A stretch of 64,000 nucleotides of DNA from positions 62,001 to 126,000 of the forward strand of contig JAULBX010000892.1 of NCBI GenBank assembly GCA_032358255.1. Direction: 5' to 3'. The notes under the pieces are model-generated. The model did no database searches. It saw nothing but the letters and a program-made list of their open reading frames with translations, and had not been told where the DNA came from. The DNA comes from Heterotrichella gracilis. Taxonomy: Eukaryota; Sar; Xanthophyceae; Tribonematales; Xanthonemataceae. How positions within the stretch are numbered: position 1 is the first letter of the stretch; each line of letters begins with the position of its first letter. This document shows positions 1 through 64,000 of the stretch, in pieces. The translations under genes and the position numbers were made by a program.

Positions 1-681
1 AAAAAACATTGCTCAAGAATATGCAGCAGCAACAAACTGTCACACAATGATAAGCAAGTGGTTGTTTTCAGCACTGGTCACATGTTATCAAGTATCTGTT
101 GTGGAGTGTGCCGGCAATACGCGTCTCTAACTAGCCACACAAACAACTCCTTGCACAATCCGACACGCCACCGACCTCACACGCTGACACCCAAACCCAG
201 CACTGATTCTGCCAATTGTTTGCAACCTCACCCCGCGCTTTATGCACCTCAATCTGTCCCCACCCGTGCCTGGAAAACCCTAAACCCTAGAGCAGCATTC
301 TCCAGCCCATCAGCTGCCACCCTACCCCCCTTGCCAGGTACACCCTAAACCCCAGGGTTTTCATCGCTTTGCAAACCCTCGCATGTCATGAGATGCCTCC
401 CTCGCCCGTCAAACCCCCGCAGCCTCCACACCCCATACAGTGCACCGCCGCGCACGGCTCCTACACGCTATCCCCGATTTCATGCACGGCGGCCTGCCTG
501 GAACAGGAAATCCTGGGATTCCGTCAGCCTCCGCTGCCTGCTGTTGAGCTGCAGCCACCAGGTTGCAGCTGGCTTGCACCAAGATTACCAAGGAGCACGC
601 TGCATGGGAGAGAGCATAGCCTTGGCTTGCAACAAGATAGTCAAGGATCACGGTGGGTGTGTGGGAGGAAACTCAGCCCTG
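1..681. repeat. 3' flank of GT49 with decayed copy of its last exon
   Basis: No separate gene is visible here. Positions about 442-570 look like a diverged direct copy of the terminal GT49 exon (real copy about 736-870). Both share the runs that read, on the plus strand, as GGCTCstacacgc, GCCTGGAACAGG and CGCTGCCTGCTsTTGAGCTGCAGC. The copy no longer encodes the exon cleanly. Short telomere-like CCCTAAACCC runs occur at about 278-290 and 340-356. I infer duplication of the gene end followed by decay. Confidence 0.6.
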
Positions 682-3600
682 TTAGCTACCCCCCTCCCCT
701 GCCATCCCCTCCACCGGTTCTGAGCTCTCATACACCGCCACGTAGGGCTCGTACACGCGGTCCTCGATTTGCTGCACTATGGCCTGGAACAGGGGGCCTT
801 CCACCTGCTCCCGCTGCCTGCTCTTGAGCTGCAGCTGCAGGTTGCTGTCTGTAGGGTGCGGGTGGTGCACCACGTAGGCGCTGGGGTGCACCTGCAAGGG
901 TGTGAACCGGCATTCAGGGTTCAGGGTTTAGGGTGTGGTCGGTGGGGTGCAGGTGGTCACCACGTAGGCGCTGGGGTGCACTAGAGGGAGCAGAAACGGC
1001 TTTAGGGTTTAAGGTGCAGGGTTTGGGGGTTGCAGGTGGTGCACCACATAGGCACTGGGGTGCAACTGCGTTGAGGAGAACCTCTTTTTAGGGCTGAACC
1101 CGAATGCATGTCCAATGCAAACCCTAAACCCTACCGCTTGTGAACCACACCTAAACGCCAGCTGCTGCTGCACCGCAGGCTGAACACAAACCCTAAACCC
1201 TACTGCGTGCCCCACACAAACCCCAAACCCTGATGCATGTCAACCACACCTAAACGCCAGCTGCTGCTGCGCCGCCCGGCTGACCACATGCACCGCTCAA
1301 TACCCCACCCAGCCACACTGCCTTCACTTTTAATCTACACAAGCTTGTAAAGCTGCTGCTGCACCGCCAGGCTGACCACAAACCCTAAACCCTCCTGCGT
1401 GCCCCAAAGCAAACCCTAATCCCTAATGAACGTGAACCACACCTTGAACGTCAGCTTCTGCTGCACCGCAGGCTGAACACAAACCCTAAACCCTACTGCG
1501 TGCCCCACACAAACCCTAGACCCTACCGCATGTCAACCACACCTTGAACATCAGCTGCTGCTGCGCCGCCCGGCTGACCACATGCACCGCTCAATACCCC
1601 ACCCAGCCACACTGCCTTCACTTTTAATCTACACAAGCTTGTAAAGCCGCTGCTGCACCGCCAGGCTGACCACAAACCCTAAACCCTCCTGCGTGCCCCA
1701 AAGCAAACCCTAAACCCTAATGAACGTGAACCACACCTTCAACGCCAGCTGCTGCTGCACCGCCAGGCTGAACACAAACCCTAAACCCTCCTGCGTGCCC
1801 CACACAAACCCTACACCCTAATGAACGTGAACCACACCTTGAACGTCAGCTGCTGCTGCACCGCCAGGCTGAACACATGCACCACCCGATGCACAATCCA
1901 GCCCCGGATGCGCTCGTCGAAGCGGGGCAGCGCGCTGCGCAGGCCCATGAAGAAGGGCTCGTACTGCACAAGGAAAGACATTGTTTAGGGTTTGGGTCTT
2001 AGGGTTTAAGGTTTAAGATTCAGGGTTTGGCGTGTTGCATGGGCGGGGAGGGACACTGGATAGGGTCTAAGGATTAGGGTGGAGGGTTTGGTGTGCTGCG
2101 CAGGCCAATGAAGAAGGGCTGTTTTTCCTCCCCTCTGACATTTTCCACTTCCCCCCCAGTTCCAAAGAGGGAGAATACGGCTGCCGCTGCGTCCATAGGC
2201 TGTGGACGGTTATCAATCCTTCAGTGTTATATTGCATCAAATCCACATTACATCGTCGCCATTATATTACATCACATCCGCAACGTACCAGTGGAATACT
2301 CTTTACAAAACATCATCACCATCACATTACATGATGTAATATACTGCGATGTAAATTACATCCCATCCGTGACGTACCAGCGGCTGGGCCCCATAGGTGA
2401 CAGTGTAAGGGTCCTTGCTGTCGCGCCACCTGAAGTAGTCGGTGCGCATTTGGTATGCCCTAGTGAAGGGTTTCACCCGCGCCACCATCAGCAGCCCCAC
2501 CACCACCTTCTTGCCGCCTGCAGATGGAGCAAAATTTGTAAATAGAAGGGAATATTGCCAAGCGGGATTATGTGACAAAGTCAACTATACCCTGGCGGTA
2601 ATCCTTTGCGGATTTACAGAGCCAAACTCCATGCTAGGAGGGGCGGGGGGAGAGTAGTCTGTGCCCATTTGGTATGCCCTAGGGAAGGGTTTCACCCAGG
2701 CCACCATGAGCAGCCCCACTACCTTCTTCCCGCCTGCAGGAGTATTTAAGAAAGACATTTAAATTCTGGGGCATACCAGCAAATCCTACTGCACTTAGAA
2801 TACAAGCAACTAATCAGTATTTAGGGATCATTAGGGGTTGAGTGTAGGGTTTTAGGGCACAAGGGACACCCTGGAGTGACAAGACCGTCACACACTCACC
2901 TGTCCGCGCCTGTTCGAAGGTGCGCACTTTGTTCCTGTAGTTCTTCCCCATCACATCAAATGCAGGCAGGACCAGCAGCGATCGGTCTTTGACCAAGTCG
3001 TGGATCGATGCAACGGCCTCGTCGGTCGCAAGCGATTCACCAAACTCCGCATCGGCTACAAAGTCCACATCCAAATGCAGCAGCAGCTGCAATGGGAATC
3101 AACACATGAGACTGTCATGCAAAGAGGCACTTACATCATGATGAGTATGGCTATTGTCCAGTATGCACTTGTATTGCACCACAAACTGTATGAAAAGTAT
3201 CCCTGTATCTATGGTGATCACCATGCACAACCCTGTGAGTGGTTTCACACACTGCACGGGCTGCAAAGTCCACATCCAAATGCAGCAGCAGCTGCAACAA
3301 CAGTGTCAAAAAGGCTCAGATGAGTAAAACAGGCAAAGCAGCACGAGAAGCAATTTTTAATTGTCTGTGCAGGGAGGTAGAATAGTGCATTAAAAGCAAT
3401 TTAAATTGTCTGTGCAGGGAGGTAGAATAGAGCATTAAAAGCAATTTTTAATTGTCTGTGCAGGGAGGTAGAATAGAGCAGGGACCATGAATCATGCTGC
3501 ATCTGTCAGAGGTTTGAGGTCCATCACATGCATGCAGTCCACTCCACCTCTGTGTGCGCCAGGTCCGCCGCCTTGTTGCGCAGCGAGTCAGGGTTTAGAG

Positions 3601-6600
3601 TTTTACGGTGTAGGGAGTATAGTTAAGGGAGTAGGGTTTAGGGCCCACCCCACCTCTGTTTGCGCCAGGTCGGCTGCCTTGTTGCGCAGCGAGTTTAGGG
3701 TATAGGGATTAGGGTTTACTGTATACGGCGTAGGGTTCAGGGATTAGGGTTTAGGGCCCGCCCCACCTCTGTTTGCGCCAGGTCCGCCGCCTTGTTGCGC
3801 AGCGAGATTAGGGTTAAAAGATATAGGTACAGGGATTAGCGATTAGGGTTTACCGTTTAGGGTTTAGGGTCCGGCCCACCTCTGTTTGCGCCAGGTCGGC
3901 CGCCTTGTTGCGCAGCGAGTTAATTGGGTACAGGCTCCACATGTCCATGTCCAAGGAGGTGTGCCCTAGCTCCTCGGAATACAGCGCCAGATCCAAATTG
4001 CACTGGCCTGATGCAGCGTAAAATTCAAGGTAAGTGCCAGGATGGGTGCTTGTATGGGGGCACACATCCAATTGGACCAACAGGGTGTATAGGTGGACTG
4101 CTGCGTTTACAACTTGAGGAGGATTTGGAAGATGTTCAGGCAGGTGTGGCCCAGCTCCTCAGGATACAGCGCCAGGTCAAGGTTGCACTGGCCTGATGCA
4201 GCGCAAAATTGAAGGTTAGGTCCAGGATGGAGGCATGTGTGCTTGTAAGGGTGTACAACATGCTTCGAGCCAGGCGCATGCTAGCGATTGGACCAACAGT
4301 GTTTATATTCAAATTTATGCATTCCTGCATGTACAATTTTGGAAGATATTGGGAGGTGTCCATGTTCAAGGGGGTGTGCCCTAGCGCCAAGTCAAGGTTG
4401 CACCGACCTAGTGTAGCAAAAAAACATGCAGGTAAGAGCCAGGATGGGTTTGAGCCAGGGTGAATGCAAGCGTGCTTCGAGCAGGGCATGCTAGTGATTA
4501 TACCAACAAAGTTTACAAGTGAAATGCTGCATCTTTAAACTTGGATGTCCATGCCCAGGGGGAGGTGGCCCAGCTCCTCGGGATACAGCGCCAGGTCAAG
4601 GTTGCACAGCCCTGGTGTGGCAGGAGACTGTGAGGATGCGGTGCGGTAATGGGGTGGATTATGCAAATGAATTTCATTTCTGAGTTCTTAAAGAAGTGGA
4701 AAAGTCAGACAGCCCCAAGCTAAGTATGACGACCCCTGATCCCCTACGCCAACCCTAAACCCTACTTAAGCTGTCACGTGGGGCTCCCTGAAGTGGAGCA
4801 AGGGGCAGAAATGAAACCAGAAATGAAATCAGAAATGAAATCAGAAATGAAATCGGATCGACGAGTTCTCACAGGGGACCCCGTACACTCATCAATGTGT
4901 GCCTTGAGGAAAACAGCACCAGGTCTATGGCGCTCTGGCCCAGTGTGGCAGGTCACAATGCGGGTTAGAGCCAGGGTGTGCTTATGCATGTTTCGAAGTT
5001 AACCTACGTTGGTGCAGAGCAATTATTTGCAGCCTGCACCTACCGCAGTGGTTGGCGAGCTTGTGGACAGTGTGCATCTCCCTAAACCCTAAACCCTGAA
5101 CGCTTACAGTTGGGTCACAGACGCAACTGCACCTACCGCGGTTGTTGGCGCGCTTGTGGAAGGTGTGTAGCTTCTCCTTTATTTGCTGGATGCTGGCTCC
5201 GTCGAACTGGGGGAAGTTCGGGGTGTGCGTGGCGTTGCCATGCATTGGCAGATACACCACGGCTGACACGGGCCCCCCCCAGGACTTGCAGTGTATCAGC
5301 AGCATGTACAGCCTGCACAAGGGTTTCAAGGGTTTCAAGGGTTTCAAACTTATTTCTATATGATTTAAGATTGTCCTCTAACTACTTGCTGTCGTTCAAC
5401 AGCATGTACATCCTGTGCAGGGCCTTCAGGATCAAGATTTCAGGGATCCTTGATGGAGATAACATGGTACTTTGCAGGTACACCACGGCTGACACGGCCC
5501 CCCCCAGGACTTGCAGTGTATCAGCAGCATGTACAGCCTGCACAAGGGTTTCAAGGGTTTTGAAGTGAAGTGCTGTGGAGACCTCACACAAGATTCCACG
5601 GTACTTATGCAGAAGAGCTCAAATTGAGGACCAGACACAACACCTTGCACTGCAATAGAAGCGCCAACAATATGACGCTGGCGTGCTTAGGGTGTGCAAC
5701 CCAGGCGCCATTTCGGCCAACTCGCTCACCTGTCTATACTGAGGTGCAGGGTGAGGGTGACTGAGCTCTCTCGCCTGGGCTTCCTCCCTCGCAGCAGGTG
5801 CCTTAGATGCAGTTGGGCAGCATGCTGCTCAAACTGCTTCAGAGACCCCTCCACTTGGGCAGAGGTCAGTGACGAGGTCTGCAGGGGCGCGGTTTGGTTG
5901 ATAATAAGGATTACAAGCATTCCGGCACGTAAACAGATGAGCAGCATAGTACCGGCTACAACCACAATTTACAGCTGCATGCGCAGCTACAGTGCCATTT
6001 GTGCAGCTTTTGCAGGGTTTAGGGTTTAGGGTTTACGATGCCGTGCGTGCCCCAGTGGGGTGCCCCCACCAACAGCGGCCATGCGCCTAGCCCGACCCTA
6101 AACCCAAAACCCTAGCCAAACCCTGGGTGCCAAGTGGCAGCCCCATGCAACCTTGCAGCAACCCCCTCCCAAAGGTCCCACCTAGATGCTTGGCTGCTCA
6201 AGGGCACATGGGCAGCCCCCTCCACCATCCCCGAAGGATTTAGGGTTTAGGGTTTAGGCGTACCTGCAGCGCCTCGTCGGCCAGCGAGTGGACAGTATCC
6301 GCTCAGGTGTTTAGGGTTTGAGATTCAGGGTTTAGGGTTTAGGCGCACCTGCAGCGCTTTGTGGGCCAGCGAGTGGACAGTGTCCCGCTCAGGGTTTTAC
6401 GGTTTACGGTTCAGGGTTTAGGGTTTAGGATTTCTAAACGAGCACCTGCAGCGCCTCGTGGGCGAGCGACCGGACAGTGTCCAGCTCAGCATGCAGGGAA
6501 TCATCGTCTGTGTGGCTCTTTTGGTGTGGCTCAGGCACTACGGTCTCGTTGCTTAGGGATGCCCAGGTGTGCCCCTCTTGAGTGCGCCGTTCCTGGGCCA

Positions 6601-6982
6601 ACCTGCGTGTGTGTGGTGTGCCCCTGTGGTGGTGGTGGTGGTGGTGGTGGTGGTGGTGGTGGTGGTGGTGGTGGTGGTGTTTCCATTCACCCTCCTGTGT
6701 AGCAGTCACCAGTTCCTGCAGGAAGGTAGAATGGTGAGCGTGCCTCTCCTGAGTGGTAGACCCGGGTGCAAGGTACAAACTGATGCAACTATGCGATGTG
6801 TGCAGAGCCCCTGCAGTGTGCAGAGAACTACGAGCGTCGGTGATGTGCGCACCAGTGACTGTTGCAGTGACCCTTCTTACCAGGTGTTGGAACAGGGTGG
6901 ACACCAGCACCAGCCTCCACACCACAGGAGGACCCATCACCATGCTGCCCCCCTTGCTCGTCCCCGTTTCACTCCATCGCAA
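682..6982 (-). CDS. GT49 family (LARGE-like) glycosyltransferase
   Basis: The product is predicted to be a Golgi type II membrane glycosyltransferase of family GT49, the family of the beta-1,4-glucuronyltransferase B4GAT1 and the second LARGE domain. Exons on the minus strand are 6982-6446, 5878-5730, 5312-5137, 4007-3880, 3086-2900, 2517-2378, 1963-1838 and 891-682. They join in frame to 550 residues. Exon 1 has a hydrophobic stretch near residues 20-37 that could be the signal anchor, and an 18-residue histidine run. Family motifs appear in order: SIDRLYMLL, SWGGPVSAVVYLP, YPINSLRNKAA, the DXD-type metal site LLHLDVDF, LLVLPAFD, TDYFRW, YEPFF, LPRFDERIRGW and AYVVHHPHP. Acceptor sugar and substrate are unknown. 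Introns are crowded with copies of exon edges and TTTAGGG-like motifs. The start codon is the least certain part. Confidence 0.85.
950..1066 (-). repeat. Two truncated copies of GT49 exon 8 start
   Basis: Positions about 951-981 and 1034-1065 repeat the first ~25-30 bp of the last GT49 exon (891 downward, encoding VHPSAYVVHH), including its edge near the acceptor. They lie in the intron just upstream of the real exon. TTTAGGG-like runs lie between and beside them (about 925-935, 1001-1025). Confidence 0.75.
1140..1790 (-). repeat. Array of about seven copies of GT49 exon 7 3' end
   Basis: The 3' edge of exon 7 (coding for FSLAVQQQLTFK and the GTGTGG donor, real copy 1838-1875) recurs near 1155, 1255, 1355, 1450, 1550, 1655 and 1745. 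Most copies are followed by CAAACCCTAAACCCT. A larger unit of about 300 bp is also duplicated: the stretch beginning at about 1256 is almost identical to that at about 1553 for close to 100 bp. All copies lie inside the intron downstream of the exon. Confidence 0.85.
2653..2740 (-). repeat. Copy of GT49 exon 6 5' part
   Basis: This stretch repeats the 5' half of exon 6 with its acceptor region (real copy about 2440-2522, encoding GGKKVVVGLLMVARVKPF). It sits in the preceding intron. The copy lacks the rest of the exon. Confidence 0.8.
3228..3300 (-). repeat. Copy of GT49 exon 5 start
   Basis: The run reading GCAAAGTCCACATCCAAATG plus the following CAGCAGCAGCTGCAA on the plus strand occurs here and at the real exon 5 start (about 3058-3092). 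It includes the acceptor CAG and the codons for the DXD motif LLHLDVDF. It lies in the upstream intron. Confidence 0.8.
3349..3480. repeat. Tandem repeat, three units of about 50 bp
   Basis: Three near-identical units share AATTGTCTGTGCAGGGAGG followed by TAGAATAG. They lie in GT49 intron 4. The unit contains TGTGCAGG, a splice-acceptor-like word, but I see no coding content. Confidence 0.85.
3535..3810 (-). repeat. Three copies of GT49 exon 4 3' end
   Basis: Copies at about 3538-3590, 3648-3693 and 3762-3808 repeat the end of exon 4 (real end 3880; coding LRNKAADLAQTE) with its GTGGG donor. TTTAGGG and variant runs separate them (for example 3623-3640, 3697-3760). They lie in the intron immediately downstream. 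Confidence 0.85.
4130..4620 (-). repeat. Copies of GT49 exon 4 5' and middle part
   Basis: Stretches at about 4139-4205, 4375-4440 and 4545-4615 repeat the 5' or middle portion of exon 4 (coding QCNLDLALYSEELGHTSLDMD). They lie in the upstream intron. The remnants carry substitutions such as stop codons or lost acceptors. Only the 3880-4007 copy joins both neighbours in frame. Confidence 0.75.
4808..4858. repeat. 12-bp tandem repeat
   Basis: Four units of a GAAATGAAAtCA-type 12-mer lie in GT49 intron 3. They are probably a minisatellite. Confidence 0.9.
5478..5562 (-). repeat. Copy of GT49 exon 3 5' part
   Basis: This stretch is nearly identical to 5258-5340, the first part of exon 3 (coding LYMLLIHCKSWGG), its acceptor and the flanking GGGTTTCAA repeats. 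A more decayed relative lies at about 5388-5430. Both are in the intron upstream of the real exon. Confidence 0.85.
6240..6410 (-). repeat. Two copies of GT49 exon 1 3' end
   Basis: Copies at about 6262-6302 and 6345-6393 repeat the exon 1 end (coding DTVHSLAxEALQ) with a GT donor (GTACGC, GTGCGC). TTTAGGG tracts separate them (6239-6258, 6309-6341, 6413-6430). Each copy keeps the reading frame and a usable-looking donor, so alternative splicing among them cannot be excluded. Confidence 0.85.
6627..6680. repeat. (GGT/CAC)n trinucleotide repeat coding poly-His
   Basis: Eighteen GTG/CAC triplets in a row lie inside GT49 exon 1. On the coding (minus) strand they read as an uninterrupted histidine run. 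The repeat length is divisible by three. Confidence 0.95.
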
Positions 6983-7646
6983 GGCCTGCTGTCAAGTCAT
7001 GCCCGAACGGGTCTAAACAGCCATCCTCGGGTCCAATCCTACATAGTAGGGGAGTGTAAAGCCAGCTCGCAGGTGTCAACACCAGAGCCAGGTTGCCACG
7101 CCGAACACACACACACACACAGGCACACACACACCCACACTCACACACACACACAGAGCTGGGCACGGCCGAGGTGCGTTGCGTGCGATGCATGCATACA
7201 TGGGCATGCGCGTCGACTGCCAGTATCTGACACTGGGCGGTGCGAAGAGCTTGTCAGGAAGGAAGTAGCGCGTTGTAGCGCGGCGGCATCAGCCTGATGA
7301 TCAGGACTCCTAACCTAATTCTACTTTGGTGGCGAACATGTTAAAAGCCTTTTTGGACAAGTCGCCAAGTACCTCACGTACTTGTTAGTCGCCACGTGTA
7401 AAACGAGGCTACACAGGAAACGGGCCGCACGGCTTCTTTGAATACAGATTCATACTCGACTTACAAGTAGTTCGTGGGCTTTGTTGGTGCGTAACGCATC
7501 GCGCACATCTAATATGGTTTTCCTGGGCGGTGTCCGTTTGCATGCATATGCAAGTGCCTGGCGAACCAATTCAAACCACTGTTTTACCACCTCGCCACCG
7601 TTCCCTTACGGGCTGTGTGCACTAGTCGCTCTCTAGAACTTCACAG
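6983..7646. promoter_or_regulatory. Divergent spacer between GT49 and QTRT2
   Basis: This spacer lies between the 5' ends of two divergent genes and probably holds both promoters. A CA/ACACAC microsatellite runs from about 7107 to 7155. The first QTRT2 exon with its ATG must lie in or near here but could not be fixed. Confidence 0.5.
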
Positions 7647-10211
7647 GCCGCCTCCCTCAAGCTGGCATCCTATCGCATTGCGCGTTTGCCGGGCCAGTTT
7701 ATAGGCTTACAGGCCACCCTCGCCCGCATCCATGTGAGCCCCAGAGCCCTCCCAGGACTTGTGCTAGGCGGCGGCAGGCGGGGGCTGGCCCTCTCCGCAT
7801 CGGCCCCGGGCAACGCTCCCATGCTGCAAGTGCACCATGCGGACGGCCAGGCGAGGAGTGGGGTGCTCACTTTCCAGCGGGGACAGCTCAACACTCCGGG
7901 GCTCCTGGTGTACACGAGGAGGGGAGGGGTATTAAACCTCACGCCTGACCTGCTGGAAAGGCTGCGGCCGGAGCTGCAAGCGGTGCAGATGGACGCGATG
8001 CACTTGTGAGTCGAACCCCACATCGCCGCCAACCCCATGCATACATTATGCATGCATACATGCCGAGGGGGCGCCGCTTGCTGTGCAGCCCACTTCCGAT
8101 CCCAAGTCGTTGATTTCAGTTGACTCTCTTTCTCCCCCCGCAGCGTCAAATACCCTTCACCGGACATCCTGCGGGAATATGGCAAGGGCATCCACAAGTT
8201 CACTGCCCTCGAAGAGTACCTCATCGTGGCAACCACCCGCGACCCCACAACCTACGAATACGGGGTGCGCCCAAACGCCGACAAGCACGTCTTTGCAAGC
8301 GTCCACAGTGGCACCTACCCCGTCAGCCCTGCCCTGTACATGGAGATCATCGACGCCATGCAGCCCGATGTGTTTGTGGTGCTCAGCGACGAAATCATGG
8401 CAGATGCGCGGCCCAAACGGTGCGTGGTGTCTGTCAGTCGGACGCTGCGGTGGCTGGATGAGTGCTTAGAGCTGCAGCGGGGCCTGTCGGTGAGCGCCAC
8501 GCCTGTCTTGGCCTCCATCCAGGTAAAGCCTGAAACCCTACACCCTACACCCTAGAACCCTAAAGCCAACCCAGCATCATAGTCAGGCGAGCAGTGCTGA
8601 CGAGTGCTTAGAACTTCAGCGGGGCCTGTCGGTGAGCGCCATGCCTGTGTTGGCCTCCATCCAGGTAAACCCTAAAACCCTAAACCCTACACCCTAGAAC
8701 CCTAAAAGCCATCCCAGCATCATAGTCAGGCGGGCAGTGCTGATGAGTGCTAAGAGCTGCAGCGGTGCCTGTCGGTGAGCGCCACGCCTGTCTTGGCCTC
8801 CATCCAGGTAAACCCTAAAACCCTACACCCTACACCCTAGAACCCTAAAGTCATCTCAGCTTCATAGTCAGGCTAGCACTGTTTTGCGGTCACCCACATA
8901 CTGCAACGTACCAACCCTAAACGCATTTGCACATGTGATATGTTGTAGCTGGGTGCATTTTGAAACCCTTGTACCCTGTAGACACACACAGGGGGATGGG
9001 TCCCCTGAGCAGCGCAAGCGGTGCGCTTTAGAAGCGATGACCCCAACTTTTATACCCTAAACCCTTATACCCTACAGGGCGGCGGGTCACCCGATCAGCG
9101 CAAGCGCTGCGCATCCGAGGCCGCCAAGCGCCCCGTAGCTGGATTCATGATCAGCGGTCTGGGGACCGGGGAATCCCCGGGACAGCGTTCGGAGCTCATG
9201 GGTGTGGTGATTTCGCAGCTGCCGGCTTCCCTCCCCCGTTTCGTCACCGGTCTCGGCACCCCTGAGGAGATCCTGCATGCTGTGGGGCAGGGGGTGGATG
9301 TGTTTGACAGCGGATATATTGAGAGCGCCACCAGTCAGGGGTATGCACTCACCTTCCCGCTCCACCCGGAGAGCCATGTGAGCAGCCAAGATGCGCCCGC
9401 GTCCTCGGAAACCCCAGACTCTCCACACAGCCCACCAGGAAGCCAAGGGAAGGAAAGAGGTGAGGCTCAGCCCGGTCCATCCAACGGCCATGTGGGGGTG
9501 AATGGACACGTCAGCACGCCGGGAGTGGAGCTGGTGGGATCTGATGACTCCAAGATCAACCTGTGGGCTGAGGGGTACACGTGGGATCAGGGTCCTCTGC
9601 TTGAGGGCTGCCCCTGCTTCACATGCCAGCACTACACCAGGGGCTATGTGCACCACCTCCTGCAGGTCAGTAGCACTGCCTAGTATGCTTTTGCAAGTAT
9701 TGCTAGTTCTTGGGGACTTCAGTTGCACTTACCATGAGATGCATCCACCAATCGATGGTTCCATCCCAACTGGGGGCTAGTGCATAGTTGATATGCAGCT
9801 TTACTCACGCCCTTGATTTTCTGTTGGTGTGTGCTCGGAAACCCTAAACCTTGAACCCTAAACCCGCATCAGGCTGCTGCTGGTGCGCGAAGGGCCACGA
9901 GCAGCTTGCCACCGCCCTTCTACTGTAATGTGCACAGGGCCTTGAAACCTCAAACCCTAAACCTAAATGTATTTGGTGCGCGCAGCGCCAGACCTGCTTG
10001 CCGCCGTCGTCATATATGCCAGAGCTCTTAGATGCTAAACCCTAAACATTGCTTGCCCTTGCAGGGCCACGAGCTGCTTGCGACTGTGCTGCTTGAGATG
10101 CACAACACGCACCACTACCTGGAGTTCTTCAAGGCCATCAGGGGGAGCATACAGGAGGGCAGGTTTGAGCAGTACAAGCGGGCTTTCCTGGCGAGGAAGG
10201 CACTGGTGTAA
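7647..10211 (+). CDS. QTRT2: Queuine tRNA-ribosyltransferase accessory subunit 2 (5' incomplete)
   Basis: QTRT2 is the non-catalytic partner of TGT (QTRT1). The heterodimer exchanges guanine-34 for queuine in tRNAs with GUN anticodons. Supported exons are about 7647-8005, 8144-8522, 9078-9665 and 10065-10211, joining in frame to about 490 residues. Recognisable segments are LNTPGLLVYTRRGGVLNLTPDLL near the N terminus, HSGTYPVSP, SGLGTGES, FVTGLGTPEEILHAVGQGVDVFDSGY, and the zinc site CPCFTCQHYTRGYVHHLL (Cys-Cys-Cys-His). The end resembles QTRT2 (HNTHHYLEFFKAIR). An extra low-complexity Ser/Pro-rich insert lies near 9380-9530. No in-frame ATG exists between the upstream stop at 7623 and the conserved region, so a short first exon upstream is inferred. 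Introns 2 and 3 carry copies of neighbouring exon edges. Confidence 0.92.
8590..9035 (+). repeat. Copies of QTRT2 exon 2 end and exon 3 start
   Basis: The last ~65 bp of exon 2 with its GTAAA donor (real copy 8458-8525) recur at about 8599-8667 and 8746-8812. Each is followed by CCCTAAAACCCTA-type runs. Near 8985-9030 a copy of the exon 3 start (GATCAGCGCAAGCGcTGCGC in the real exon) is preceded by an acceptor-like ACACAG. All lie in intron 2. Confidence 0.9.
9870..10020 (+). repeat. Two copies of QTRT2 exon 4 start
   Basis: About 9900-9932 and 9978-10012 resemble the acceptor edge of exon 4 (real 10057-10090, GCAGGGCCACGAGCTGCTTGC). They lie in intron 3, separated by CCCTAAACC-type words. 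Confidence 0.75.
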
Positions 10212-11304
10212 GGGGTTTCACCCTGAGTACAGCATGCCAAGTTCGGCCGCGCGGTTGTGTCCATTGTGCTTGCAGTCCCCAGGCAGCCAAGCTATTGCAC
10301 TGGAATGCACATGGAGTACCTTTTTCTATTTAGTTATTCACATCTTGTCACTGACAGGATTTTTGAAGAAGGAATTCATCTAGTAGACTTTACGTTGGAC
10401 GTTGACGTTGATGTTGAACCTATTCTTTTAATTGGTGAGGAAGAATTCCCTTGCCCTTCCAAGGTGCCACTGGCTTCTTATGAAATTCAATATGCCATAC
10501 CAGGTAGTATGTAGCGGCGATCGTTGAAGTAGCAGGTTTTGCACTTCAAGTTGGTGGTCTTCATAAAGGTGAACCTGGTCACCCGGCAGATTTGGCTTGG
10601 TGAATATCGGGCACTGCATGCCATTGGCATTTCACAGCTGCAGCAACTGTGTCCCCATGTTCCGCTTATGACTCTCTGAGAGTCAGGATCAACCGAGGCT
10701 CGTTTACAATGGCATAAAAACGCAAACGACAATTTGAATGCACTGAAATTCCCTTGACCACCTGGGGCCCACCGTGGCTACACTACACTGTCAGTAGTAA
10801 CTGGGAAAGTACATTCCATAACGTAGTACATAATAACACCAGACATAATAATGCCAGACAACACGCAAACAAAAATGCTATTATACAGTCATGCCAGCGA
10901 TACATGGGTCCTGACTCCTGGTGCTCACTGTCAGTGGCAGTCAACATAATGGGTCAATGATTGTTCAAATTGGCTGCATAACCCACTACAGGCCCACAAC
11001 CTGGCCTAAGGTCTCGGGCCTCAGGCTTCGGTGCCAGCTGGCACCAATTGACCCAGCGTTCCCCAGCATGAAAACACGATGCTGCAAAAACCCAACCACC
11101 TTCACGGGAAAATGTCAGCAGCCCCAAAACCACGGCACGGTGCCCAGCTGACCAGCTTGATGGTTCAAACCCAGGGCGCACATAGGGCAACAGCGAGCAA
11201 ACACCGCGCTGCAGCCCTTGTCATCCCACACCACGCAGCCTGCTTCCTTGCGCAGCTCCCCTCCCGACCATGCGCCCGGCGTGGAGTACAGGGGTTTCCC
11301 ACAG
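10212..11304. other. Convergent spacer, no recognisable gene
   Basis: This region lies between the 3' ends of QTRT2 and the SP1-like gene. Short open frames exist but none shows a known motif or splice partner. Confidence 0.5.
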
Positions 11305-14300
11305 CTAGGTGCGGTACACCTTTATGACTGGGGAGCGCGCCCGACAGATGGGGCAGCTGGCCAGCTTGTTGGCGCATCCCCAGCAGGCGCACATGTGTCC
11401 ACAGGCTGTGAACACCGCGCTGCAGTCCTGGTCGTAGCACACCACGCATGCGTCCTTGCGCAGTTCCCCGTCGTCCTCGTTGCAACCCTCTAGGGTTCCC
11501 TGGTGGGCCTGCAGCTCCTGGCGCAGCCTGCGGGCCTCCTCCATGCGCTTCCTGAACGACAGCAATGGCATGGGGTGTCAAAGGGATGGAACATCACTAT
11601 GGTAGGAAACCCCTGGCAAGGGGGGTCATTAATTAAATACTCCCCTAGGTGGAATTCAACCATGACAGTGCCAGGTTTTGGTGTAAGTAAGTTGGTAATT
11701 GGTACATTACACAGGTTGTTTTAAAGAGGTCCCCTGGTGGGCCTGCAGCTCCTGGCGCAGCCTCCTCCACGCGGTTTCTAAAACAGGGTTCAGGGTCTAT
11801 GGCCAAAAGAGGAAGTTTACTGAGACTACACATGGAGCGCGAAGTTTGGCTGCGCATTAATACAGCCATGGCAGAGCAGGGGGATTGTGGCAACATGATG
11901 ACGACTGCAAGGATGGGATCATGCAACGGGTGATAGGATCATGCAGCGCATACCTGAATCGCTTTTGCTGCAGGTAGCTGGCGGTAGTGCGCACAATCTT
12001 GGTCACGATCAAGCACACGCCCAGCGCCCCAAAGCCAACAGCAATCATCCTGCACCAATCAACCACAATCAGATGTAATATCAGCATCAGCAAGAGAGGC
12101 AGCCAAGTGAGCAGGGTCCTTCACAACCCATGAAGAAGCCGTTATTTATGACTAGCAATGTGCAGCGCCACCACTTTGACATACGGTGCGCGCCAGGACA
12201 ACCGCGCCTGTCACATGTGTACCCTACACCCAAAACCCTCAGCCTGTCACATGTGCACCATCCACCTGATGCACAGCAAAGCGCTACGTCAGCAGCGCCT
12301 GCCACATATACGCGCCAACATTCGCTTGATCGCACAGCATCAATAATGTAAATAATTGACAATTTTGATTAATGACCACATCGAATGGAACACAAAACTA
12401 CATTTAATACAATGCGCATAAATACCTGCAGGCTTTTGACATGCTGGTAAGAGATGCCACCAGCTCTGGGAGGCTGTGCTCCGTGATGATGAAGGGGCTT
12501 CCGTTCTCTGGCGCATGCAGGACCACCACGTCCCCGTTGGCGTGCATCACCCCAGGGAACTCGTACTGCCCACTGATATCTCCAGGCAACGAGCTGAGCT
12601 CACCTGCAGGAGTGTGGATGAAAGTTCAGGAGCCAGTAGAAGCGCATGGTATTCAACCATGGGGACACCCATGCACTGCTGGTGCAGTGCGCATAACCGT
12701 GCGATTCCAGCCATGCATGGAGGCAATGTGCATGATCTCTGTTTGCTACCCATCCAGTAACAAGCATAACCCAACCATAAAACAAGCCTAACCCGAAAGG
12801 AGTTTCTAGGATATGCAAAAAGAATGTCCCACGTACCGACAGCGGTCACGCGCGCCCCAACAGGCAGGACGCTCTCGGTCCTCTTCCTCCCCAGCACCCG
12901 CAACCCTAGTAGGTTATCCACAAGCTTCCGGGGGCCGTTGCGCTGGTCATCTGTAAACTCGTCACCTGCGCGCCAATAACACTAGCCGTGAGGCATTTGC
13001 ACTAATTCACCTGTGCAACAGTAGGAAGCAAGAAATAAAAAATGCCCACAGGTGACAGTAACAGTAGCTGTGGGCCGTTTGCGCTGGTTCATCTGCGAGC
13101 CAGTGACAGTAGGAGTGAGGCAATTGCACTGATTCACCTGCAAAACATGATAGCGTGTAGCTGCGAGGCGTTTGCGTTAACTCACCTGCATGCCGGTAAC
13201 AGTAGCTGTATTAGGGTTCAGAGTTTAGGGTTTATCAGGCATTCGCACTCATTCTCTTGCGCGCCAATAACAGCAGCACTTCAGAGTGTGACACCCAGAA
13301 CCTAGTGCACCAACGAAAGTAGCTGTGGGCAGTTTGTGTCCGGTCACCATCTGCCCCAGAGGTGAAGGGTTCATCTCAATTCAATAAAACTCCATTGAAT
13401 TGAGATCCCAGGCACAGACACCCTAAGTGATGGCCGTGGTGGTCACAAAAACCCTAGGTGAAACCCCTGGCAGGCTCCAAAACCCTAGGTTGTCACCCTT
13501 GAGCAAGCTAAGCCGTGGCCTCCAATCCTGACATACCAACAAAACTCCAATGGCAGGCCCTCAGCTCTCCTGCCGTCCACAACCGGCAGGCGCACCCTTT
13601 CTACCCACGGAAACCCTAGCTGAACACCTTCGTGGCCCCTAAAAACTTGTAGTGACCCCCCACGGGGCGGCAGTAACCCTAGGTGCACACCCCTTAGCCA
13701 AAAGAACCCTGTCACCTCCAATCCTGACGTACCAACAAACTCCAAGGGCAGGCCCTCAGCTCTCCTGCCCTCCACAATTGGCAGGCGCACCCTTGTGCCG
13801 TCCTCCAGGCACCAGGCCGTTTCCCGCATTATGTGCCGCACGGTCTGGCTGTCCCGCACCCACTCCCCGTTCTCAAGCTGCTTCATGCACTGCTGCTCCT
13901 CCTGCACCTGAATGCCACAGAGGACGGGTGGTTAGCAAGCACAGGAGTGGACGTATGCAGTTAGAAACTGTTCGCTCTCCAGCTGTTTTATGCACTGCTG
14001 CTCCTCCTGCACCTGAAAGCAGGCACAGAGGACGGGTGATGCGCATGTGGACTAGGTTTATTCATTTTCCAGCCGTTTCATGCACTGCCATTCCTTTTTG
14101 TACCTGCCACCAAGGTGGGTGGCCTCGTTTCTGGTTCCTTAAAGTGCAGAGCCAGGTGACCCCTCATATTCGCTGTTCCAAATTGTGGTCAGGTTCTGAG
14201 CTAGGGTTTACAACGGTGCAGGCCAAGATATAAGGTGGCAACCCTCACTGCGTTTTTGACTTGCTTCAGGACTGCCTGTGACTAACAGCTTAAGTGGGCT

Positions 14301-14769
14301 ATGCCACCTACAGTTCAGCATCACAGTTTTGGTTACCTTGGTCACCACTGCCTGGCCATCTGCAAGCTCGCACTTTAGGGGCTTGTCCGTCCATACTTTG
14401 CCAGACACAGCCACCAGCAGCGGTAGGAGGTCCAGCAGCTGCTTCAGGTCTGCAGGACGAACGCATTGCGCCATGAGGGGCCACCCTGTGGAGCTCGAGG
14501 CATATGCATGCATAAAGGTAACGTATATGCATGCAGCGGCCAACCAACTCTTGGCTTTGCTGGACACAGTCCTGCACTCGATATGGACTAATTGGCTTTT
14601 TAAGCCACGGTCTTGCAGCGTTCTACGCACCTGACAACTGGTCGACGGGCGTCGCTGCTTCAAGTCTCCGAGCTTGCTTGCCCTTTGCCAGAGACACCAG
14701 GTAAAACACACCGCCAAGGGCACACGAAGCGACTCCACCCCAGGAAACCATCGAGGTTACTCCAACCAT
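11305..14769 (-). CDS. SP1: SP1/MUL1-type RING E3 ubiquitin ligase of organelle envelope
   Basis: Plant SP1 ubiquitinates chloroplast protein-import components; animal MUL1 acts at the mitochondrial outer membrane. Exons are 14769-14631, 14449-14337, 13907-13733, 12965-12837, 12603-12426, 12049-11954 and 11551-11305, giving 358 residues, the usual family size. The N terminus starts MVGVTSMVSWGGV and enters a membrane helix. The GIDE domain follows (LLPLLVAVSGKVW, DGTRVRLPIV, GRKRTESVLPVGARVTAVG, SPFIITEHSLPELV). A second membrane helix is MIAVGFGALGVCLIV. The C terminus is a C3HC4 RING: CVVC, then C14, H, C, C, C and CPIC. Plastid targeting rather than mitochondrial is inferred from the green lineage, not shown by sequence. 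Confidence 0.9.
11728..11785 (-). repeat. Copy of SP1 exon 7 5' part
   Basis: The run GGTGGGCCTGCAGCTCCTGG followed by CGCAGCCT occurs here and in exon 7 (about 11503-11530). The copy is in the intron just upstream of exon 7. Confidence 0.8.
12975..13350 (-). repeat. Array of about six decayed copies of SP1 exon 4 start
   Basis: Variants of the plus-strand phrase GGgCGTTTGCgCTgaTtCACCTGcg recur near 12990, 13070, 13120, 13165, 13240 and 13330. The phrase is the 5' edge of exon 4 with its acceptor (real copy 12928-12970). All lie in intron 3, spaced about 45-80 bp apart, with a TTTAGGG-like run near 13225. Confidence 0.75.
13525..13600 (-). repeat. Copy of SP1 exon 3 3' end
   Basis: This repeats the last ~70 bp of exon 3 with donor (real copy 13728-13798), including the codons for RLPIVEGRRAEGLPLEF. 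It lies in the downstream intron. Confidence 0.85.
13975..14110 (-). repeat. Two copies of SP1 exon 3 start
   Basis: Stretches at about 13978-14015 and 14070-14110 repeat the exon 3 acceptor edge (real copy 13875-13912, coding VQEEQQCMKQLEN). They lie in the upstream intron. The first is almost perfect. Confidence 0.8.
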
Positions 14770-15222
14770 GCTGCTCCAAGGACGACAGAGGTTACCAGAG
14801 CAGCATGCCTCGAGCAGGGTCTTGTCCCACTGCTTCAAAGCCAATCGTTGCAAATATGGATATGGTGCTTCAAAAGACAAAAACTGAGGCTGTATGCTGG
14901 TTGTGCAACCTTGCGAGGTTGGTACAGCTACCGTTGAGAGCTACTGGTGAAAGTGGTTCTTATCAAGTCGAGCCAAGGCAAAGGTGCAGACTGCCAGCTC
15001 AGCTTTTTGTCCCAGAATAAAGGCTTCAGATTTCGCGAGTTCAAACGGCTCATTCACTTGTCACGTAACACACCCACTTGTAGTAACCCTACGTTGCTCA
15101 TTTCAGCTGGTGTTGTCTTGACTGCAGTGTCCCTGCGCATCAGCGGCAACGCCTTGCACCCTTTCACATGCACGCAGTACCGCAGCTGATGTAACCCGGA
15201 GTGATAACGGTCTTGCGGCACC
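14770..15222. promoter_or_regulatory. Divergent spacer between SP1 and OSTC genes
   Basis: The 453 bp between two start codons facing apart presumably contain both promoters. I see no TATA-like or repeated operator element that I can defend. Confidence 0.45.
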
Positions 15223-16535
15223 ATGGATCCAGTCACCTACATCATACGAAGGGTATGCGCTACAGTGCTGTGCTTGCTGTGTGCTTGCTGGTTGCGAGTG
15301 GCATGCATGCATTTTCATTCATGCCTGTATCCCGTTGTCACTTGCGTTTGTGCTTGTGCTAGGTCCAGCGTTTTGAGCCTCCAAGTGGGACGAAAGTCTT
15401 CTTTGTCGCTCTACTATCATACCTGTTCATCTGCTCCGGAGTCGTTTTCGATATCATCATGGAACCACCAGGTGAGGACACCCCAACACCCACTAACTGC
15501 CCTGCCCCCACCTCACCCCACCCTCCACCCCACCCTGCACCCTGCTCCCTGCCCTACCCCCTCCACCCCACACCTCACCCTACACCCCGCCCTGCAAATC
15601 CGTTCCCTGCCCTAACCCCCTCCACCCCACGCTCCACCCCACACCCCATTCCTCACCTTCCCTATCCTGTACCTCCCTTTAAAGGGATGGTAACTGCACT
15701 GTCTCCCTCACCCTAACAACCAACTTAACGCAACCCAGCCCAACCCCCGTGGAGTTGAGCTGTTGTGGCTACTTGTACAAGCCCTCGAGGGTAGCAACCA
15801 TGAGCCCAGTGTCCATCTCTGTACCACTTCCTTACACCTAGCTGGGTCTGTCCTGCAGGCATGGGCCAAACCCAAGACGCTAAGACAGGTGAGGTGGAAC
15901 TGACACATGCTGGGTTCGACGCGCGAGGGAGGCTTTGAGGGGTGCTTCTGTGGTTTTCCAGGCCCCGCAGTGAAGAATGCGCCACACTGGACGAGGCTCG
16001 CTGCTGGGCTCAGGATACCACACAAAGTACCCCTCAACGCCTTCTCTGCATGTCGCACACCCTGCCAACTTTTTGCTGCAATAATCTAAGGCGTTGTAGT
16101 CCCCGTTCTGTTGGAGGGCCTTGGGGTTCAGTGTTCGATTCCATTGCTGACAACCCACGGGTGGCTTGCGCAGGGAATATGCGCCCAGAAGCCGTCATGC
16201 GGGACCGCATCAACAGCCAGTATGTGTTTGAGGGGCTGACAGCTGGCTTCATGTATGTGCTGGGCGGGTTGGGGCTCCTGGGACTGTACACAAGCACGAA
16301 CAAGCAGATTGATAGGCGGTTTCGAGCTGCTCTGGCGTACGGGTGAGTCTGATACTTCCACTCCTTGTGCACCACTGACTGCTCAACTCACATCTTTCCT
16401 AGTTGTTGTTGTGAGCGGTACCAAACGCTGTGGCATGGGTGCAGGGGAATTGCACTGTCCCTGTTGTGCTACATGGGGATCACTTCTTTCTTCAAGATCA
16501 AGCTGCCTGGGTATCTATATGGCCAGGGCTGGTAG
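15223..16535 (+). CDS. OSTC: Oligosaccharyltransferase complex subunit OSTC (DC2)
   Basis: OSTC is a small ER membrane subunit that links the STT3A-type oligosaccharyltransferase to the translocon for co-translational N-glycosylation. Exons are 15223-15252, 15363-15471, 15859-15888, 16174-16342 and 16445-16535, giving 142 residues (human OSTC has 149). The family order is clear: an amphipathic N terminus, a first membrane helix ending GVVFDIIMEPP, the conserved RINSQYVFEGLTAGF stretch, a second helix (MYVLGGLGLLGLYT), then a third helix and the diagnostic C-terminal KIKLPGYL. Two exons are only 30 bp long. Together with OST1 at 42.5-46.8 kb this is the second subunit of the same complex in the window. 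Confidence 0.93.
15478..15695 (+). repeat. C-rich low-complexity tract in OSTC intron 2
   Basis: About 200 bp are dominated by CCCCACCCTnCACCC-type words with almost no G on the plus strand. The minus strand therefore carries many G3-4 runs that could form G-quadruplexes. Confidence 0.85.
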
Positions 16536-18432
16536 TCAAGCAGGATGCTTGGAGGAGAAAATTCCCAAAAAGGACTGATCAGCTGAGTTTACAACTAGCT
16601 CTTGGTGAGACACAGTGTCACTTGTATCAAGGGAGCGGAAGGATGGGCAGCAACGTGGCTTTTTTGAAGTGCGCTGCTTCATAGCACCCACTGTGGCTCT
16701 TGAATCACACAAGGAACAGAAGGGAAGGCACAATCACAGGGTTAAGGGGGGGTAAGGCGTGCTCGCACCAGGGCACCACAACCAGCCAGAACGGCTGGTC
16801 AAGCAGCGGCCTTGGCCAAGTGCCAGCAGGTTGGGCCCAGATTGGGCAACTTCACAGCGGAGCGCCTGCACGTGGTGGTGGTCTAGGACTGCAGTGGGCA
16901 CGAAGCAAATTGCAGGTTGGATTGCAGCCAGCCGTTTTTGTAACACGTCTGATTCAAAAGCTTTCTACGTACCGAGCTGTTGCTGTGAAGTTCCTGTTGC
17001 CCAGTGGTACCTGTTTGGAGCCAGAACCCCCAACCTGGAGTGATTTGGCACTGCCAGGCAGCCACTGACCAGTTGCACATGCTGCACTTGACCACCTGGG
17101 GTGGGCCCAAGCGGGCTTGGGCTTGTAAGCAATGGCCAGCACTTTCAATTGCCAGCCAGCGGTTTTTTTGTAACGCGCCTGGTTCAAAGCAAGTCGCAAG
17201 CTGTTGCTGTGACGTCTCTGTTGCCTAGTGGTGCCTGTTTGGAGCCACAGCCAGGAACCCCACTCTCATCACTGCGGGCATTGACCATTGGCACAGGCTG
17301 CACTCAGTGACCACCTCCACTGGAGTTGAATTGGTTGCACCCAAGCAGCGTGTGCAGGTGTATGCACTTTTATGCACTACCCAGCAAGACTTGGTGGCAC
17401 TGGATGCTAGTACGAGCAGTCGCTGACTTGTGGTGGGCCGCCTTTTGTGAATGGCCTTTCTGATTGCCCTTTTCGTTCTGAGCCAGGCAGGAGTCAGCCC
17501 GCCGCGGCGCACTACGAGGTTTAAACCAAATTGGTATGGTTACACACCTGGCAAAATCGCCAGGCAAAGGGTATTGCAACAAACTACAAGCCAGTAGTAC
17601 AATATGCCACCGGCTAGGTGCGCTGTTGCAAGAGCAAACAATATGCCATAGGCAACTACTGGCACTGTGCAACTACTGGCGGTAACAAAACGAAGGCAGG
17701 GTTCCACCATGGTCAGGCAGAAAGCCACTGGTCTACATGAGGTGGAAAATTGTCTCATGTACAGGTCTGTCTCCAAAAGCGCTTCCACTCATGATTGTAA
17801 AAACAAACTGCAAAGGCAACTACGGTACTTGGGTGTGAAATGGGATGCTGCAACAGCAACGTATGTCCTAAACAGGTATCCTCCTGCAACTTGGTCCTTG
17901 CGTATTGTGACTGTGTGATGGGCAAGCCTAACTGTAAATTGGGGCGGGTGACCGGCAGCGACTGATAGGGGCACAGGGCGGCTGCATACATAGAGCTTCT
18001 AAACTAGCTGACATGCAGCGAGGTTGTCACGCAAAATGGATGGCAAGCACAAGGTTGCCTGCAAGGGAGATATATGTATTGTATGAAACCGTGGGGTCCA
18101 CGAGTGCTGACCCACCCCAACACCACCCACGTGCGCATTGGAAAGAAGTAGTGTGAAAAAAGAAAGTATATAAAAACCGGCACGCGGCCGGCGCAAGTAC
18201 CTCATCAAAAATCAAAGTGCTGTCATATTGCAGACGTAGTGGCCAGCTTGCTCAGCTGCACTAGTGTGTATTATATTGGTTGCAACCCCCCTGCACCCTG
18301 AGAAGACGCGTATTTGGTTTCTGGACCTGTCTCATTCCTTTCATAGCAATACCTCCTGCGGTGGGCCCACCCAGCTTGGGCCCGATCAGCGACTGATCAT
18401 GGTAGCTGATCGTAGTAGCTGCCGCTGACTGC
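16536..18432. repeat. Convergent spacer with a ~225-bp diverged direct duplication
   Basis: No gene is recognised. Positions about 16920-17050 and 17145-17265 are diverged direct copies: both contain TTGCAGCCAGCcG, TTTTTGTAACrCGyCTG, GAGCTGTTGCTGTGA-like words and GTGGTrCCTGTTTGGAGCCA. A further related GGTGGGCCCA..GCTTGGGC phrase recurs near 17100 and 18360. These may be remnants of a dispersed repeat. Confidence 0.6.
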
Positions 18433-21015
18433 TTACAGCTTTAGCTGCTTCAGGTCGTAGCCGTTCTTGTCCAGCAAGATGCCCCCGTCAATCCTGCCGC
18501 CCAGCAGACCACCGCAGTCCACCAGGTTGAGGGCAAATGCGAGGAACACCAGACCTGCAGGCGAGGGGAGGGATTGGTTAGGCTACAGAGACTGTAGAGT
18601 AAGGTATCTAGCCATACCCTTAGGGTAACAGCGCAAAAGAAGAAGAGCAAGGAGCCAAATGCACCAACTGCTGCCGGGCAGCACACACACTTGCTCACAC
18701 ATCCAAGTACAGAAGCGACACAGACACACAAGCACAAGGGGTTGGGAGAGGGATGGGGTGTTACCTTGTAGTGTCAAGTAGAGGCAGAGGCTCCACCGGG
18801 TCATGGTGGCCACGCCGTACATGGCGCTGGAGAAGACGAAGATCGCCATGCACAGCTCGCCGGCATAGAGCTTGCAGGAGCGCACGGGGATCTGCATGGC
18901 GCTGCCGTTCTTGCTCTTGTCAAACTGGCCCAGCTTGGTTGTCACCACCCACTCGGATGCCCCCTTTAGGTCAAAGAGCCCAGCCAGGACCGCGCCGATC
19001 TTGACCACGCCCATGGCGTTCTCAAAGAGCACGTAGAGGATGGAGTGCACAAAGCCCTTGGGTGTGAAGAGGGCTGTGCTGATGGTGACGGCCACGGGGA
19101 GGTGGACGAGCGCCCACAGGGGGATGGACACCTCGGGGTTGAACACCGAGAGTGGGACCAGGGTGCAGAAGAAGCCCAGGGAGACCCAGTGGGTGGCAAA
19201 CTTGCGGATGCCAAAGTAGCAGATGGTGAGGTCCAGCTTCTTCCAGAGGGACAGGTTGGAGCTCCAGATGTCGCTCGAGGCCTTGCGCCACAGCTGCACA
19301 GGGCCGCAGGTCCAGCGGTGCTGCTGCTTGCGGTAGGCGAAAAAGCTGGCTGGCAGCTGCAGGGGGGGCAACAGGGAGAACGTCAGCAAACAGGGGAACT
19401 GACAGGGCACTGCAGAGGTAGTAGAGGGGGACAGGACCAGCAGGGCAGTGTTTGGAGGTTGTGGGCTGAAGAAAGGGTTTGGATACCACTGGTGCAACAT
19501 AGAAAAACCATCAAAGTGCCCACTTCAAAGAGCTGCCACACCCAGTAAACTGCGCAACTACGACCCTGAGCGTTCCCAGGACCCACCTCAGAGACAACTG
19601 CCACATCCTCGAGGAAAACAGCCTTCCAGCCATAGATGAAGGCGCGCAGGGAGAGGTCCATGTCCTCCACAGTGGTCCTGCTGTACCAGCCGCCCACAGA
19701 GTCCACCGCCTTCTTCCTCCAGACTCCAGCTGTGCCGTTGAAGTTGAAGAAGGAGCCGTGCGCAAAGTGGATGAACTGCTCGCACTTCATGTGGTAGTTG
19801 AGGGAGATCTCCTGGGCCTTGGTGAGGTAGGACTCCTCGGGGTTGGCAAAGGCCCAGCGGGCTTGCACAAAGCCGACCTCGGGGTTGGACTCGAGGTAGG
19901 GGACGCAGCGGCGCTGCAGGGGCCAAGCAGGGAAACGGTAAGCAATGTGGGCAGGGCTAGTTTGTAAGATGCACCTCCCCAACTGTATGGCAAGATGGCA
20001 GGCCCTGCCCAAGTTTGCTCCAAACAAAAGCACTAAAGCTGTGAGAAACAACAGCAGAAGGCCAGCACAGTGCATAGGAGTTGGGTACACATACAGTACA
20101 GACGTGCATCCCCTTGCACAGATTGCTCTCCCCACAGTGCTGCTTGGGCACCCCACCCACCTAGCCCATTGCATAGTTTGGCAAGCCCAGTTCACTACCA
20201 GTGGAAAAACTCAATACTGCACAGAGCAAACTTACCAGGAAGTCGGGGTCTGGCCTGAAGTCGGCGTCGAAGATGGCCACATAGTCGCAGTCTGACAGCT
20301 TCTCCATGCCTTCCTTCATGGCACCGGCCTTGTACCCCTGCCTGTTTGTACGCCGGATGCACTCGATGTTCAGGCCCCTTTCCCTCCACTCAGCGACCTT
20401 GTCGTCGACCAGCTCTCTCGTGGTTTTGTCTGTGGAGTCGTCGAGAACCTGCACGCGACAGTGGCTGAGTCACTTTCCAGCCCATTGTGCGTAGCTCAAC
20501 GCAAAGATCTGGTTAGCAACAGCAACCACCAGCTGACGCCACCGCAGACAAAGAAAGTGCAACCAGCTTTCGACAGGTTACAGGTCTACAGCACTGGGCA
20601 AGGGAAAGGGGCGAGGGCAAGCAGTGGGTTGGCAGCATTTCAAACACAGTTAGTGCCCAGCAAACCCAGCCAGTAGCGAGCTCACCTGTACCCTGAAGCG
20701 CTTGGTGGGCCAGTTGAGTTCGCAGGCGGAGTCGATGACCGTTTGGCACACCGCACGCTCGTTGAACATGGGTAGCTGCACTGCCACTCGGGGATACCCA
20801 TCAGTGTGGTCGAGGCCGGGCAGTGGCCTGTAGTTGTACCGGTCGATGGGCCGCTTGCCGGTGAAGAGCTGCACAAGCCTCACTTGCACATACCTCGTCA
20901 CCAGGTGCATCCTGTCCATGGACACCAGCAGCGACAGGAAGGTGGCCACTGAGATGGAGGCCCGCAGGACGCTCGTGTACAGGTCCCATAGGGAGGCATA
21001 GTACAGGAACAACAT
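18433..21015 (-). CDS. CslA/C-like GT2 beta-glycan synthase (copy 1, 5 exons)
   Basis: This Golgi multi-pass GT2 enzyme belongs to the green-algal sister group of plant CslA (mannan) and CslC (xyloglucan backbone) synthases. Exons are 21015-20686, 20448-20236, 19913-19587, 19356-18765 and 18554-18433, giving 527 residues, typical for CslA. Catalytic signatures are all present: LDDSTD, the DXD site IFDADFRPD, TVEDMDLS, and the QxxRW motif as QQHRW in YRKQQHRWTCGP. An N-terminal membrane segment (SISVATFLSLLVS) precedes the catalytic loop and several hydrophobic helices follow it. The polymer made (mannan or glucan) cannot be told from sequence. Its nearest relative here is the gene at 23772-28302. 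Introns are short and largely free of the exon-edge copies seen elsewhere. Confidence 0.93.
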
Positions 21016-23771
21016 CCTGGTAGGGTTCGGGAAGGCTCCCGGTCGGGCACTGAAGCGGAATGTGCTGCAGTAGAGCGGCTACACTGAGGCTGAAAGCTTT
21101 GCCTTCAGCTACGTGGTGCTGCTGCCCCCAGATGCAACGTTAACCGCACGGTGCCAGTTAACGCGTCAGAGGAACTGACAATGCCCGGCGTGCCAGTCGG
21201 ATGAAGCCAGCTGCAAAGGATCAGCTGTCCAACTCAACAAGCGGCCAGATTAAGCAACGAAACCTGCAGACCGAACGAAAAACGTGTCAGATGGGTGAGA
21301 ATGGGCCAAGCGAATGGGCAACACGGTAGGGGGTATGCCCGAGCAGTTTAGTCATACCTTCATGGCACAGCAAACGCATAAATCTTGGGCTTGCAGGGTC
21401 CGGTTCGTGAAGGGATGGAGGTCCTTTGGTTGTACTTGTGTCTGTTGGGTTGTTATACTGCAGCGCAACTGTTTTTGAAAGCCAAACGGGTGGGGGGGCC
21501 AAAGGGTTAGGTACTCGGGGGGAGCGTATCTGATAGCAAAGCGTGTGCGGGGGTAAGATACCAGCGACACAAACTCGGCAACACAATGGTCCAGCAAGAG
21601 TAGATCCCGCTTGTATATATGCGACTGGGCGCCCAGCGTGTTTATGGTGGCCAGTTTGGGTGCAGCTCGGTTCTTGAACGGTTTGCTGCCGCCCCTCAAC
21701 GGTTGCTGCTCGGCTGGGCTCAGCCGCAGGAGCAAAGCGCGTGACTGCCCGACCGTTATGGAGGGCACTCGAGTGCGCTTTTGGTCGGGGAGCTGGGCGA
21801 TTCGGATTGTATCCCGGGGGCACAGATCCGATCGTTTTGCGGGATACTAGGCCCGTTTGTCTGTCCCAAATGCAGTTGGCAGTCGGACTGGTGGCACTCT
21901 GCATGCATTTGCGCTTGTTTGTAGCCAACGTAGAAGACGGCTTGGCATGTTTTGGGCTGCCGTGTTCGCCTATGTTTGCGCGTTATGACGAGATGGGTGG
22001 TGTGACCGACTCGCTGGTGTCAAGCCCATATGGGCAAGGTGGGGGAGCCTGCATGACCAGCCAATCGGCAAGGGAGCAAGGAGGAAGGAGCATAGGAGCA
22101 TAGGAGCAAGGAGCGTGGGAATCTACTCTTATAAACTAACATGCATGGTTGGACAGTTTGCTGGTGCATGCATTACAGCCCAGGCAGGGTCCAGATCACC
22201 ACGCCTCCATGCATGCATGCCCCAGTAGTAGAAAGGGAGTTTGTTGGCAATTCAGACAAGGTACAACTGCATGCATATCACACCAACTCAGCAGCAGTTG
22301 CATGGCTGATGGCGACACGTACAAGACTGGAACATGTGGAATGCATATGCGATACACAGCGGCTAGGCATGACCGTACAGCACAGCTGGCAAGTCCCTTG
22401 TGAACCACAGCTCACAGCTCAACAGCCGAAACTGCTACTTGTCTTATATTCTTGAGCTGAAATACCAAGTCTATTGGGCATACAGTTGTAGGCAAGGCGT
22501 TGTGCGTTCAAGGGCCTATTGCCACTGTCAGCATACATTGCAACTGACAGCGGCTGGGGAACAGGGCACAGGCTCTTGACACGATTAGGAGCCCTGCCAA
22601 TGAATTTCGTAGATGTGAGCATTTCTCCTTACAACGTGTGCACTCAACACAGCAGTGGTGGCACTGTCAGTACACAACACTGGCTCAAGTCATAGCAACT
22701 CACTTACAGCTTGACACCCATCAGCCGGAATTGTTAACCAATATTGCATGAATGCTTTGTGCACTGCAGTGAGGCCATCACTTTGAACTATGAGGGTGGC
22801 AGCAAAGTGGAGGACAGGCCCACTACATCGAGCCGGTGGCGGCATGAGCTAATCAAATGGTTCAAATATTTGCAATTCAATTACAGCCTGGAAGCCGAGC
22901 AGCGCTGCTTGCCTTAAACCAACACCAATGCTGCAATGAGTTTGCACGCAGCAACGCCATCTCATTTCTTTACCTGTACGAGAGAAGGTGGCAGCACATA
23001 GACTTCAGAAACTCCACGAAGCCGTTGCTCAAGCCCCACCCTGACCAGTTCAAAAGTTTTCAACACGAAAGATTGCAGAAAGAATGCCCTATAGCTTGAA
23101 ACTACCACCGGCTAGCTGATGCACAATGCTAGTGACTGGCCCAGCTTGCCCACAATAGGAGCAAGCTTGCCGACTGATGGTCACCACCCTAGCATGCAGA
23201 TCCTAGGATACTCCTCAATTGGGACCTTGCCTCTACAGTTTCTCCTGTCACTAATGTTTGTAACAGCCCCTTGCAAGTAAATCTGAATCACACTGTGACG
23301 TGCACTGGCTAGCTTAATGTTATGCCACATAACGAGCACACACAGCACATGTCCGCCAGCACATTGATGAACCCCAGCCCAAATCTTGAAGGGTAGCTTA
23401 TTTGTGCCATGGCGGCCACCATCAGGCTGATTCAATAGCACATATGGGAGCCACAGCGAAGCACACAAAAACTTAGTGCAGTGCTCATTTTGGAGAGGAA
23501 AGAATGGCAAAAAGAGGTTACCCCAGGGGCAAAACAACCCCGTTGGACAAAAAGAGTGCTATCATGGTATGTACTGGCTACAGCAAAATTACAAGCCAGC
23601 CACCTGTAACATCATCCGAGAGTCTCAAGACGCTGCACATATATTGGCAAGATGTTGCCACCAAATGCCCCCACACCGCACCCTGGTGTATTCCAGATCA
23701 GTTATGCCACCCAGAAGCTCAGCCCAGAAATGCAATGCCCCAGAGCTCCCACGAAATGCCTATGAGCTTAT
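21016..23771. other. Spacer between the two Csl genes
   Basis: About 2.75 kb lie upstream of copy 1 and downstream of copy 2. The part just upstream of 21015 should hold the copy 1 promoter. A short GGAGCATA/GGAGCAAGGAGC repeat sits at about 22080-22112 and several GCATGCATGC palindromes occur. No gene was recognised. Confidence 0.5.
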
Positions 23772-26700
23772 TCAGAAGGCAGTGAATGACCGCTTGACTT
23801 GCTGGTCCTTCTTGTCGTTGACGATGACCACATTTTCATCCAGCCTCCCTCCCAAGAGCGCGCCGCAGTCCACCAGGTTGAGGGCAAACGCCAAGAACAC
23901 CAGCCCTGCAACATGAGCTTCTCAGCACTTTACAGTTCAAGGCATTCCAGCTGACACCCCACTTACAACTACAAGCAAAGGCACAAGGCTGAGCACCTCT
24001 CAGCATTGTTGCACAACATGGCAGGCCACATTCTGGGCAACTTTATCCAGCGCAAATGTTTGGAGCCCAATATGTTCTCCAATATTGGTGAAGGCAGGCA
24101 CCATGTCAAAACAATCAGTGTCACCGCACCTTGGAGGACAAGGTAGGTGCCCATCCCCCAGGACGCAAAGCCAGCCCACGCAAACACTGCCGCTGTGAGG
24201 ATGAACGTGGCCATCAGCATCTCACCGCCATACAACGTGCATGAGCGCACAGGGATGGTCACAGCTCCAGTGCCTGGTCGCCTGTCAGAGGAACCCAGCT
24301 TGGTTGTGACGACCCACTCAGATGCACGCTGTAGATCCAGGAGCCCTGCAGCCACAATTGACAGGTTGGTATAGCAAATAAACGTGCTGCAGCACAGCTT
24401 CATCCGAGAAGTCAGAATGTTCAGCATCGTTATATTACGAGGATGGCCTAAGCGCATGGTGTGACAATGGAAAGCTGCAGGGATTGTCATATCATGAGCA
24501 GCTCAACATGATATGTGAAGTCGGAATGCTCAGCATGTGAATACTGTGATCACAACAGGCCTTCACAGAGCTTATGCACATGATGTGACAATTGCTGCAG
24601 CTGCAAGTGGCAGCCTGAATTGCATGAATCCCTTACCAGCCAGCACTGCGCCAATCTTGACAATGCCCATGGAGTTCTCAAACAGCACGTACAAGATGCT
24701 GTGCAGCCAGCCCTGCGTCAGGTGCAGGTTTATTAAGCAGCGTTTTCATGGCTCCAATGTTTTCAGACACTATACAGACACAATGTGCTTGATATAAGGA
24801 GAGCATTCAGCAATTTTGTCAACAATTGCTGAACACACACACTGGCAACTAGGGCAGAAAATACTCACCTTGTGTGTGAACAAGGCGGTGGTCAGTGTGA
24901 CTGCTACCGGCAAGTGAATCAATGCCCACAGCGGGATGCTGACCTGCGCACCACATTAAAAAGTGTTATGATTATCCCAGTGGACCCAGACGGAGTGGAC
25001 CCAAATCCCGTGTGCGCGCACTGTACATACAACTACATAGCACCTTATGGCATGCATGTTGATCAGAAGCCAGGTTGGCGTCCTGCGCATTGCTGCGACG
25101 CACTGAGCACCTGAGCACATTGCAGCATGCTGTAGCGTTCAGTTGTATAACCATAAATATTCATGCGGGTGTTCCACAACTGCTTTTTTGGGATTTTTGT
25201 GTGATCATCCCAGGGATTATCATGTGGGGATTTGCCTAATATTTGGTGGCCACTTTTGAGCCAAAATCGCTGCGGTCATCGGGGTATGAAGACCCGAACA
25301 ATGCTGCCAACCGAACATTTAATGCACGCAAAAATGATCTGCACTGCAGTCTACAGATTCTCCACAGCGTGCCACAATCAGGGGGGTAGTATCAATTACT
25401 GAGGGGAACAACCTGCAGCCAAAGCAGAATTCACGTACCTCGGGAGTGAACACTGACAGGGGCACCAGTGTACAGAAGAAGCCCAGTGAGACAACATGCG
25501 TGGAGAACTTCCGGATGCCAAAGTACACCAGGATGAGCTCCAGCTTCTTGACAGTTGGTATCGAGGACTTCCAGATGTCAACAGCGGCCCTTCGCCACAG
25601 CTGGATGGGACCGCATGTCCAGCGGTGTTGCTGTTTTCTGTAGGCAAAGAAGCTTGCAGGGAGCTGCAAAACACAAAAGCCAATTCATGTCAGCCACTCA
25701 GTGAGGTCAAGATGGCCCCTTGTAGCAAAAACAGTCTGTTGGCAAGATGGTCCCTTGCAGCAAAAACACTACTGCCGCACAATCGACCAAATCTGACCGC
25801 TAGCAGTTCTGGACTGTTCTGGACTGTCACAGGGGTTTCAAGCTGAAGGCACCGAAGGCATGATGGAAGGGATGGATGAAGTATCATTAAGAAGATTACC
25901 TCATTGTCAACAGTGACGTCCTCCAGGAACACCCCTTTCCACCCAGCAACATAGGCTCTGAGGGACAGGTCCATGTCCTCCACAGTGGTGCGACTGAACC
26001 ACCCGCCCACAGATTGTACGCACTTGGTGCGCCAGACCCCTGCGCATTGGAACGGTTCATGAAGACATTTTATTGAGGTACGTACGGCTGCAAAAGGTAT
26101 GGCCCATTTTGTGATTTGATGGTTTCGCTGATGATATGGAATAACATGATAATTATAACTATCAAAACTACAATTGTGCAACAGTGGTCAGCATTCCTGG
26201 GGAGCACAGGTCATGCCAGTAACTGGCAGGGGTTATACCTGCTGTCCCGTTGAAGTTGAAGAAGGACCCATCAGCAAAGTGGACAAACTGCTCGCACTTC
26301 ACGTGGTAATTGAGGGAGATCTCCTGGGCCTGCAAAGTATCAAAAACAACATATTATTCTCAGAAAACATTTCGTGTGTGATTACATTCGGATGGCGTTT
26401 GCTATGTCAATGATACTTGATGCAGGTTAGAAAAATACATGCGTTTTACCCTCTGCACTGCCTTGTCACAGACTCCAAAACAATATAAAGGTATCAGGGC
26501 ATCCAGGGGTGCCAGCAACTCTGCACGCCGGCGCCAACGGTGTACTGATCCACATGTACATTGATCATTTGTGCGCATACGTACCTTGGTCAGCAGCGAT
26601 TCCTCGGGGTTTGTGAAGGTCCACCTTGCTTGAACATACCCCACTTCTGGGTTGCCCTCCAGCCATGGAATTGTCTTGCCCTGTTCAGCATGAAAAAGGG

Positions 26701-28302
26701 CAACAATTATTGCAATTTCAAATGGCTTCCATCCTTATTACAGGGCAACTTCCACATGACCGTCAAAGTCGCGGCGGGTCATTTTCCATGTAAAATAGCT
26801 AGTGTAGAAAAAACGGCTGGCAAGTAATGATCACACTGTCTGTCGAAGTCTAGACATCCGCCAAAATAAATAAAATAAAGAGAACGCACAAGGGCAACAC
26901 TCGTGGCAATTAAATAGTTATCAGGTTCAGCACAACTTACCAGAAAGTCAGAATCTGGCCTGAAGTCAGCATCGAATATTGCCACATACTCATAGTCTTG
27001 CAGGCGGTCCATGCCCTGGATAACGGGAATGGATGTCAGTACCAGCCAAGGCTGGCAGTCTGCCCCTAAGCAAAACTGCCATTACAGTAGTATGCAGGCT
27101 TTTTATCCTTGTACTTACGTGTTTTTGAGCAATTTTTCAAAAGCCAGCGTATTATAAATTAGCAGTCTGCCCCGAATGCCTCGCACAAGCTCTCTGTATG
27201 ATAATCATGAGTACTCCAGATCTGCTGCAGCAGCGATTTGTGCAAAGTCGCATGAAGCTAAGCCACGGCATAGCATACCTTTTACATACACATAATGAGC
27301 GCGAGACATTGTGCGTTGCTTTAACGCAGATTTCACAGCTTTCGCAAGTGCAGCTATCATGCAACTGTGGCACAGTTTGCATTCATGGAGCTCTTGAGAC
27401 TGCTGCAAAATCTGCGATAAAGCAACGCACAATGCCACCCTACTGTGTCTGGGCCAACACACCTCTTTCATGGCGCCTGCCTTGTACCCTTGCCGGTTGG
27501 TTCGCCTCAGGCATTCGATGTTGATGCCTCTTTCTCTCCATTCTGCAACTTTGTCGTCCACCAGCTCGCGCGTTGTCTTGTCAGTGGAGTCATCAAGAAC
27601 CTACAGCCAGCCAATCTCAGCTGCTCAACAACAGCCATGGATTGTTGCCAGTTCCCAGCCCTAGGTGAAGCTTAGCTGGGCGTAAATAAATGACAGTATT
27701 CAAGCAAATTTGGAAGGTCTGCTGGTTAAATGATTAATGCAGCACATTCATGGACCTGTTTTCAGTGCAAGCAAGTTTTGATAGCAAGAACATAATAAAC
27801 TGACAGCTGCAACAAAGAAACAGGAGGAGGCTCACAACGCATGTATATATTGCCTGTGCCTTGCGATACCCCACACACAAATCTGACTTGAATTAGCGGC
27901 TGTGTTCAACGCGCTTTTACGCCATGCCTTGGCATTGCGCCTCTCACTAAGGCAATTCAAGCATACCTGGACCTTGAGTTTCTTAGACGGCCAGTGCAGC
28001 TCGCAGGCTGAATCAATGATGGACTGACACACTGCCCTCTCGTTGAACATGGGCAGCTGCACTGCAACCTTGGGATACTGGTCTGCTTGTTCCCAGCTGT
28101 CTGGCAGGGGCTGGAAGTCATACTGGTCCAGAGGGTGCTGGCGCAGCACATACTGCTTGAGCTTGATGCTGAGGTACTTGTACACATGGATGATGCGGTC
28201 CAGCGACACCAGCAGGGACAGGAACACGCAGACGCTGACCGCTACACGGAAGATTACCAGGTACAGCCCATACAGCGGGTCGAATGCGATGGGGACCATC
28301 AT
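23772..28302 (-). CDS. CslA/C-like GT2 beta-glycan synthase (copy 2, 11 exons)
   Basis: This is a tandem paralogue of the gene at 18433-21015, in the same orientation. Exons are 28302-27967, 27600-27463, 27015-26941, 26680-26585, 26329-26239, 26039-25900, 25663-25439, 24943-24869, 24712-24637, 24345-24130 and 23905-23772, giving 533 residues. GT2 signatures are intact: LDDSTD, IFDADFRPD, TVEDMDLS and QQHRW in YRKQQHRWTCGP. All four intron positions of copy 1 are kept, and six more introns split its exons 2, 3 and 4. The coding lengths agree exactly: 138+75=213, 96+91+140=327, 225+75+76+216=592. The C termini differ (FTAF end here). Whether the two enzymes share a substrate is unknown. Confidence 0.93.
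27307..27432. repeat. Imperfect ~60-bp inverted repeat in Csl copy 2 intron 2
   Basis: The left end CATTGTGCGTTGCTTTAACG is mirrored by the right end (reverse complement CATTGTGCGTTGCTTTATCG). Matching continues imperfectly towards a centre near 27368. The folded arms would be roughly 60 bp. It could be a foldback MITE or a small-RNA hairpin. Confidence 0.8.
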
Positions 28303-31300
28303 TGTGTACTGCAGCTGGTTACTTTTTGGTGATAGTAAATCCTGTTGCTGATATCCCTGACTGGACCTTGGCTAGCCTGGCTTTGGTTGGATACTGCAGC
28401 TGCCAGGGCCGGGACAACCCCCTTCAACAGGTGAAGTTGGGTAGACCTACAGCATATGCACCACTCGTCAAAAGAAACCCATCCACTAGACAGGTGTAGA
28501 TCAGGAACATACAGCTTGCATGGTCACAATATTAGTTTCTGGCATGAGCATTGCCAAGGTACACTTATGGTGTGCAGGCTATACCTTGCAAAGTCATCGC
28601 AGAGGCACTGTAACAGACCTTGCGCTGACTCAGAGGCTATCATGTCAATGACTGACCATGGTACTGTACCTTAAGGTAGTACCATCCAACACATCACAGG
28701 GATTTTAAATGTCCAATTTTTTAGCTTGAGTAACATTGCTGAGGGCAACAACCCAACCTTTGCCACATGGGGCTGCTCCCAAAATTGAATATCAGGCTTG
28801 AGCATGGAAGCCCTGGGTACTGGTGCATGACAGTGAGCGTCTAAAGCAAAGTGTGGCAAGTACCATAGTGCCCAGGAGTAAGTGAACTGGTGTGAAAGTC
28901 TTCTGTTATTGGGCAGTGTCTGAAAGACGACATCTTTTCAATACCATGCAGAAGGCTGAGTTCCTCGTTTCAACCAGCTGGTTGCTTCCCTAAGGCTTAC
29001 AGCTGGCTCGAGTTCCCCAGTTGGCCAGGCTAGTTGGCCTAAACCCTAGTGGTACACGAAGTGCATGGCCATGCACTCATCCGGACCTGCCACAGGCTGC
29101 CACCACTCCCCTCTGAAAGCCTCTAGCATGGAGACTGCTCAGGGCTTGCTTCAACCACTGCCAATGACGGTCTGCTGAGTACGTTCCGGTGACCTTCGCG
29201 AGCGACTGCCCTACAGGTACAGGGTTACAGGTACCGCTGAGGCTTGATTGCTCACTGAGTTTGGCTGTTTCTAACGGCTGACCATGTCGTCTACAAGAAA
29301 AGGAGGCAACGAAACGCACCACTGGCTTCTTAATTACGAAAGTCTGCTGCAGCAAGATACTTCAGTGGTACGTAATGCCATGCAGTGCTTCCAACTGAGT
29401 GCCACCGAAAGCTTTAGCACGACTGACTGACAAGGGCCAAACACAACAGCACCTTCACCTGTCTTTCAACACCATGTACAGCAGCTGCTGAGCACAATGC
29501 CAACGTCGTGCGCACGTCCGTCCCCTGCTCGGGCACTTCCTTAAACCTGTACTATGAAACTGGGACCGTGACTGCAAACCCCCGTTTTAAACGCAGGACA
29601 GCAACAAGGCGAGTACCACTGACCGACGAAATGGTACCGGCCGAAAAATCGTGACGCGCCGGAGAAGGCGGTCGGACAGGCACATGGCATGTGTTGCTTT
29701 ACGGAGATCAGTCGTCCACCAGTGATCACATGGACCCCAAGACATGACGGAGGAGTCCAATCATGGGCGACTATGGGCGATTGCCATCAGGGGGTGAAGA
29801 CGAGTGGGTGTTTTTGCAATCTTAGCATGGAATTCCATTTAAATGGTACGATTGGGCACTAGGATCAACATTGGATTCAAGTGCACGTGATGCACATGAA
29901 GCAAAAGCGTGGGTGCATCCAAGACTGGCGCGGGCTCCCCCGACCGACCGGTCTCCATGGCATCTTTCAAGACCCAATCTTGGCACATGGTCAATCTGTA
30001 CCTGCCTTGCTTATCATGGCTTGCACAGAAGCTTCTGCAAATGAATGGCTGTTGGCTGTCCCAGACGGTGTTCACAACAAAGAACTTTGCCAGTCCCACT
30101 ACCACCTTGCCAATGTGGCTGGCAAGGGGTGCTTGGAGCTTGGACCACACATGCCCTGCCGCATGGCCTGTCCATCCACTGGCCCACGGCTTGTGCTGTG
30201 CAATTTTCAAGCTGAGCAGCAACCCGCATTCAATAGCATGGCCACATGAAGGATGTGGCATGGCCGGGCCCCATGGCCGGGCCCCATGGCCGGGCCACCT
30301 GGGCGGAGTGCAAGCAGAGTTTTGGCGGGCAGGAGGGCGCAGCGCAGTATTAGGGCGCGGGGGTATTTGGGTTTAGGGCGCACTGCGGGAGGTTTGGCAG
30401 GCAGATGAGCATGTTTCATGTGGCGTGGCGCAATTAAGTAAGTAATAAATAGCTACGCAGCCTGTCCTTGAACAAGCACGTTGGTTAAGGAAGACGATTT
30501 AGCAGAAAGAAGGGCAATGCCCTCCTACCCATTATGTCCTCTACCATCAATGGCACAGCGCAGGCGCATGGAGCGGCGCAGCGTTGTGTGGCATCCCTGA
30601 TTATGCGGACCTTGATGGGCAGCGTGTCAGCACTGGCAGTGCCAGCACGATGCACCTGTGCCAGAGGTGGTCCACCAGGAGGTCAGCAGGGCCCGGCTAC
30701 TCAGGGGATGACACACAGTGGTGCACCACCATGGTGGAGACTACCACAGCACAATGGCATCACGCGTTAAGTACTTAGAACCATCTGGTGGTACTGGTGC
30801 CAGTTGTGATGCAGCGGCCTCCTGTAAGAGTTGCATCATGCCGTAGCCTACCTAAGGTGATCATCACCAGTGGTGTACACACCATGATCATCAATGATTG
30901 CTGGCAGTGCCTGACCTCCTGATTAACGTAGGAATGATGCCCATTAAATGGGAAGTTTTCATGAAGTGACACATGTGCAAATTTCTTCTTTATTTCTGTC
31001 TTCCAAGACAGGACAGAGTTGCCAACGGTAAGAGTAGACTGTCAGCACGTCCGAACAGTCACTTTCCTTACAATGTCAAGGGTTCACCATAAAATATGGC
31101 CCAACATTGATCATAAAATCTGAACCATGTGAACCAGCTGGACCATGCATGTAATTGTGACAGCCACCGCACTAGCAACAAATGTGGAGATGTAAGCGTT
31201 TCAAAAAATGGCCTTGATCATTGACAATAATTTAAACGCTTAGCACCCACATCATGTTGGCATCACGCACGATCCTTGAAACTCTTTTGACTCGTAAGTA

Positions 31301-32455
31301 CGTGGCATAAAAATAACATCTGCAGATGACCAGCACAAATAATTTAAGATACCTGTAGCAAACCCTAGGCCAGGGTTTGTGGTACGTACATGGATGCGCA
31401 TCAGTCACTGCCGTGCCCCATAAAGGTCCACTGGGAAACTGAAACCCTGAAAAGCAAGCTGTTAGCAGCTATACAAACCCTAGGCAATGCATTGAATACC
31501 CTGGTAGTGGTCTACTGTAAGGTGCTTTGCCAGCATCACGTACTTGATTTGCCAGATACATTACCACCAGATACATTATCAACAAAAACACTAACACATG
31601 AGCATGGGCGTAAGGAGCACTACCGCGATGTGCACAAACTGAGCAATGTACCAGATATTGCTGGAAAAGGAATCCTGTTACCCGCCATGAGACGTGTGGT
31701 TGTTGCACCACATGAAAAACCCCGCAACCAATGGTTGATATTGATGCACGCTGCCAGCACCATTCACTGATAATCACGTTTGCCACTCACTCACATGAGC
31801 CCTGTCCGCACATAAGAAACAATGTATGATGCTTCCATCCCACGCTCGGACGACATACAATTGCAAAGAAAAAGCTGAACTGCGTAATTTGTGCCCTACA
31901 GCACTAGGTTCATTTCCATTGTCGCACTGGTAAACGTCCTCGGTGCAATCCCACTGTCACGAGCAGAATTACTGCTGCACCGCGGCTGCGCACCAACCCT
32001 CTGCATGCTAAACCCTAAGTTGCGTCTGCTGACGTAGGCAGTTGAGGCACCAACGAGGCCATGCCTGGCCTGCTGCCCTGCTGTGTTGCGATGGCATCAA
32101 CAAGTTTGCAAATTTGCAGATTGCTGATGCCATCCCCAGGAGCTGCGCCATGGCCGCAATGCTGTCCCAACCACCGCCTGCCACTCCCCGCTGCAAAAAC
32201 AAGGCTCCTTGCGCACTGGAATGGTCTGACCCCACCCCAAGCAGCACGTCCACTGTCGAGGGTTAGGGTTTAGGGCAATTCAGGTAGCCACAGCCGAGGA
32301 TGAAAGCTGCTGCAATGCCATCCCCAGCATCTGTGCCTGCTGTTGCGAATGCCATCCCTGGGTTCTGTGCCATGTCTGTGCCCGTTCTGAATCATCCCCG
32401 GGATCTGCACCATGCCTGTGCCCGGTTTTAATTCATCCCAGCGCTAAGAGGCGGC
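28303..32455. other. 4.1-kb region without recognisable genes
   Basis: The first part should hold the Csl copy 2 promoter; the rest is the 3' flank of the zinc-finger gene. At about 30259-30298 there is a perfect ~14-bp palindromic tandem (CCATGGCCGGGCCC, about three units). Isolated AAACCCTAGG and CCCTAAA words occur near 31360, 31480, 32010 and 32260. Near 32280-32440 several phrases on ATGCCATCCCcrGGaTCTGtGCC repeat. The longest open stretch (about 31390-31770, +) has no known motif or splice partner, and I do not call it a gene. Confidence 0.5.
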
Positions 32456-35400
32456 TCAGGTAGCCACCGCCGAGGATGACTGCTGCTGCGACTGCACCTT
32501 CCTGATGTGCTGCTTGGTGCTGATGTGCACCTTGAGCTCATCTACGCTGTGCACACGCACCTTGCACACCTGGCAGGGGAGGGCAAGAGTGAAAAACGGA
32601 AATAAAGAAAACTGTTATGCTCATACCATCCATTTTTTTTTTGTTTAAAAAGGACATGAGAAGTCTAAAGATCTATTTCCCTGTAAAGTACAACCAACAA
32701 AATCCCGTACAGATAAAACACACAGGATTATTCTTAATTTTGCACTTCAAAGTCGCCTGGCAGGCCAATATCCCACTGGCACCATGCAAAGCTATACAAT
32801 CCCCTGCACCGAACGCCCCCATCCACATGCCACTGGCCAACTCACGTCGCATGTGTAGCTGGGCGCATCCGACCCCCCCATCTGCTGCGCCGCCATGGCC
32901 TCATGCGCGTACTGCATGGCCGCAGCCGCATGCGCGTTCCCCATGGCCCCGAAATCCAGGGCGCGCATGGGGGGCGGGCGGGCGGGGTGGTACTGCATGT
33001 GCGGCGGCATAGGGGCGTACCCGTGGAAGGGGGGCATCGCCTTGCCAGCAAAGGCCGCGTGGGTGGGGGACCACGCCCATGCGGGGGCTGGGATGAACTG
33101 GGACATGCCGGGGGGTCCTGCGCACAACCACAGAGCGGTGAGTGCCTAGTGCGCCAGCGGGGAGTTTAGGGTTTTGGGTTTTGGGTTTTGGCAGCAGGAT
33201 TCAATGAGGGGAGCATTGCTGTGGTTTTGCCGGCAGAAGCTGCATGGGTGGGGGACCACGCCCATGCAGGCGCTGGGATGAACTGGGACATGCCCGGGGG
33301 TCCTGCGCACAACACAAGGCCGTGAGCGCCTAGAGCGCCAGCGGGGAGTTTAGGGTTTAGGGTTTTGGCACCAAGTTGAGGGAAGAATTGCTGTGGTTTT
33401 GCCAGCAGGAGCTGCATGGGTGGGGGACCAACCCCAAGCAGGCGCTGGGATGAACTGGGACATGCCTGGAGGCCTTGACAAATGTGGTCACTGATTAGAA
33501 AAATACTCGGCTCAGACGTCTGTGTTACATGTAATGGTCTCAAGGGCACAACAGGCAATGCCTTCCCCTGGAATTGTACCTTGGGGCTGCGGCTGCGGGT
33601 AGAACTGCGCAGGGTAGTAGCCCATGTACTGAGGCATGGCCGCGGCTGGATGAGGGCCCATGGCTATGGGTGGGGACAGCAGCACTGCCTGCTCGGCATG
33701 GCGCATGTACTCCTCCCCGGGCGAGGGAAACACCCGCTGCGGGTGGCCGTGCCCCTTGCCTCGGCCCCTGCACGCAGCACAGCACATCGTTATGAGTACG
33801 GCAAACAGGCAACGTTGTGTCTGCGCGGTTTAGGCATCAAGGTTTGATTGGCTTGAGGAAGGATCCTGCAGTAAACGCCCCTGGCAATTGTCCACTATTG
33901 ACAGCAGTACTGCTCACGTTGGCGAGTCGCGACACTGCATGAGCCTGGTCCAACCCCCGCCCATCTGAATTAGGGAGTAGCATCATAAGGCTTGATGTCA
34001 GGGTTTCCAGGTAGGGTTTAATCTGCCCTTGTGCAAAGATCCCACAATATTAGGCTCCCCTGGCAGTTGCCCACTAATGACCGGTCAGGTGCAGCAGTAC
34101 TCACTTTGGCGTGTCGCCTGCATTGGCATGGCCCTGATCCGACCGCCGCCCATCTGCTCTGCCGTTGCTGGCGGGTGAAGGGCTGTCTGCGCCGGCACCG
34201 TGGCCACCATTTGCATGCCCATACACATCCTGCGCCAACAATCATGTAAGCAAGTGCAACTCATACAAGAGTATCCAAGAGCCATTGGCCTGCCCATACA
34301 CATCCTGCGCCAGCAGAAGTTGTACAAAAGCAATCAGCGCAGGCAAAATTATACAAGAATATTAGCCATGCAACAGCCACCGGCTTGCCGGTACAGGTCC
34401 TGCGCCAGCAAGTCACACAGAGGGATCAGTGCATGCAAGCGCCAATTGTCGACCAATGAAAAAGCACAAATTAGTAACCCTCTGATTTCTAATTCCCTCC
34501 CCACCTTCCTCGTGGGGCTGTGCTGCTTGCCCCCCTTGCCATCCACCTCCACAATGGTCTACATAACTGCTTTTGCATGCATGCGCACCTCTGCCCATAC
34601 ACATGATGAATGCCAGAAGGTAATGCCATGGCGCCACTGTGTAACTTCAAGTGCTGGGGGGTAATGCTGGAGTGCACATCATTGCTGGTAGTTAATTGTT
34701 TAATCATGAAACCCTTACTAGTAGAGTTCTGATTCCTCCCCACCTTCCTCGTGGGGCTGTGCTGCTTGCCCCCCTTGCCTCCCTTGCCATCCACCTCCAC
34801 AATAGCCGCACCATCCACCAAGTGCTGCACACTGTGGTCCTCCACCTCCTGATAGGCCATGGCCATGCCCTGCATCTCCTCAAGGTAGTGACCTGCGCAA
34901 CACAAACGTAACATGTTGAGTAATGAGAAGGCTTGCCAAGACAGGCCTGGGCGGGGCAAGCTGTGACTTTGTAGGTGCTCCTTGAAGGCAGAATAAATTT
35001 GCACACCCTGACACAGGAGAAAAGCTTTCTTAAATGTTCCAAGCGGCTGTCAAACTGTCTGAAAAAACGTCAGTAGATACAATGGGTACATGCCCCATCG
35101 CCCCACACATAGACAACACAATGGGTACACGCCCCCCCGCCACCAACCCGCCACCTGCCATCATGACTCACGTAGGTCCATGCTGGAGGGCAGGATGACG
35201 TCCCCAACCCTAACGCAGGGGAAATTGTCGTAGATGTTGCCGGAGGGCTGGCGCAGGACTGGGCGTTGCAGAAAGGCGGGGATTCCCGACCCCTGCTTCT
35301 CCAAGAAGGCGGGGATCCCCGACCCCTGCTTGTCCAGGACCATCACTGGCGGCACCAGCACCGGGGACTCGACCACAACCTGCGGGGATGGTTACAGATG

Positions 35401-38400
35401 GATTACATCCCTCCCTAGTCCTTAGTGCAGACTGACTGCTGCGTGGCGTCGCATGTGCAAGACTGACTACTAACCTGGCTGTATTGCTGGAATGCATGTA
35501 ACTAACTGACTAAGTAACTTTAGTCCTTAGTGCAGATAGAATGGGGCCCAATGAGCCCTATTCGCATAGAGACTCTGCAGATCCTCATCATGCTCAACGA
35601 TGATGTAGATATATGCATGTTGACAAACAAACAAGAGGACATTCTTCTACCATGCGATGGTAACCTCTTGGAACATGTTTGTCATTTTCAGACAACTTGC
35701 CAAACGCACATAAAGGTTAAGGAACATGTAGGCCCTGACCTGCGCCTTGGTTGGGCTCCCTGCCTCGCTGGGGCTTCAGGGTTTGGGGTTTAGGGTTCAG
35801 GGTTAAATACTGATCTGCGCCTTGGTTGGGCTCCCTGCCTCGCTGGGGTTTAGGGTTTAGGTTAGGGTTTTACACTGACCTGCGCCTTGGTTGGGCTCCC
35901 TGCCTCGCTGGGTGTGGCTGATCCAGACCCTGCTCCCCGCGCAAGCTTGTGCACGCGCCGCTGGTGGCGCCTGCCCATGGGCTATGTGCTCAGTACCATG
36001 CATTCAAGCAGATGAAGAGGAGAAAACGGAATGCGCATTGCGAGTCAGGGAGCGCAAGTGCAAGCCAAGAAGCTCACATCAGGGCACCAAGTTGCATGCA
36101 TTCGGAGAACACAGCATGGACTATTTCTGGCCAGGCTCCCCGCGTCAGCTGCGCACCCGCCGCTGGTGCCGCCTGCACCCTGTAGTTACTTATTTAGCTG
36201 ACCATTTAGCAAGAAAGGGACGGGCAATGTGGCGCTGAGGGCCGCGAGTGCAATGTATGCCCATGTGGGGGTCCTTAGGCTCACCTGCCCCGGTAGTGGT
36301 CCAGCAAGTTGGCCTCGCTGGTGGCGATAATGTTGCACGCCTCGCAGACCCACTTGCCCTCTGGTTCAGCCTCAGAGGCGCCCTCGGGAGCCCCAGTGGG
36401 TGGGGCTGAGGTGGAAGCGGAGGGTGTGGGTGTGGGCTCAACAGGCTGTGCGGGGTCATTGGGGTAGCGGGGCGGCAGGCGGGTGCTGGGCGATGGCGCC
36501 TGTCACACCGCACACGCACCATCCTCACTGTTCAATACTTGTAGAACTATTCACACCCTTCTCAGTGCTCACTATTACTCGAATTCCTACCCTGAGTAGG
36601 GTGTTGCATGGCGCCTGCTGCCCGTCTTTGGTGGGTTGGCATTGTGCCTATGCATATAACCAGAGCTGTAGTCCTCTATTCCACTTTGAGGCGGTAAATA
36701 CTCAAAACTTCGACCCCAGACCCTAGTCCAGCCCCGCCCCAACCCACCTGGATAACCGCAGGGCCAGGCTCCTCCGCAGCACTGCTGTCTGCTGTTACCA
36801 CACCACTGCCTGCATCCTCGACTTCATGGGCATTGCCCTCACTCAAGGCCGCCCCATGCACCCGCTTCTGATGCCGCTCGCCCCTACGGGTGGAGATGGA
36901 ACCTGTTGAGATGCGCCATGTGCTGTGCGGTATATGCAGGTAACATGCGTTCACATGCCAGTGCATTGCGTCGGTGCGTGCAAGTGGCACAATATGCAAT
37001 GCATGCAGCTGCTCCCCATATCAAGTCCAAGCGGTGCGTACAGCAGGCACATAGTCATGCCCATTTTGCAAAGCCAGCCAGTCACGTGCGCCAACCAAGT
37101 ACATGGTATTACTGCAGATGCTCCCAATCCATGCATTAGTGCATTGCGTGCGTACCGCAGGTGCTTGCGCCCAATGAAGTGCATCTTGAGCTGCTGCTCG
37201 CTGGTGGCGTAGATGTTGCACACGCCGCAGTAGTAGGGCGTGATGCTGGGCTGCCTACAGAAATGAAATTAATTAAATTTAACTCCAAATATGTCGTATA
37301 AACTGTAAATTACTTAAAGAATTTTTGCGGACGTGGCAAACTATGGCGCAACGATCAGAATTGTGAAATGTGAGCTTTTTACTTTACGGAGCTAGACATG
37401 GTTGATTTGATAGAATGGGTTAAGGGTACAACTGTAACAATTTTCAGTTGTCTATTGCTGGTACCTGGCTGACGACCCCGTGCGCTCCTGGTCCGGCCGC
37501 TCGCCCTCGCCCTTTTGCAGCGCCAGGGTGCGCTTCTGGTGCTTCTTGCCGGTGTAGTGGCCCTCCAGGAGCTGCTGGCTGGTGGTGTAGATATCGCACA
37601 CCTCGCACCGGAACGCGGGGAGCTCGAAGCTGACCTCGGGCAGGGCCTGGCCTAGCGCGTGCAGCGCGGCCGCAATCTGCATCGAGGCGCAATAAAAAAA
37701 TCAAACATTGCAAAAACTAAAATTCGAAAAGTCAACAGTTAGAAATAATGCACAGAGGCGCAATTTTCAGGAATCAAAGCCAGCTGCATGTCCTTGATTA
37801 TGGACCTGCCAATGCCTATTTACATGCGGTTGCACCGATAAATGCCAGCTCCATTCATTTTGGGCATGCAAGGGCCTCTACGTTCCACAAGCTAATATAA
37901 GGCCCAGAGCCATCATGGATTACCCTGGCTTTACCAATTGCCACTGCCAGCCCTTGGTATAAGCCAAGATGCCAGGACATGGCTAACTGGCGCAAGGCAT
38001 CCAGGCCGGGATGTTGATAAGGCTGTGATGCTGGAATGCACGTAATTAAACAAATGCCACGGCGTCCCCCATTACATGCAACCCCCAACCCACCGCTCTG
38101 CCATCGGTCGCCAGCCTGGTGGCAAACAGAGGTGCCCCTTGCAAGCTAGTCCCATGCTGCACCCCCCCACATACGCGCCAAAGCATGTTGTCGCAAGGTA
38201 TCTACAATCAACTGCTAATATGGCTGCGTTGCTGAAACGCATGTGTACTTCCTACTTCAGTATAAATCAAGAACCACCTAATGTCATCCCATGTCATCTG
38301 CTACTCCACCCATACCAACGCACCGCTCTGCCATCGGTCGACAGCCTGGCAGCAAACAGGGGCGCCCCTTGCAAGGAGCTGGCAGGCTTCTCCTCCCCTC

Positions 38401-40369
38401 CAGGTGTCTGTTCAGAGGTCAGGTTCTCCATCCCCAGCTTCTTCAGCTTCTTGATGTGGGTCTTGCCCTGGAGGCCACCAAATTTGACCACATCACATCG
38501 TGGCAGGGTTGCTGGCATGCTTGTTAAATATGCAGGAATCCATTTGACTCCTCACGAGTCCTGATTCATGCGCCATTTCAAGGAAAATGTGGGCACAGTA
38601 CTGGAGTACTTTACCCTCAGTCATTGTCGCAATGGTTCTATGAATGCATGAACGCATTTGGAGAACCCAATGAGCCATATGCTTTCAAGCAATGTACCTA
38701 CGTGCATTGAGCTCTACAGCCTGGTTAGCAATGCTGCGTACCCCTTCACCCCAGGTCCAGAACTATAACCACTCTTTCAAATGTTGCGATGTATAGGGAA
38801 TGCATGCATGCTACAAGCCATGCTAATTGGAAAGCGTGCTTACCTGGATGTGTGCCCAGAAGTTCTTTGCGCTAGTTGCCGAGGTGCAGCACAGGGGGCA
38901 GAAGTAGGTCTTGGTGGGTGCTTTCTGTGACACCAGGGGTGCGCCACCACCCTCCTGATGCTCGCTGACCTCAGGCGCTGCGATGGGTAAATCCTGCAAA
39001 AAAACCGGGATTTAGGGTCAAAACCACATTTTGCAGTTTTTATAAGTTTGGGTCAAAGTCCAGGGGCTTGCTTTCACGGATCAGCCAGTGCGTTGCGCAT
39101 TCCGGGCATGAAACCAGAAACCAGAAGTGTGCAAGATGCCATGCAGGCGTTGCGTAGCAAGGGCAAGCAGGGTTTAGGGTTTACCTGCTGCTCAGACGCC
39201 ACCAGCACCTCAAAGCCTGCGAGGTCCAGCCCGTCTGCATTCTTGAGGTTCCCAAGCTGAGTCAGCACCTCATCCACTTGGAGGCGGGTGCTGAGGATGC
39301 TGTACACGTGGTGGAAAAGCGCCGTTGTCCCCGTGGCATGCCCCGCCTCTGCCACAATCACGTTGAACCCCGCCTCGGTCAAGCAGTCGAGCTGGGAGAG
39401 GTGTGAGGCGCAGTCCTTGAGAGACAGCAGCACAAAGCTGGGGCTGGCGCTGCACCCTTGAAGCAGATTGGCAAGGGCGCCAAACTCGCACCCACTCCTG
39501 CTGCTGCCCTCGGGTTCACCGGTTTCGCCAGCCTGGAAGCTGATCCCCGAGCTGCTTGCCTCCCCCAGTAAATGGAACACATGGTATGTGGGTGCTGTCC
39601 CATCGCAGGCGCTGTCATCCCCATTCCGCTGCTCAGTGGTGGGATGTAGGGCGGCTTCCAAGCCGGCAGCTGGCTCCACAACCCGCAAGGCTGCCTCCAC
39701 CTTTCCCGTGAGCACAGCCTGGTATGGGAAGACACCTGAGGACAGTACCCTCCCGGTGTGCGCCTGCTCGTCGTCCAGCTGGTGGGTGAACTCCCAGGAG
39801 GTCCCAGTGGAGGCTGTGGTGTGGCCAGCGGGCACGATGCACACGGCCCGCAGCGGCGTGTTTTGGCTGATGGTGAGGGCTTCGGTGAGCAAATCCAGCT
39901 TCTCACTTTCAGCCAACCTGCTGCTGTTGAGGAGCTCCCACACCCTGTTTGATGGGCCAAACAGGTTGTTGCACCCCACTCTGAAGGTGTGCAGGGCATC
40001 TCCAGCAGATTCTGCTTGCTGCAGTTGCTCCTGTAGCCTGGTTTTGAACACCTCCAGCTGCTCCCTGACCTTGCTGGTGCTCAGATCGGCCCCGGTGTGC
40101 TCCTGCTGAGTGGCTGCACCCTCGCCGCTGTCTGACCCAACCGGCAAGACCCCGTTGGATTCTGCTGCAGGCTGAGATGGCTCCACTAAGGTCTTGAGCA
40201 GCTCAAGCAGGTAGGTGGCTTGCTGCTGCACGGCGGTTGGGTCTGCACCCATCAGGTCAACACCTTGCCCCTCCACGTGGAGGGCTGTGAGTCTGGTATC
40301 TACCAACTGTCCAATGAGTGGGCAGCGATCCCACGCATTTGGGCCAATACCCACCCTTGCAGTGGTCAA
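32456..40369 (-). CDS. Protein with five U1/JAZ-type C2H2 zinc fingers
   Basis: Function is unknown; fingers of this type usually bind double-stranded or structured RNA. Exons are 40369-39185, 38993-38844, 38467-38324, 37676-37465, 37254-37156, 36883-36748, 36499-36285, 35970-35880, 35379-35172, 34892-34744, 34229-34105, 33767-33580, 33117-32846 and 32569-32456. All phases match, giving 1095 residues. Five fingers fit C-x2-C-x12-H-x5-H: CPLC (exons 2/3), CEVC (4), CGVC (5), CEAC (7/8) and CDVC (13/14). Four have an intron inside or at the edge. The 395-residue first exon has no domain I recognise. The region between fingers 4 and 5 is Pro/Gly/Met/His-rich (MPQYMGYYPAQFYPQPQPQ, MPPHMQYHPARPPPM), as in RNA-binding proteins. 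Joining the N-terminal exon to the finger part rests on splice phase only. Confidence 0.75.
33235..33480 (-). repeat. Two copies of zinc-finger gene exon 13 start
   Basis: Stretches at about 33240-33312 and 33415-33475 repeat the 5' edge of exon 13 with acceptor (real copy 33056-33126, coding GPPGMSQFIPAPAWAWSP). They are separated by TTTAGGGTTTTGG runs. Both lie in the upstream intron. Confidence 0.9.
33870..33970 (-). repeat. Copy of exon 11 3' end plus donor region
   Basis: About 33878-33966 parallels 34055-34156, the end of exon 11 and the start of its intron (shared CCTGGCAvTTGyCCACTA, CAGCAGTACT, CCGCCCATCTG). It lies in the downstream intron and is followed by a TAGGGTTTA remnant. Confidence 0.75.
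34275..34615 (-). repeat. Copies of exon 11 start and exon 10 end in intron 10
   Basis: The exon 11 acceptor edge (real 34205-34238) recurs at about 34283-34318 and 34378-34410, with a weaker one near 34585. A copy of the exon 10 3' end (CTTCCTCGTGGGGCTGTGCT, real copy 34744-34785) lies at about 34495-34558. Thus the 3' edge of one exon and the 5' edge of the next were both copied into the intron between them. Confidence 0.85.
35735..35865 (-). repeat. Two copies of exon 8 3' end
   Basis: The phrase CTGACCTGCGCCTTGGTTGG, continuing GCTCCCTGCCTCGCTGGG, is the donor edge of exon 8 (real 35876-35912). It recurs at about 35737-35772 and 35812-35848, each followed by TTTAGGG runs. Both copies are downstream of the exon, inside the intron. 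Confidence 0.9.
36143..36182 (-). repeat. Copy of exon 8 start
   Basis: This repeats the acceptor edge of exon 8 (real 35945-35975). It codes an alternative RRHQRRVR end for finger 4. The in-frame exon chosen is 35970-35880 because it has both a clean acceptor and donor. Confidence 0.7.
38090..38150 (-). repeat. Copy of exon 3 3' end
   Basis: CACCGCTCTGCCATCGGTCG followed by a similar ~35 bp repeats the exon 3 donor edge (real 38321-38378). It lies in the intron downstream. Confidence 0.85.
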
Positions 40370-41157
40370 TTGTAGCAGAAACTACTGCCTGAACACAACG
40401 TGTCCACGTTAGTTGCTTCGAAACCCACCTGTGCTGTGACAGACGGGATGTGGTGCAGTTGGGCTATGGGCGTCCACTAGCCACCAATGGACACGTAACC
40501 CACGAGTTTCCAGGCTATTTAGTACAGCACAAGAGCTTTGCAACACACTTCCAACGCACATTCGGACTTGCTGCACCAGATCACACAAGCTAACGATTCT
40601 GATGACTCACATGTGGCACTGCCCTCGTACCTTGACAAAACGTCTGCGTTTAAGACGTGGGCGGCACCGTGGACGAAGACCCAGCCTACTGTGACCCTAT
40701 CGTGCGCCAGGTTTGGGTTGTTGGCTGTAAATGGGGTGAGTATCCCGAAAGTGCTTGTGCGTCATGGCCGCAGTTGTACGACAACAGCATGCACTGCAGT
40801 GCGAGCACGGTCTCCGTCAGGAGCCAGAGGTGGCTCAAGATAGGCCCAATGCCTGCCAGCAACCTCCTTTGTGATTGTCAAGGGAACACCTTGCACGATG
40901 CATTCGTCCAGCCCGTCATGACGCCATTTATGACGAGGACACTTTTGGTTTGAGTATTATACCTCCAAACTATGTCGAAAAGATGGCATGGCCAGACACC
41001 AGACAGCTTGCTACCGCTGTCTCCATACTTCTGTGTGTGTATTGCCTATCAGCCCGATGAACAAGCACCCCAATAGGTTAAACAAACGCCACAAACCATC
41101 CATCGGGTGCTTGTCTGAACAGGGTAAATCCCTGCATCCTAGGACAGCTGTAGTTCT
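40370..41157. promoter_or_regulatory. Divergent spacer, zinc-finger gene and PDCL3
   Basis: This 788-bp region between two outward-facing starts probably contains both promoters. No telomere-like heptamer array or distinct motif was seen. Confidence 0.45.
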
Positions 41158-42384
41158 ATGGCAGATTACGTGCACACATACGTGGGGCCAGAAGGCGAGA
41201 CCACCCAGTGGGATGACATACAACGAAAGCTGGGGAACTTGCCGCCCAAGGAGGCGGTGTGGAAGCCAGAAAGGTTTGCACCAGAACCGGAACAGGCCAA
41301 GGACACAGAATGGCTGAATGGCAAGGACAGCGACGAGCTGGCGGAGCTGGACGATGAGTGTGCAGACGACCGCTTCTTGGAACAGTACAGGTGAGACAGG
41401 GAATAGGGACCATGAAAACCATACTTTATGTATGTGCCCCATTTCGCATGCATGCATGCATCTGCCCAATGCATGCATATTGGCTGGCGCAATAGGGCTT
41501 TGATTGCCGGGTATGCTGTTGCGTGGCAGGCAAAAACGCTTGGAGGAGTTGCGAGAGGCTAGCAAGCAAGTCAAGTTCGGCACCCTGGAGGAGATACGGC
41601 GGAATGAGTTTGTGCAGAAAGTGACCAACGCTGGCGAAGGGATCTACGTTGTGGTCCTACTGTACAAGGACAGGTGTGCCTCTCTCAAAGCCCACAAGTG
41701 GCTTGCAATAATTTGTGATTTTATGCGTTATAAATGTAAATTTTTGGTGCCCGCGCAGTTCGCAGGAGTGTGGGCTGATGCAGCTTTGCTTGGAGGAGCT
41801 TGCAAAGAAGTACCCAAGCTCAAAGTTTGTCAAGATCATATCAACCGACTGCATCCCCAAGTACCCTGACCAGAACCTCCCCACCTTGCTGCTGTACCAC
41901 GACACCAAGTGCCTGCAGCACATTGTCGGCCTGGCGCCTTTTGGAGGGAAGCGCATCACTCCAGAGTGTGAGTTCACATTGGCGCTTTTCCAGTTCAATT
42001 GCAGCCTTACTGATCATTTATACCATTGCAATGAGTTGCCCCATCACTGATGCAATGGGCGTGATTGCAGTGGTTGCGCTGGGGCTCAACCTGCATGGGC
42101 CGGTGTGCAAAACAGGGAGCGATGAGGAAGACCGCGAGCTACTGTTTGTAAGTGCCACACTTGACTGCCACAGCAACTTGTCCATTCGCCAATGGCATTT
42201 TAATTAATACTTGCATAAACTCTTGAGAGCCTGCAAACTGCTGCATTGCATTGCGTCATTGACCCGCATGGGATGCATTACAGTGTCGTTTGTTGCTTAC
42301 TGTTTATCCCCCCTTGGATTGAAGGGCGTGATGAAAAAGTTCTTGCTGGAAAAAGAGCAAGACGACGATCACGGCGACGAGTGA
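41158..42384 (+). CDS. PDCL3: Phosducin-like protein 3 (thioredoxin-fold chaperone cofactor)
   Basis: PhLP3-type proteins help the cytosolic CCT chaperonin fold tubulin and actin. Exons are 41158-41390, 41530-41673, 41759-41967, 42071-42147 and 42325-42384, giving 240 residues (human PDCL3 has 239). Landmarks are TTQWDDIQRKLGNLPPKE at the N terminus, the acidic helix ELDDECADDRFLEQYR, VQKVTNAGEGIYVVVLLYKD, SSKFVKIISTDCIPKYPDQNLPT, the GPLVFGG-equivalent LAPFGGKRITPE, and the acidic tail EQDDDHGDE. The thioredoxin fold lacks a CxxC redox pair, as usual for phosducins. Its 3' end is only 143 bp from the convergent OST1 gene. Confidence 0.93.
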
Positions 42385-42527
42385 TGATCTGAACACCATG
42401 TGATGCTCTACTCGGGGTCTGCAATGCTCTACTCGATGTCTACAAGCCGTTGATCATGCTTGACTGGAACCCAGCCAAGGTTCACGGCAGAGCTGCCTGG
42501 TTGCTTCTAAAGCAGCTGCACCACATC

Positions 42528-45500
42528 CTAGTAGCTGTCAAACAAGTTGTTGCTCGTTGACGTCACCTCTTTCTTCAAATCAGACACCGCTTTCTCCTGT
42601 GGGCCCAGCTTCTTCTCCATTTCCTGCGCACGCAAAGTTGGGATTCAGCAGCTTTGAGCAACGTGGCAATAGGCATGCATGCACAGTATTGGCAAATACC
42701 CTTACCAGTGGCTTGACGCCATCCTTCAACAATTGCACTTTCTTGGCGTATAGTGATACGTTTGTGCTGTGGAGTGACCGCTCCTTGTCTAGCAACTCGC
42801 GCAGGCCTGTGACGTTTTTCGGGGCAATGCTTTCCAGCTCCTTCAGCAGTTCCCGCAGCTGCATGATCACACCCACAATGTTGTTTGCCGCACGCAGCCT
42901 TAGGGTTTAGGGTTTGGCACCACTTTCCAAGGTGCTCGTTCCAAAACACATGCAACTACATCCTATAAGTGTGATGCAACCTGTTCATGAGCGAAACTCT
43001 GGAACATCCTGGCTTTATCTGCATGCCAAGCTTTGCATGCCAAGCTTTGAAACAGGATAATGCATGCTAGCAATAGGCAAGGCAACATTTACACCGGTAC
43101 ACACCTTGGCATCAGCAGTTTTGAGGGCAGCCTCGACAGTTGCCTTTGCAGCATTGCATTGGTCGATGGTGCCAGTGGCAAGAGTGCTGTCCAGATCACC
43201 AATCAGCTTCTTGCGGTCTGCAAAATAGCAATGCAACACTTAGACCATCTGTCACGGAGTCCTGCAAGCATAGCATAGCATAGTGACCAGCTTGTGCAGC
43301 GATTTCTTCTAACCCACTTACCAGCCAGAACACCCTGAATGGCCAGGGCGATGTCGGTGGCCTTCTCCTTAGAAAGCATGGCCTGGTACTTGTCGCCCTT
43401 GGCAATGACAAAGTCGCACCGCACGTAGACCATGATTGTGGCAAAAAACAGCGCAAATGCGCCGATGAGCAGCAGCGGCTCCCGCAGGATGGAGATGGCT
43501 GCAAACTTGTATGTCACTGTGAATGGCACGTTGTGCTCCACAACCACGTTCTTCTTCTGCAGCACCACAACTGGCCGCCCATGGGTGTCCAGGTATGTGT
43601 ACCTGGTAGCGGCACAGCGTGTAGGGTAAGAGGTGAACACAGCCATGGGCTTTTGATGTTTGGAACAGCATTGTACAAACTAGCGTAGTGCAGGACTGCA
43701 TGCATCTTGCAAGCAGCTGCGCATAGACAGAGGCGTTCTGCATTCACAGGACCCTCACGCAGGGTTGCAATTGGCTGTGCAGTGCATTCACAGGATGCAC
43801 AACAACTTACTTTGTGTCAAAGGACTGCTCCACACCATAAGGATAGTCCACGCTGAAGTCATATGAACCCTCGGGGAGAACGACCTGCAGGCAGATTGAT
43901 GGCGTTGCCCATTCTGCACAGCAAAGAGCTGCATGCATGCCAAGGTGTATGGCAGGGTTAAGTCAGGCTGGATATGGCCAGTAATGCTCAAACTACCAGT
44001 CGCCCCTAAGTCAGGCTGCATGCATGCCAAGATGTATGCCTGGCAGGGTTCCAATGCATGCAGGGTTCCAATCTGTGCAACACCAATGGATGATTGGACA
44101 CCGCCGCAGCCCATGCTGGCAATGCCATCTACGTGCATGCACGTACCCGTACAACCAGATCATCGATGATCAGCCCGGTGATTGGGGTTGAAAAGTCCAT
44201 CTTCAGCTTCAGCTTGCCACCATCAATCTTGTGCACCTGGTCCTGGAGTGGAAGGCTGTACCCAAAGATGAAGTTGATCCTCCAGCCGCCAAACAGTGGG
44301 TAGCGAGGGACCAGCGCAACCTCCACCTGCAGGGACCATGCATGTCACTCGTACAGTCCACATCCACACAGTTACATGGGTGGGCCTCTATAAGCATGCA
44401 TCCACCCCTCCACCCCTCCAAAAGCATGCACGGCGGAACAACGGGGAAATTACAAATGCAGGTACAGCTACAGGTACAGCACCGTTCCCCAGTGAAATGC
44501 ATCCGCCATCGGTGGCCACACGCAATGCATTCCTGCCCTCAAATAGCCGCCGCCAGGTACCAACCTAATATAGACCGCTGATAATGGGTTTCACTTAATG
44601 CACCAGAGATTTCCATGTTTGTACTTACCTTGTCTTTCTCAAATCGCACATTTGAGGTAGACACATTGCCAATCTCGTCCCCAAAGTAGAGGGAGCGGGC
44701 ACCAGGTGGCAGGACAGCTTTGAGGGACTGCAAGGGTGGCACCAAAGAGGTTTAGGCAAGCTGCCAGGGTGCATAGCTACATGCTTTGTGAGTGCACTCT
44801 TGAGTGCAAAATGTGGCATTGGCTGAGCACGCACTGCATTATTTTCAACTAACATTCGACATTAGACTGATATACAACACAATTCATCCAGAGTTGCTTC
44901 AACAGTGAGCAACCATGAGGCACAGGCATTTGAATCACGAGCTGCGTAACCATAGTTTGGTAGGAGACACAGTGAGCATGAGGACAGATGCCTCCTCCTC
45001 TAATGATTTCTCTGCAACTAACACTAGGTAGTGACACTCTGGCCCATTTTAGGGGGTCCCCAATACCATGTTAAATACCCCCCTTCCCCTCCGAGGGCAA
45101 CACTTTTGAGAGCATAGTTGGAATCAGCACACTCGATTTGATTGAGGAGAGTTGAGTCAACCTTTGCCCTCTGAGTGGAAAATGGCCATATTTAATGTTG
45201 AAATTAATGCAAAACAGCCAAAAACAGCCAAAAATGGCCCAAAATCGCAAAAAATAGCTCAAAACAGCCCAAAGGAGTCCCAAACAGCCCCCAAAGTGCC
45301 CCGACCTTGTTCCAAATGGTATTGTGACATGTCCTCAGGCCCTGAGTCACGGCAAAGTGAACCTAGAGCTCGGCAATGTGGTTTTGGCTTTTTACGAGAG
45401 GCTCAGAGTGTCAGTACCTGGCAATTAACACGCCCGCAGGCTGGGTAGTTATCTACGTATCTTAATGCCCTGCATACCTTGATGGCGCTGTTTCCAAACT

Positions 45501-46784
45501 TGTGTTGGTTGGCCTGGTAGTCCAGTCTGGACCACTGCCCCGTGTGCTTCGCCCCGCCATGATACTGCGCGATGCAAAAACATATTGAAATCCTGCTCAA
45601 ATGTCGCCAAAGCACAAGACAGCAAGACCATACAATTTCAAGATCATTTGAAACCCACTATTTCATTTGTATGCGAGCAAACTCACCAGTTGGTAGCTCT
45701 CCTCCACATAGATGTTCCCCCAGTTGGACACCTCAATCTCACGCACAAGCTGCTTGACCTCCCCAAACGGCTCATTGTTCTCAAAGTGCAGAGTCACAGC
45801 GGTCAAGGAGTAAGCAGGGACGCTGGTGTAAGGACCATAGGTGATCTCCGAACCCCGCTTTCCAACTGGCGAGATCTCGGTGTAAGTCTCCACCTTGCCA
45901 GCGGTCAGCTTCATCTGCAGCATATGATGCGATACTGAGCAACCACGTCCCTTGCTTGGTGTATGCTATCACAACAAAAGGACTGTGCTGCACTGCCACG
46001 AACCTTGACAGTCTCAGTTGCCACTTCATACGGCATGATGGCGTACAGTGGGACAGTCATTATCACACGCTGGCTGTCAGACTGAGAGATCTCGGCTGGG
46101 TACGGCTTCATGACCCTGGTGTATGCCGCGTATACTTCGATGGTTGCTTTCTGCTTGCTTTTCAAGGGAGTATCAAGCTCCACTGCATAGCACGATGCAC
46201 CTGACGGGGCCCCATCCAGTGTCACTGGGGTCACCTGTGAGGATACAGACTATTGAAAAGATTTGCACAGTGCTGCACTATTGTTCAATGCTGGATTAAG
46301 AGAAGCTGCACCCATGCCCCTGGGCTGTGGGCTGTGTTGCATTGCCATCACTTGAGCATCACCCACCTTGAGGTCACCACTGTCATTACCAGTTCCAGCC
46401 TGTAAATACATCCAAGTAGTTAGTAAACAACCTGTCAAGTGGTGACGGGAAACCACCACAGCGCAAGAGCTGGCTTACCTCCAAGTACGCTTGATGTGCT
46501 GCCAGCGCCTCAGATGTGCACCAGTGCACACTGGTTGCTGCACTGCTTTGTTCGTTCTTGATGCTGATGGTATCCGTGACCGTAATAACCTGGCCTTCCA
46601 CAGCAAACTGCGCGGGCACTCTGTGTGTGAGCTGGTGTGCAGGCACACGACATTGTGCGCAGTGCATGGAGCATGCATGCAAAACACGCACCTCTCTGTT
46701 CACACTGTCCACGGTGAGAGCGGAGGCCAGCCCGAAGGATACAGCGAACGTGGCCAACAAGGTGTACAGGATATGTTGTCCCAT
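42528..46784 (-). CDS. OST1: Ribophorin I / oligosaccharyltransferase subunit OST1
   Basis: This is an ER type I membrane subunit of oligosaccharyltransferase. Exons are 46784-46692, 46607-46479, 46399-46367, 46234-46004, 45914-45687, 45564-45478, 44727-44629, 44326-44147, 43884-43811, 43602-43322, 43217-43105, 42858-42706 and 42623-42528. They join to 598 residues, as in plant OST1 (about 610). A signal peptide (MGQHILYTLLATFAVSFGLASA) leads. Family blocks follow: ISQSDSQRVIMTV, YGPYTSVPAYSL, HFENNEPF, EIEVSNWGNIYVEE, GAKHTGQWSRLDYQ, PRYPLFGGWRINF, YPYGVEQSFDTKYTYLDT. A single membrane helix (EPLLLIGAFALFFATIMVYV) precedes a charged coiled-coil tail. The exon 2 acceptor (46607) was chosen because it is the only one keeping frame. 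Confidence 0.95.
45205..45310. repeat. Phased A-tract / AAAACAGCC repeat in OST1 intron
   Basis: About ten short A-tracts (AAAACAGCC, AAAATGGCC, AAAATCGC, AAAATAGC and variants) recur roughly every 10-12 bp. Such spacing is expected to bend DNA. They lie within the long intron between OST1 exons 6 and 7. Confidence 0.7.
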
Positions 46785-47309
46785 TCTGCCGACAAGGACT
46801 GCGCCAGGTTGCTTCTGAAACTGATGTCTTATGGAGTTTGATCAGTGCACTCAGCACATCAGGAAAGATGGTGAGGCATTCCAAGCGTATCAAGCACGAT
46901 GCGTTGTGAAATAGCATGAGCAGAAGACAAGTGCCGCTTACACATAGCTCCCTGCTGCTTTTGCAGAGGTCATACCGATCCCTGCAAAAAGGTGCCTCTG
47001 TCCATGCATTGGCAGGGGGAGAGTGGTTTGCTGAAAGAACACGGGGAGGTTGGACCGGTCTGGCCTTCGACGGCCATGCTGACCTGTTTACAAAGTAAGC
47101 ACGGTGCCACCGTAAACCTGTCTGTTTGAAGCAAACCCACTTCAACGTGCTCGTTTACGCGCTTCTTCTTCTTGTCGCCTTCATGTCGCAAATCTGCTGA
47201 CCTCGGCATGGCACCGCATTTGCCAATTCATGCTTTCATTGTGACCCAAGTTGACTCCTGTTAAAACACAGCGCCAACCACCCTCTTTCCAGCAAACAGT
47301 GAAGCTTCA
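46785..47309. promoter_or_regulatory. Divergent spacer, OST1 and POC5-like gene
   Basis: The 525 bp between outward-facing starts probably carry both promoters. I recognise no specific element. Confidence 0.45.
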
Positions 47310-48688
47310 ATGAGTGAGGACACGCAGATAGCTTCAATGGCTATTGCAGAGGAGGACTTGTCCAGACACCAGTTGTTCGAAATTGCTGGTGTCGTGGACG
47401 AAAGCCTGCAACACTTGAAGGTTGGTTACATTGCCTTTAGAGGGTTTATGATATTGGGTTGTTTTGGTTGCCCTTATTTAAGCTCACTATGTTGCGCTTC
47501 AGGTTCAATTGGAGCAGTTGCATCTTGCTCACTTGGATTCAGTCAACACTCGACACGCTGCAGCACTGAACCTAAAAGCAGTTGAAATAGAGCAGCTGAG
47601 CACCAACATTGACACACTGACCCGCCAGTATGTAAAGGATACGCTGTGCCTTGAAAGGTGCGCTCACTAGCTGCACAGTGGGTATGCATGCATGCTGCAA
47701 AATTGCACGTCTGGGGGGGGTCAGTTGTGAAGACTTTACACTTCCGCTTGTATTGCTGACACGATGGCTTATTTGTTTGAAGGCTGGCAAGCAAAGTTGC
47801 ACAGATGAAGTCAACGGCCACGGTTTCAAGGTTATTGCACAGCTGGAAAGCTTTCAGTGAAAACAGGCAGAGTAAGAAGAGAAGCCATGTTTTAGCGGCT
47901 AGGCACAACGTTCGAAGACTTCAGAAACAAGTTATTTGGTTTTGGCACAAACAAGCACAGGGAGAAAAGCGTGCCTCAGTGGGTATAATACTGGTGTATG
48001 TATGCCGTACCAGCTGGTTGAATGTTTTAACATTCCAAACTCAGCCTGCTCTTATTGTTCCACAAGAGGAGCCAAACAACTTTTTTGGTTGCCAGGCTCA
48101 GCAAGTGCACCAGCAACAGGTGGAGACGGCATCCACCAGCGCGTGGGCACAAGCTACTGAGATAATCGAATCTCTGAAAGCGCAGCTAGTGGAGGCAGAT
48201 GCGCGGCTATCGCAGGAGCTGAAGGACAAGTTGAAACTGGAAGAGGACATGAAGCAGGCTTTCATGCGCGGAGTGTGCGCCTTGAACCTTGAGGTGGGTG
48301 ATGCCTGGCACGTGGCTACCTACCATCCATTCAAAGGTGCACCCAGCTGGGTGGGTGCACGGTGTGTGGGGTTTTGCACATAGGTATGGCCAGAGAGGGC
48401 TGGCTGCATGCCTATGGTGACCAGAACCTGTCTGGGGCTTGGCGAGGGCTCGCAACATTGCTCCCTTGCGTGCATCACAAGGCTCCTCAGATAGTCTTCC
48501 ATAACTTGACATGCGCTGTTTCGCTGCCCACGCGCATGCTCCATATATGGCAGTGCCAGTAGTAAAATTTAACGCAATATTTTATGGTAATGCAGGCTAT
48601 AACCATCATGAAAAGGGGCACATTTGGAAATCCTGTGGCAGCTCCAGAAGAACCCACAGAGTCTGACCTCGAGACGGAGGGCACCTGA
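47310..48688 (+). CDS. POC5: POC5-like centriolar protein
   Basis: POC5 is a centrin-binding protein of the distal centriole lumen, needed for centriole elongation and basal bodies. Exons are 47310-47420, 47503-47657, 47783-47978, 48045-48293 and 48596-48688, giving 267 residues, shorter than the human protein. The middle has Sfi1/centrin-binding-like helices with Trp (LLHSWKAF, VIWFWHKQ) and long coiled-coil runs. The identification rests mainly on the C-terminal block KQAFMRGVCALNLEA, which matches the POC5 signature as I know it. Family assignment is from memory of the motif, so another centrin-binding coiled-coil protein is the alternative. Confidence 0.75.
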
Positions 48689-49474
48689 CTCAAGATTCTA
48701 TCGATATCAGTTTTGGACTCCGAGTGACTGAGGATTACACTGTGAACTTTGCATAGCAAAGTTGTAAAAGGTTACCATTAAATTGCTTGAGCAGTTTGAC
48801 GATGGCGAGCATCGTTTGTGACTAACTCTATTACAGTGTCATTCCACTTGACAATGAACCACTGTGACAGTCTGAAGGATGTATTTCTCGCATAACATGT
48901 AGTACTCAAACCAACTAAGTTCAAAAATCATTTACCACCCCAATTTGTTGTATCTTTGACATGCATTGGCGTACTGTGGGTGCCACCAATCGCCACAAAA
49001 GCACTAGGAAATTAAGGAAACGGACTCTGCATACATGTGGCTGCAGTATGCCATGCTAAAACTGCGCACATGGGTACATAGAGAGCCACAGTGTGTGAGC
49101 CCACATTGCACATGCAAACACACGACTTTAGACGAGCACCCCCCAAATTCAACTCCTTCCAAGTTCTTCCCTCCCAAAATCGCATGAAAAACATGCCAAG
49201 CTGAGTAACCACAACGGGCGGTAAAGAACTATGCTACTTCATCATATTGCAGCCAGCATTATGTTTATAGCTGTTGGTATTGCAGTGCATTGTGCCAAAG
49301 CAACTGTGCAATGAAACTGCTACATCTACCGAACAAACCCATGTGCTCCTATCACATAATAGCTTGCACCCTTGCCTTTGACCGGAGTTTGCCGCTGATG
49401 GCAATTCAATTTCCCATTGCAAAGGAGGCTGGGACGGCAAGTAGGTCAGCAGCTCCCGTTCAGATTGCTCCTTC
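48689..49474. other. Convergent spacer, no recognisable gene
   Basis: This lies between the 3' ends of the POC5-like and glutaredoxin genes. No motif-bearing open frame, RNA gene or telomere-like array was seen. Confidence 0.5.
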
Positions 49475-50655
49475 TCATGACAACATCGCTTTCTCTACAA
49501 CCTCTTTGAGCTCTCCAGATTGGAATGCCTCTGCGAGTTCATAAAATTTTGTTGTATTTTGCTTCTGTAGTAGAAACGAGTGGCAGGCAAAAAAGGAATT
49601 GCTACCCACCTAGGGTGATATCGCATCCGCCAAAGAACTCCCCGTCAATGTACACTTGTGGGAATGTTGGCCACTGGGAAAACTCTTTCATGCCGCTGCG
49701 AATGCGCTCGTCTTCCAATATGTTGACAGTGACGTAGGGGACCTCCAGCTGGTTGAAAATCTGGAAGGGTGCACTCAAGTTGGTGACCAAAAAATGGACA
49801 GTCGGGTGCATGGCATGGCGCAGCAATGGAACACTGTCAACTTGGCGCCATCATCAATCAACAATCGCCATGTCATGCACCGGATTGCACAACCCTGTTT
49901 TGGGTTGTGAAATCCGGTGCATGACATGCCGTGGCACAATATTAGTTGGCGCCAGCCGCCAAGCCAGTTCAACGATCCGGTTCAATGGCTTTCAAACTCA
50001 GGCAGATGATGCCTACTGTACCTGGACCACAGTGTTGGAGAAGCCGCACTGTGGAAACTGCTTCGTTCCTTTGATGAAGGCCACTACCTGAGTAGGGACA
50101 GGAAGTGGAGAGGCATGATGAGCACAGTGGAAGTGCTGACGTGTGGTGTGGCTAGATAGGTTCTGCAAAGGAAGTAATCAAGACTAGAAAGGTACCTGGA
50201 AGGAACCAAGACTAGAAACCTACCTTGTTCTCTGTGACGAACGCTGACAGTGCCTCCTTCAACTCTGTTGGCAGCCCAGTTCCTGTATCTGGGCCTGGTT
50301 GAAGCCAAGCAATAACTGTAAGCTTCAAAGTCGACTGCTGGCATCCCCTAAATGCAGGCGCCCTCCACCGAAACTTCCTAATGCATGCATATGGGTGCAC
50401 AAGCGATGTTCCTAGCCAGCCAGCCTGAGCAACTGAAAACGTGCTAAGCGGTAACTATAGCAGGTGGTCTGTGCAAAAGATCGACGTGCTGAGCTTACCG
50501 AAGCTGGCCCTGATACCCCGTTGCCTGAATCGCGCAGGCTGCAGGCGCAGTTTATGTTGGAGAGCTTGGCACCGCGGCGCCACACTGCACCCCCGCACCC
50601 TTCTGCATGCAAGGGCTCCAGCAACCGTATGCAACGCAGCGGCAGCCACGCTCAT
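49475..50655 (-). CDS. GRXS14: Plastid monothiol glutaredoxin (GRXS14-like, CGFS type)
   Basis: CGFS glutaredoxins bind a bridging 2Fe-2S cluster and carry Fe-S clusters in plastids. Exons are 50655-50499, 50294-50224, 50087-50022, 49760-49610 and 49530-49475, giving 166 residues. The first ~55 residues are Ala/Arg-rich and fit a transit peptide ([19 protein letters not shown]). The core has [13 protein letters not shown] with the active [24 protein letters not shown], the cis-proline segment [13 protein letters not shown], and [15 protein letters not shown] at the end. The last exon starts at 49530, inside a longer open frame. This acceptor is chosen because it restores the conserved DITLEA junction. 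Intron 3 holds a foldback repeat. Confidence 0.95.
49844..49953. repeat. Foldback element with 52-bp arms in glutaredoxin intron 3
   Basis: Arms 49844-49895 and 49902-49953 are inverted copies around a 6-nt loop. The inner ~25 bp (TGTCATGCACCGGATT, then CACAACCC) match almost perfectly and both ends are GGCGCC. It may be a small MITE-like element or a hairpin RNA source. Confidence 0.85.
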
Positions 50656-51110
50656 ATTGGCAACTATGCTCCTGCGACGTACGGGTGCAAGTGGAAGTGC
50701 TTAATGTGTGCACTGGCTATATAGTTGACTACGACCTTCGCTTGCAACTGCAGGTGGAAACGGTGACAGCAGGTTGCGCGTACTGTTATAGATTTCACTG
50801 GCAAACTCTTCTCTTCTCTATCGATACTCTGAGCCATCAGTCTGCACATCGTGAGGGACACAGTGAGTGGTCCACACCTTCCTCCACAGTGCCCACTGGA
50901 TAGCCCTGGCCTAGCGACAGCGACGCTGTTGCACAGGCTGGTGATAAAGCCATAGCTTTCACTACGGTTCCTTTGTTCTTTCTTCCCGCCGTGCCTTGAC
51001 GAGCTTCCTTGTTAGCACAGTCTGTCACAATTTCGCAACCATCGGTTGACATTTTGTGCCACGTCAATCTGCCCATCCACTCACGTTTCGGAGATTCAAC
51101 GACAGCAACC
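50656..51110. promoter_or_regulatory. Divergent spacer, GRXS14 and Psb27
   Basis: The 455 bp between two plastid-protein genes with outward-facing starts form a candidate shared promoter. No element is specifically recognised. Confidence 0.5.
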
Positions 51111-52659
51111 ATGCAAGCCACACAGAGCCTGGGAGCCTGCCGCGAGGCCTTTGCAACAAGGTGGGGCCTTTGCTGCATTGGCTACTTGAAGCGTGCACAC
51201 TTGCGCTGTAGTTCGTGTACTGACTGGATGGCATAGGTGCAGGCCATCATCAAGCGCAGCCAGGCCAAGCAGGCAGACTGTCCAAGCAGTCCGTGCCCAG
51301 CAGGTATTCTCCTCGCAGCTGTTGAGAGTTATCTCATGGAATTTTGCTGCACGTTATGACATATCACCGCTTGCCAGCCAACGTGATGGCACTCTCCACT
51401 ACACACACAAATGTGGAACCATAGGATATCCTTGACAGCGTTGTTGTAACCGTCCACTTTGCTGCCTGCAGACCACTGGCGAGCTGAGCAGGCGTGAGGC
51501 AGTGGCCAGTGCAGTTGCTATGGCTGCTGGCCTCCTGTCAGCCTCACCTGCCCATGCTTTCTTGGGCTTTGGGGAGAACAAGGAGGAGGTGTACCTGAAA
51601 GAAACGGTGGGGACAGATAGAAACACACTGACTGGTTTGCTGCAGTGACTGCTGTTGTTCAGGTATCCTGACCTCTGGTGCTTTACAGGGCGATATGATT
51701 GTGGCAGCAAAAGCAGTGATTGCTTTGCCCAAGGATGCCCCCAACAAGGCAGAGGCCCTGGCAGCCGTTCGGCAGCAAACCAACGCGTGGGTGGCAAAGT
51801 ACCGCAGGGAACCAACCTTTGGAGGACGCGCGTCATATGGGTAAGTCTTCTCACTTCACATTGAGCCTGTGGCAACCCCTGTGGCAAATCCAGATGTATA
51901 TATACTATGCACACCGACCCCATCTAACCACTTGCTTGTGCAGCAGCACATACCCATTGCTGTGTACCAGAAGCTTACCACTCACATTGTCTCTGCAGCA
52001 ACACATACACGGCTTTGAACGCTCTCGCCGGCCACTTCAACAGCTTTGGGCTGGAGGCGCCCATCCCCAAGAAGCGCCTTGAAAGGATCACCAAGGTATT
52101 GAAAGTAGCCACCCGCGTTGCAGTTCACACCGCATGGTACCCTAACTACGTAGGAAGGGTTGAGAGTTCACAAGCCACGCCGTGCTGACTTGCGCAGCTA
52201 CCTCTATGGCGTTGTTGCACCATCACTGGATGGCATGTGTATGACCTGTGGAGAGCACCTATCCCTAAGAAGTGCCTTGAAAGAATCACCAAGGTGGGTG
52301 ACTAGTCACCCGCATTGTAATTCGCATGGGCATAACTTATGCATGTTGCGGGTACCTGAAGTAGGGTCGAGGGCGCACAAGCTATGCCATGGTCATGATG
52401 CCCATAGCGTTGTTTCACGTGTATGCCTGCTGCAACATTAATAAGTGTCATTGCCACTTGCCTGGAGGCCATTGCCGCAAATGTAGCTGCACCATATCAG
52501 CTTATTACTTGGTCTTTGTTGCAAATGTAGCTGCAGCAACTTAGCTAACGACCTCGTGCTTGTCCTGATCTGTGCTCTTTTCTATCATGCTTTCTTACAA
52601 GGCGTTGCTTTCTGCAGGAGCTGGAGGATGCCACCAGGGCTCTTGGCCGCGGGCGCTAG
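51111..52659 (+). CDS. PSB27: Photosystem II assembly/repair factor Psb27
   Basis: Psb27 is a thylakoid-lumen protein that binds CP43 during PSII assembly and repair. Exons are 51111-51160, 51243-51303, 51472-51606, 51689-51840, 51999-52095 and 52618-52659, giving 178 residues. A bipartite presequence is visible: an Ala/Ser/Arg-rich stroma-targeting part, then SRREAVASAVAMAAGLL ending in the lumen cleavage motif AHA before FLGFGENKEEV. The RR pair suggests Tat import. Family hallmarks are TNAWVAKYRRE, GRASYGNTYTALNALAGHFNSFG, APIPKKRLERI and the C terminus ATRALGRGR. The next gene (53.5-56.9 kb) is another PSII-assembly relative. Confidence 0.94.
52240..52345 (+). repeat. Copy of Psb27 exon 5 3' end with donor region
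   Basis: About 52246-52340 repeats the end of exon 5 and the intron beyond (real copy about 52050-52150). Shared words include CCAAGAAGCGCCTTGAAAGG (here CTAAGAAGTGCCTTGAAAGA), ATCACCAAGGT and CACCCGC. It is in the downstream intron and could act as a weak competing donor. Confidence 0.85.
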
Positions 52660-53510
52660 ACAGCGAATATGTGCTTTCTGTGCCAACTTGGTCGTATTTT
52701 TTGAGAGGATTTTGAAGCAGTACCATACTGAGATTGTGAACCGATTGGAGTTGTTGGTTTTTGTTCAGCCAAGGCTTAGCGAGTCCTGAGATTTTGAGCA
52801 CTGATACTATTGGGAGTTGGGAGTGGCAGTGCGCTTGCCCAGTGGATGAACTGGTACAGCAACACTACGAAGTTGATTCAGTTTCAGTTCGATTCAATCG
52901 TGGTTGACCGTGAGTCATTGCGTGAGATATTGTAACACTCAACGGGTGTCATCCCAAAGCATGCCTGCGAATAGGACATGGACGCGGGTGCTGCTGAGCC
53001 AACAACTCAGCAGCAGCCCGAAGCCCTAGACAGTCTGTAGTGGTTAAACCCTGCCGTGGACCTGTTTCAGATACCAGGTTTTGGGGCGCCAGGGCTCACG
53101 CGTGTCCTGGATAAGCATTGGCAAGGCATTGCATGGGACCCGCAACATCATGTTTACAAACCACAATTGCACGCGCTTATGGAAACCAACAGGCAGTGCC
53201 ATTACAGCAAGAACCATACATAGGCGCCAAATTTTGAGGAAAGCACCTGGCGTGCTCAGTATAATGTACATGTATTTGCCAAGACTTGGTCACTGACCCA
53301 ACAACCAGTAGACCACCACGTGTGATTCATGACGACGGGTGCATTATCATAAAATGTCACACCATGTTATGGCGTAGAACCAACGCTGCCTTCCGGTGTG
53401 TGCAAGCGCATCAATGCCGAGTTCAACCTGAAAGCTCTCCAGACCACTGGCTAGCGCTAGCGTACTTTGGACATCGATACGTTTCAAATATTCTCCTCAG
53501 GCCAGCATGC
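52660..53510. other. Convergent spacer, no recognisable gene
   Basis: This lies between the 3' ends of Psb27 and the DUF1995 gene. Nothing beyond short open frames was seen. Confidence 0.5.
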
Positions 53511-56500
53511 TCAGTTTGTCAGCGACCGCATGAACCGCTGTATCGACGCAATTGTTGAGCCAATGACCTCTCCCACCCCTGCCTCCTGGGGCTTGCCATC
53601 CTCCCCAACCGGCCTCAGCGAATCCATGATCAGCTCATCCAACGACTCCCCTGCAACAGGGCACATGCACGTCAAAAATCACAGCCACAGCTGATGCACA
53701 ACAAAGGGTACAGTATGATATCTGCATTTCACACCACCATTGCAATGCGAGGATTTTCAACCTGTCTGCCACGGCTGTGAACATGCATGTCACTCAGCGT
53801 AGCTCTCTCCTTCCACCCAGCGGTTGGTAAGGGTTTTAGGGGTTCAACCCGGTTTCGGGTTTCTCCATCCAGCGTACCTGATGGCCGCTCGCGCTGCTCG
53901 GCAATGCGCCAGTAGCGGCCGTGAACGCGTGCACGTAAGGTGGCCAGTCATTGAGCCAGCGGCAGCACAAGGCACTTGATGCAGGGCCTATAATGCACTC
54001 CACAACTTCATGCTCTCATGACATGCATGTGATCCAGCGTTGCTCTGCCCCCTCCACCCAGCAGTTGCTTAGGGTTCCAGCGCACCTGATGGCCGCTCGC
54101 GCTGCTCGGCAATGCGCTTGTAGCGGCCCGGTGCACTCTCATCCTCAACGAACACCTGCCACATGCCGGGGTAGCGCCGGAACCTGCGTGAAGAGCACAT
54201 TTCACAAACCCTACAAACTTGCACCATGAGATACAGAGAAATCAACTACAGAACAATGGAGGAACCGAACTAAAGAACTTCAAATAGGGAGAGAAAGAAA
54301 TAGCATGGGCGCCTGCCGCGATATGAAAACCAATGTAGTGTATAGGCCTGGGCTGTGGTCATGCAGCAGAAGAGAAAATTATTTCACTTACACTGATCCG
54401 ACGTCTCCCACGGGGCGCAGGGAGTAGGTGATGAGGAATGTGGATAGGAAGCCCTCCCTCAGGCGGCGCGTGCTCAGGCCCACGCCGACGTCGCCACTGC
54501 AGGCATTGGGGCGGCTTGAATGTGGCTACCATCGTGTGGGACTACACAGAAAGGTGGGGGGTACATGGACCCTACTACTGCCGATAATGAGACGGTTGGG
54601 TGTGGCTGCCATGTGCCATCTCCCCCATGCAGTGATGTTGTGTAGTTTGTGAAGAAGATATTTGCAATATGGAGGTACCCTGCCTGTCCTTGAACAGGCG
54701 CGTTGGTGAAGTAGAGCAGCATGATAAAGGCGCATGCACTGTGGTGAGGGTACAGGGTGTAGGGTGTGTGATGTCGGGGCACATAGTGGCGACTGGATTA
54801 CCTGAGCAGGCGAGGGTTAATTATGACCAGCAGGACATCCTCAGGCAGTGGTTTAGGGTTTAGGGTTTGTGTGTGGTGACTGGATCACCTGACCAGGCGG
54901 GGGTTAAACATGACCAGCGGGACATCCTCACGCAATGCTTCAATTCAAGGTGTGGGGTTTAGGATTCAGAGTTTTTGTGTGGCAACTGGGTTACCTGACC
55001 AGGCGAGGGTTCGTTGTTTAGAATTTAGGACTATGCAACGCAAACAGATTACAATTACCTGACCAGGCGAGGGTTGAACATGACCAGTGGGACGTCCTCA
55101 GGCATTGCTGCTGCGATCCGGCGGGCATCATCCAGGCCTTGCGGGTCTGGGGCAGCAAACACCACCAGCTGGTCATCCTCAGCCACAGGCTTTCGGTCGT
55201 TCAGGGATGCGAACTCAAAGGGGCTGTCCGGCCATTGGTTCTTGAGCATCGCTGCCACGCCCATGTCAGGGTAGATCTGCGCCCAATTTCCAAAAATAAA
55301 TCAAAACTAAAATAGATTGTCCAAGGTCTTTTTTCATGTGGTGATGATTTGAGGGCTCATGGGAAGAATTTTAGGGATGCAAACTCAAAGGGGCTGTCTG
55401 GCCATTGGTTCTTGAGCATGGCTGCCACGCCCATGTCAGGGTAGATCTGCACAGCCACGCATTGCAAATGCGGACATGATTCCACACTTGTGATCCAGAT
55501 GGCGACGACCCAGATGGGCAGCAGCATGAACCTGAGACGCCAACCCGAGGACAATGCTTTCTTCATGCGGTGATCAATGGAGAGATCAATGGATTTGGGG
55601 CTGGTTCAGGAGATAGCCATGGCTCTTGGTTCAAGAGAAACAGCATCAAGCTTCGGGCTCCTTGGAAATACATTGTGAGGCACGCATTTCAATAGCAGAC
55701 GAGACTTTGATGCGGCACTTGGCAGTTGCGGAGAATACAGGACGTGCAGGCAAGTATGACGAGATGCTCACAGAAGATAAAGGATTCTTGGCAGACGCTT
55801 AGGGATTGTCCAAAAGTGTAGGCCTGCTTACCGCCTTGATTCTGAGGCCCGGCGTGTTCTGGGCGAGGTTCTCCAAAAAGCGCTTAGTCAGCTTCCAGAA
55901 GCGCAGCTGGTCGCCTGTTTCAGCAAAGATTGCGCCAGAGGTGGGGTCCCAGAACTCGGGAAGGAGCACCTCCACCTGTGGAAGCAATGGCTTGTTAGTG
56001 AGGGCGGGTTTAGGGTATGCAGTGTAGGGTTTAGGGTTCCAGACTTCTGGCAGGAGCACCTACACACGCGGAGACAGTGGCCCACTGAAGGGGGGAGTAG
56101 GGTCTAGGGTCTAGGGTCAAGGGCTGGGTGGCATGGGTTGTATTTGGGTGGCTGCTGTACCGTATGTAACCAACTAACTAAACATAGTCGCGAGCGTGCA
56201 GTGGCTTACGGAGAACGCATCTGCCATTGGGTAGATGCCTAGCAACTCCCGTGCTAGTCGAAGGGCAAGTGTGGTATGCCATACATGGGGAGCAACACTC
56301 ACAATACACCGCTGCACTCCGCTCTCGATGGCCAGGCTGGTTGCCTCCCCCGCTTGCTCCAACGCATCGGCGAGGCTGTCTGGCAGAACCTGCACAGCAA
56401 CACCCCTTTAAACAAGGCATACATGTCGTATGATTAAGTATTGTTACTGGATAGTTGTAGTGGAGAAAGACGAGTGGAACCACCGCAGAGGTTTGATGCA

Positions 56501-56858
56501 TGGATGTTGAGGATGGGACATGCATGAGCAAAGCATGCCAGCAGATGCATGACGAGCACAACTGGCATACAGGACGTACATCGTCATCCCGGGGCTCTTC
56601 AGAAACCTCCACCGGTATCTCTACGGCAGCAGGTTCCTCTGGGGCCCCACCAACTGCTTCTGGGCTGCTGGCCCTCAGCACATGGGTGCTCGTCCTGGCT
56701 ACCCTGCCATGTGCACCATGTGGAGAGGGTCTGCACCCCGTGTGCAATGCCCTGCTGCTAAATACGTGTGGCACTGCTGCAGCGACAAAGCTTGCGCCTC
56801 TTTGGGCGCTTTGCGGGTGGGCTAAGGAGCAGCCCCTGGTGAGTGCTGAGTGCGGCAT
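53511..56858 (-). CDS. Chloroplast DUF1995 protein, LPA3-like
   Basis: DUF1995 proteins are plastid proteins of the green lineage; Arabidopsis LPA3 helps insert CP43 into photosystem II. Exons are 56858-56580, 56389-56303, 55975-55832, 55276-55059, 54496-54392, 54183-54086 and 53650-53511, giving 356 residues. The N terminus is Ser/Ala/Arg-rich and fits a transit peptide, then an acidic linker (EEPAAVEIPVEVSEEPRDDD). DUF1995 starts at LPDSLADALEQAG and includes VLLPEFWDPTSG, DMGVAAMLKNQWP, APDPQGLDDARRIA, DVPLVMFNPRLVSG, FLITYSLRPVGDVG and FRRYPGMWQVFVED. I assign the LPA3-like name from domain and length; another DUF1995 member is possible. Several introns hold copies of exon edges. Confidence 0.82.
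53870..53935 (-). repeat. Copy of DUF1995 gene exon 6 3' end
   Basis: GCGTACCTGATGGCCGCTCG, continuing CGCTGCTCGGCAATGCG, repeats the donor edge of exon 6 (real 54080-54130). Preceding words (CTCCACCCAGCrGTTG, CATGTCACTCAGCGT) also match the intron next to the real exon. It lies in the downstream intron. Confidence 0.88.
54795..55012 (-). repeat. Three copies of DUF1995 gene exon 4 3' end
   Basis: ACCTGAsCAGGCGrGGGTTAA followed by TGACCAGCrGGACATCCTCA recurs at about 54801-54848 and 54884-54940, with a shorter copy near 54992-55010. This is the donor edge of exon 4 (real 55057-55105). TTTAGGGTTTAGGG and relatives lie between copies. Confidence 0.9.
55370..55462 (-). repeat. Copy of DUF1995 gene exon 4 5' part
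   Basis: About 90 bp repeat the start of exon 4 with its acceptor (real about 55204-55282, coding IYPDMGVAAMLKNQWPDSPFEFASL) at very high identity. It lies in the upstream intron, keeps the acceptor and frame for about 28 codons, then ends at a TTTTAGGG-like word. Confidence 0.9.
56025..56070 (-). repeat. Copy of DUF1995 gene exon 3 start
   Basis: A TAGGGTTTAGGGTTCCAGACTTC run leads into GGCAGGAGCACCT, which resembles the exon 3 acceptor edge (real 55945-55982). It lies in the upstream intron. Confidence 0.7.
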
Positions 56859-57324
56859 CGTGGGCTGCTATGTGGGGCTAGCCACTGCAGAGTGTGGAAC
56901 GGATGGTTATTGCAAAGCAAACACTGTACGCTTACAAGGCTCAATACAGCGTATTCACCTGGTATAGGCAGCGACACTTGCAGGCAACAACGTACCTTAT
57001 CCTTATCCTTGGCTTCAAGCTGGAGTAGGGTCCTGCGCAGGGTACTAGTGCCTGTTAGATGCATGCATATAGGATGCATGCACTACGTTCACGGCTAAAG
57101 AGTAACTCGTCAAGAAGAACGACATCTAACGAGAACAGTAACTATTTGGGCGCTTCTGTGTTGGATTGGGTGTAGCGCCGCATCTGTTGGTGGCGACTTG
57201 CAACGCAGCCACCACAAACCCACCAATACTAATTTTCGCCCGCAACAGCGTTTTCCTGGCTCCCTGCAACCCATGCCCACGTCTTCAAGTGCACCCGTAA
57301 CGTAGCTTGGCGATTGTCGCTCAA
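56859..57324. promoter_or_regulatory. Divergent spacer, DUF1995 gene and ClpF
   Basis: The 466 bp between two outward-facing plastid-protein genes form a candidate shared promoter. It contains GCATGCAT palindromes near 57060-57080. Confidence 0.45.
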
Positions 57325-60296
57325 ATGCTGGCTACGGCAGGCCCACATGCAGCCCATGGCGTCTGTGTGGCCAGCACGTCTGCGTGCTCGTATGGCCCCG
57401 CATCGTGCGCCAGCTGGCGGGCTGGCACCACCGGACTGCGCGTCTCTGGAAGGAAGAGCATGCGCAACGTGGCACTTCGCGGAATGGGAGCAAGTACGCA
57501 AGATCTTGGTTGGTTCCCTGCTGCATGCATTCACATGCGGTGCGCACCCTGATCCCTATCCCTGGCAGCAGTGAGGACGAGCGAGAGAAGAGCTTGTTTC
57601 CAGCTGAGCGCCTTGTTTGGCCAAGCTTCAGACCTGCCTTTGGAGCAGCAGGTTGAAAGGAGCACACTAGTGAACAATGAGGTGGTGCTCTTCATTTTCC
57701 AGCTGGTGAGCGCCTTCACACCCACACCACCACCACCACCACACCTCACCACAATGCACCACCCCGCCACCACCACACTGCATCACGTTGCACCAGCACC
57801 CTACACCGCCATTGGCTACAGCAGACTGCATCACTGGCCCCCACAACGCTCCACTACTCCGTTAGGCACACCACTTGGATGAGACACCGAGGTATTACTT
57901 TTGTTTTCCAGCTGGGTAGTGGCATTGTGTACTGGCCACCACCCTACCATCCCATCATCCCACCATGCCACTCCCAATCACATCACCACCGCCGGCATTC
58001 ACACCGCACTGCACCACAACCACACCACCTGACCCCTGGGTGGCTGCTGGTTGTTACCTCTTGCCTATGTACCGAGGGGGGTGCTTGGCTCCAGTCCTTG
58101 CGCTCGCAGCCCCCACACCATCTGCCACCACGACACCCATGCAACTACTCCACCACCCCACTTACGTACCCCTGCTGGAGCTTGATACCCTAAACCCTGC
58201 ACACAAAACCCTAAGCGCCACCCCTGCTGGAGCTTGATATCCTACATTTTAGGGTCTAAATCATGCACATTTAACTCTAAATGCTATCCCTGCAGGAGCT
58301 CGACACTCAGCTGAAACGGGCGCTGACCTATGAACGCTTTGATGTGGCGCAAAACATCCGCAGCCAACGGGATGAGATAGACGCTGCAGTGGCGCGGCTT
58401 CAGGTGCGTGGGGAGGTGTGGTGGGTGTGTGGCAAATGTTGTGGGTGTACAGTGGTGGTGTGGTGCTGCGGTGGTGGGTGGGTTGGCAGATGGTGTGGTG
58501 CAAGTGAGCTTACCAGCCGGATTAAAAACGCCACCCCAAGAAGGGGTTACACAGTACTTTCTATGCCTTGCTCATTCAAGGGCAGGCCTAGAGGGACTTG
58601 CAATAGACGTTACAATAGCTAATCTGTGTAAATGCCTTGTCGCTCAGCCTGGATGTCTATCAACATAGCAGTGTGTTTGATGCAGTATTTTAGGGGTGCT
58701 TGCCTGGCGCCAACCAACAAACCCTGAAATGATCAGTTTATTGGTGCAAAACCTGCAACCCTGAACCCTAAACTGCGTCGTCATCCGTTGTATTTGTTGC
58801 AGGCTTCTAAAGGTGCCAGCTCGGGTGCCAGCCAGGCAGCCGGCTCTGGCGTTGCGGATATTGCTACCGAGGGCCTGCGGCTGCGCTCGGAGATGCAGCG
58901 AGCAATTGAGTGCGAAGAGTGAGTGCCTGGGCTTAAGGTCACAGGTCATAGGGTTGACATTGCAGCTGGACAATTGCTCCTATGGCGATACTGCACTGAT
59001 TTCTGTCATGCTGGAGTGAATGTACCTGACGCCCCCTCCCGTAGATGAAACCTTAATCCTGCTTATGTCATGTGCAGCTATCAGCTTGCCGCACAGCTTA
59101 GGGACCAGATCAAGGCTGTGGAGTCCAAGTCAGCGGCAGCACAGGCGCAGGCAGCTGAGTGGAAAGGGCAAGGGGAACCCAAGTACAGGCTGGGGCAAAG
59201 GGTCGTACACTCCAAGCTGGGCTACCGGGCTGTGGTATGCGGGTACGTGTGGCAGTATTCACTGTTTCTGCCTGGGCAAGTGGCCATCCTGGCCGTCTCT
59301 AGGTGGCCTTTACGTCCTTTTGGGTTGTCCTGATCCGGGCTAACGGTGGTGATCCGATCTGATCTGTTCTGATCTGATCTGGGCTAATGGTGGTGATCCG
59401 ATCTGATCTGTTCTGATCTGATCTGGGCTGATGGTGGTGATACCTAAAATGACTCCTGTTGGTGGTTGTGGATAGGTGGGACCTGTCTTGCTGTGAAGAG
59501 TCAGAGTGGCGATGAGTACCACTTGTGATCCTATGCTTACTGATTTGGCGATACTCATCTTGCTGGGTGGACCTTGAACATGACTGCATGTGGCGGTGAC
59601 AGGTGGGACCTGTCTTGCTGTGAAGACTCGGAGTGGCAAGAGCAGGCGGGCGTGGGTGACCTGCCGCGCCAGGCCACCCAGCACTTCTACCACTTGCTGG
59701 TAGACATCCGGGACTGGCGCAGCAATGGGGACCAGCCGCCTGTGGGCTACGTGGCGGAGGATATGCTCACTGCTCCCGAGGTGCGGGTGGGATGGGTGGT
59801 GCCCATGTACCCTAAACCCTAAACCCTCAACCTTAAATCTACCTGCAGAACGCTGGGGAGTAGGCAACCCTGCCTGCTGTTTTCTCTGTCGGGTGCATTT
59901 TTGGGCAATAAAAAATGGGGACCAGCCGGTGGGCTACGTGGCGGAAGTTTCTCAGAGCTATCCTAAATTGCACTCAAAACGTAAACCCTCAACCCCAAAC
60001 CCTATATGTACTTGCTATCCACGCAGCACTGTTGTGCCTGAAACGTTTTGCCCTTCTCCCACACGCAGGAGCCTGCCACATGGATTGAGACCTACGGCGA
60101 TGACCAGCTGCAGCACCCCTACAGCTACCTGCTGTTCCTGGGGCAGGATGGCGCGGGGGACATGATCCCCTGCAGGCAGCTGCGGGACAAGTACAGCACC
60201 AAGCGGCGCGACGTGTACTCCTCAGGGGAGGAAAGTGATGAAGGTGAAGGGGAGGATGGGGATGGTGGGAAAGGGGACAGCCCGCCCCAGGTGTGA
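57325..60296 (+). CDS. CLPF: ClpF-like Clp-protease substrate adaptor (UVR + YccV domains)
   Basis: ClpF works with ClpS1 to deliver substrates to the chloroplast Clp protease. Exons are 57325-57508, 57569-57705, 58296-58403, 58803-58918, 59078-59242, 59603-59780 and 60069-60296, giving 371 residues (Arabidopsis about 330). A transit-peptide-like N terminus leads to the UVR motif ELDTQLKRALTYERFDVAQNIR. A second UVR-like helix pair follows (LRSEMQRAIECEDYQLAAQLRDQIKAVE). The YccV/HspQ-like domain comes next (YRLGQRVVHSKLGYRAVVCGWD, HFYHLLVDIRDW, VGYVAEDML, HPYSYLLFLGQD). The tail is acidic (SSGEESDEGEGEDGDGG). The exon 1 donor is the weakest junction. Introns carry edge copies. Confidence 0.85.
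58160..58245 (+). repeat. Two copies of ClpF exon 3 start
   Basis: CCCCTGCTGGAGCTTGATA occurs at about 58167 and 58219, matching the exon 3 acceptor edge CCCTGCAGGAGCTCGACA (58288). Both copies have CTG where the acceptor CAG stood, so they cannot splice. Each is followed by CCCTAAACCCT or TTTAGGG-like words. Confidence 0.85.
59340..59432. repeat. Tandem repeat with GATCTGATCTG units in ClpF intron 5
   Basis: Two ~49-bp units of GGTGGTGATCCGATCTGATC followed by TGTTCTGATCTGATCTGGGC lie in tandem, each internally built of GATCTGATCT. Confidence 0.9.
59465..59520 (+). repeat. Copy of ClpF exon 6 start
   Basis: AGGTGGGACCTGTCTTGCTG, continuing TGAAGAGTCaGAGTGGC, repeats the exon 6 acceptor edge (real 59601-59640). 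It lies in the upstream intron and keeps a TAG acceptor-like dinucleotide. Confidence 0.9.
59905..59955 (+). repeat. Copy of ClpF exon 6 3' part
   Basis: AATGGGGACCAGCCGGTGGG, continuing CTACGTGGCGGA, repeats exon 6 codons for NGDQPPVGYVAE (real 59725-59762). It lies in the downstream intron, after a CCCTAAACCCTAAACCCT run at 59811-59829. Confidence 0.85.
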
Positions 60297-61683
60297 AGGA
60301 GACGCTTGCTGGGTTTGAGGCCTGGGCGAGGGCGTGGGCGTGGGCTTGGAGGCGCCAAGTGGCAAGGCGTGTACCCGCCAGGGGATGATTGCAGTAGTGG
60401 TGAAGGGGACAGCCCGCCCCAGATGTGACGAAGATGCGTGATGGGTTGAGACCTGGGCTTAGGCTGGGGCGGGGGTTTTCTGCAGCATCTTTTGAGCCCA
60501 ATGCTGGGGCAGTATGGGGCGAGGGACATGGTGCATGCCCTGCCTCAAGCTGGGCAGATCGCAACCCTCAGTTGTGTAGACGATAAATTCAAGCACGTTT
60601 GCCATGTTCAGAGTTAGTAAATACCTGGGGGAAGTACACACCTCAGATAAGTGTGGTCCTTGTGCAGTGGTGGTGCGAGTCAAGGGCCACAGGCTGCACG
60701 TCAACGACACTTCCACGGCATGTTTCAGGGAACAACACAGAAACTGCCAACGTTGCCTGGTGTTGGGCACTGCACCTGATCAAGGAAGCCCCGTCCAGTC
60801 AGGCACCAAACTTATCGCATACCCAAGAGCAGCTTTAGTCTTCAGGTTGCCAGCCCGTTTGAACTCTTGTTTTGTTCTTTTACGTGCAGTATGGAGGCTG
60901 CATCTCCGCATGCTTGTGTGCACAAAGTAAGTGCTGGTAGGCAGGGACTTTCTACCACCGCAGGGGGGCAGTCTCTCCAAACTACTGTGCATGCACACGG
61001 CGTAGATGCACGCTCGGAGGAAAGTGGGTTGCTGCTTTTCTAAGAGGGTGTGCTGAGTTGAAGTGCTCGAGCACTTCGTTGTGTGTGCGTGCATGCTACC
61101 CCCGCGATATTGCCTACAGAGTAGGCTTCTAAGTATATCAGCTTTGCAAAAAATACTTTGGACTGGTCAGGGTTTTGAGGGTCTGCGTCACTGCTATTGC
61201 TGCTTATGTCGTGGTCTCCAATGACGGCACTGCCTGAGGTGCTCCAGCGTCTGAGAATGCATGCATGCATGCATGCATAATGCATGCATGCATCAGCCAG
61301 GGTTAAAGCTTTAGGGTCAGCCCCCCCAACAGCCTTGTGAGCCCGGGTTGGCTCCTTTGAATGTGACTGTCAAAAATTGATTGGGCGAAAAGGTCGCTGG
61401 ACGACTTTTGTTTGCCTCGGTGGCTTTTGCTAGGGGGCTTCCCCCCATATCCCGGCTGTCCACCCTTCCCACTGCTTTTTCCCCGCCCTGAGTGCTGCCC
61501 ACTGAGCTCTGAGGCCAAGTGGGCAGTGTGACTGAGCTCGCCTTCTTGCTTGTTTCACCATGTAGTTGGGCGTCTTCTTCTTCGTGTTGGTTTGTATTGA
61601 CGTGGATAAAATCAACTGAGGCAAAGGTTTGTTTTCCTCTGAACCATGCCGGATACCTGATCCTGTGTAAACCAGGTCACAGG
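60297..61683. other. Region downstream of ClpF, no firm gene
   Basis: About 60385-60440 repeats the ClpF stop region (GGTGAAGGGGACAGCCCGCC, then CCAGvTGTGA). A minus-strand open frame at 61303-61518 encodes a 71-residue Gly/Lys/Ser-rich peptide (SGRGKSSGKGGQPGYGG) with no known family; I leave it uncalled. A GCAT microsatellite lies at about 61256-61293. Confidence 0.5.
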
Positions 61684-61964
61684 ATGAGTGCTATACGGAC
61701 TAAACACACGCCAACTAGTAACAATTTGCGCGTCATGAGTATCTTGGACAGCTTGAAGGCGGTGTCGGACTGGAGCGAGGCCGACCTAGCTGCCATTCTA
61801 GCCATTTTGGAGAGCGAGGAGTATGGTTATGTGCGAGATGACCTAGCGACAGGAAGCTTCAAGAACTCGGACGCCGCACAGCTGAAACTGAACGAGAAAA
61901 GAAAGAACATCGTGAAGGCTGCCGTGCAAGCTGCTTCCGCCCCAAGGGCAGAAGGAAGCCACAG
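61684..61964 (+). CDS. Hypothetical gene, N-terminal exon
   Basis: An ATG at 61684 (or the in-frame ATG at 61736, giving MSILDSLKAVSDWSEADL) opens a hydrophilic helical segment ending at a good donor (CACAG then GTACGG). No family is recognised. The exon ends in phase 2, and the acceptor at 62415 would put the next segment out of frame. Either a small exon between them was missed or these are two genes. Confidence 0.4.
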
Positions 61965-62415
61965 GTACGGTGCCAGCAGGTGTTGGGCTCTCACACGTGC
62001 ACGGTTTAAACTATGCTGTCAGCAGCTCTGTGATTGAAGGATATCAGTTGTAACCCAAGGTGTGGTGTTTTCACCCGAGTGTGGTGTTTTTATCTGGAGG
62101 AGATCTTGTTGCATGATGCCTCTGACTCGAGAACAAGTGTGGGTTTAGCTATGGACTAGATATGGGTCCATGTAAACATGCACTAGGTCATCTGCTCGCT
62201 TCCTCCTTCCCACAACTGTAGACCGTAAACTTTCTGTATGTATTGAGGAGGGGGAAGAGCCAGAACGCATGTGTTTTTAATGCAACCTCTGCTAACAAAC
62301 ACCCAGGTAGTGCTTGTCTTCCTTCTGCCTTGGGCATTGGTTCAGCCACGTAGGATGTACTGTGCTGTTTTATTCCATGGCTTAAGCAATTTTCTGATAG
62401 GGTGAGACTGTGCAG
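61965..62415. other. Putative intron or spacer
   Basis: No coding content was found. A pyrimidine-rich stretch ends in GTGCAG at 62415, the likely acceptor of the next segment. Confidence 0.35.
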
Positions 62416-63506
62416 GGCTGCAGCTGGGACCTACTGTGCTGGATACGATGGCTGCGCAGTTGGCTGAGCTTCATGCTGAAGTGGACAACCGTCACTTGGT
62501 GGCGCTTTCCGACGTCAACTCAATGAAGTGGGAACAAATCAGGGAACATTCCAGGCTGGAAGTGGCAGTATGGGAGGAGCCGATACAGCCCAGGCAGATG
62601 CTGAAGTCAGCAGATGAGGTTCCACTGTTTGGGTGGGCAGATACCTTGGAGAGAACACAAGCAGAACGCTATGGCCCTCACATCCAGCGGTGTATATCAA
62701 CACCTCGGGATGTGCAGTGGATTGAAGCTGCAAATCACTATCCTAAACTGCTCGAAACGGCGAAAGGTCGCGCCTTGCCGTTCACGCTGAGGGGAACAAC
62801 TGACTTTGCAGCTGTATCTCGTGCAGCGATTGCGGCTCGCATGCCTCTTCTTGGGTTGAGGGTGCTCTTTAAACTGAAAAACTTTTTCAGTTTAAAAGGC
62901 CTTTAAGGAGATTGATTCAGGTGAGGATCCCTTGGAAGGAATTCAAGTTTTATGCAGACTGCGCAGCACACTAACCAAAGTAGAAAGCCTTTGCAATTGG
63001 CATGTGTCAGCCTCACTGGTAACTCTGTTGCAGGCACAACGTATCAGGCTTTGGCGCAGCTCTTGGCCGCAAACATCCAGACATCAAAACTCCAACCAGT
63101 GATGGTGCACACAGACCTCCGCGACGAGTGGCATATCTACTGGATGGACGGCAACGAACTCTACACACACACACCGGAAAGTAGGTTTGTGGCGGTGGCA
63201 CTGATAGAAGACATTTTAAACACCCCAAGGCCCATTGCCCCAGGGCCAAGTGAATTGGGCATGAGCAGCTCTGCATCAGCCAGTGACGAGACTGAGGGTA
63301 TCTCAAGGCTGTTGAAGCGTCGTAAGTTCATGCCGCTTGATGAAGGGGGCGCCGGGCTGTGTGGACAGGTGACAGAGCTGGCAGGCCTGCTTCCAGAAGA
63401 TGAATACAAAGCTGCATTGTTTGAGAGTGTGTTTCAGCAGGTCAACAATATCCCTGTTGTTGCAGCTATGCGACATGACATTGTCCCAGCTGGCATGCAT
63501 TGCTAA
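62416..63506 (+). pseudogene. Hypothetical protein with possible PD-(D/E)XK-like domain, frameshifted
   Basis: Frame 62436-62867 continues to 62904. A second segment resumes in the +1 frame (KAFKEIDS), ends at a GTGAGG donor after 62920, and joins an exon at 63034-63506. The joined protein reads ALPFTLRGTTDFAAVSR, then LGLRVLFKLKK, then QLLAANIQTSKLQPVMVHTDL and WHIYW. This order (GTTD, a beta strand ending in xLKK, then a helix and a V-x-x-TDL strand) resembles REase-fold domains in Crinkler-like eukaryotic proteins, as I recall them. The usual acidic residue before LKK is Lys here. The frame break coincides with a 29-nt perfect palindrome. It may be a decaying gene, a polymorphism or an assembly error. 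Confidence 0.4.
62868..62896. repeat. Perfect 14-bp inverted repeat with 1-nt centre
   Basis: Arm TTTAAACTGAAAAA (62868-62881) is mirrored exactly at 62883-62896. Removing about 16 nt from the right side (near 62882-62897) restores one continuous frame reading LFKLKKAFKEIDS. The right arm therefore looks inserted as a templated foldback copy. Confidence 0.9.
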
Positions 63507-64000
63507 ATGCGTGTGGGTTAGTCACATGCGTTCCCGCAGCTAACCTTGTTGTCATCTTTGCATATGTGGAGCCAGGCAGCACTATCCTGACAAAATTTAT
63601 TATATGTGTATCCTGACACCGTTTATTGCATTTTGGAATTCCATGCACACGGAGGGCCTCCGTCGCTACGTCAGCCCATGCCATGCCACAGTGTGGTCAC
63701 AAGGCCTATTTTTTGTCCCTTTGTCTGGAACCTAATCAAATCACTGCTGCGGCATGCATTTTGGCAGCATATCTATCTTGTGAAGCTTGTTTCTAGAAAA
63801 ATTGCCAAAAAGAGTGGAATTTAGTGTTCGTGATGCCTAACTAGCCTAGTCCCGGACCGGGGCTGTTTGCATTGTTATAATTGCTATGCTGCCTTATGCA
63901 GTGCCACGCCTTTGGCGTTTATTTTATTTTATTTACTCCCTGGCCAGGGAAACAGTTGCTTCAATAACTCCCTCCCCTGCAATCCTCTCTCAAGCTGGCA
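63507..64000. other. 3' flank to window end
   Basis: No gene was recognised. An AT-rich run (ATTTTATTTTATTTA) lies at about 63921-63936. Confidence 0.5.

Follow-up and report, generated by a model that had tools for sequence, protein, structure and literature searches.

Direct copies of exon edges in the adjoining introns of Heterotrichella gracilis, in part separated by telomere-type repeats

What process copies the edge of an exon into the intron beside it? The question is raised by a window of 64,000 nucleotides from the alga Heterotrichella gracilis, in which the initial annotation had noticed short fragments of exon edges recurring within the adjoining introns of several unrelated genes. 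Young, datable examples of intron growth and of the origin of spare splice sites are usually lacking; copies at many stages of decay, part of them tagged by telomere repeats, make birth, age and effect on splicing measurable in one unicellular alga.

We analyzed the window together with 24 other stretches of the same genome assembly (68.5 Mb in 903 contigs), 302,434 bases in all (the 302-kb sample); L003 and L014 (low GC content and bacterial-looking ORFs), L008 (all N), L020 (1.3 kb), L001 and L002 were removed from it. Genes were predicted with a small gene-finding hidden Markov model self-trained on the sequence itself. The 302-kb sample contained 407 introns with exons on both sides, of which 36 were excluded from the edge tests for being shorter than 100 or longer than 1500 nt, leaving 371; exons shorter than 40 nt were also excluded. 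Pfam domains were present in five of five window proteins (GT49; TGT, here QTRT2; DUF1995; GIDE, of the SP1 type; and zf-met) and in six of seven predicted proteins from other stretches, each of the six covering one or more of the edges in question, while a match to Psb27 was found at window positions 52000-52113. The exon-exon junction of QTRT2 aligned without gaps to six homologues, which establishes that this edge is real; the closest named algal relatives of this protein were two Chlorella species (43-46%). Searches of Rfam gave no match in the window at gathering scores and none in five loci at E≤1. L003 (contig C1, 894 kb) and L014 (contig C100) have a GC content of about 35% and long uninterrupted ORFs of bacterial type, and the assembly thus contains bacterial contigs, by eye probably from Bacteroidota.

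Comparison of the window with itself by BLAST (E≤1e-3) yielded 68 direct pairs, 56 of them separated by less than 3 kb (pairs within arrays counted singly), and confirmed that exon-edge fragments are copied into the adjoining intron; those of the initial coordinates that we checked agreed to within a few bases. In the DUF1995 gene (reverse strand), the 5' edge of one exon at 55200-55280 has an 81-bp copy at 55370-55450 (95%), with homology stopping 4 nt into the intron, and the 3' edge of an exon at 55054-55109 is copied at 54797-54850, at 54884-54939 and, in short form, at 54991-55011 (54786..55109 overall, with a TTTAGGG run at 54850-54868). A further edge of this gene, at 54076-54128, recurs at 53868-53920 (94%), with more homology between 53781-53835 and 54021-54076; this region (53781..54128) is thus a tandem pair, one member of which carries a telomere-like insert. 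In the zinc-finger gene (reverse strand), an exon 5' edge at 33042-33115 is copied at about 33227-33300 and at 33399-33472, and a 3' edge at 35875-35912 is copied at 35735-35772 and 35810-35847, with TTTAGGG runs between. The Psb27 gene (forward strand) carries a copy of an exon 3' edge (52052-52129) at 52249-52326. Pairs are also found in the SP1/GIDE-type E3 gene (reverse strand, 11145..11763, identified by Pfam), at 11145-11261/11354-11469 and 11494-11529/11728-11763, and in a region initially labeled as ClpF, a putative assignment (reverse strand, 59471..60478), at 59471/59598, 59724/59914 and 60248/60380.

In the GT49 gene (reverse strand), about seven copies had been attributed to a single exon edge; we count three copies of a 3' edge and about three of a 5' edge. 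The former (source 3876-3920, within 3544..3921; exon assigned by eye and Pfam) lie at 3544-3588, about 3650-3695 and 3763-3807, with TTTAGGG-like runs between them, and the latter (source 3941-4013, exon assigned by eye) at 4132-4198, about 4357-4418 (weak) and 4545-4617. Two other 5' edges of this gene have one copy each: 3041-3092 is copied at 3246-3297, with homology ending about 6 nt inside the intron, and 2434-2523 at 2653-2739 (88%), beyond a non-homologous spacer of 129 nt. Dense tandem arrays with CCCTAAA/TTTAGGG runs occupy 846..1903 of the same region (reverse strand, self-BLAST). A three-copy block at 6235..6489 (reverse strand), with a period of ~85 bp and TTTAGGG runs at 6309-6343 and 6391-6429 between copies, had also been read as a GT49 edge, but the gene model predicts no exon there.

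QTRT2 (forward strand) presents a different structure. By self-BLAST its unit at 8457-8596 is followed by further copies at 8599-8739 and 8742-8881, and each 142-bp unit comprises the exon end (8457-8522 in the first), the donor and a CCCTAAA-type run 3' of the donor; the whole unit is duplicated, and this array is thus a plain tandem duplication. An acceptor edge of the same gene at 9074-9112 has a weak copy at 8988-9026 (82%, E 0.007). A search of the genome contigs returned no second copy, allelic or paralogous, of the QTRT2 or DUF1995 regions that could represent an empty site.

Exon-edge copying is real and strong, and it extends past the window. Within the 302-kb sample, 38 of 337 donors and 35 of 350 acceptors (73 of 687 edges) had the 40-mer of the exon edge repeated in the adjoining intron, whereas the same 40-mers had none in the inverted intron (0/687), in a random other intron (0/687) or in the intron on the far side of the exon (0/259 and 0/265). 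Exon 40-mers located 41-80 nt from the edge matched their own intron in 7/302 and 10/316 cases, and those at 81-120 nt in 1/245 and 4/263. Local pairs were direct in 172 cases and inverted in 3, and direct ones occurred in 15 of the first 16 sequences (the window and 15 stretches); 16 of the 24 other stretches, besides the window, contained edge copies proper. A recognizable copy is carried by 61 of the 371 introns of 100-1500 nt, or about one in six, and among the 34 genes that have four or more introns the copies are spread unevenly (P<0.0005). Offsets of local pairs are mostly 60-240 bp, with two humps near 100 and 200 bp. The dip between the humps, at 140-160 bp, is suggestive only, and recalls a length scale of chromatin or replication.

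The location of copies in the exon's own intron, initially put forward as a consistent rule, is automatic and proves nothing: whenever a duplication spans an exon edge, one of the two copies stays attached to the exon and the other falls in the intron. The informative quantities are instead how often duplications touch exons and what their anatomy is. Copied blocks have a median length of 63 bp (middle half about 45-85 bp), and the medians over 66 copies were 43.5 nt for the exonic part, 13 nt for the intronic part (7 nt in the youngest class) and 67.5 nt for the spacer between edge and copy. Most pairs look like short blocks that were parted by non-homologous filler from the start. Identities ran from 0.71 to 1.00 over the 66 copies, in keeping with the description of all degrees of decay, and it is solely from this spread that the process may be called ongoing. 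The 66 copies include 18 with frameshifting indels, and copies seem to be non-coding at present.

Two consequences proposed for the copies are also supported. Introns bearing them are longer (median 414 vs 271.5 nt), by an amount close to one block plus filler, and many copies retain a usable splice dinucleotide: among those whose homology reaches 3 nt or more into the intron, GT is present in 18/29 and AG in 22/25. Where intron homology is shorter than 3 nt, GT was kept in 2/7 and AG in 2/5.

The proposal that exon-intron junctions are what is targeted fared less well. The blocks are mostly exonic, and although a stop codon lacks a splice site, 5 of 41 predicted stop codons are followed downstream by a copy of the coding end. 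Two of the five gene ends are uncertain, one of them belonging to a questionable gene model in the window. The zinc-finger gene block at 32456-32489 (reverse strand), which by eye holds the gene's stop codon and so is not a splice junction, is copied at 32280-32313, and this pair appears to belong to the same kind. In stretch L016 the predicted stop is likely wrong, and the likely real one, identified by eye, has a copy 136 bp further on. None of 38 predicted start codons had a copy. Specificity of copying for splice sites is thus not established; as stop codons are copied too, the common feature may be the edge of coding sequence, a pattern that exon-biased breaks, with exonic events purged by selection, could account for.

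Telomere repeats, which had not previously been linked to the copies, point to break repair. TTTAGGG is this organism's own telomere repeat, because long CCCTAAA arrays open six contigs (C70, C140, C526, C609, C717 and C770) and are oriented there as expected; further long arrays of the motif are located elsewhere. A perfect 21-mer of the motif has 901 matches genome-wide (overlapping ones counted), versus 0 for the reversed control. Telomere octamers in both orientations occur at 4.9/kb in introns and 1.2/kb in intergenic sequence (reversed motif, ≤0.14/kb overall), and they are concentrated near junctions: 10-40 nt from donors, CCCTAAA reaches 4.6-8.6/kb and TTTAGGG 3.0-8.1/kb, and at the same distance from acceptors only CCCTAAA is enriched (6.7-10.2/kb), while at 50-190 nt the values are mostly 0-4.6/kb. 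Counting against this profile, the bin at 190-200 nt from donors has 9.6/kb of CCCTAAA, equal to the junction bins. Among introns of at least 150 nt, the motif was present within about 55 nt of the donor in 46/330, near the acceptor in 35/330 and in a central window in 15/330. We rejected the idea that the motif is a by-product of gene prediction, as the profile was unchanged when the motif was masked from the coding score.

The motif and the copies go together. A donor copy was present in 16/42 introns with the motif vs 20/265 without it, and an acceptor copy in 9/34 vs 19/278 (odds ratios 7.5 and 4.9). Local direct repeats flank 40 of 89 telomeric runs near exons, compared to 42/1023 controls (4.1%), and 21 of 72 runs deeper in introns, compared to 31/1890 (1.6%); the 17 runs that overlap predicted coding sequence were left out, and inverted flanking repeats around intronic runs numbered 0. 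Intergenic runs are few, with 1/9 and 0/4 flanked by repeats. For 57 of the 66 pairs (the other 9, with spacers <15 nt, were set aside), we asked where telomeric sequence lies, using a lenient count of two hexamers: the filler was telomeric and the sequence after the copy was not in 20 pairs, the reverse held in 4, both were telomeric in 8 and neither in 25 (P 0.0015). The excess of 20 over 4 argues for insertion with a long target duplication and not for duplication of a unit that already held the run. For the telomeric part, the inserts have the form of a target-site duplication, with local direct repeats on either side and no recurrence of the insert beyond the second copy. Filler was telomeric in 17/29 pairs with offsets <150 bp and in 11/28 with larger offsets. 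Such filler suggests that telomere machinery participates, although a test of priming polarity lent no support: gaps on the predicted telomerase-primer side were no shorter (medians 20.5 vs 7.5, 66 runs, P 0.11), with a trend opposite to expectation.

Our preferred reading, to which we would give about an even chance, is that introns grow by local duplications of the form block-filler-block that arise from break repair, are biased towards exons and are filtered by selection. From the structure of the pairs we infer a break with long staggered ends, both sides of which would be filled in and then joined, with telomeric or other sequence captured between them. The outcome would be an exon edge plus ~10 nt, filler, and again the exon edge plus ~10 nt, a direct repeat like a target-site duplication. 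Only events that place the extra copy outside coding sequence would persist under selection. The mRNA would remain unchanged, since the splice site of the outer exon edge is retained, and the extra edge would decay as intron. We know of no reason why breaks should favor exon edges.

Several observations stand against this reading. Fillers were non-telomeric in 29/57 pairs, some events are plain tandem duplications, and the exon edges themselves depend on the self-trained gene models. Divergence between exon and copy was 23.7% at fourfold sites and 6.9% at nondegenerate sites (ratio of third to first-plus-second positions 2.59, 95% interval 1.95-3.51), a contrast larger than the roughly twofold one predicted if the copy had never been under constraint. 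Finally, some non-telomeric acceptor cases have only 4-11 nt of intron in the block, so that filler acquired in one step would have to serve as both branch point and tract; these cases agree better with a copied block having been inserted into an intron that already existed.

That last possibility can be generalized: an exon-edge fragment might be copied by template switching during repair and inserted 100-200 nt away, the spacer being old intron. Besides the short intron homology at non-telomeric acceptors, this account draws on the spacer at L016, which contains sequence common to the introns of other genes and meets the copy at a GGGAG-like microhomology (by eye). Template switching, however, usually yields both orientations, and the 687 edges gave 0 inverted copies; the position of telomeric sequence, between edge and copy and not after the copy, is also contrary to it. 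We regard copying and insertion as unlikely but worth keeping in view.

A slightly less probable account has two steps, in which a whole unit is first duplicated in tandem and then acquires indels in its non-coding part, perhaps promoted by the telomere-like repeats. The DUF1995 tandem pair with its one-sided insert has the form that such a history would give, and 8 of 54 fillers tested retain residual homology to the sequence after the copy. The second step would, however, have to have occurred already in 12 of the 13 youngest pairs (≥93% identity), in which homology does not extend over the whole offset as it does in a plain tandem duplication.

The dull alternative, acknowledged from the outset, is that plain tandem duplications arise everywhere and that those at exon edges are recognized through their one conserved copy. 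The direct orientation of 172 of 175 local pairs, the duplication of stop codons and the existence of full tandem units (9/66 pairs with spacers <15 nt, plus the QTRT2 array) are as it would predict. We simulated it by placing random plain tandem duplications in the same annotated sequence, with offsets sampled from those observed and units that spanned more than one exon edge omitted, discarding those that broke coding sequence and matching the score threshold; exon third positions decayed at 0.7 of the neutral rate and indels at 0.12 of the substitution rate, with deletions of one base only and longer insertions. The 115 observed clusters of local pairs comprised 88 exon-involving, 13 intron-only, 4 intergenic and 10 exon-exon clusters; with the last omitted, 88/105 (84%) were exon-involving, vs 45% in the simulation, and at ≥90% identity the figures were 27/32 and 44%. 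A calculation with uniform breaks and no decay gave 12-18%.

Anatomy separated observation from simulation further. Homology on the intron side of ≤24 nt was seen in 13/13 pairs at ≥93% identity (20% simulated), in 64% at 88-93% (25% simulated) and in 50% at 80-88% (35% simulated), and a block shorter than 0.7 of the offset in 12/13 (0.5% simulated), 73% (4%) and 75% (18%) in the same classes, so that the contrast is smaller in the older identity classes with its sign unchanged. The telomere profile at junctions, moreover, is independent of exon conservation. General tandem duplication combined with detectability thus fails on both exon share and structure, and we consider it improbable as the main source of the copies.

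It is similarly improbable, in our judgment, that selection maintains the telomere motif near junctions for a role in splicing independent of the duplications, with CTAAAC acting as branch point 20-40 nt before acceptors and GGG runs acting after donors. The restriction of enrichment near acceptors to CCCTAAA, and not TTTAGGG, which would make a false AG, agrees with such a role, but both orientations are alike enriched near donors and the motif is tied to the duplications. The idea that the copies were once coding, as alternative exon edges or in-frame duplicates later stranded in introns, would explain the excess fourfold divergence and the position ratio, but is the most doubtful of all given the frameshifts in 18/66 copies, the spacers rich in telomeric repeats and the lack of inserted residues at the QTRT2 junction in six homologues.

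Known routes of intron gain share features with the block-filler-block events that we favor. Introns can be gained by tandem genomic duplication of an AGGT-bearing segment, in which case the offset about equals the length of the new intron, and in Daphnia they are gained by repair of staggered breaks; both likewise involve duplicated exon segments and splice-like motifs beside introns. The offset was within 25 nt of the intron length in only 1/66 copies, and that single fit to tandem-duplication gain is a 183-nt intron (L004:9042-9224) whose edge copy has a 193-nt offset. Introners are intron-generating mobile elements that form sequence families in introns; an introner family was rejected, since with the telomere motif masked only 12 matches, of mixed kinds, were found between stretches of the 302-kb sample.

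The phenomenon more closely resembles interstitial telomere insertion with target duplication, and the tandem duplications made by CST and Pol alpha. Mammalian interstitial telomeric sequences at repaired double-strand breaks are likewise short runs of the species' own telomere repeat inside chromosomes (PMC2246262, PMC7215372), and the runs described here agree with them in that the repeat unit is that of the six contig-start arrays. In the same reports, some of the mammalian loci have a direct target duplication ascribed to staggered breaks, and 31% of human insertions lie in introns, which was called compatible with random insertion (PMC2246262, PMC7215372). Simple duplications are rare there, at 6/130 rodent and 4/25 primate loci (PMC2246262) and 3/66 horse loci, with others in some complex horse loci (PMC7215372); in this alga, by contrast, repeats flank 40/89 of the runs near exons, and the motif is concentrated next to exon edges. 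CST-Pol alpha-primase fills 3' overhangs, producing small tandem duplications at breaks that are likewise direct and made from staggered ends by a complex that also works at telomeres (PMC8355091); the breaks in that system were made by Cas9 in mammalian cells, and the passages describing it mention neither telomeric filler nor exon preference. Rogers and Bendich (2025) interpreted direct repeats found at exon-intron borders as having been left by break repair (PMC11782384), but their repeats are 4-30 bp long and lie around the 5' and 3' borders, whereas the blocks in this alga are about 45-85 nt long, sit within an intron that already exists, at distances of mostly 60-240 bp from their source, and are accompanied by filler. 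The titles and abstract openings that we searched contained no prior report of exon-edge copies with telomeric filler, and the literature listings searched gave no description that matches in frequency, length and exon-edge position.

Exon-edge copies tie together break repair, the telomere machinery and intron length, and this case offers a route to studying intron lengthening through imperfect DNA repair. A bolder version of the break-repair reading, which we put forward only tentatively and think unlikely, is that some process able to sense gene structure, perhaps through spliced RNA hybridized to exon DNA or through exon-positioned nucleosomes, introduces breaks at coding-block edges, and that these are healed with telomere repeats and a duplicated exon edge; telomere-type repair would then be a main engine of intron lengthening, continually offering spare splice sites. 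What the data show is the structure of the pairs, their direct orientation and adjacency, the link to telomere repeats, the bias towards exons and the greater length of the introns; the staggered breaks, the repair route and the reason for the preference for coding edges are what we infer.

Other features of these introns were noted. CCCTAAAC is located 20-40 nt upstream of acceptors, where a CTAAC-like branch point is expected, and the telomere repeat may have been recruited as a branch site there. A ~75-nt sequence of about 81% identity occurs in predicted introns on five contigs, at L016:6650-6724 and, in L031-L034, at C313:51218-51290, C28:70512-70584, C183:60695-60763 and C862:6093-6160. 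It is the element contained in the L016 filler (6570-6716), has five matches in the genome and no Rfam match at E≤1, and lies in the sense orientation of its predicted host gene in 5/5 cases (only a short exon is predicted in L034); it is possibly a small intronic RNA or element. In a DUF1995 intron, a ~41-bp stretch at window positions 54666-54716 matches contigs C454, C249, C176 and C198 at 90%. The palindromes TGCATGCA and GCATGCAT are among the commonest intron octamers of the 302-kb sample.
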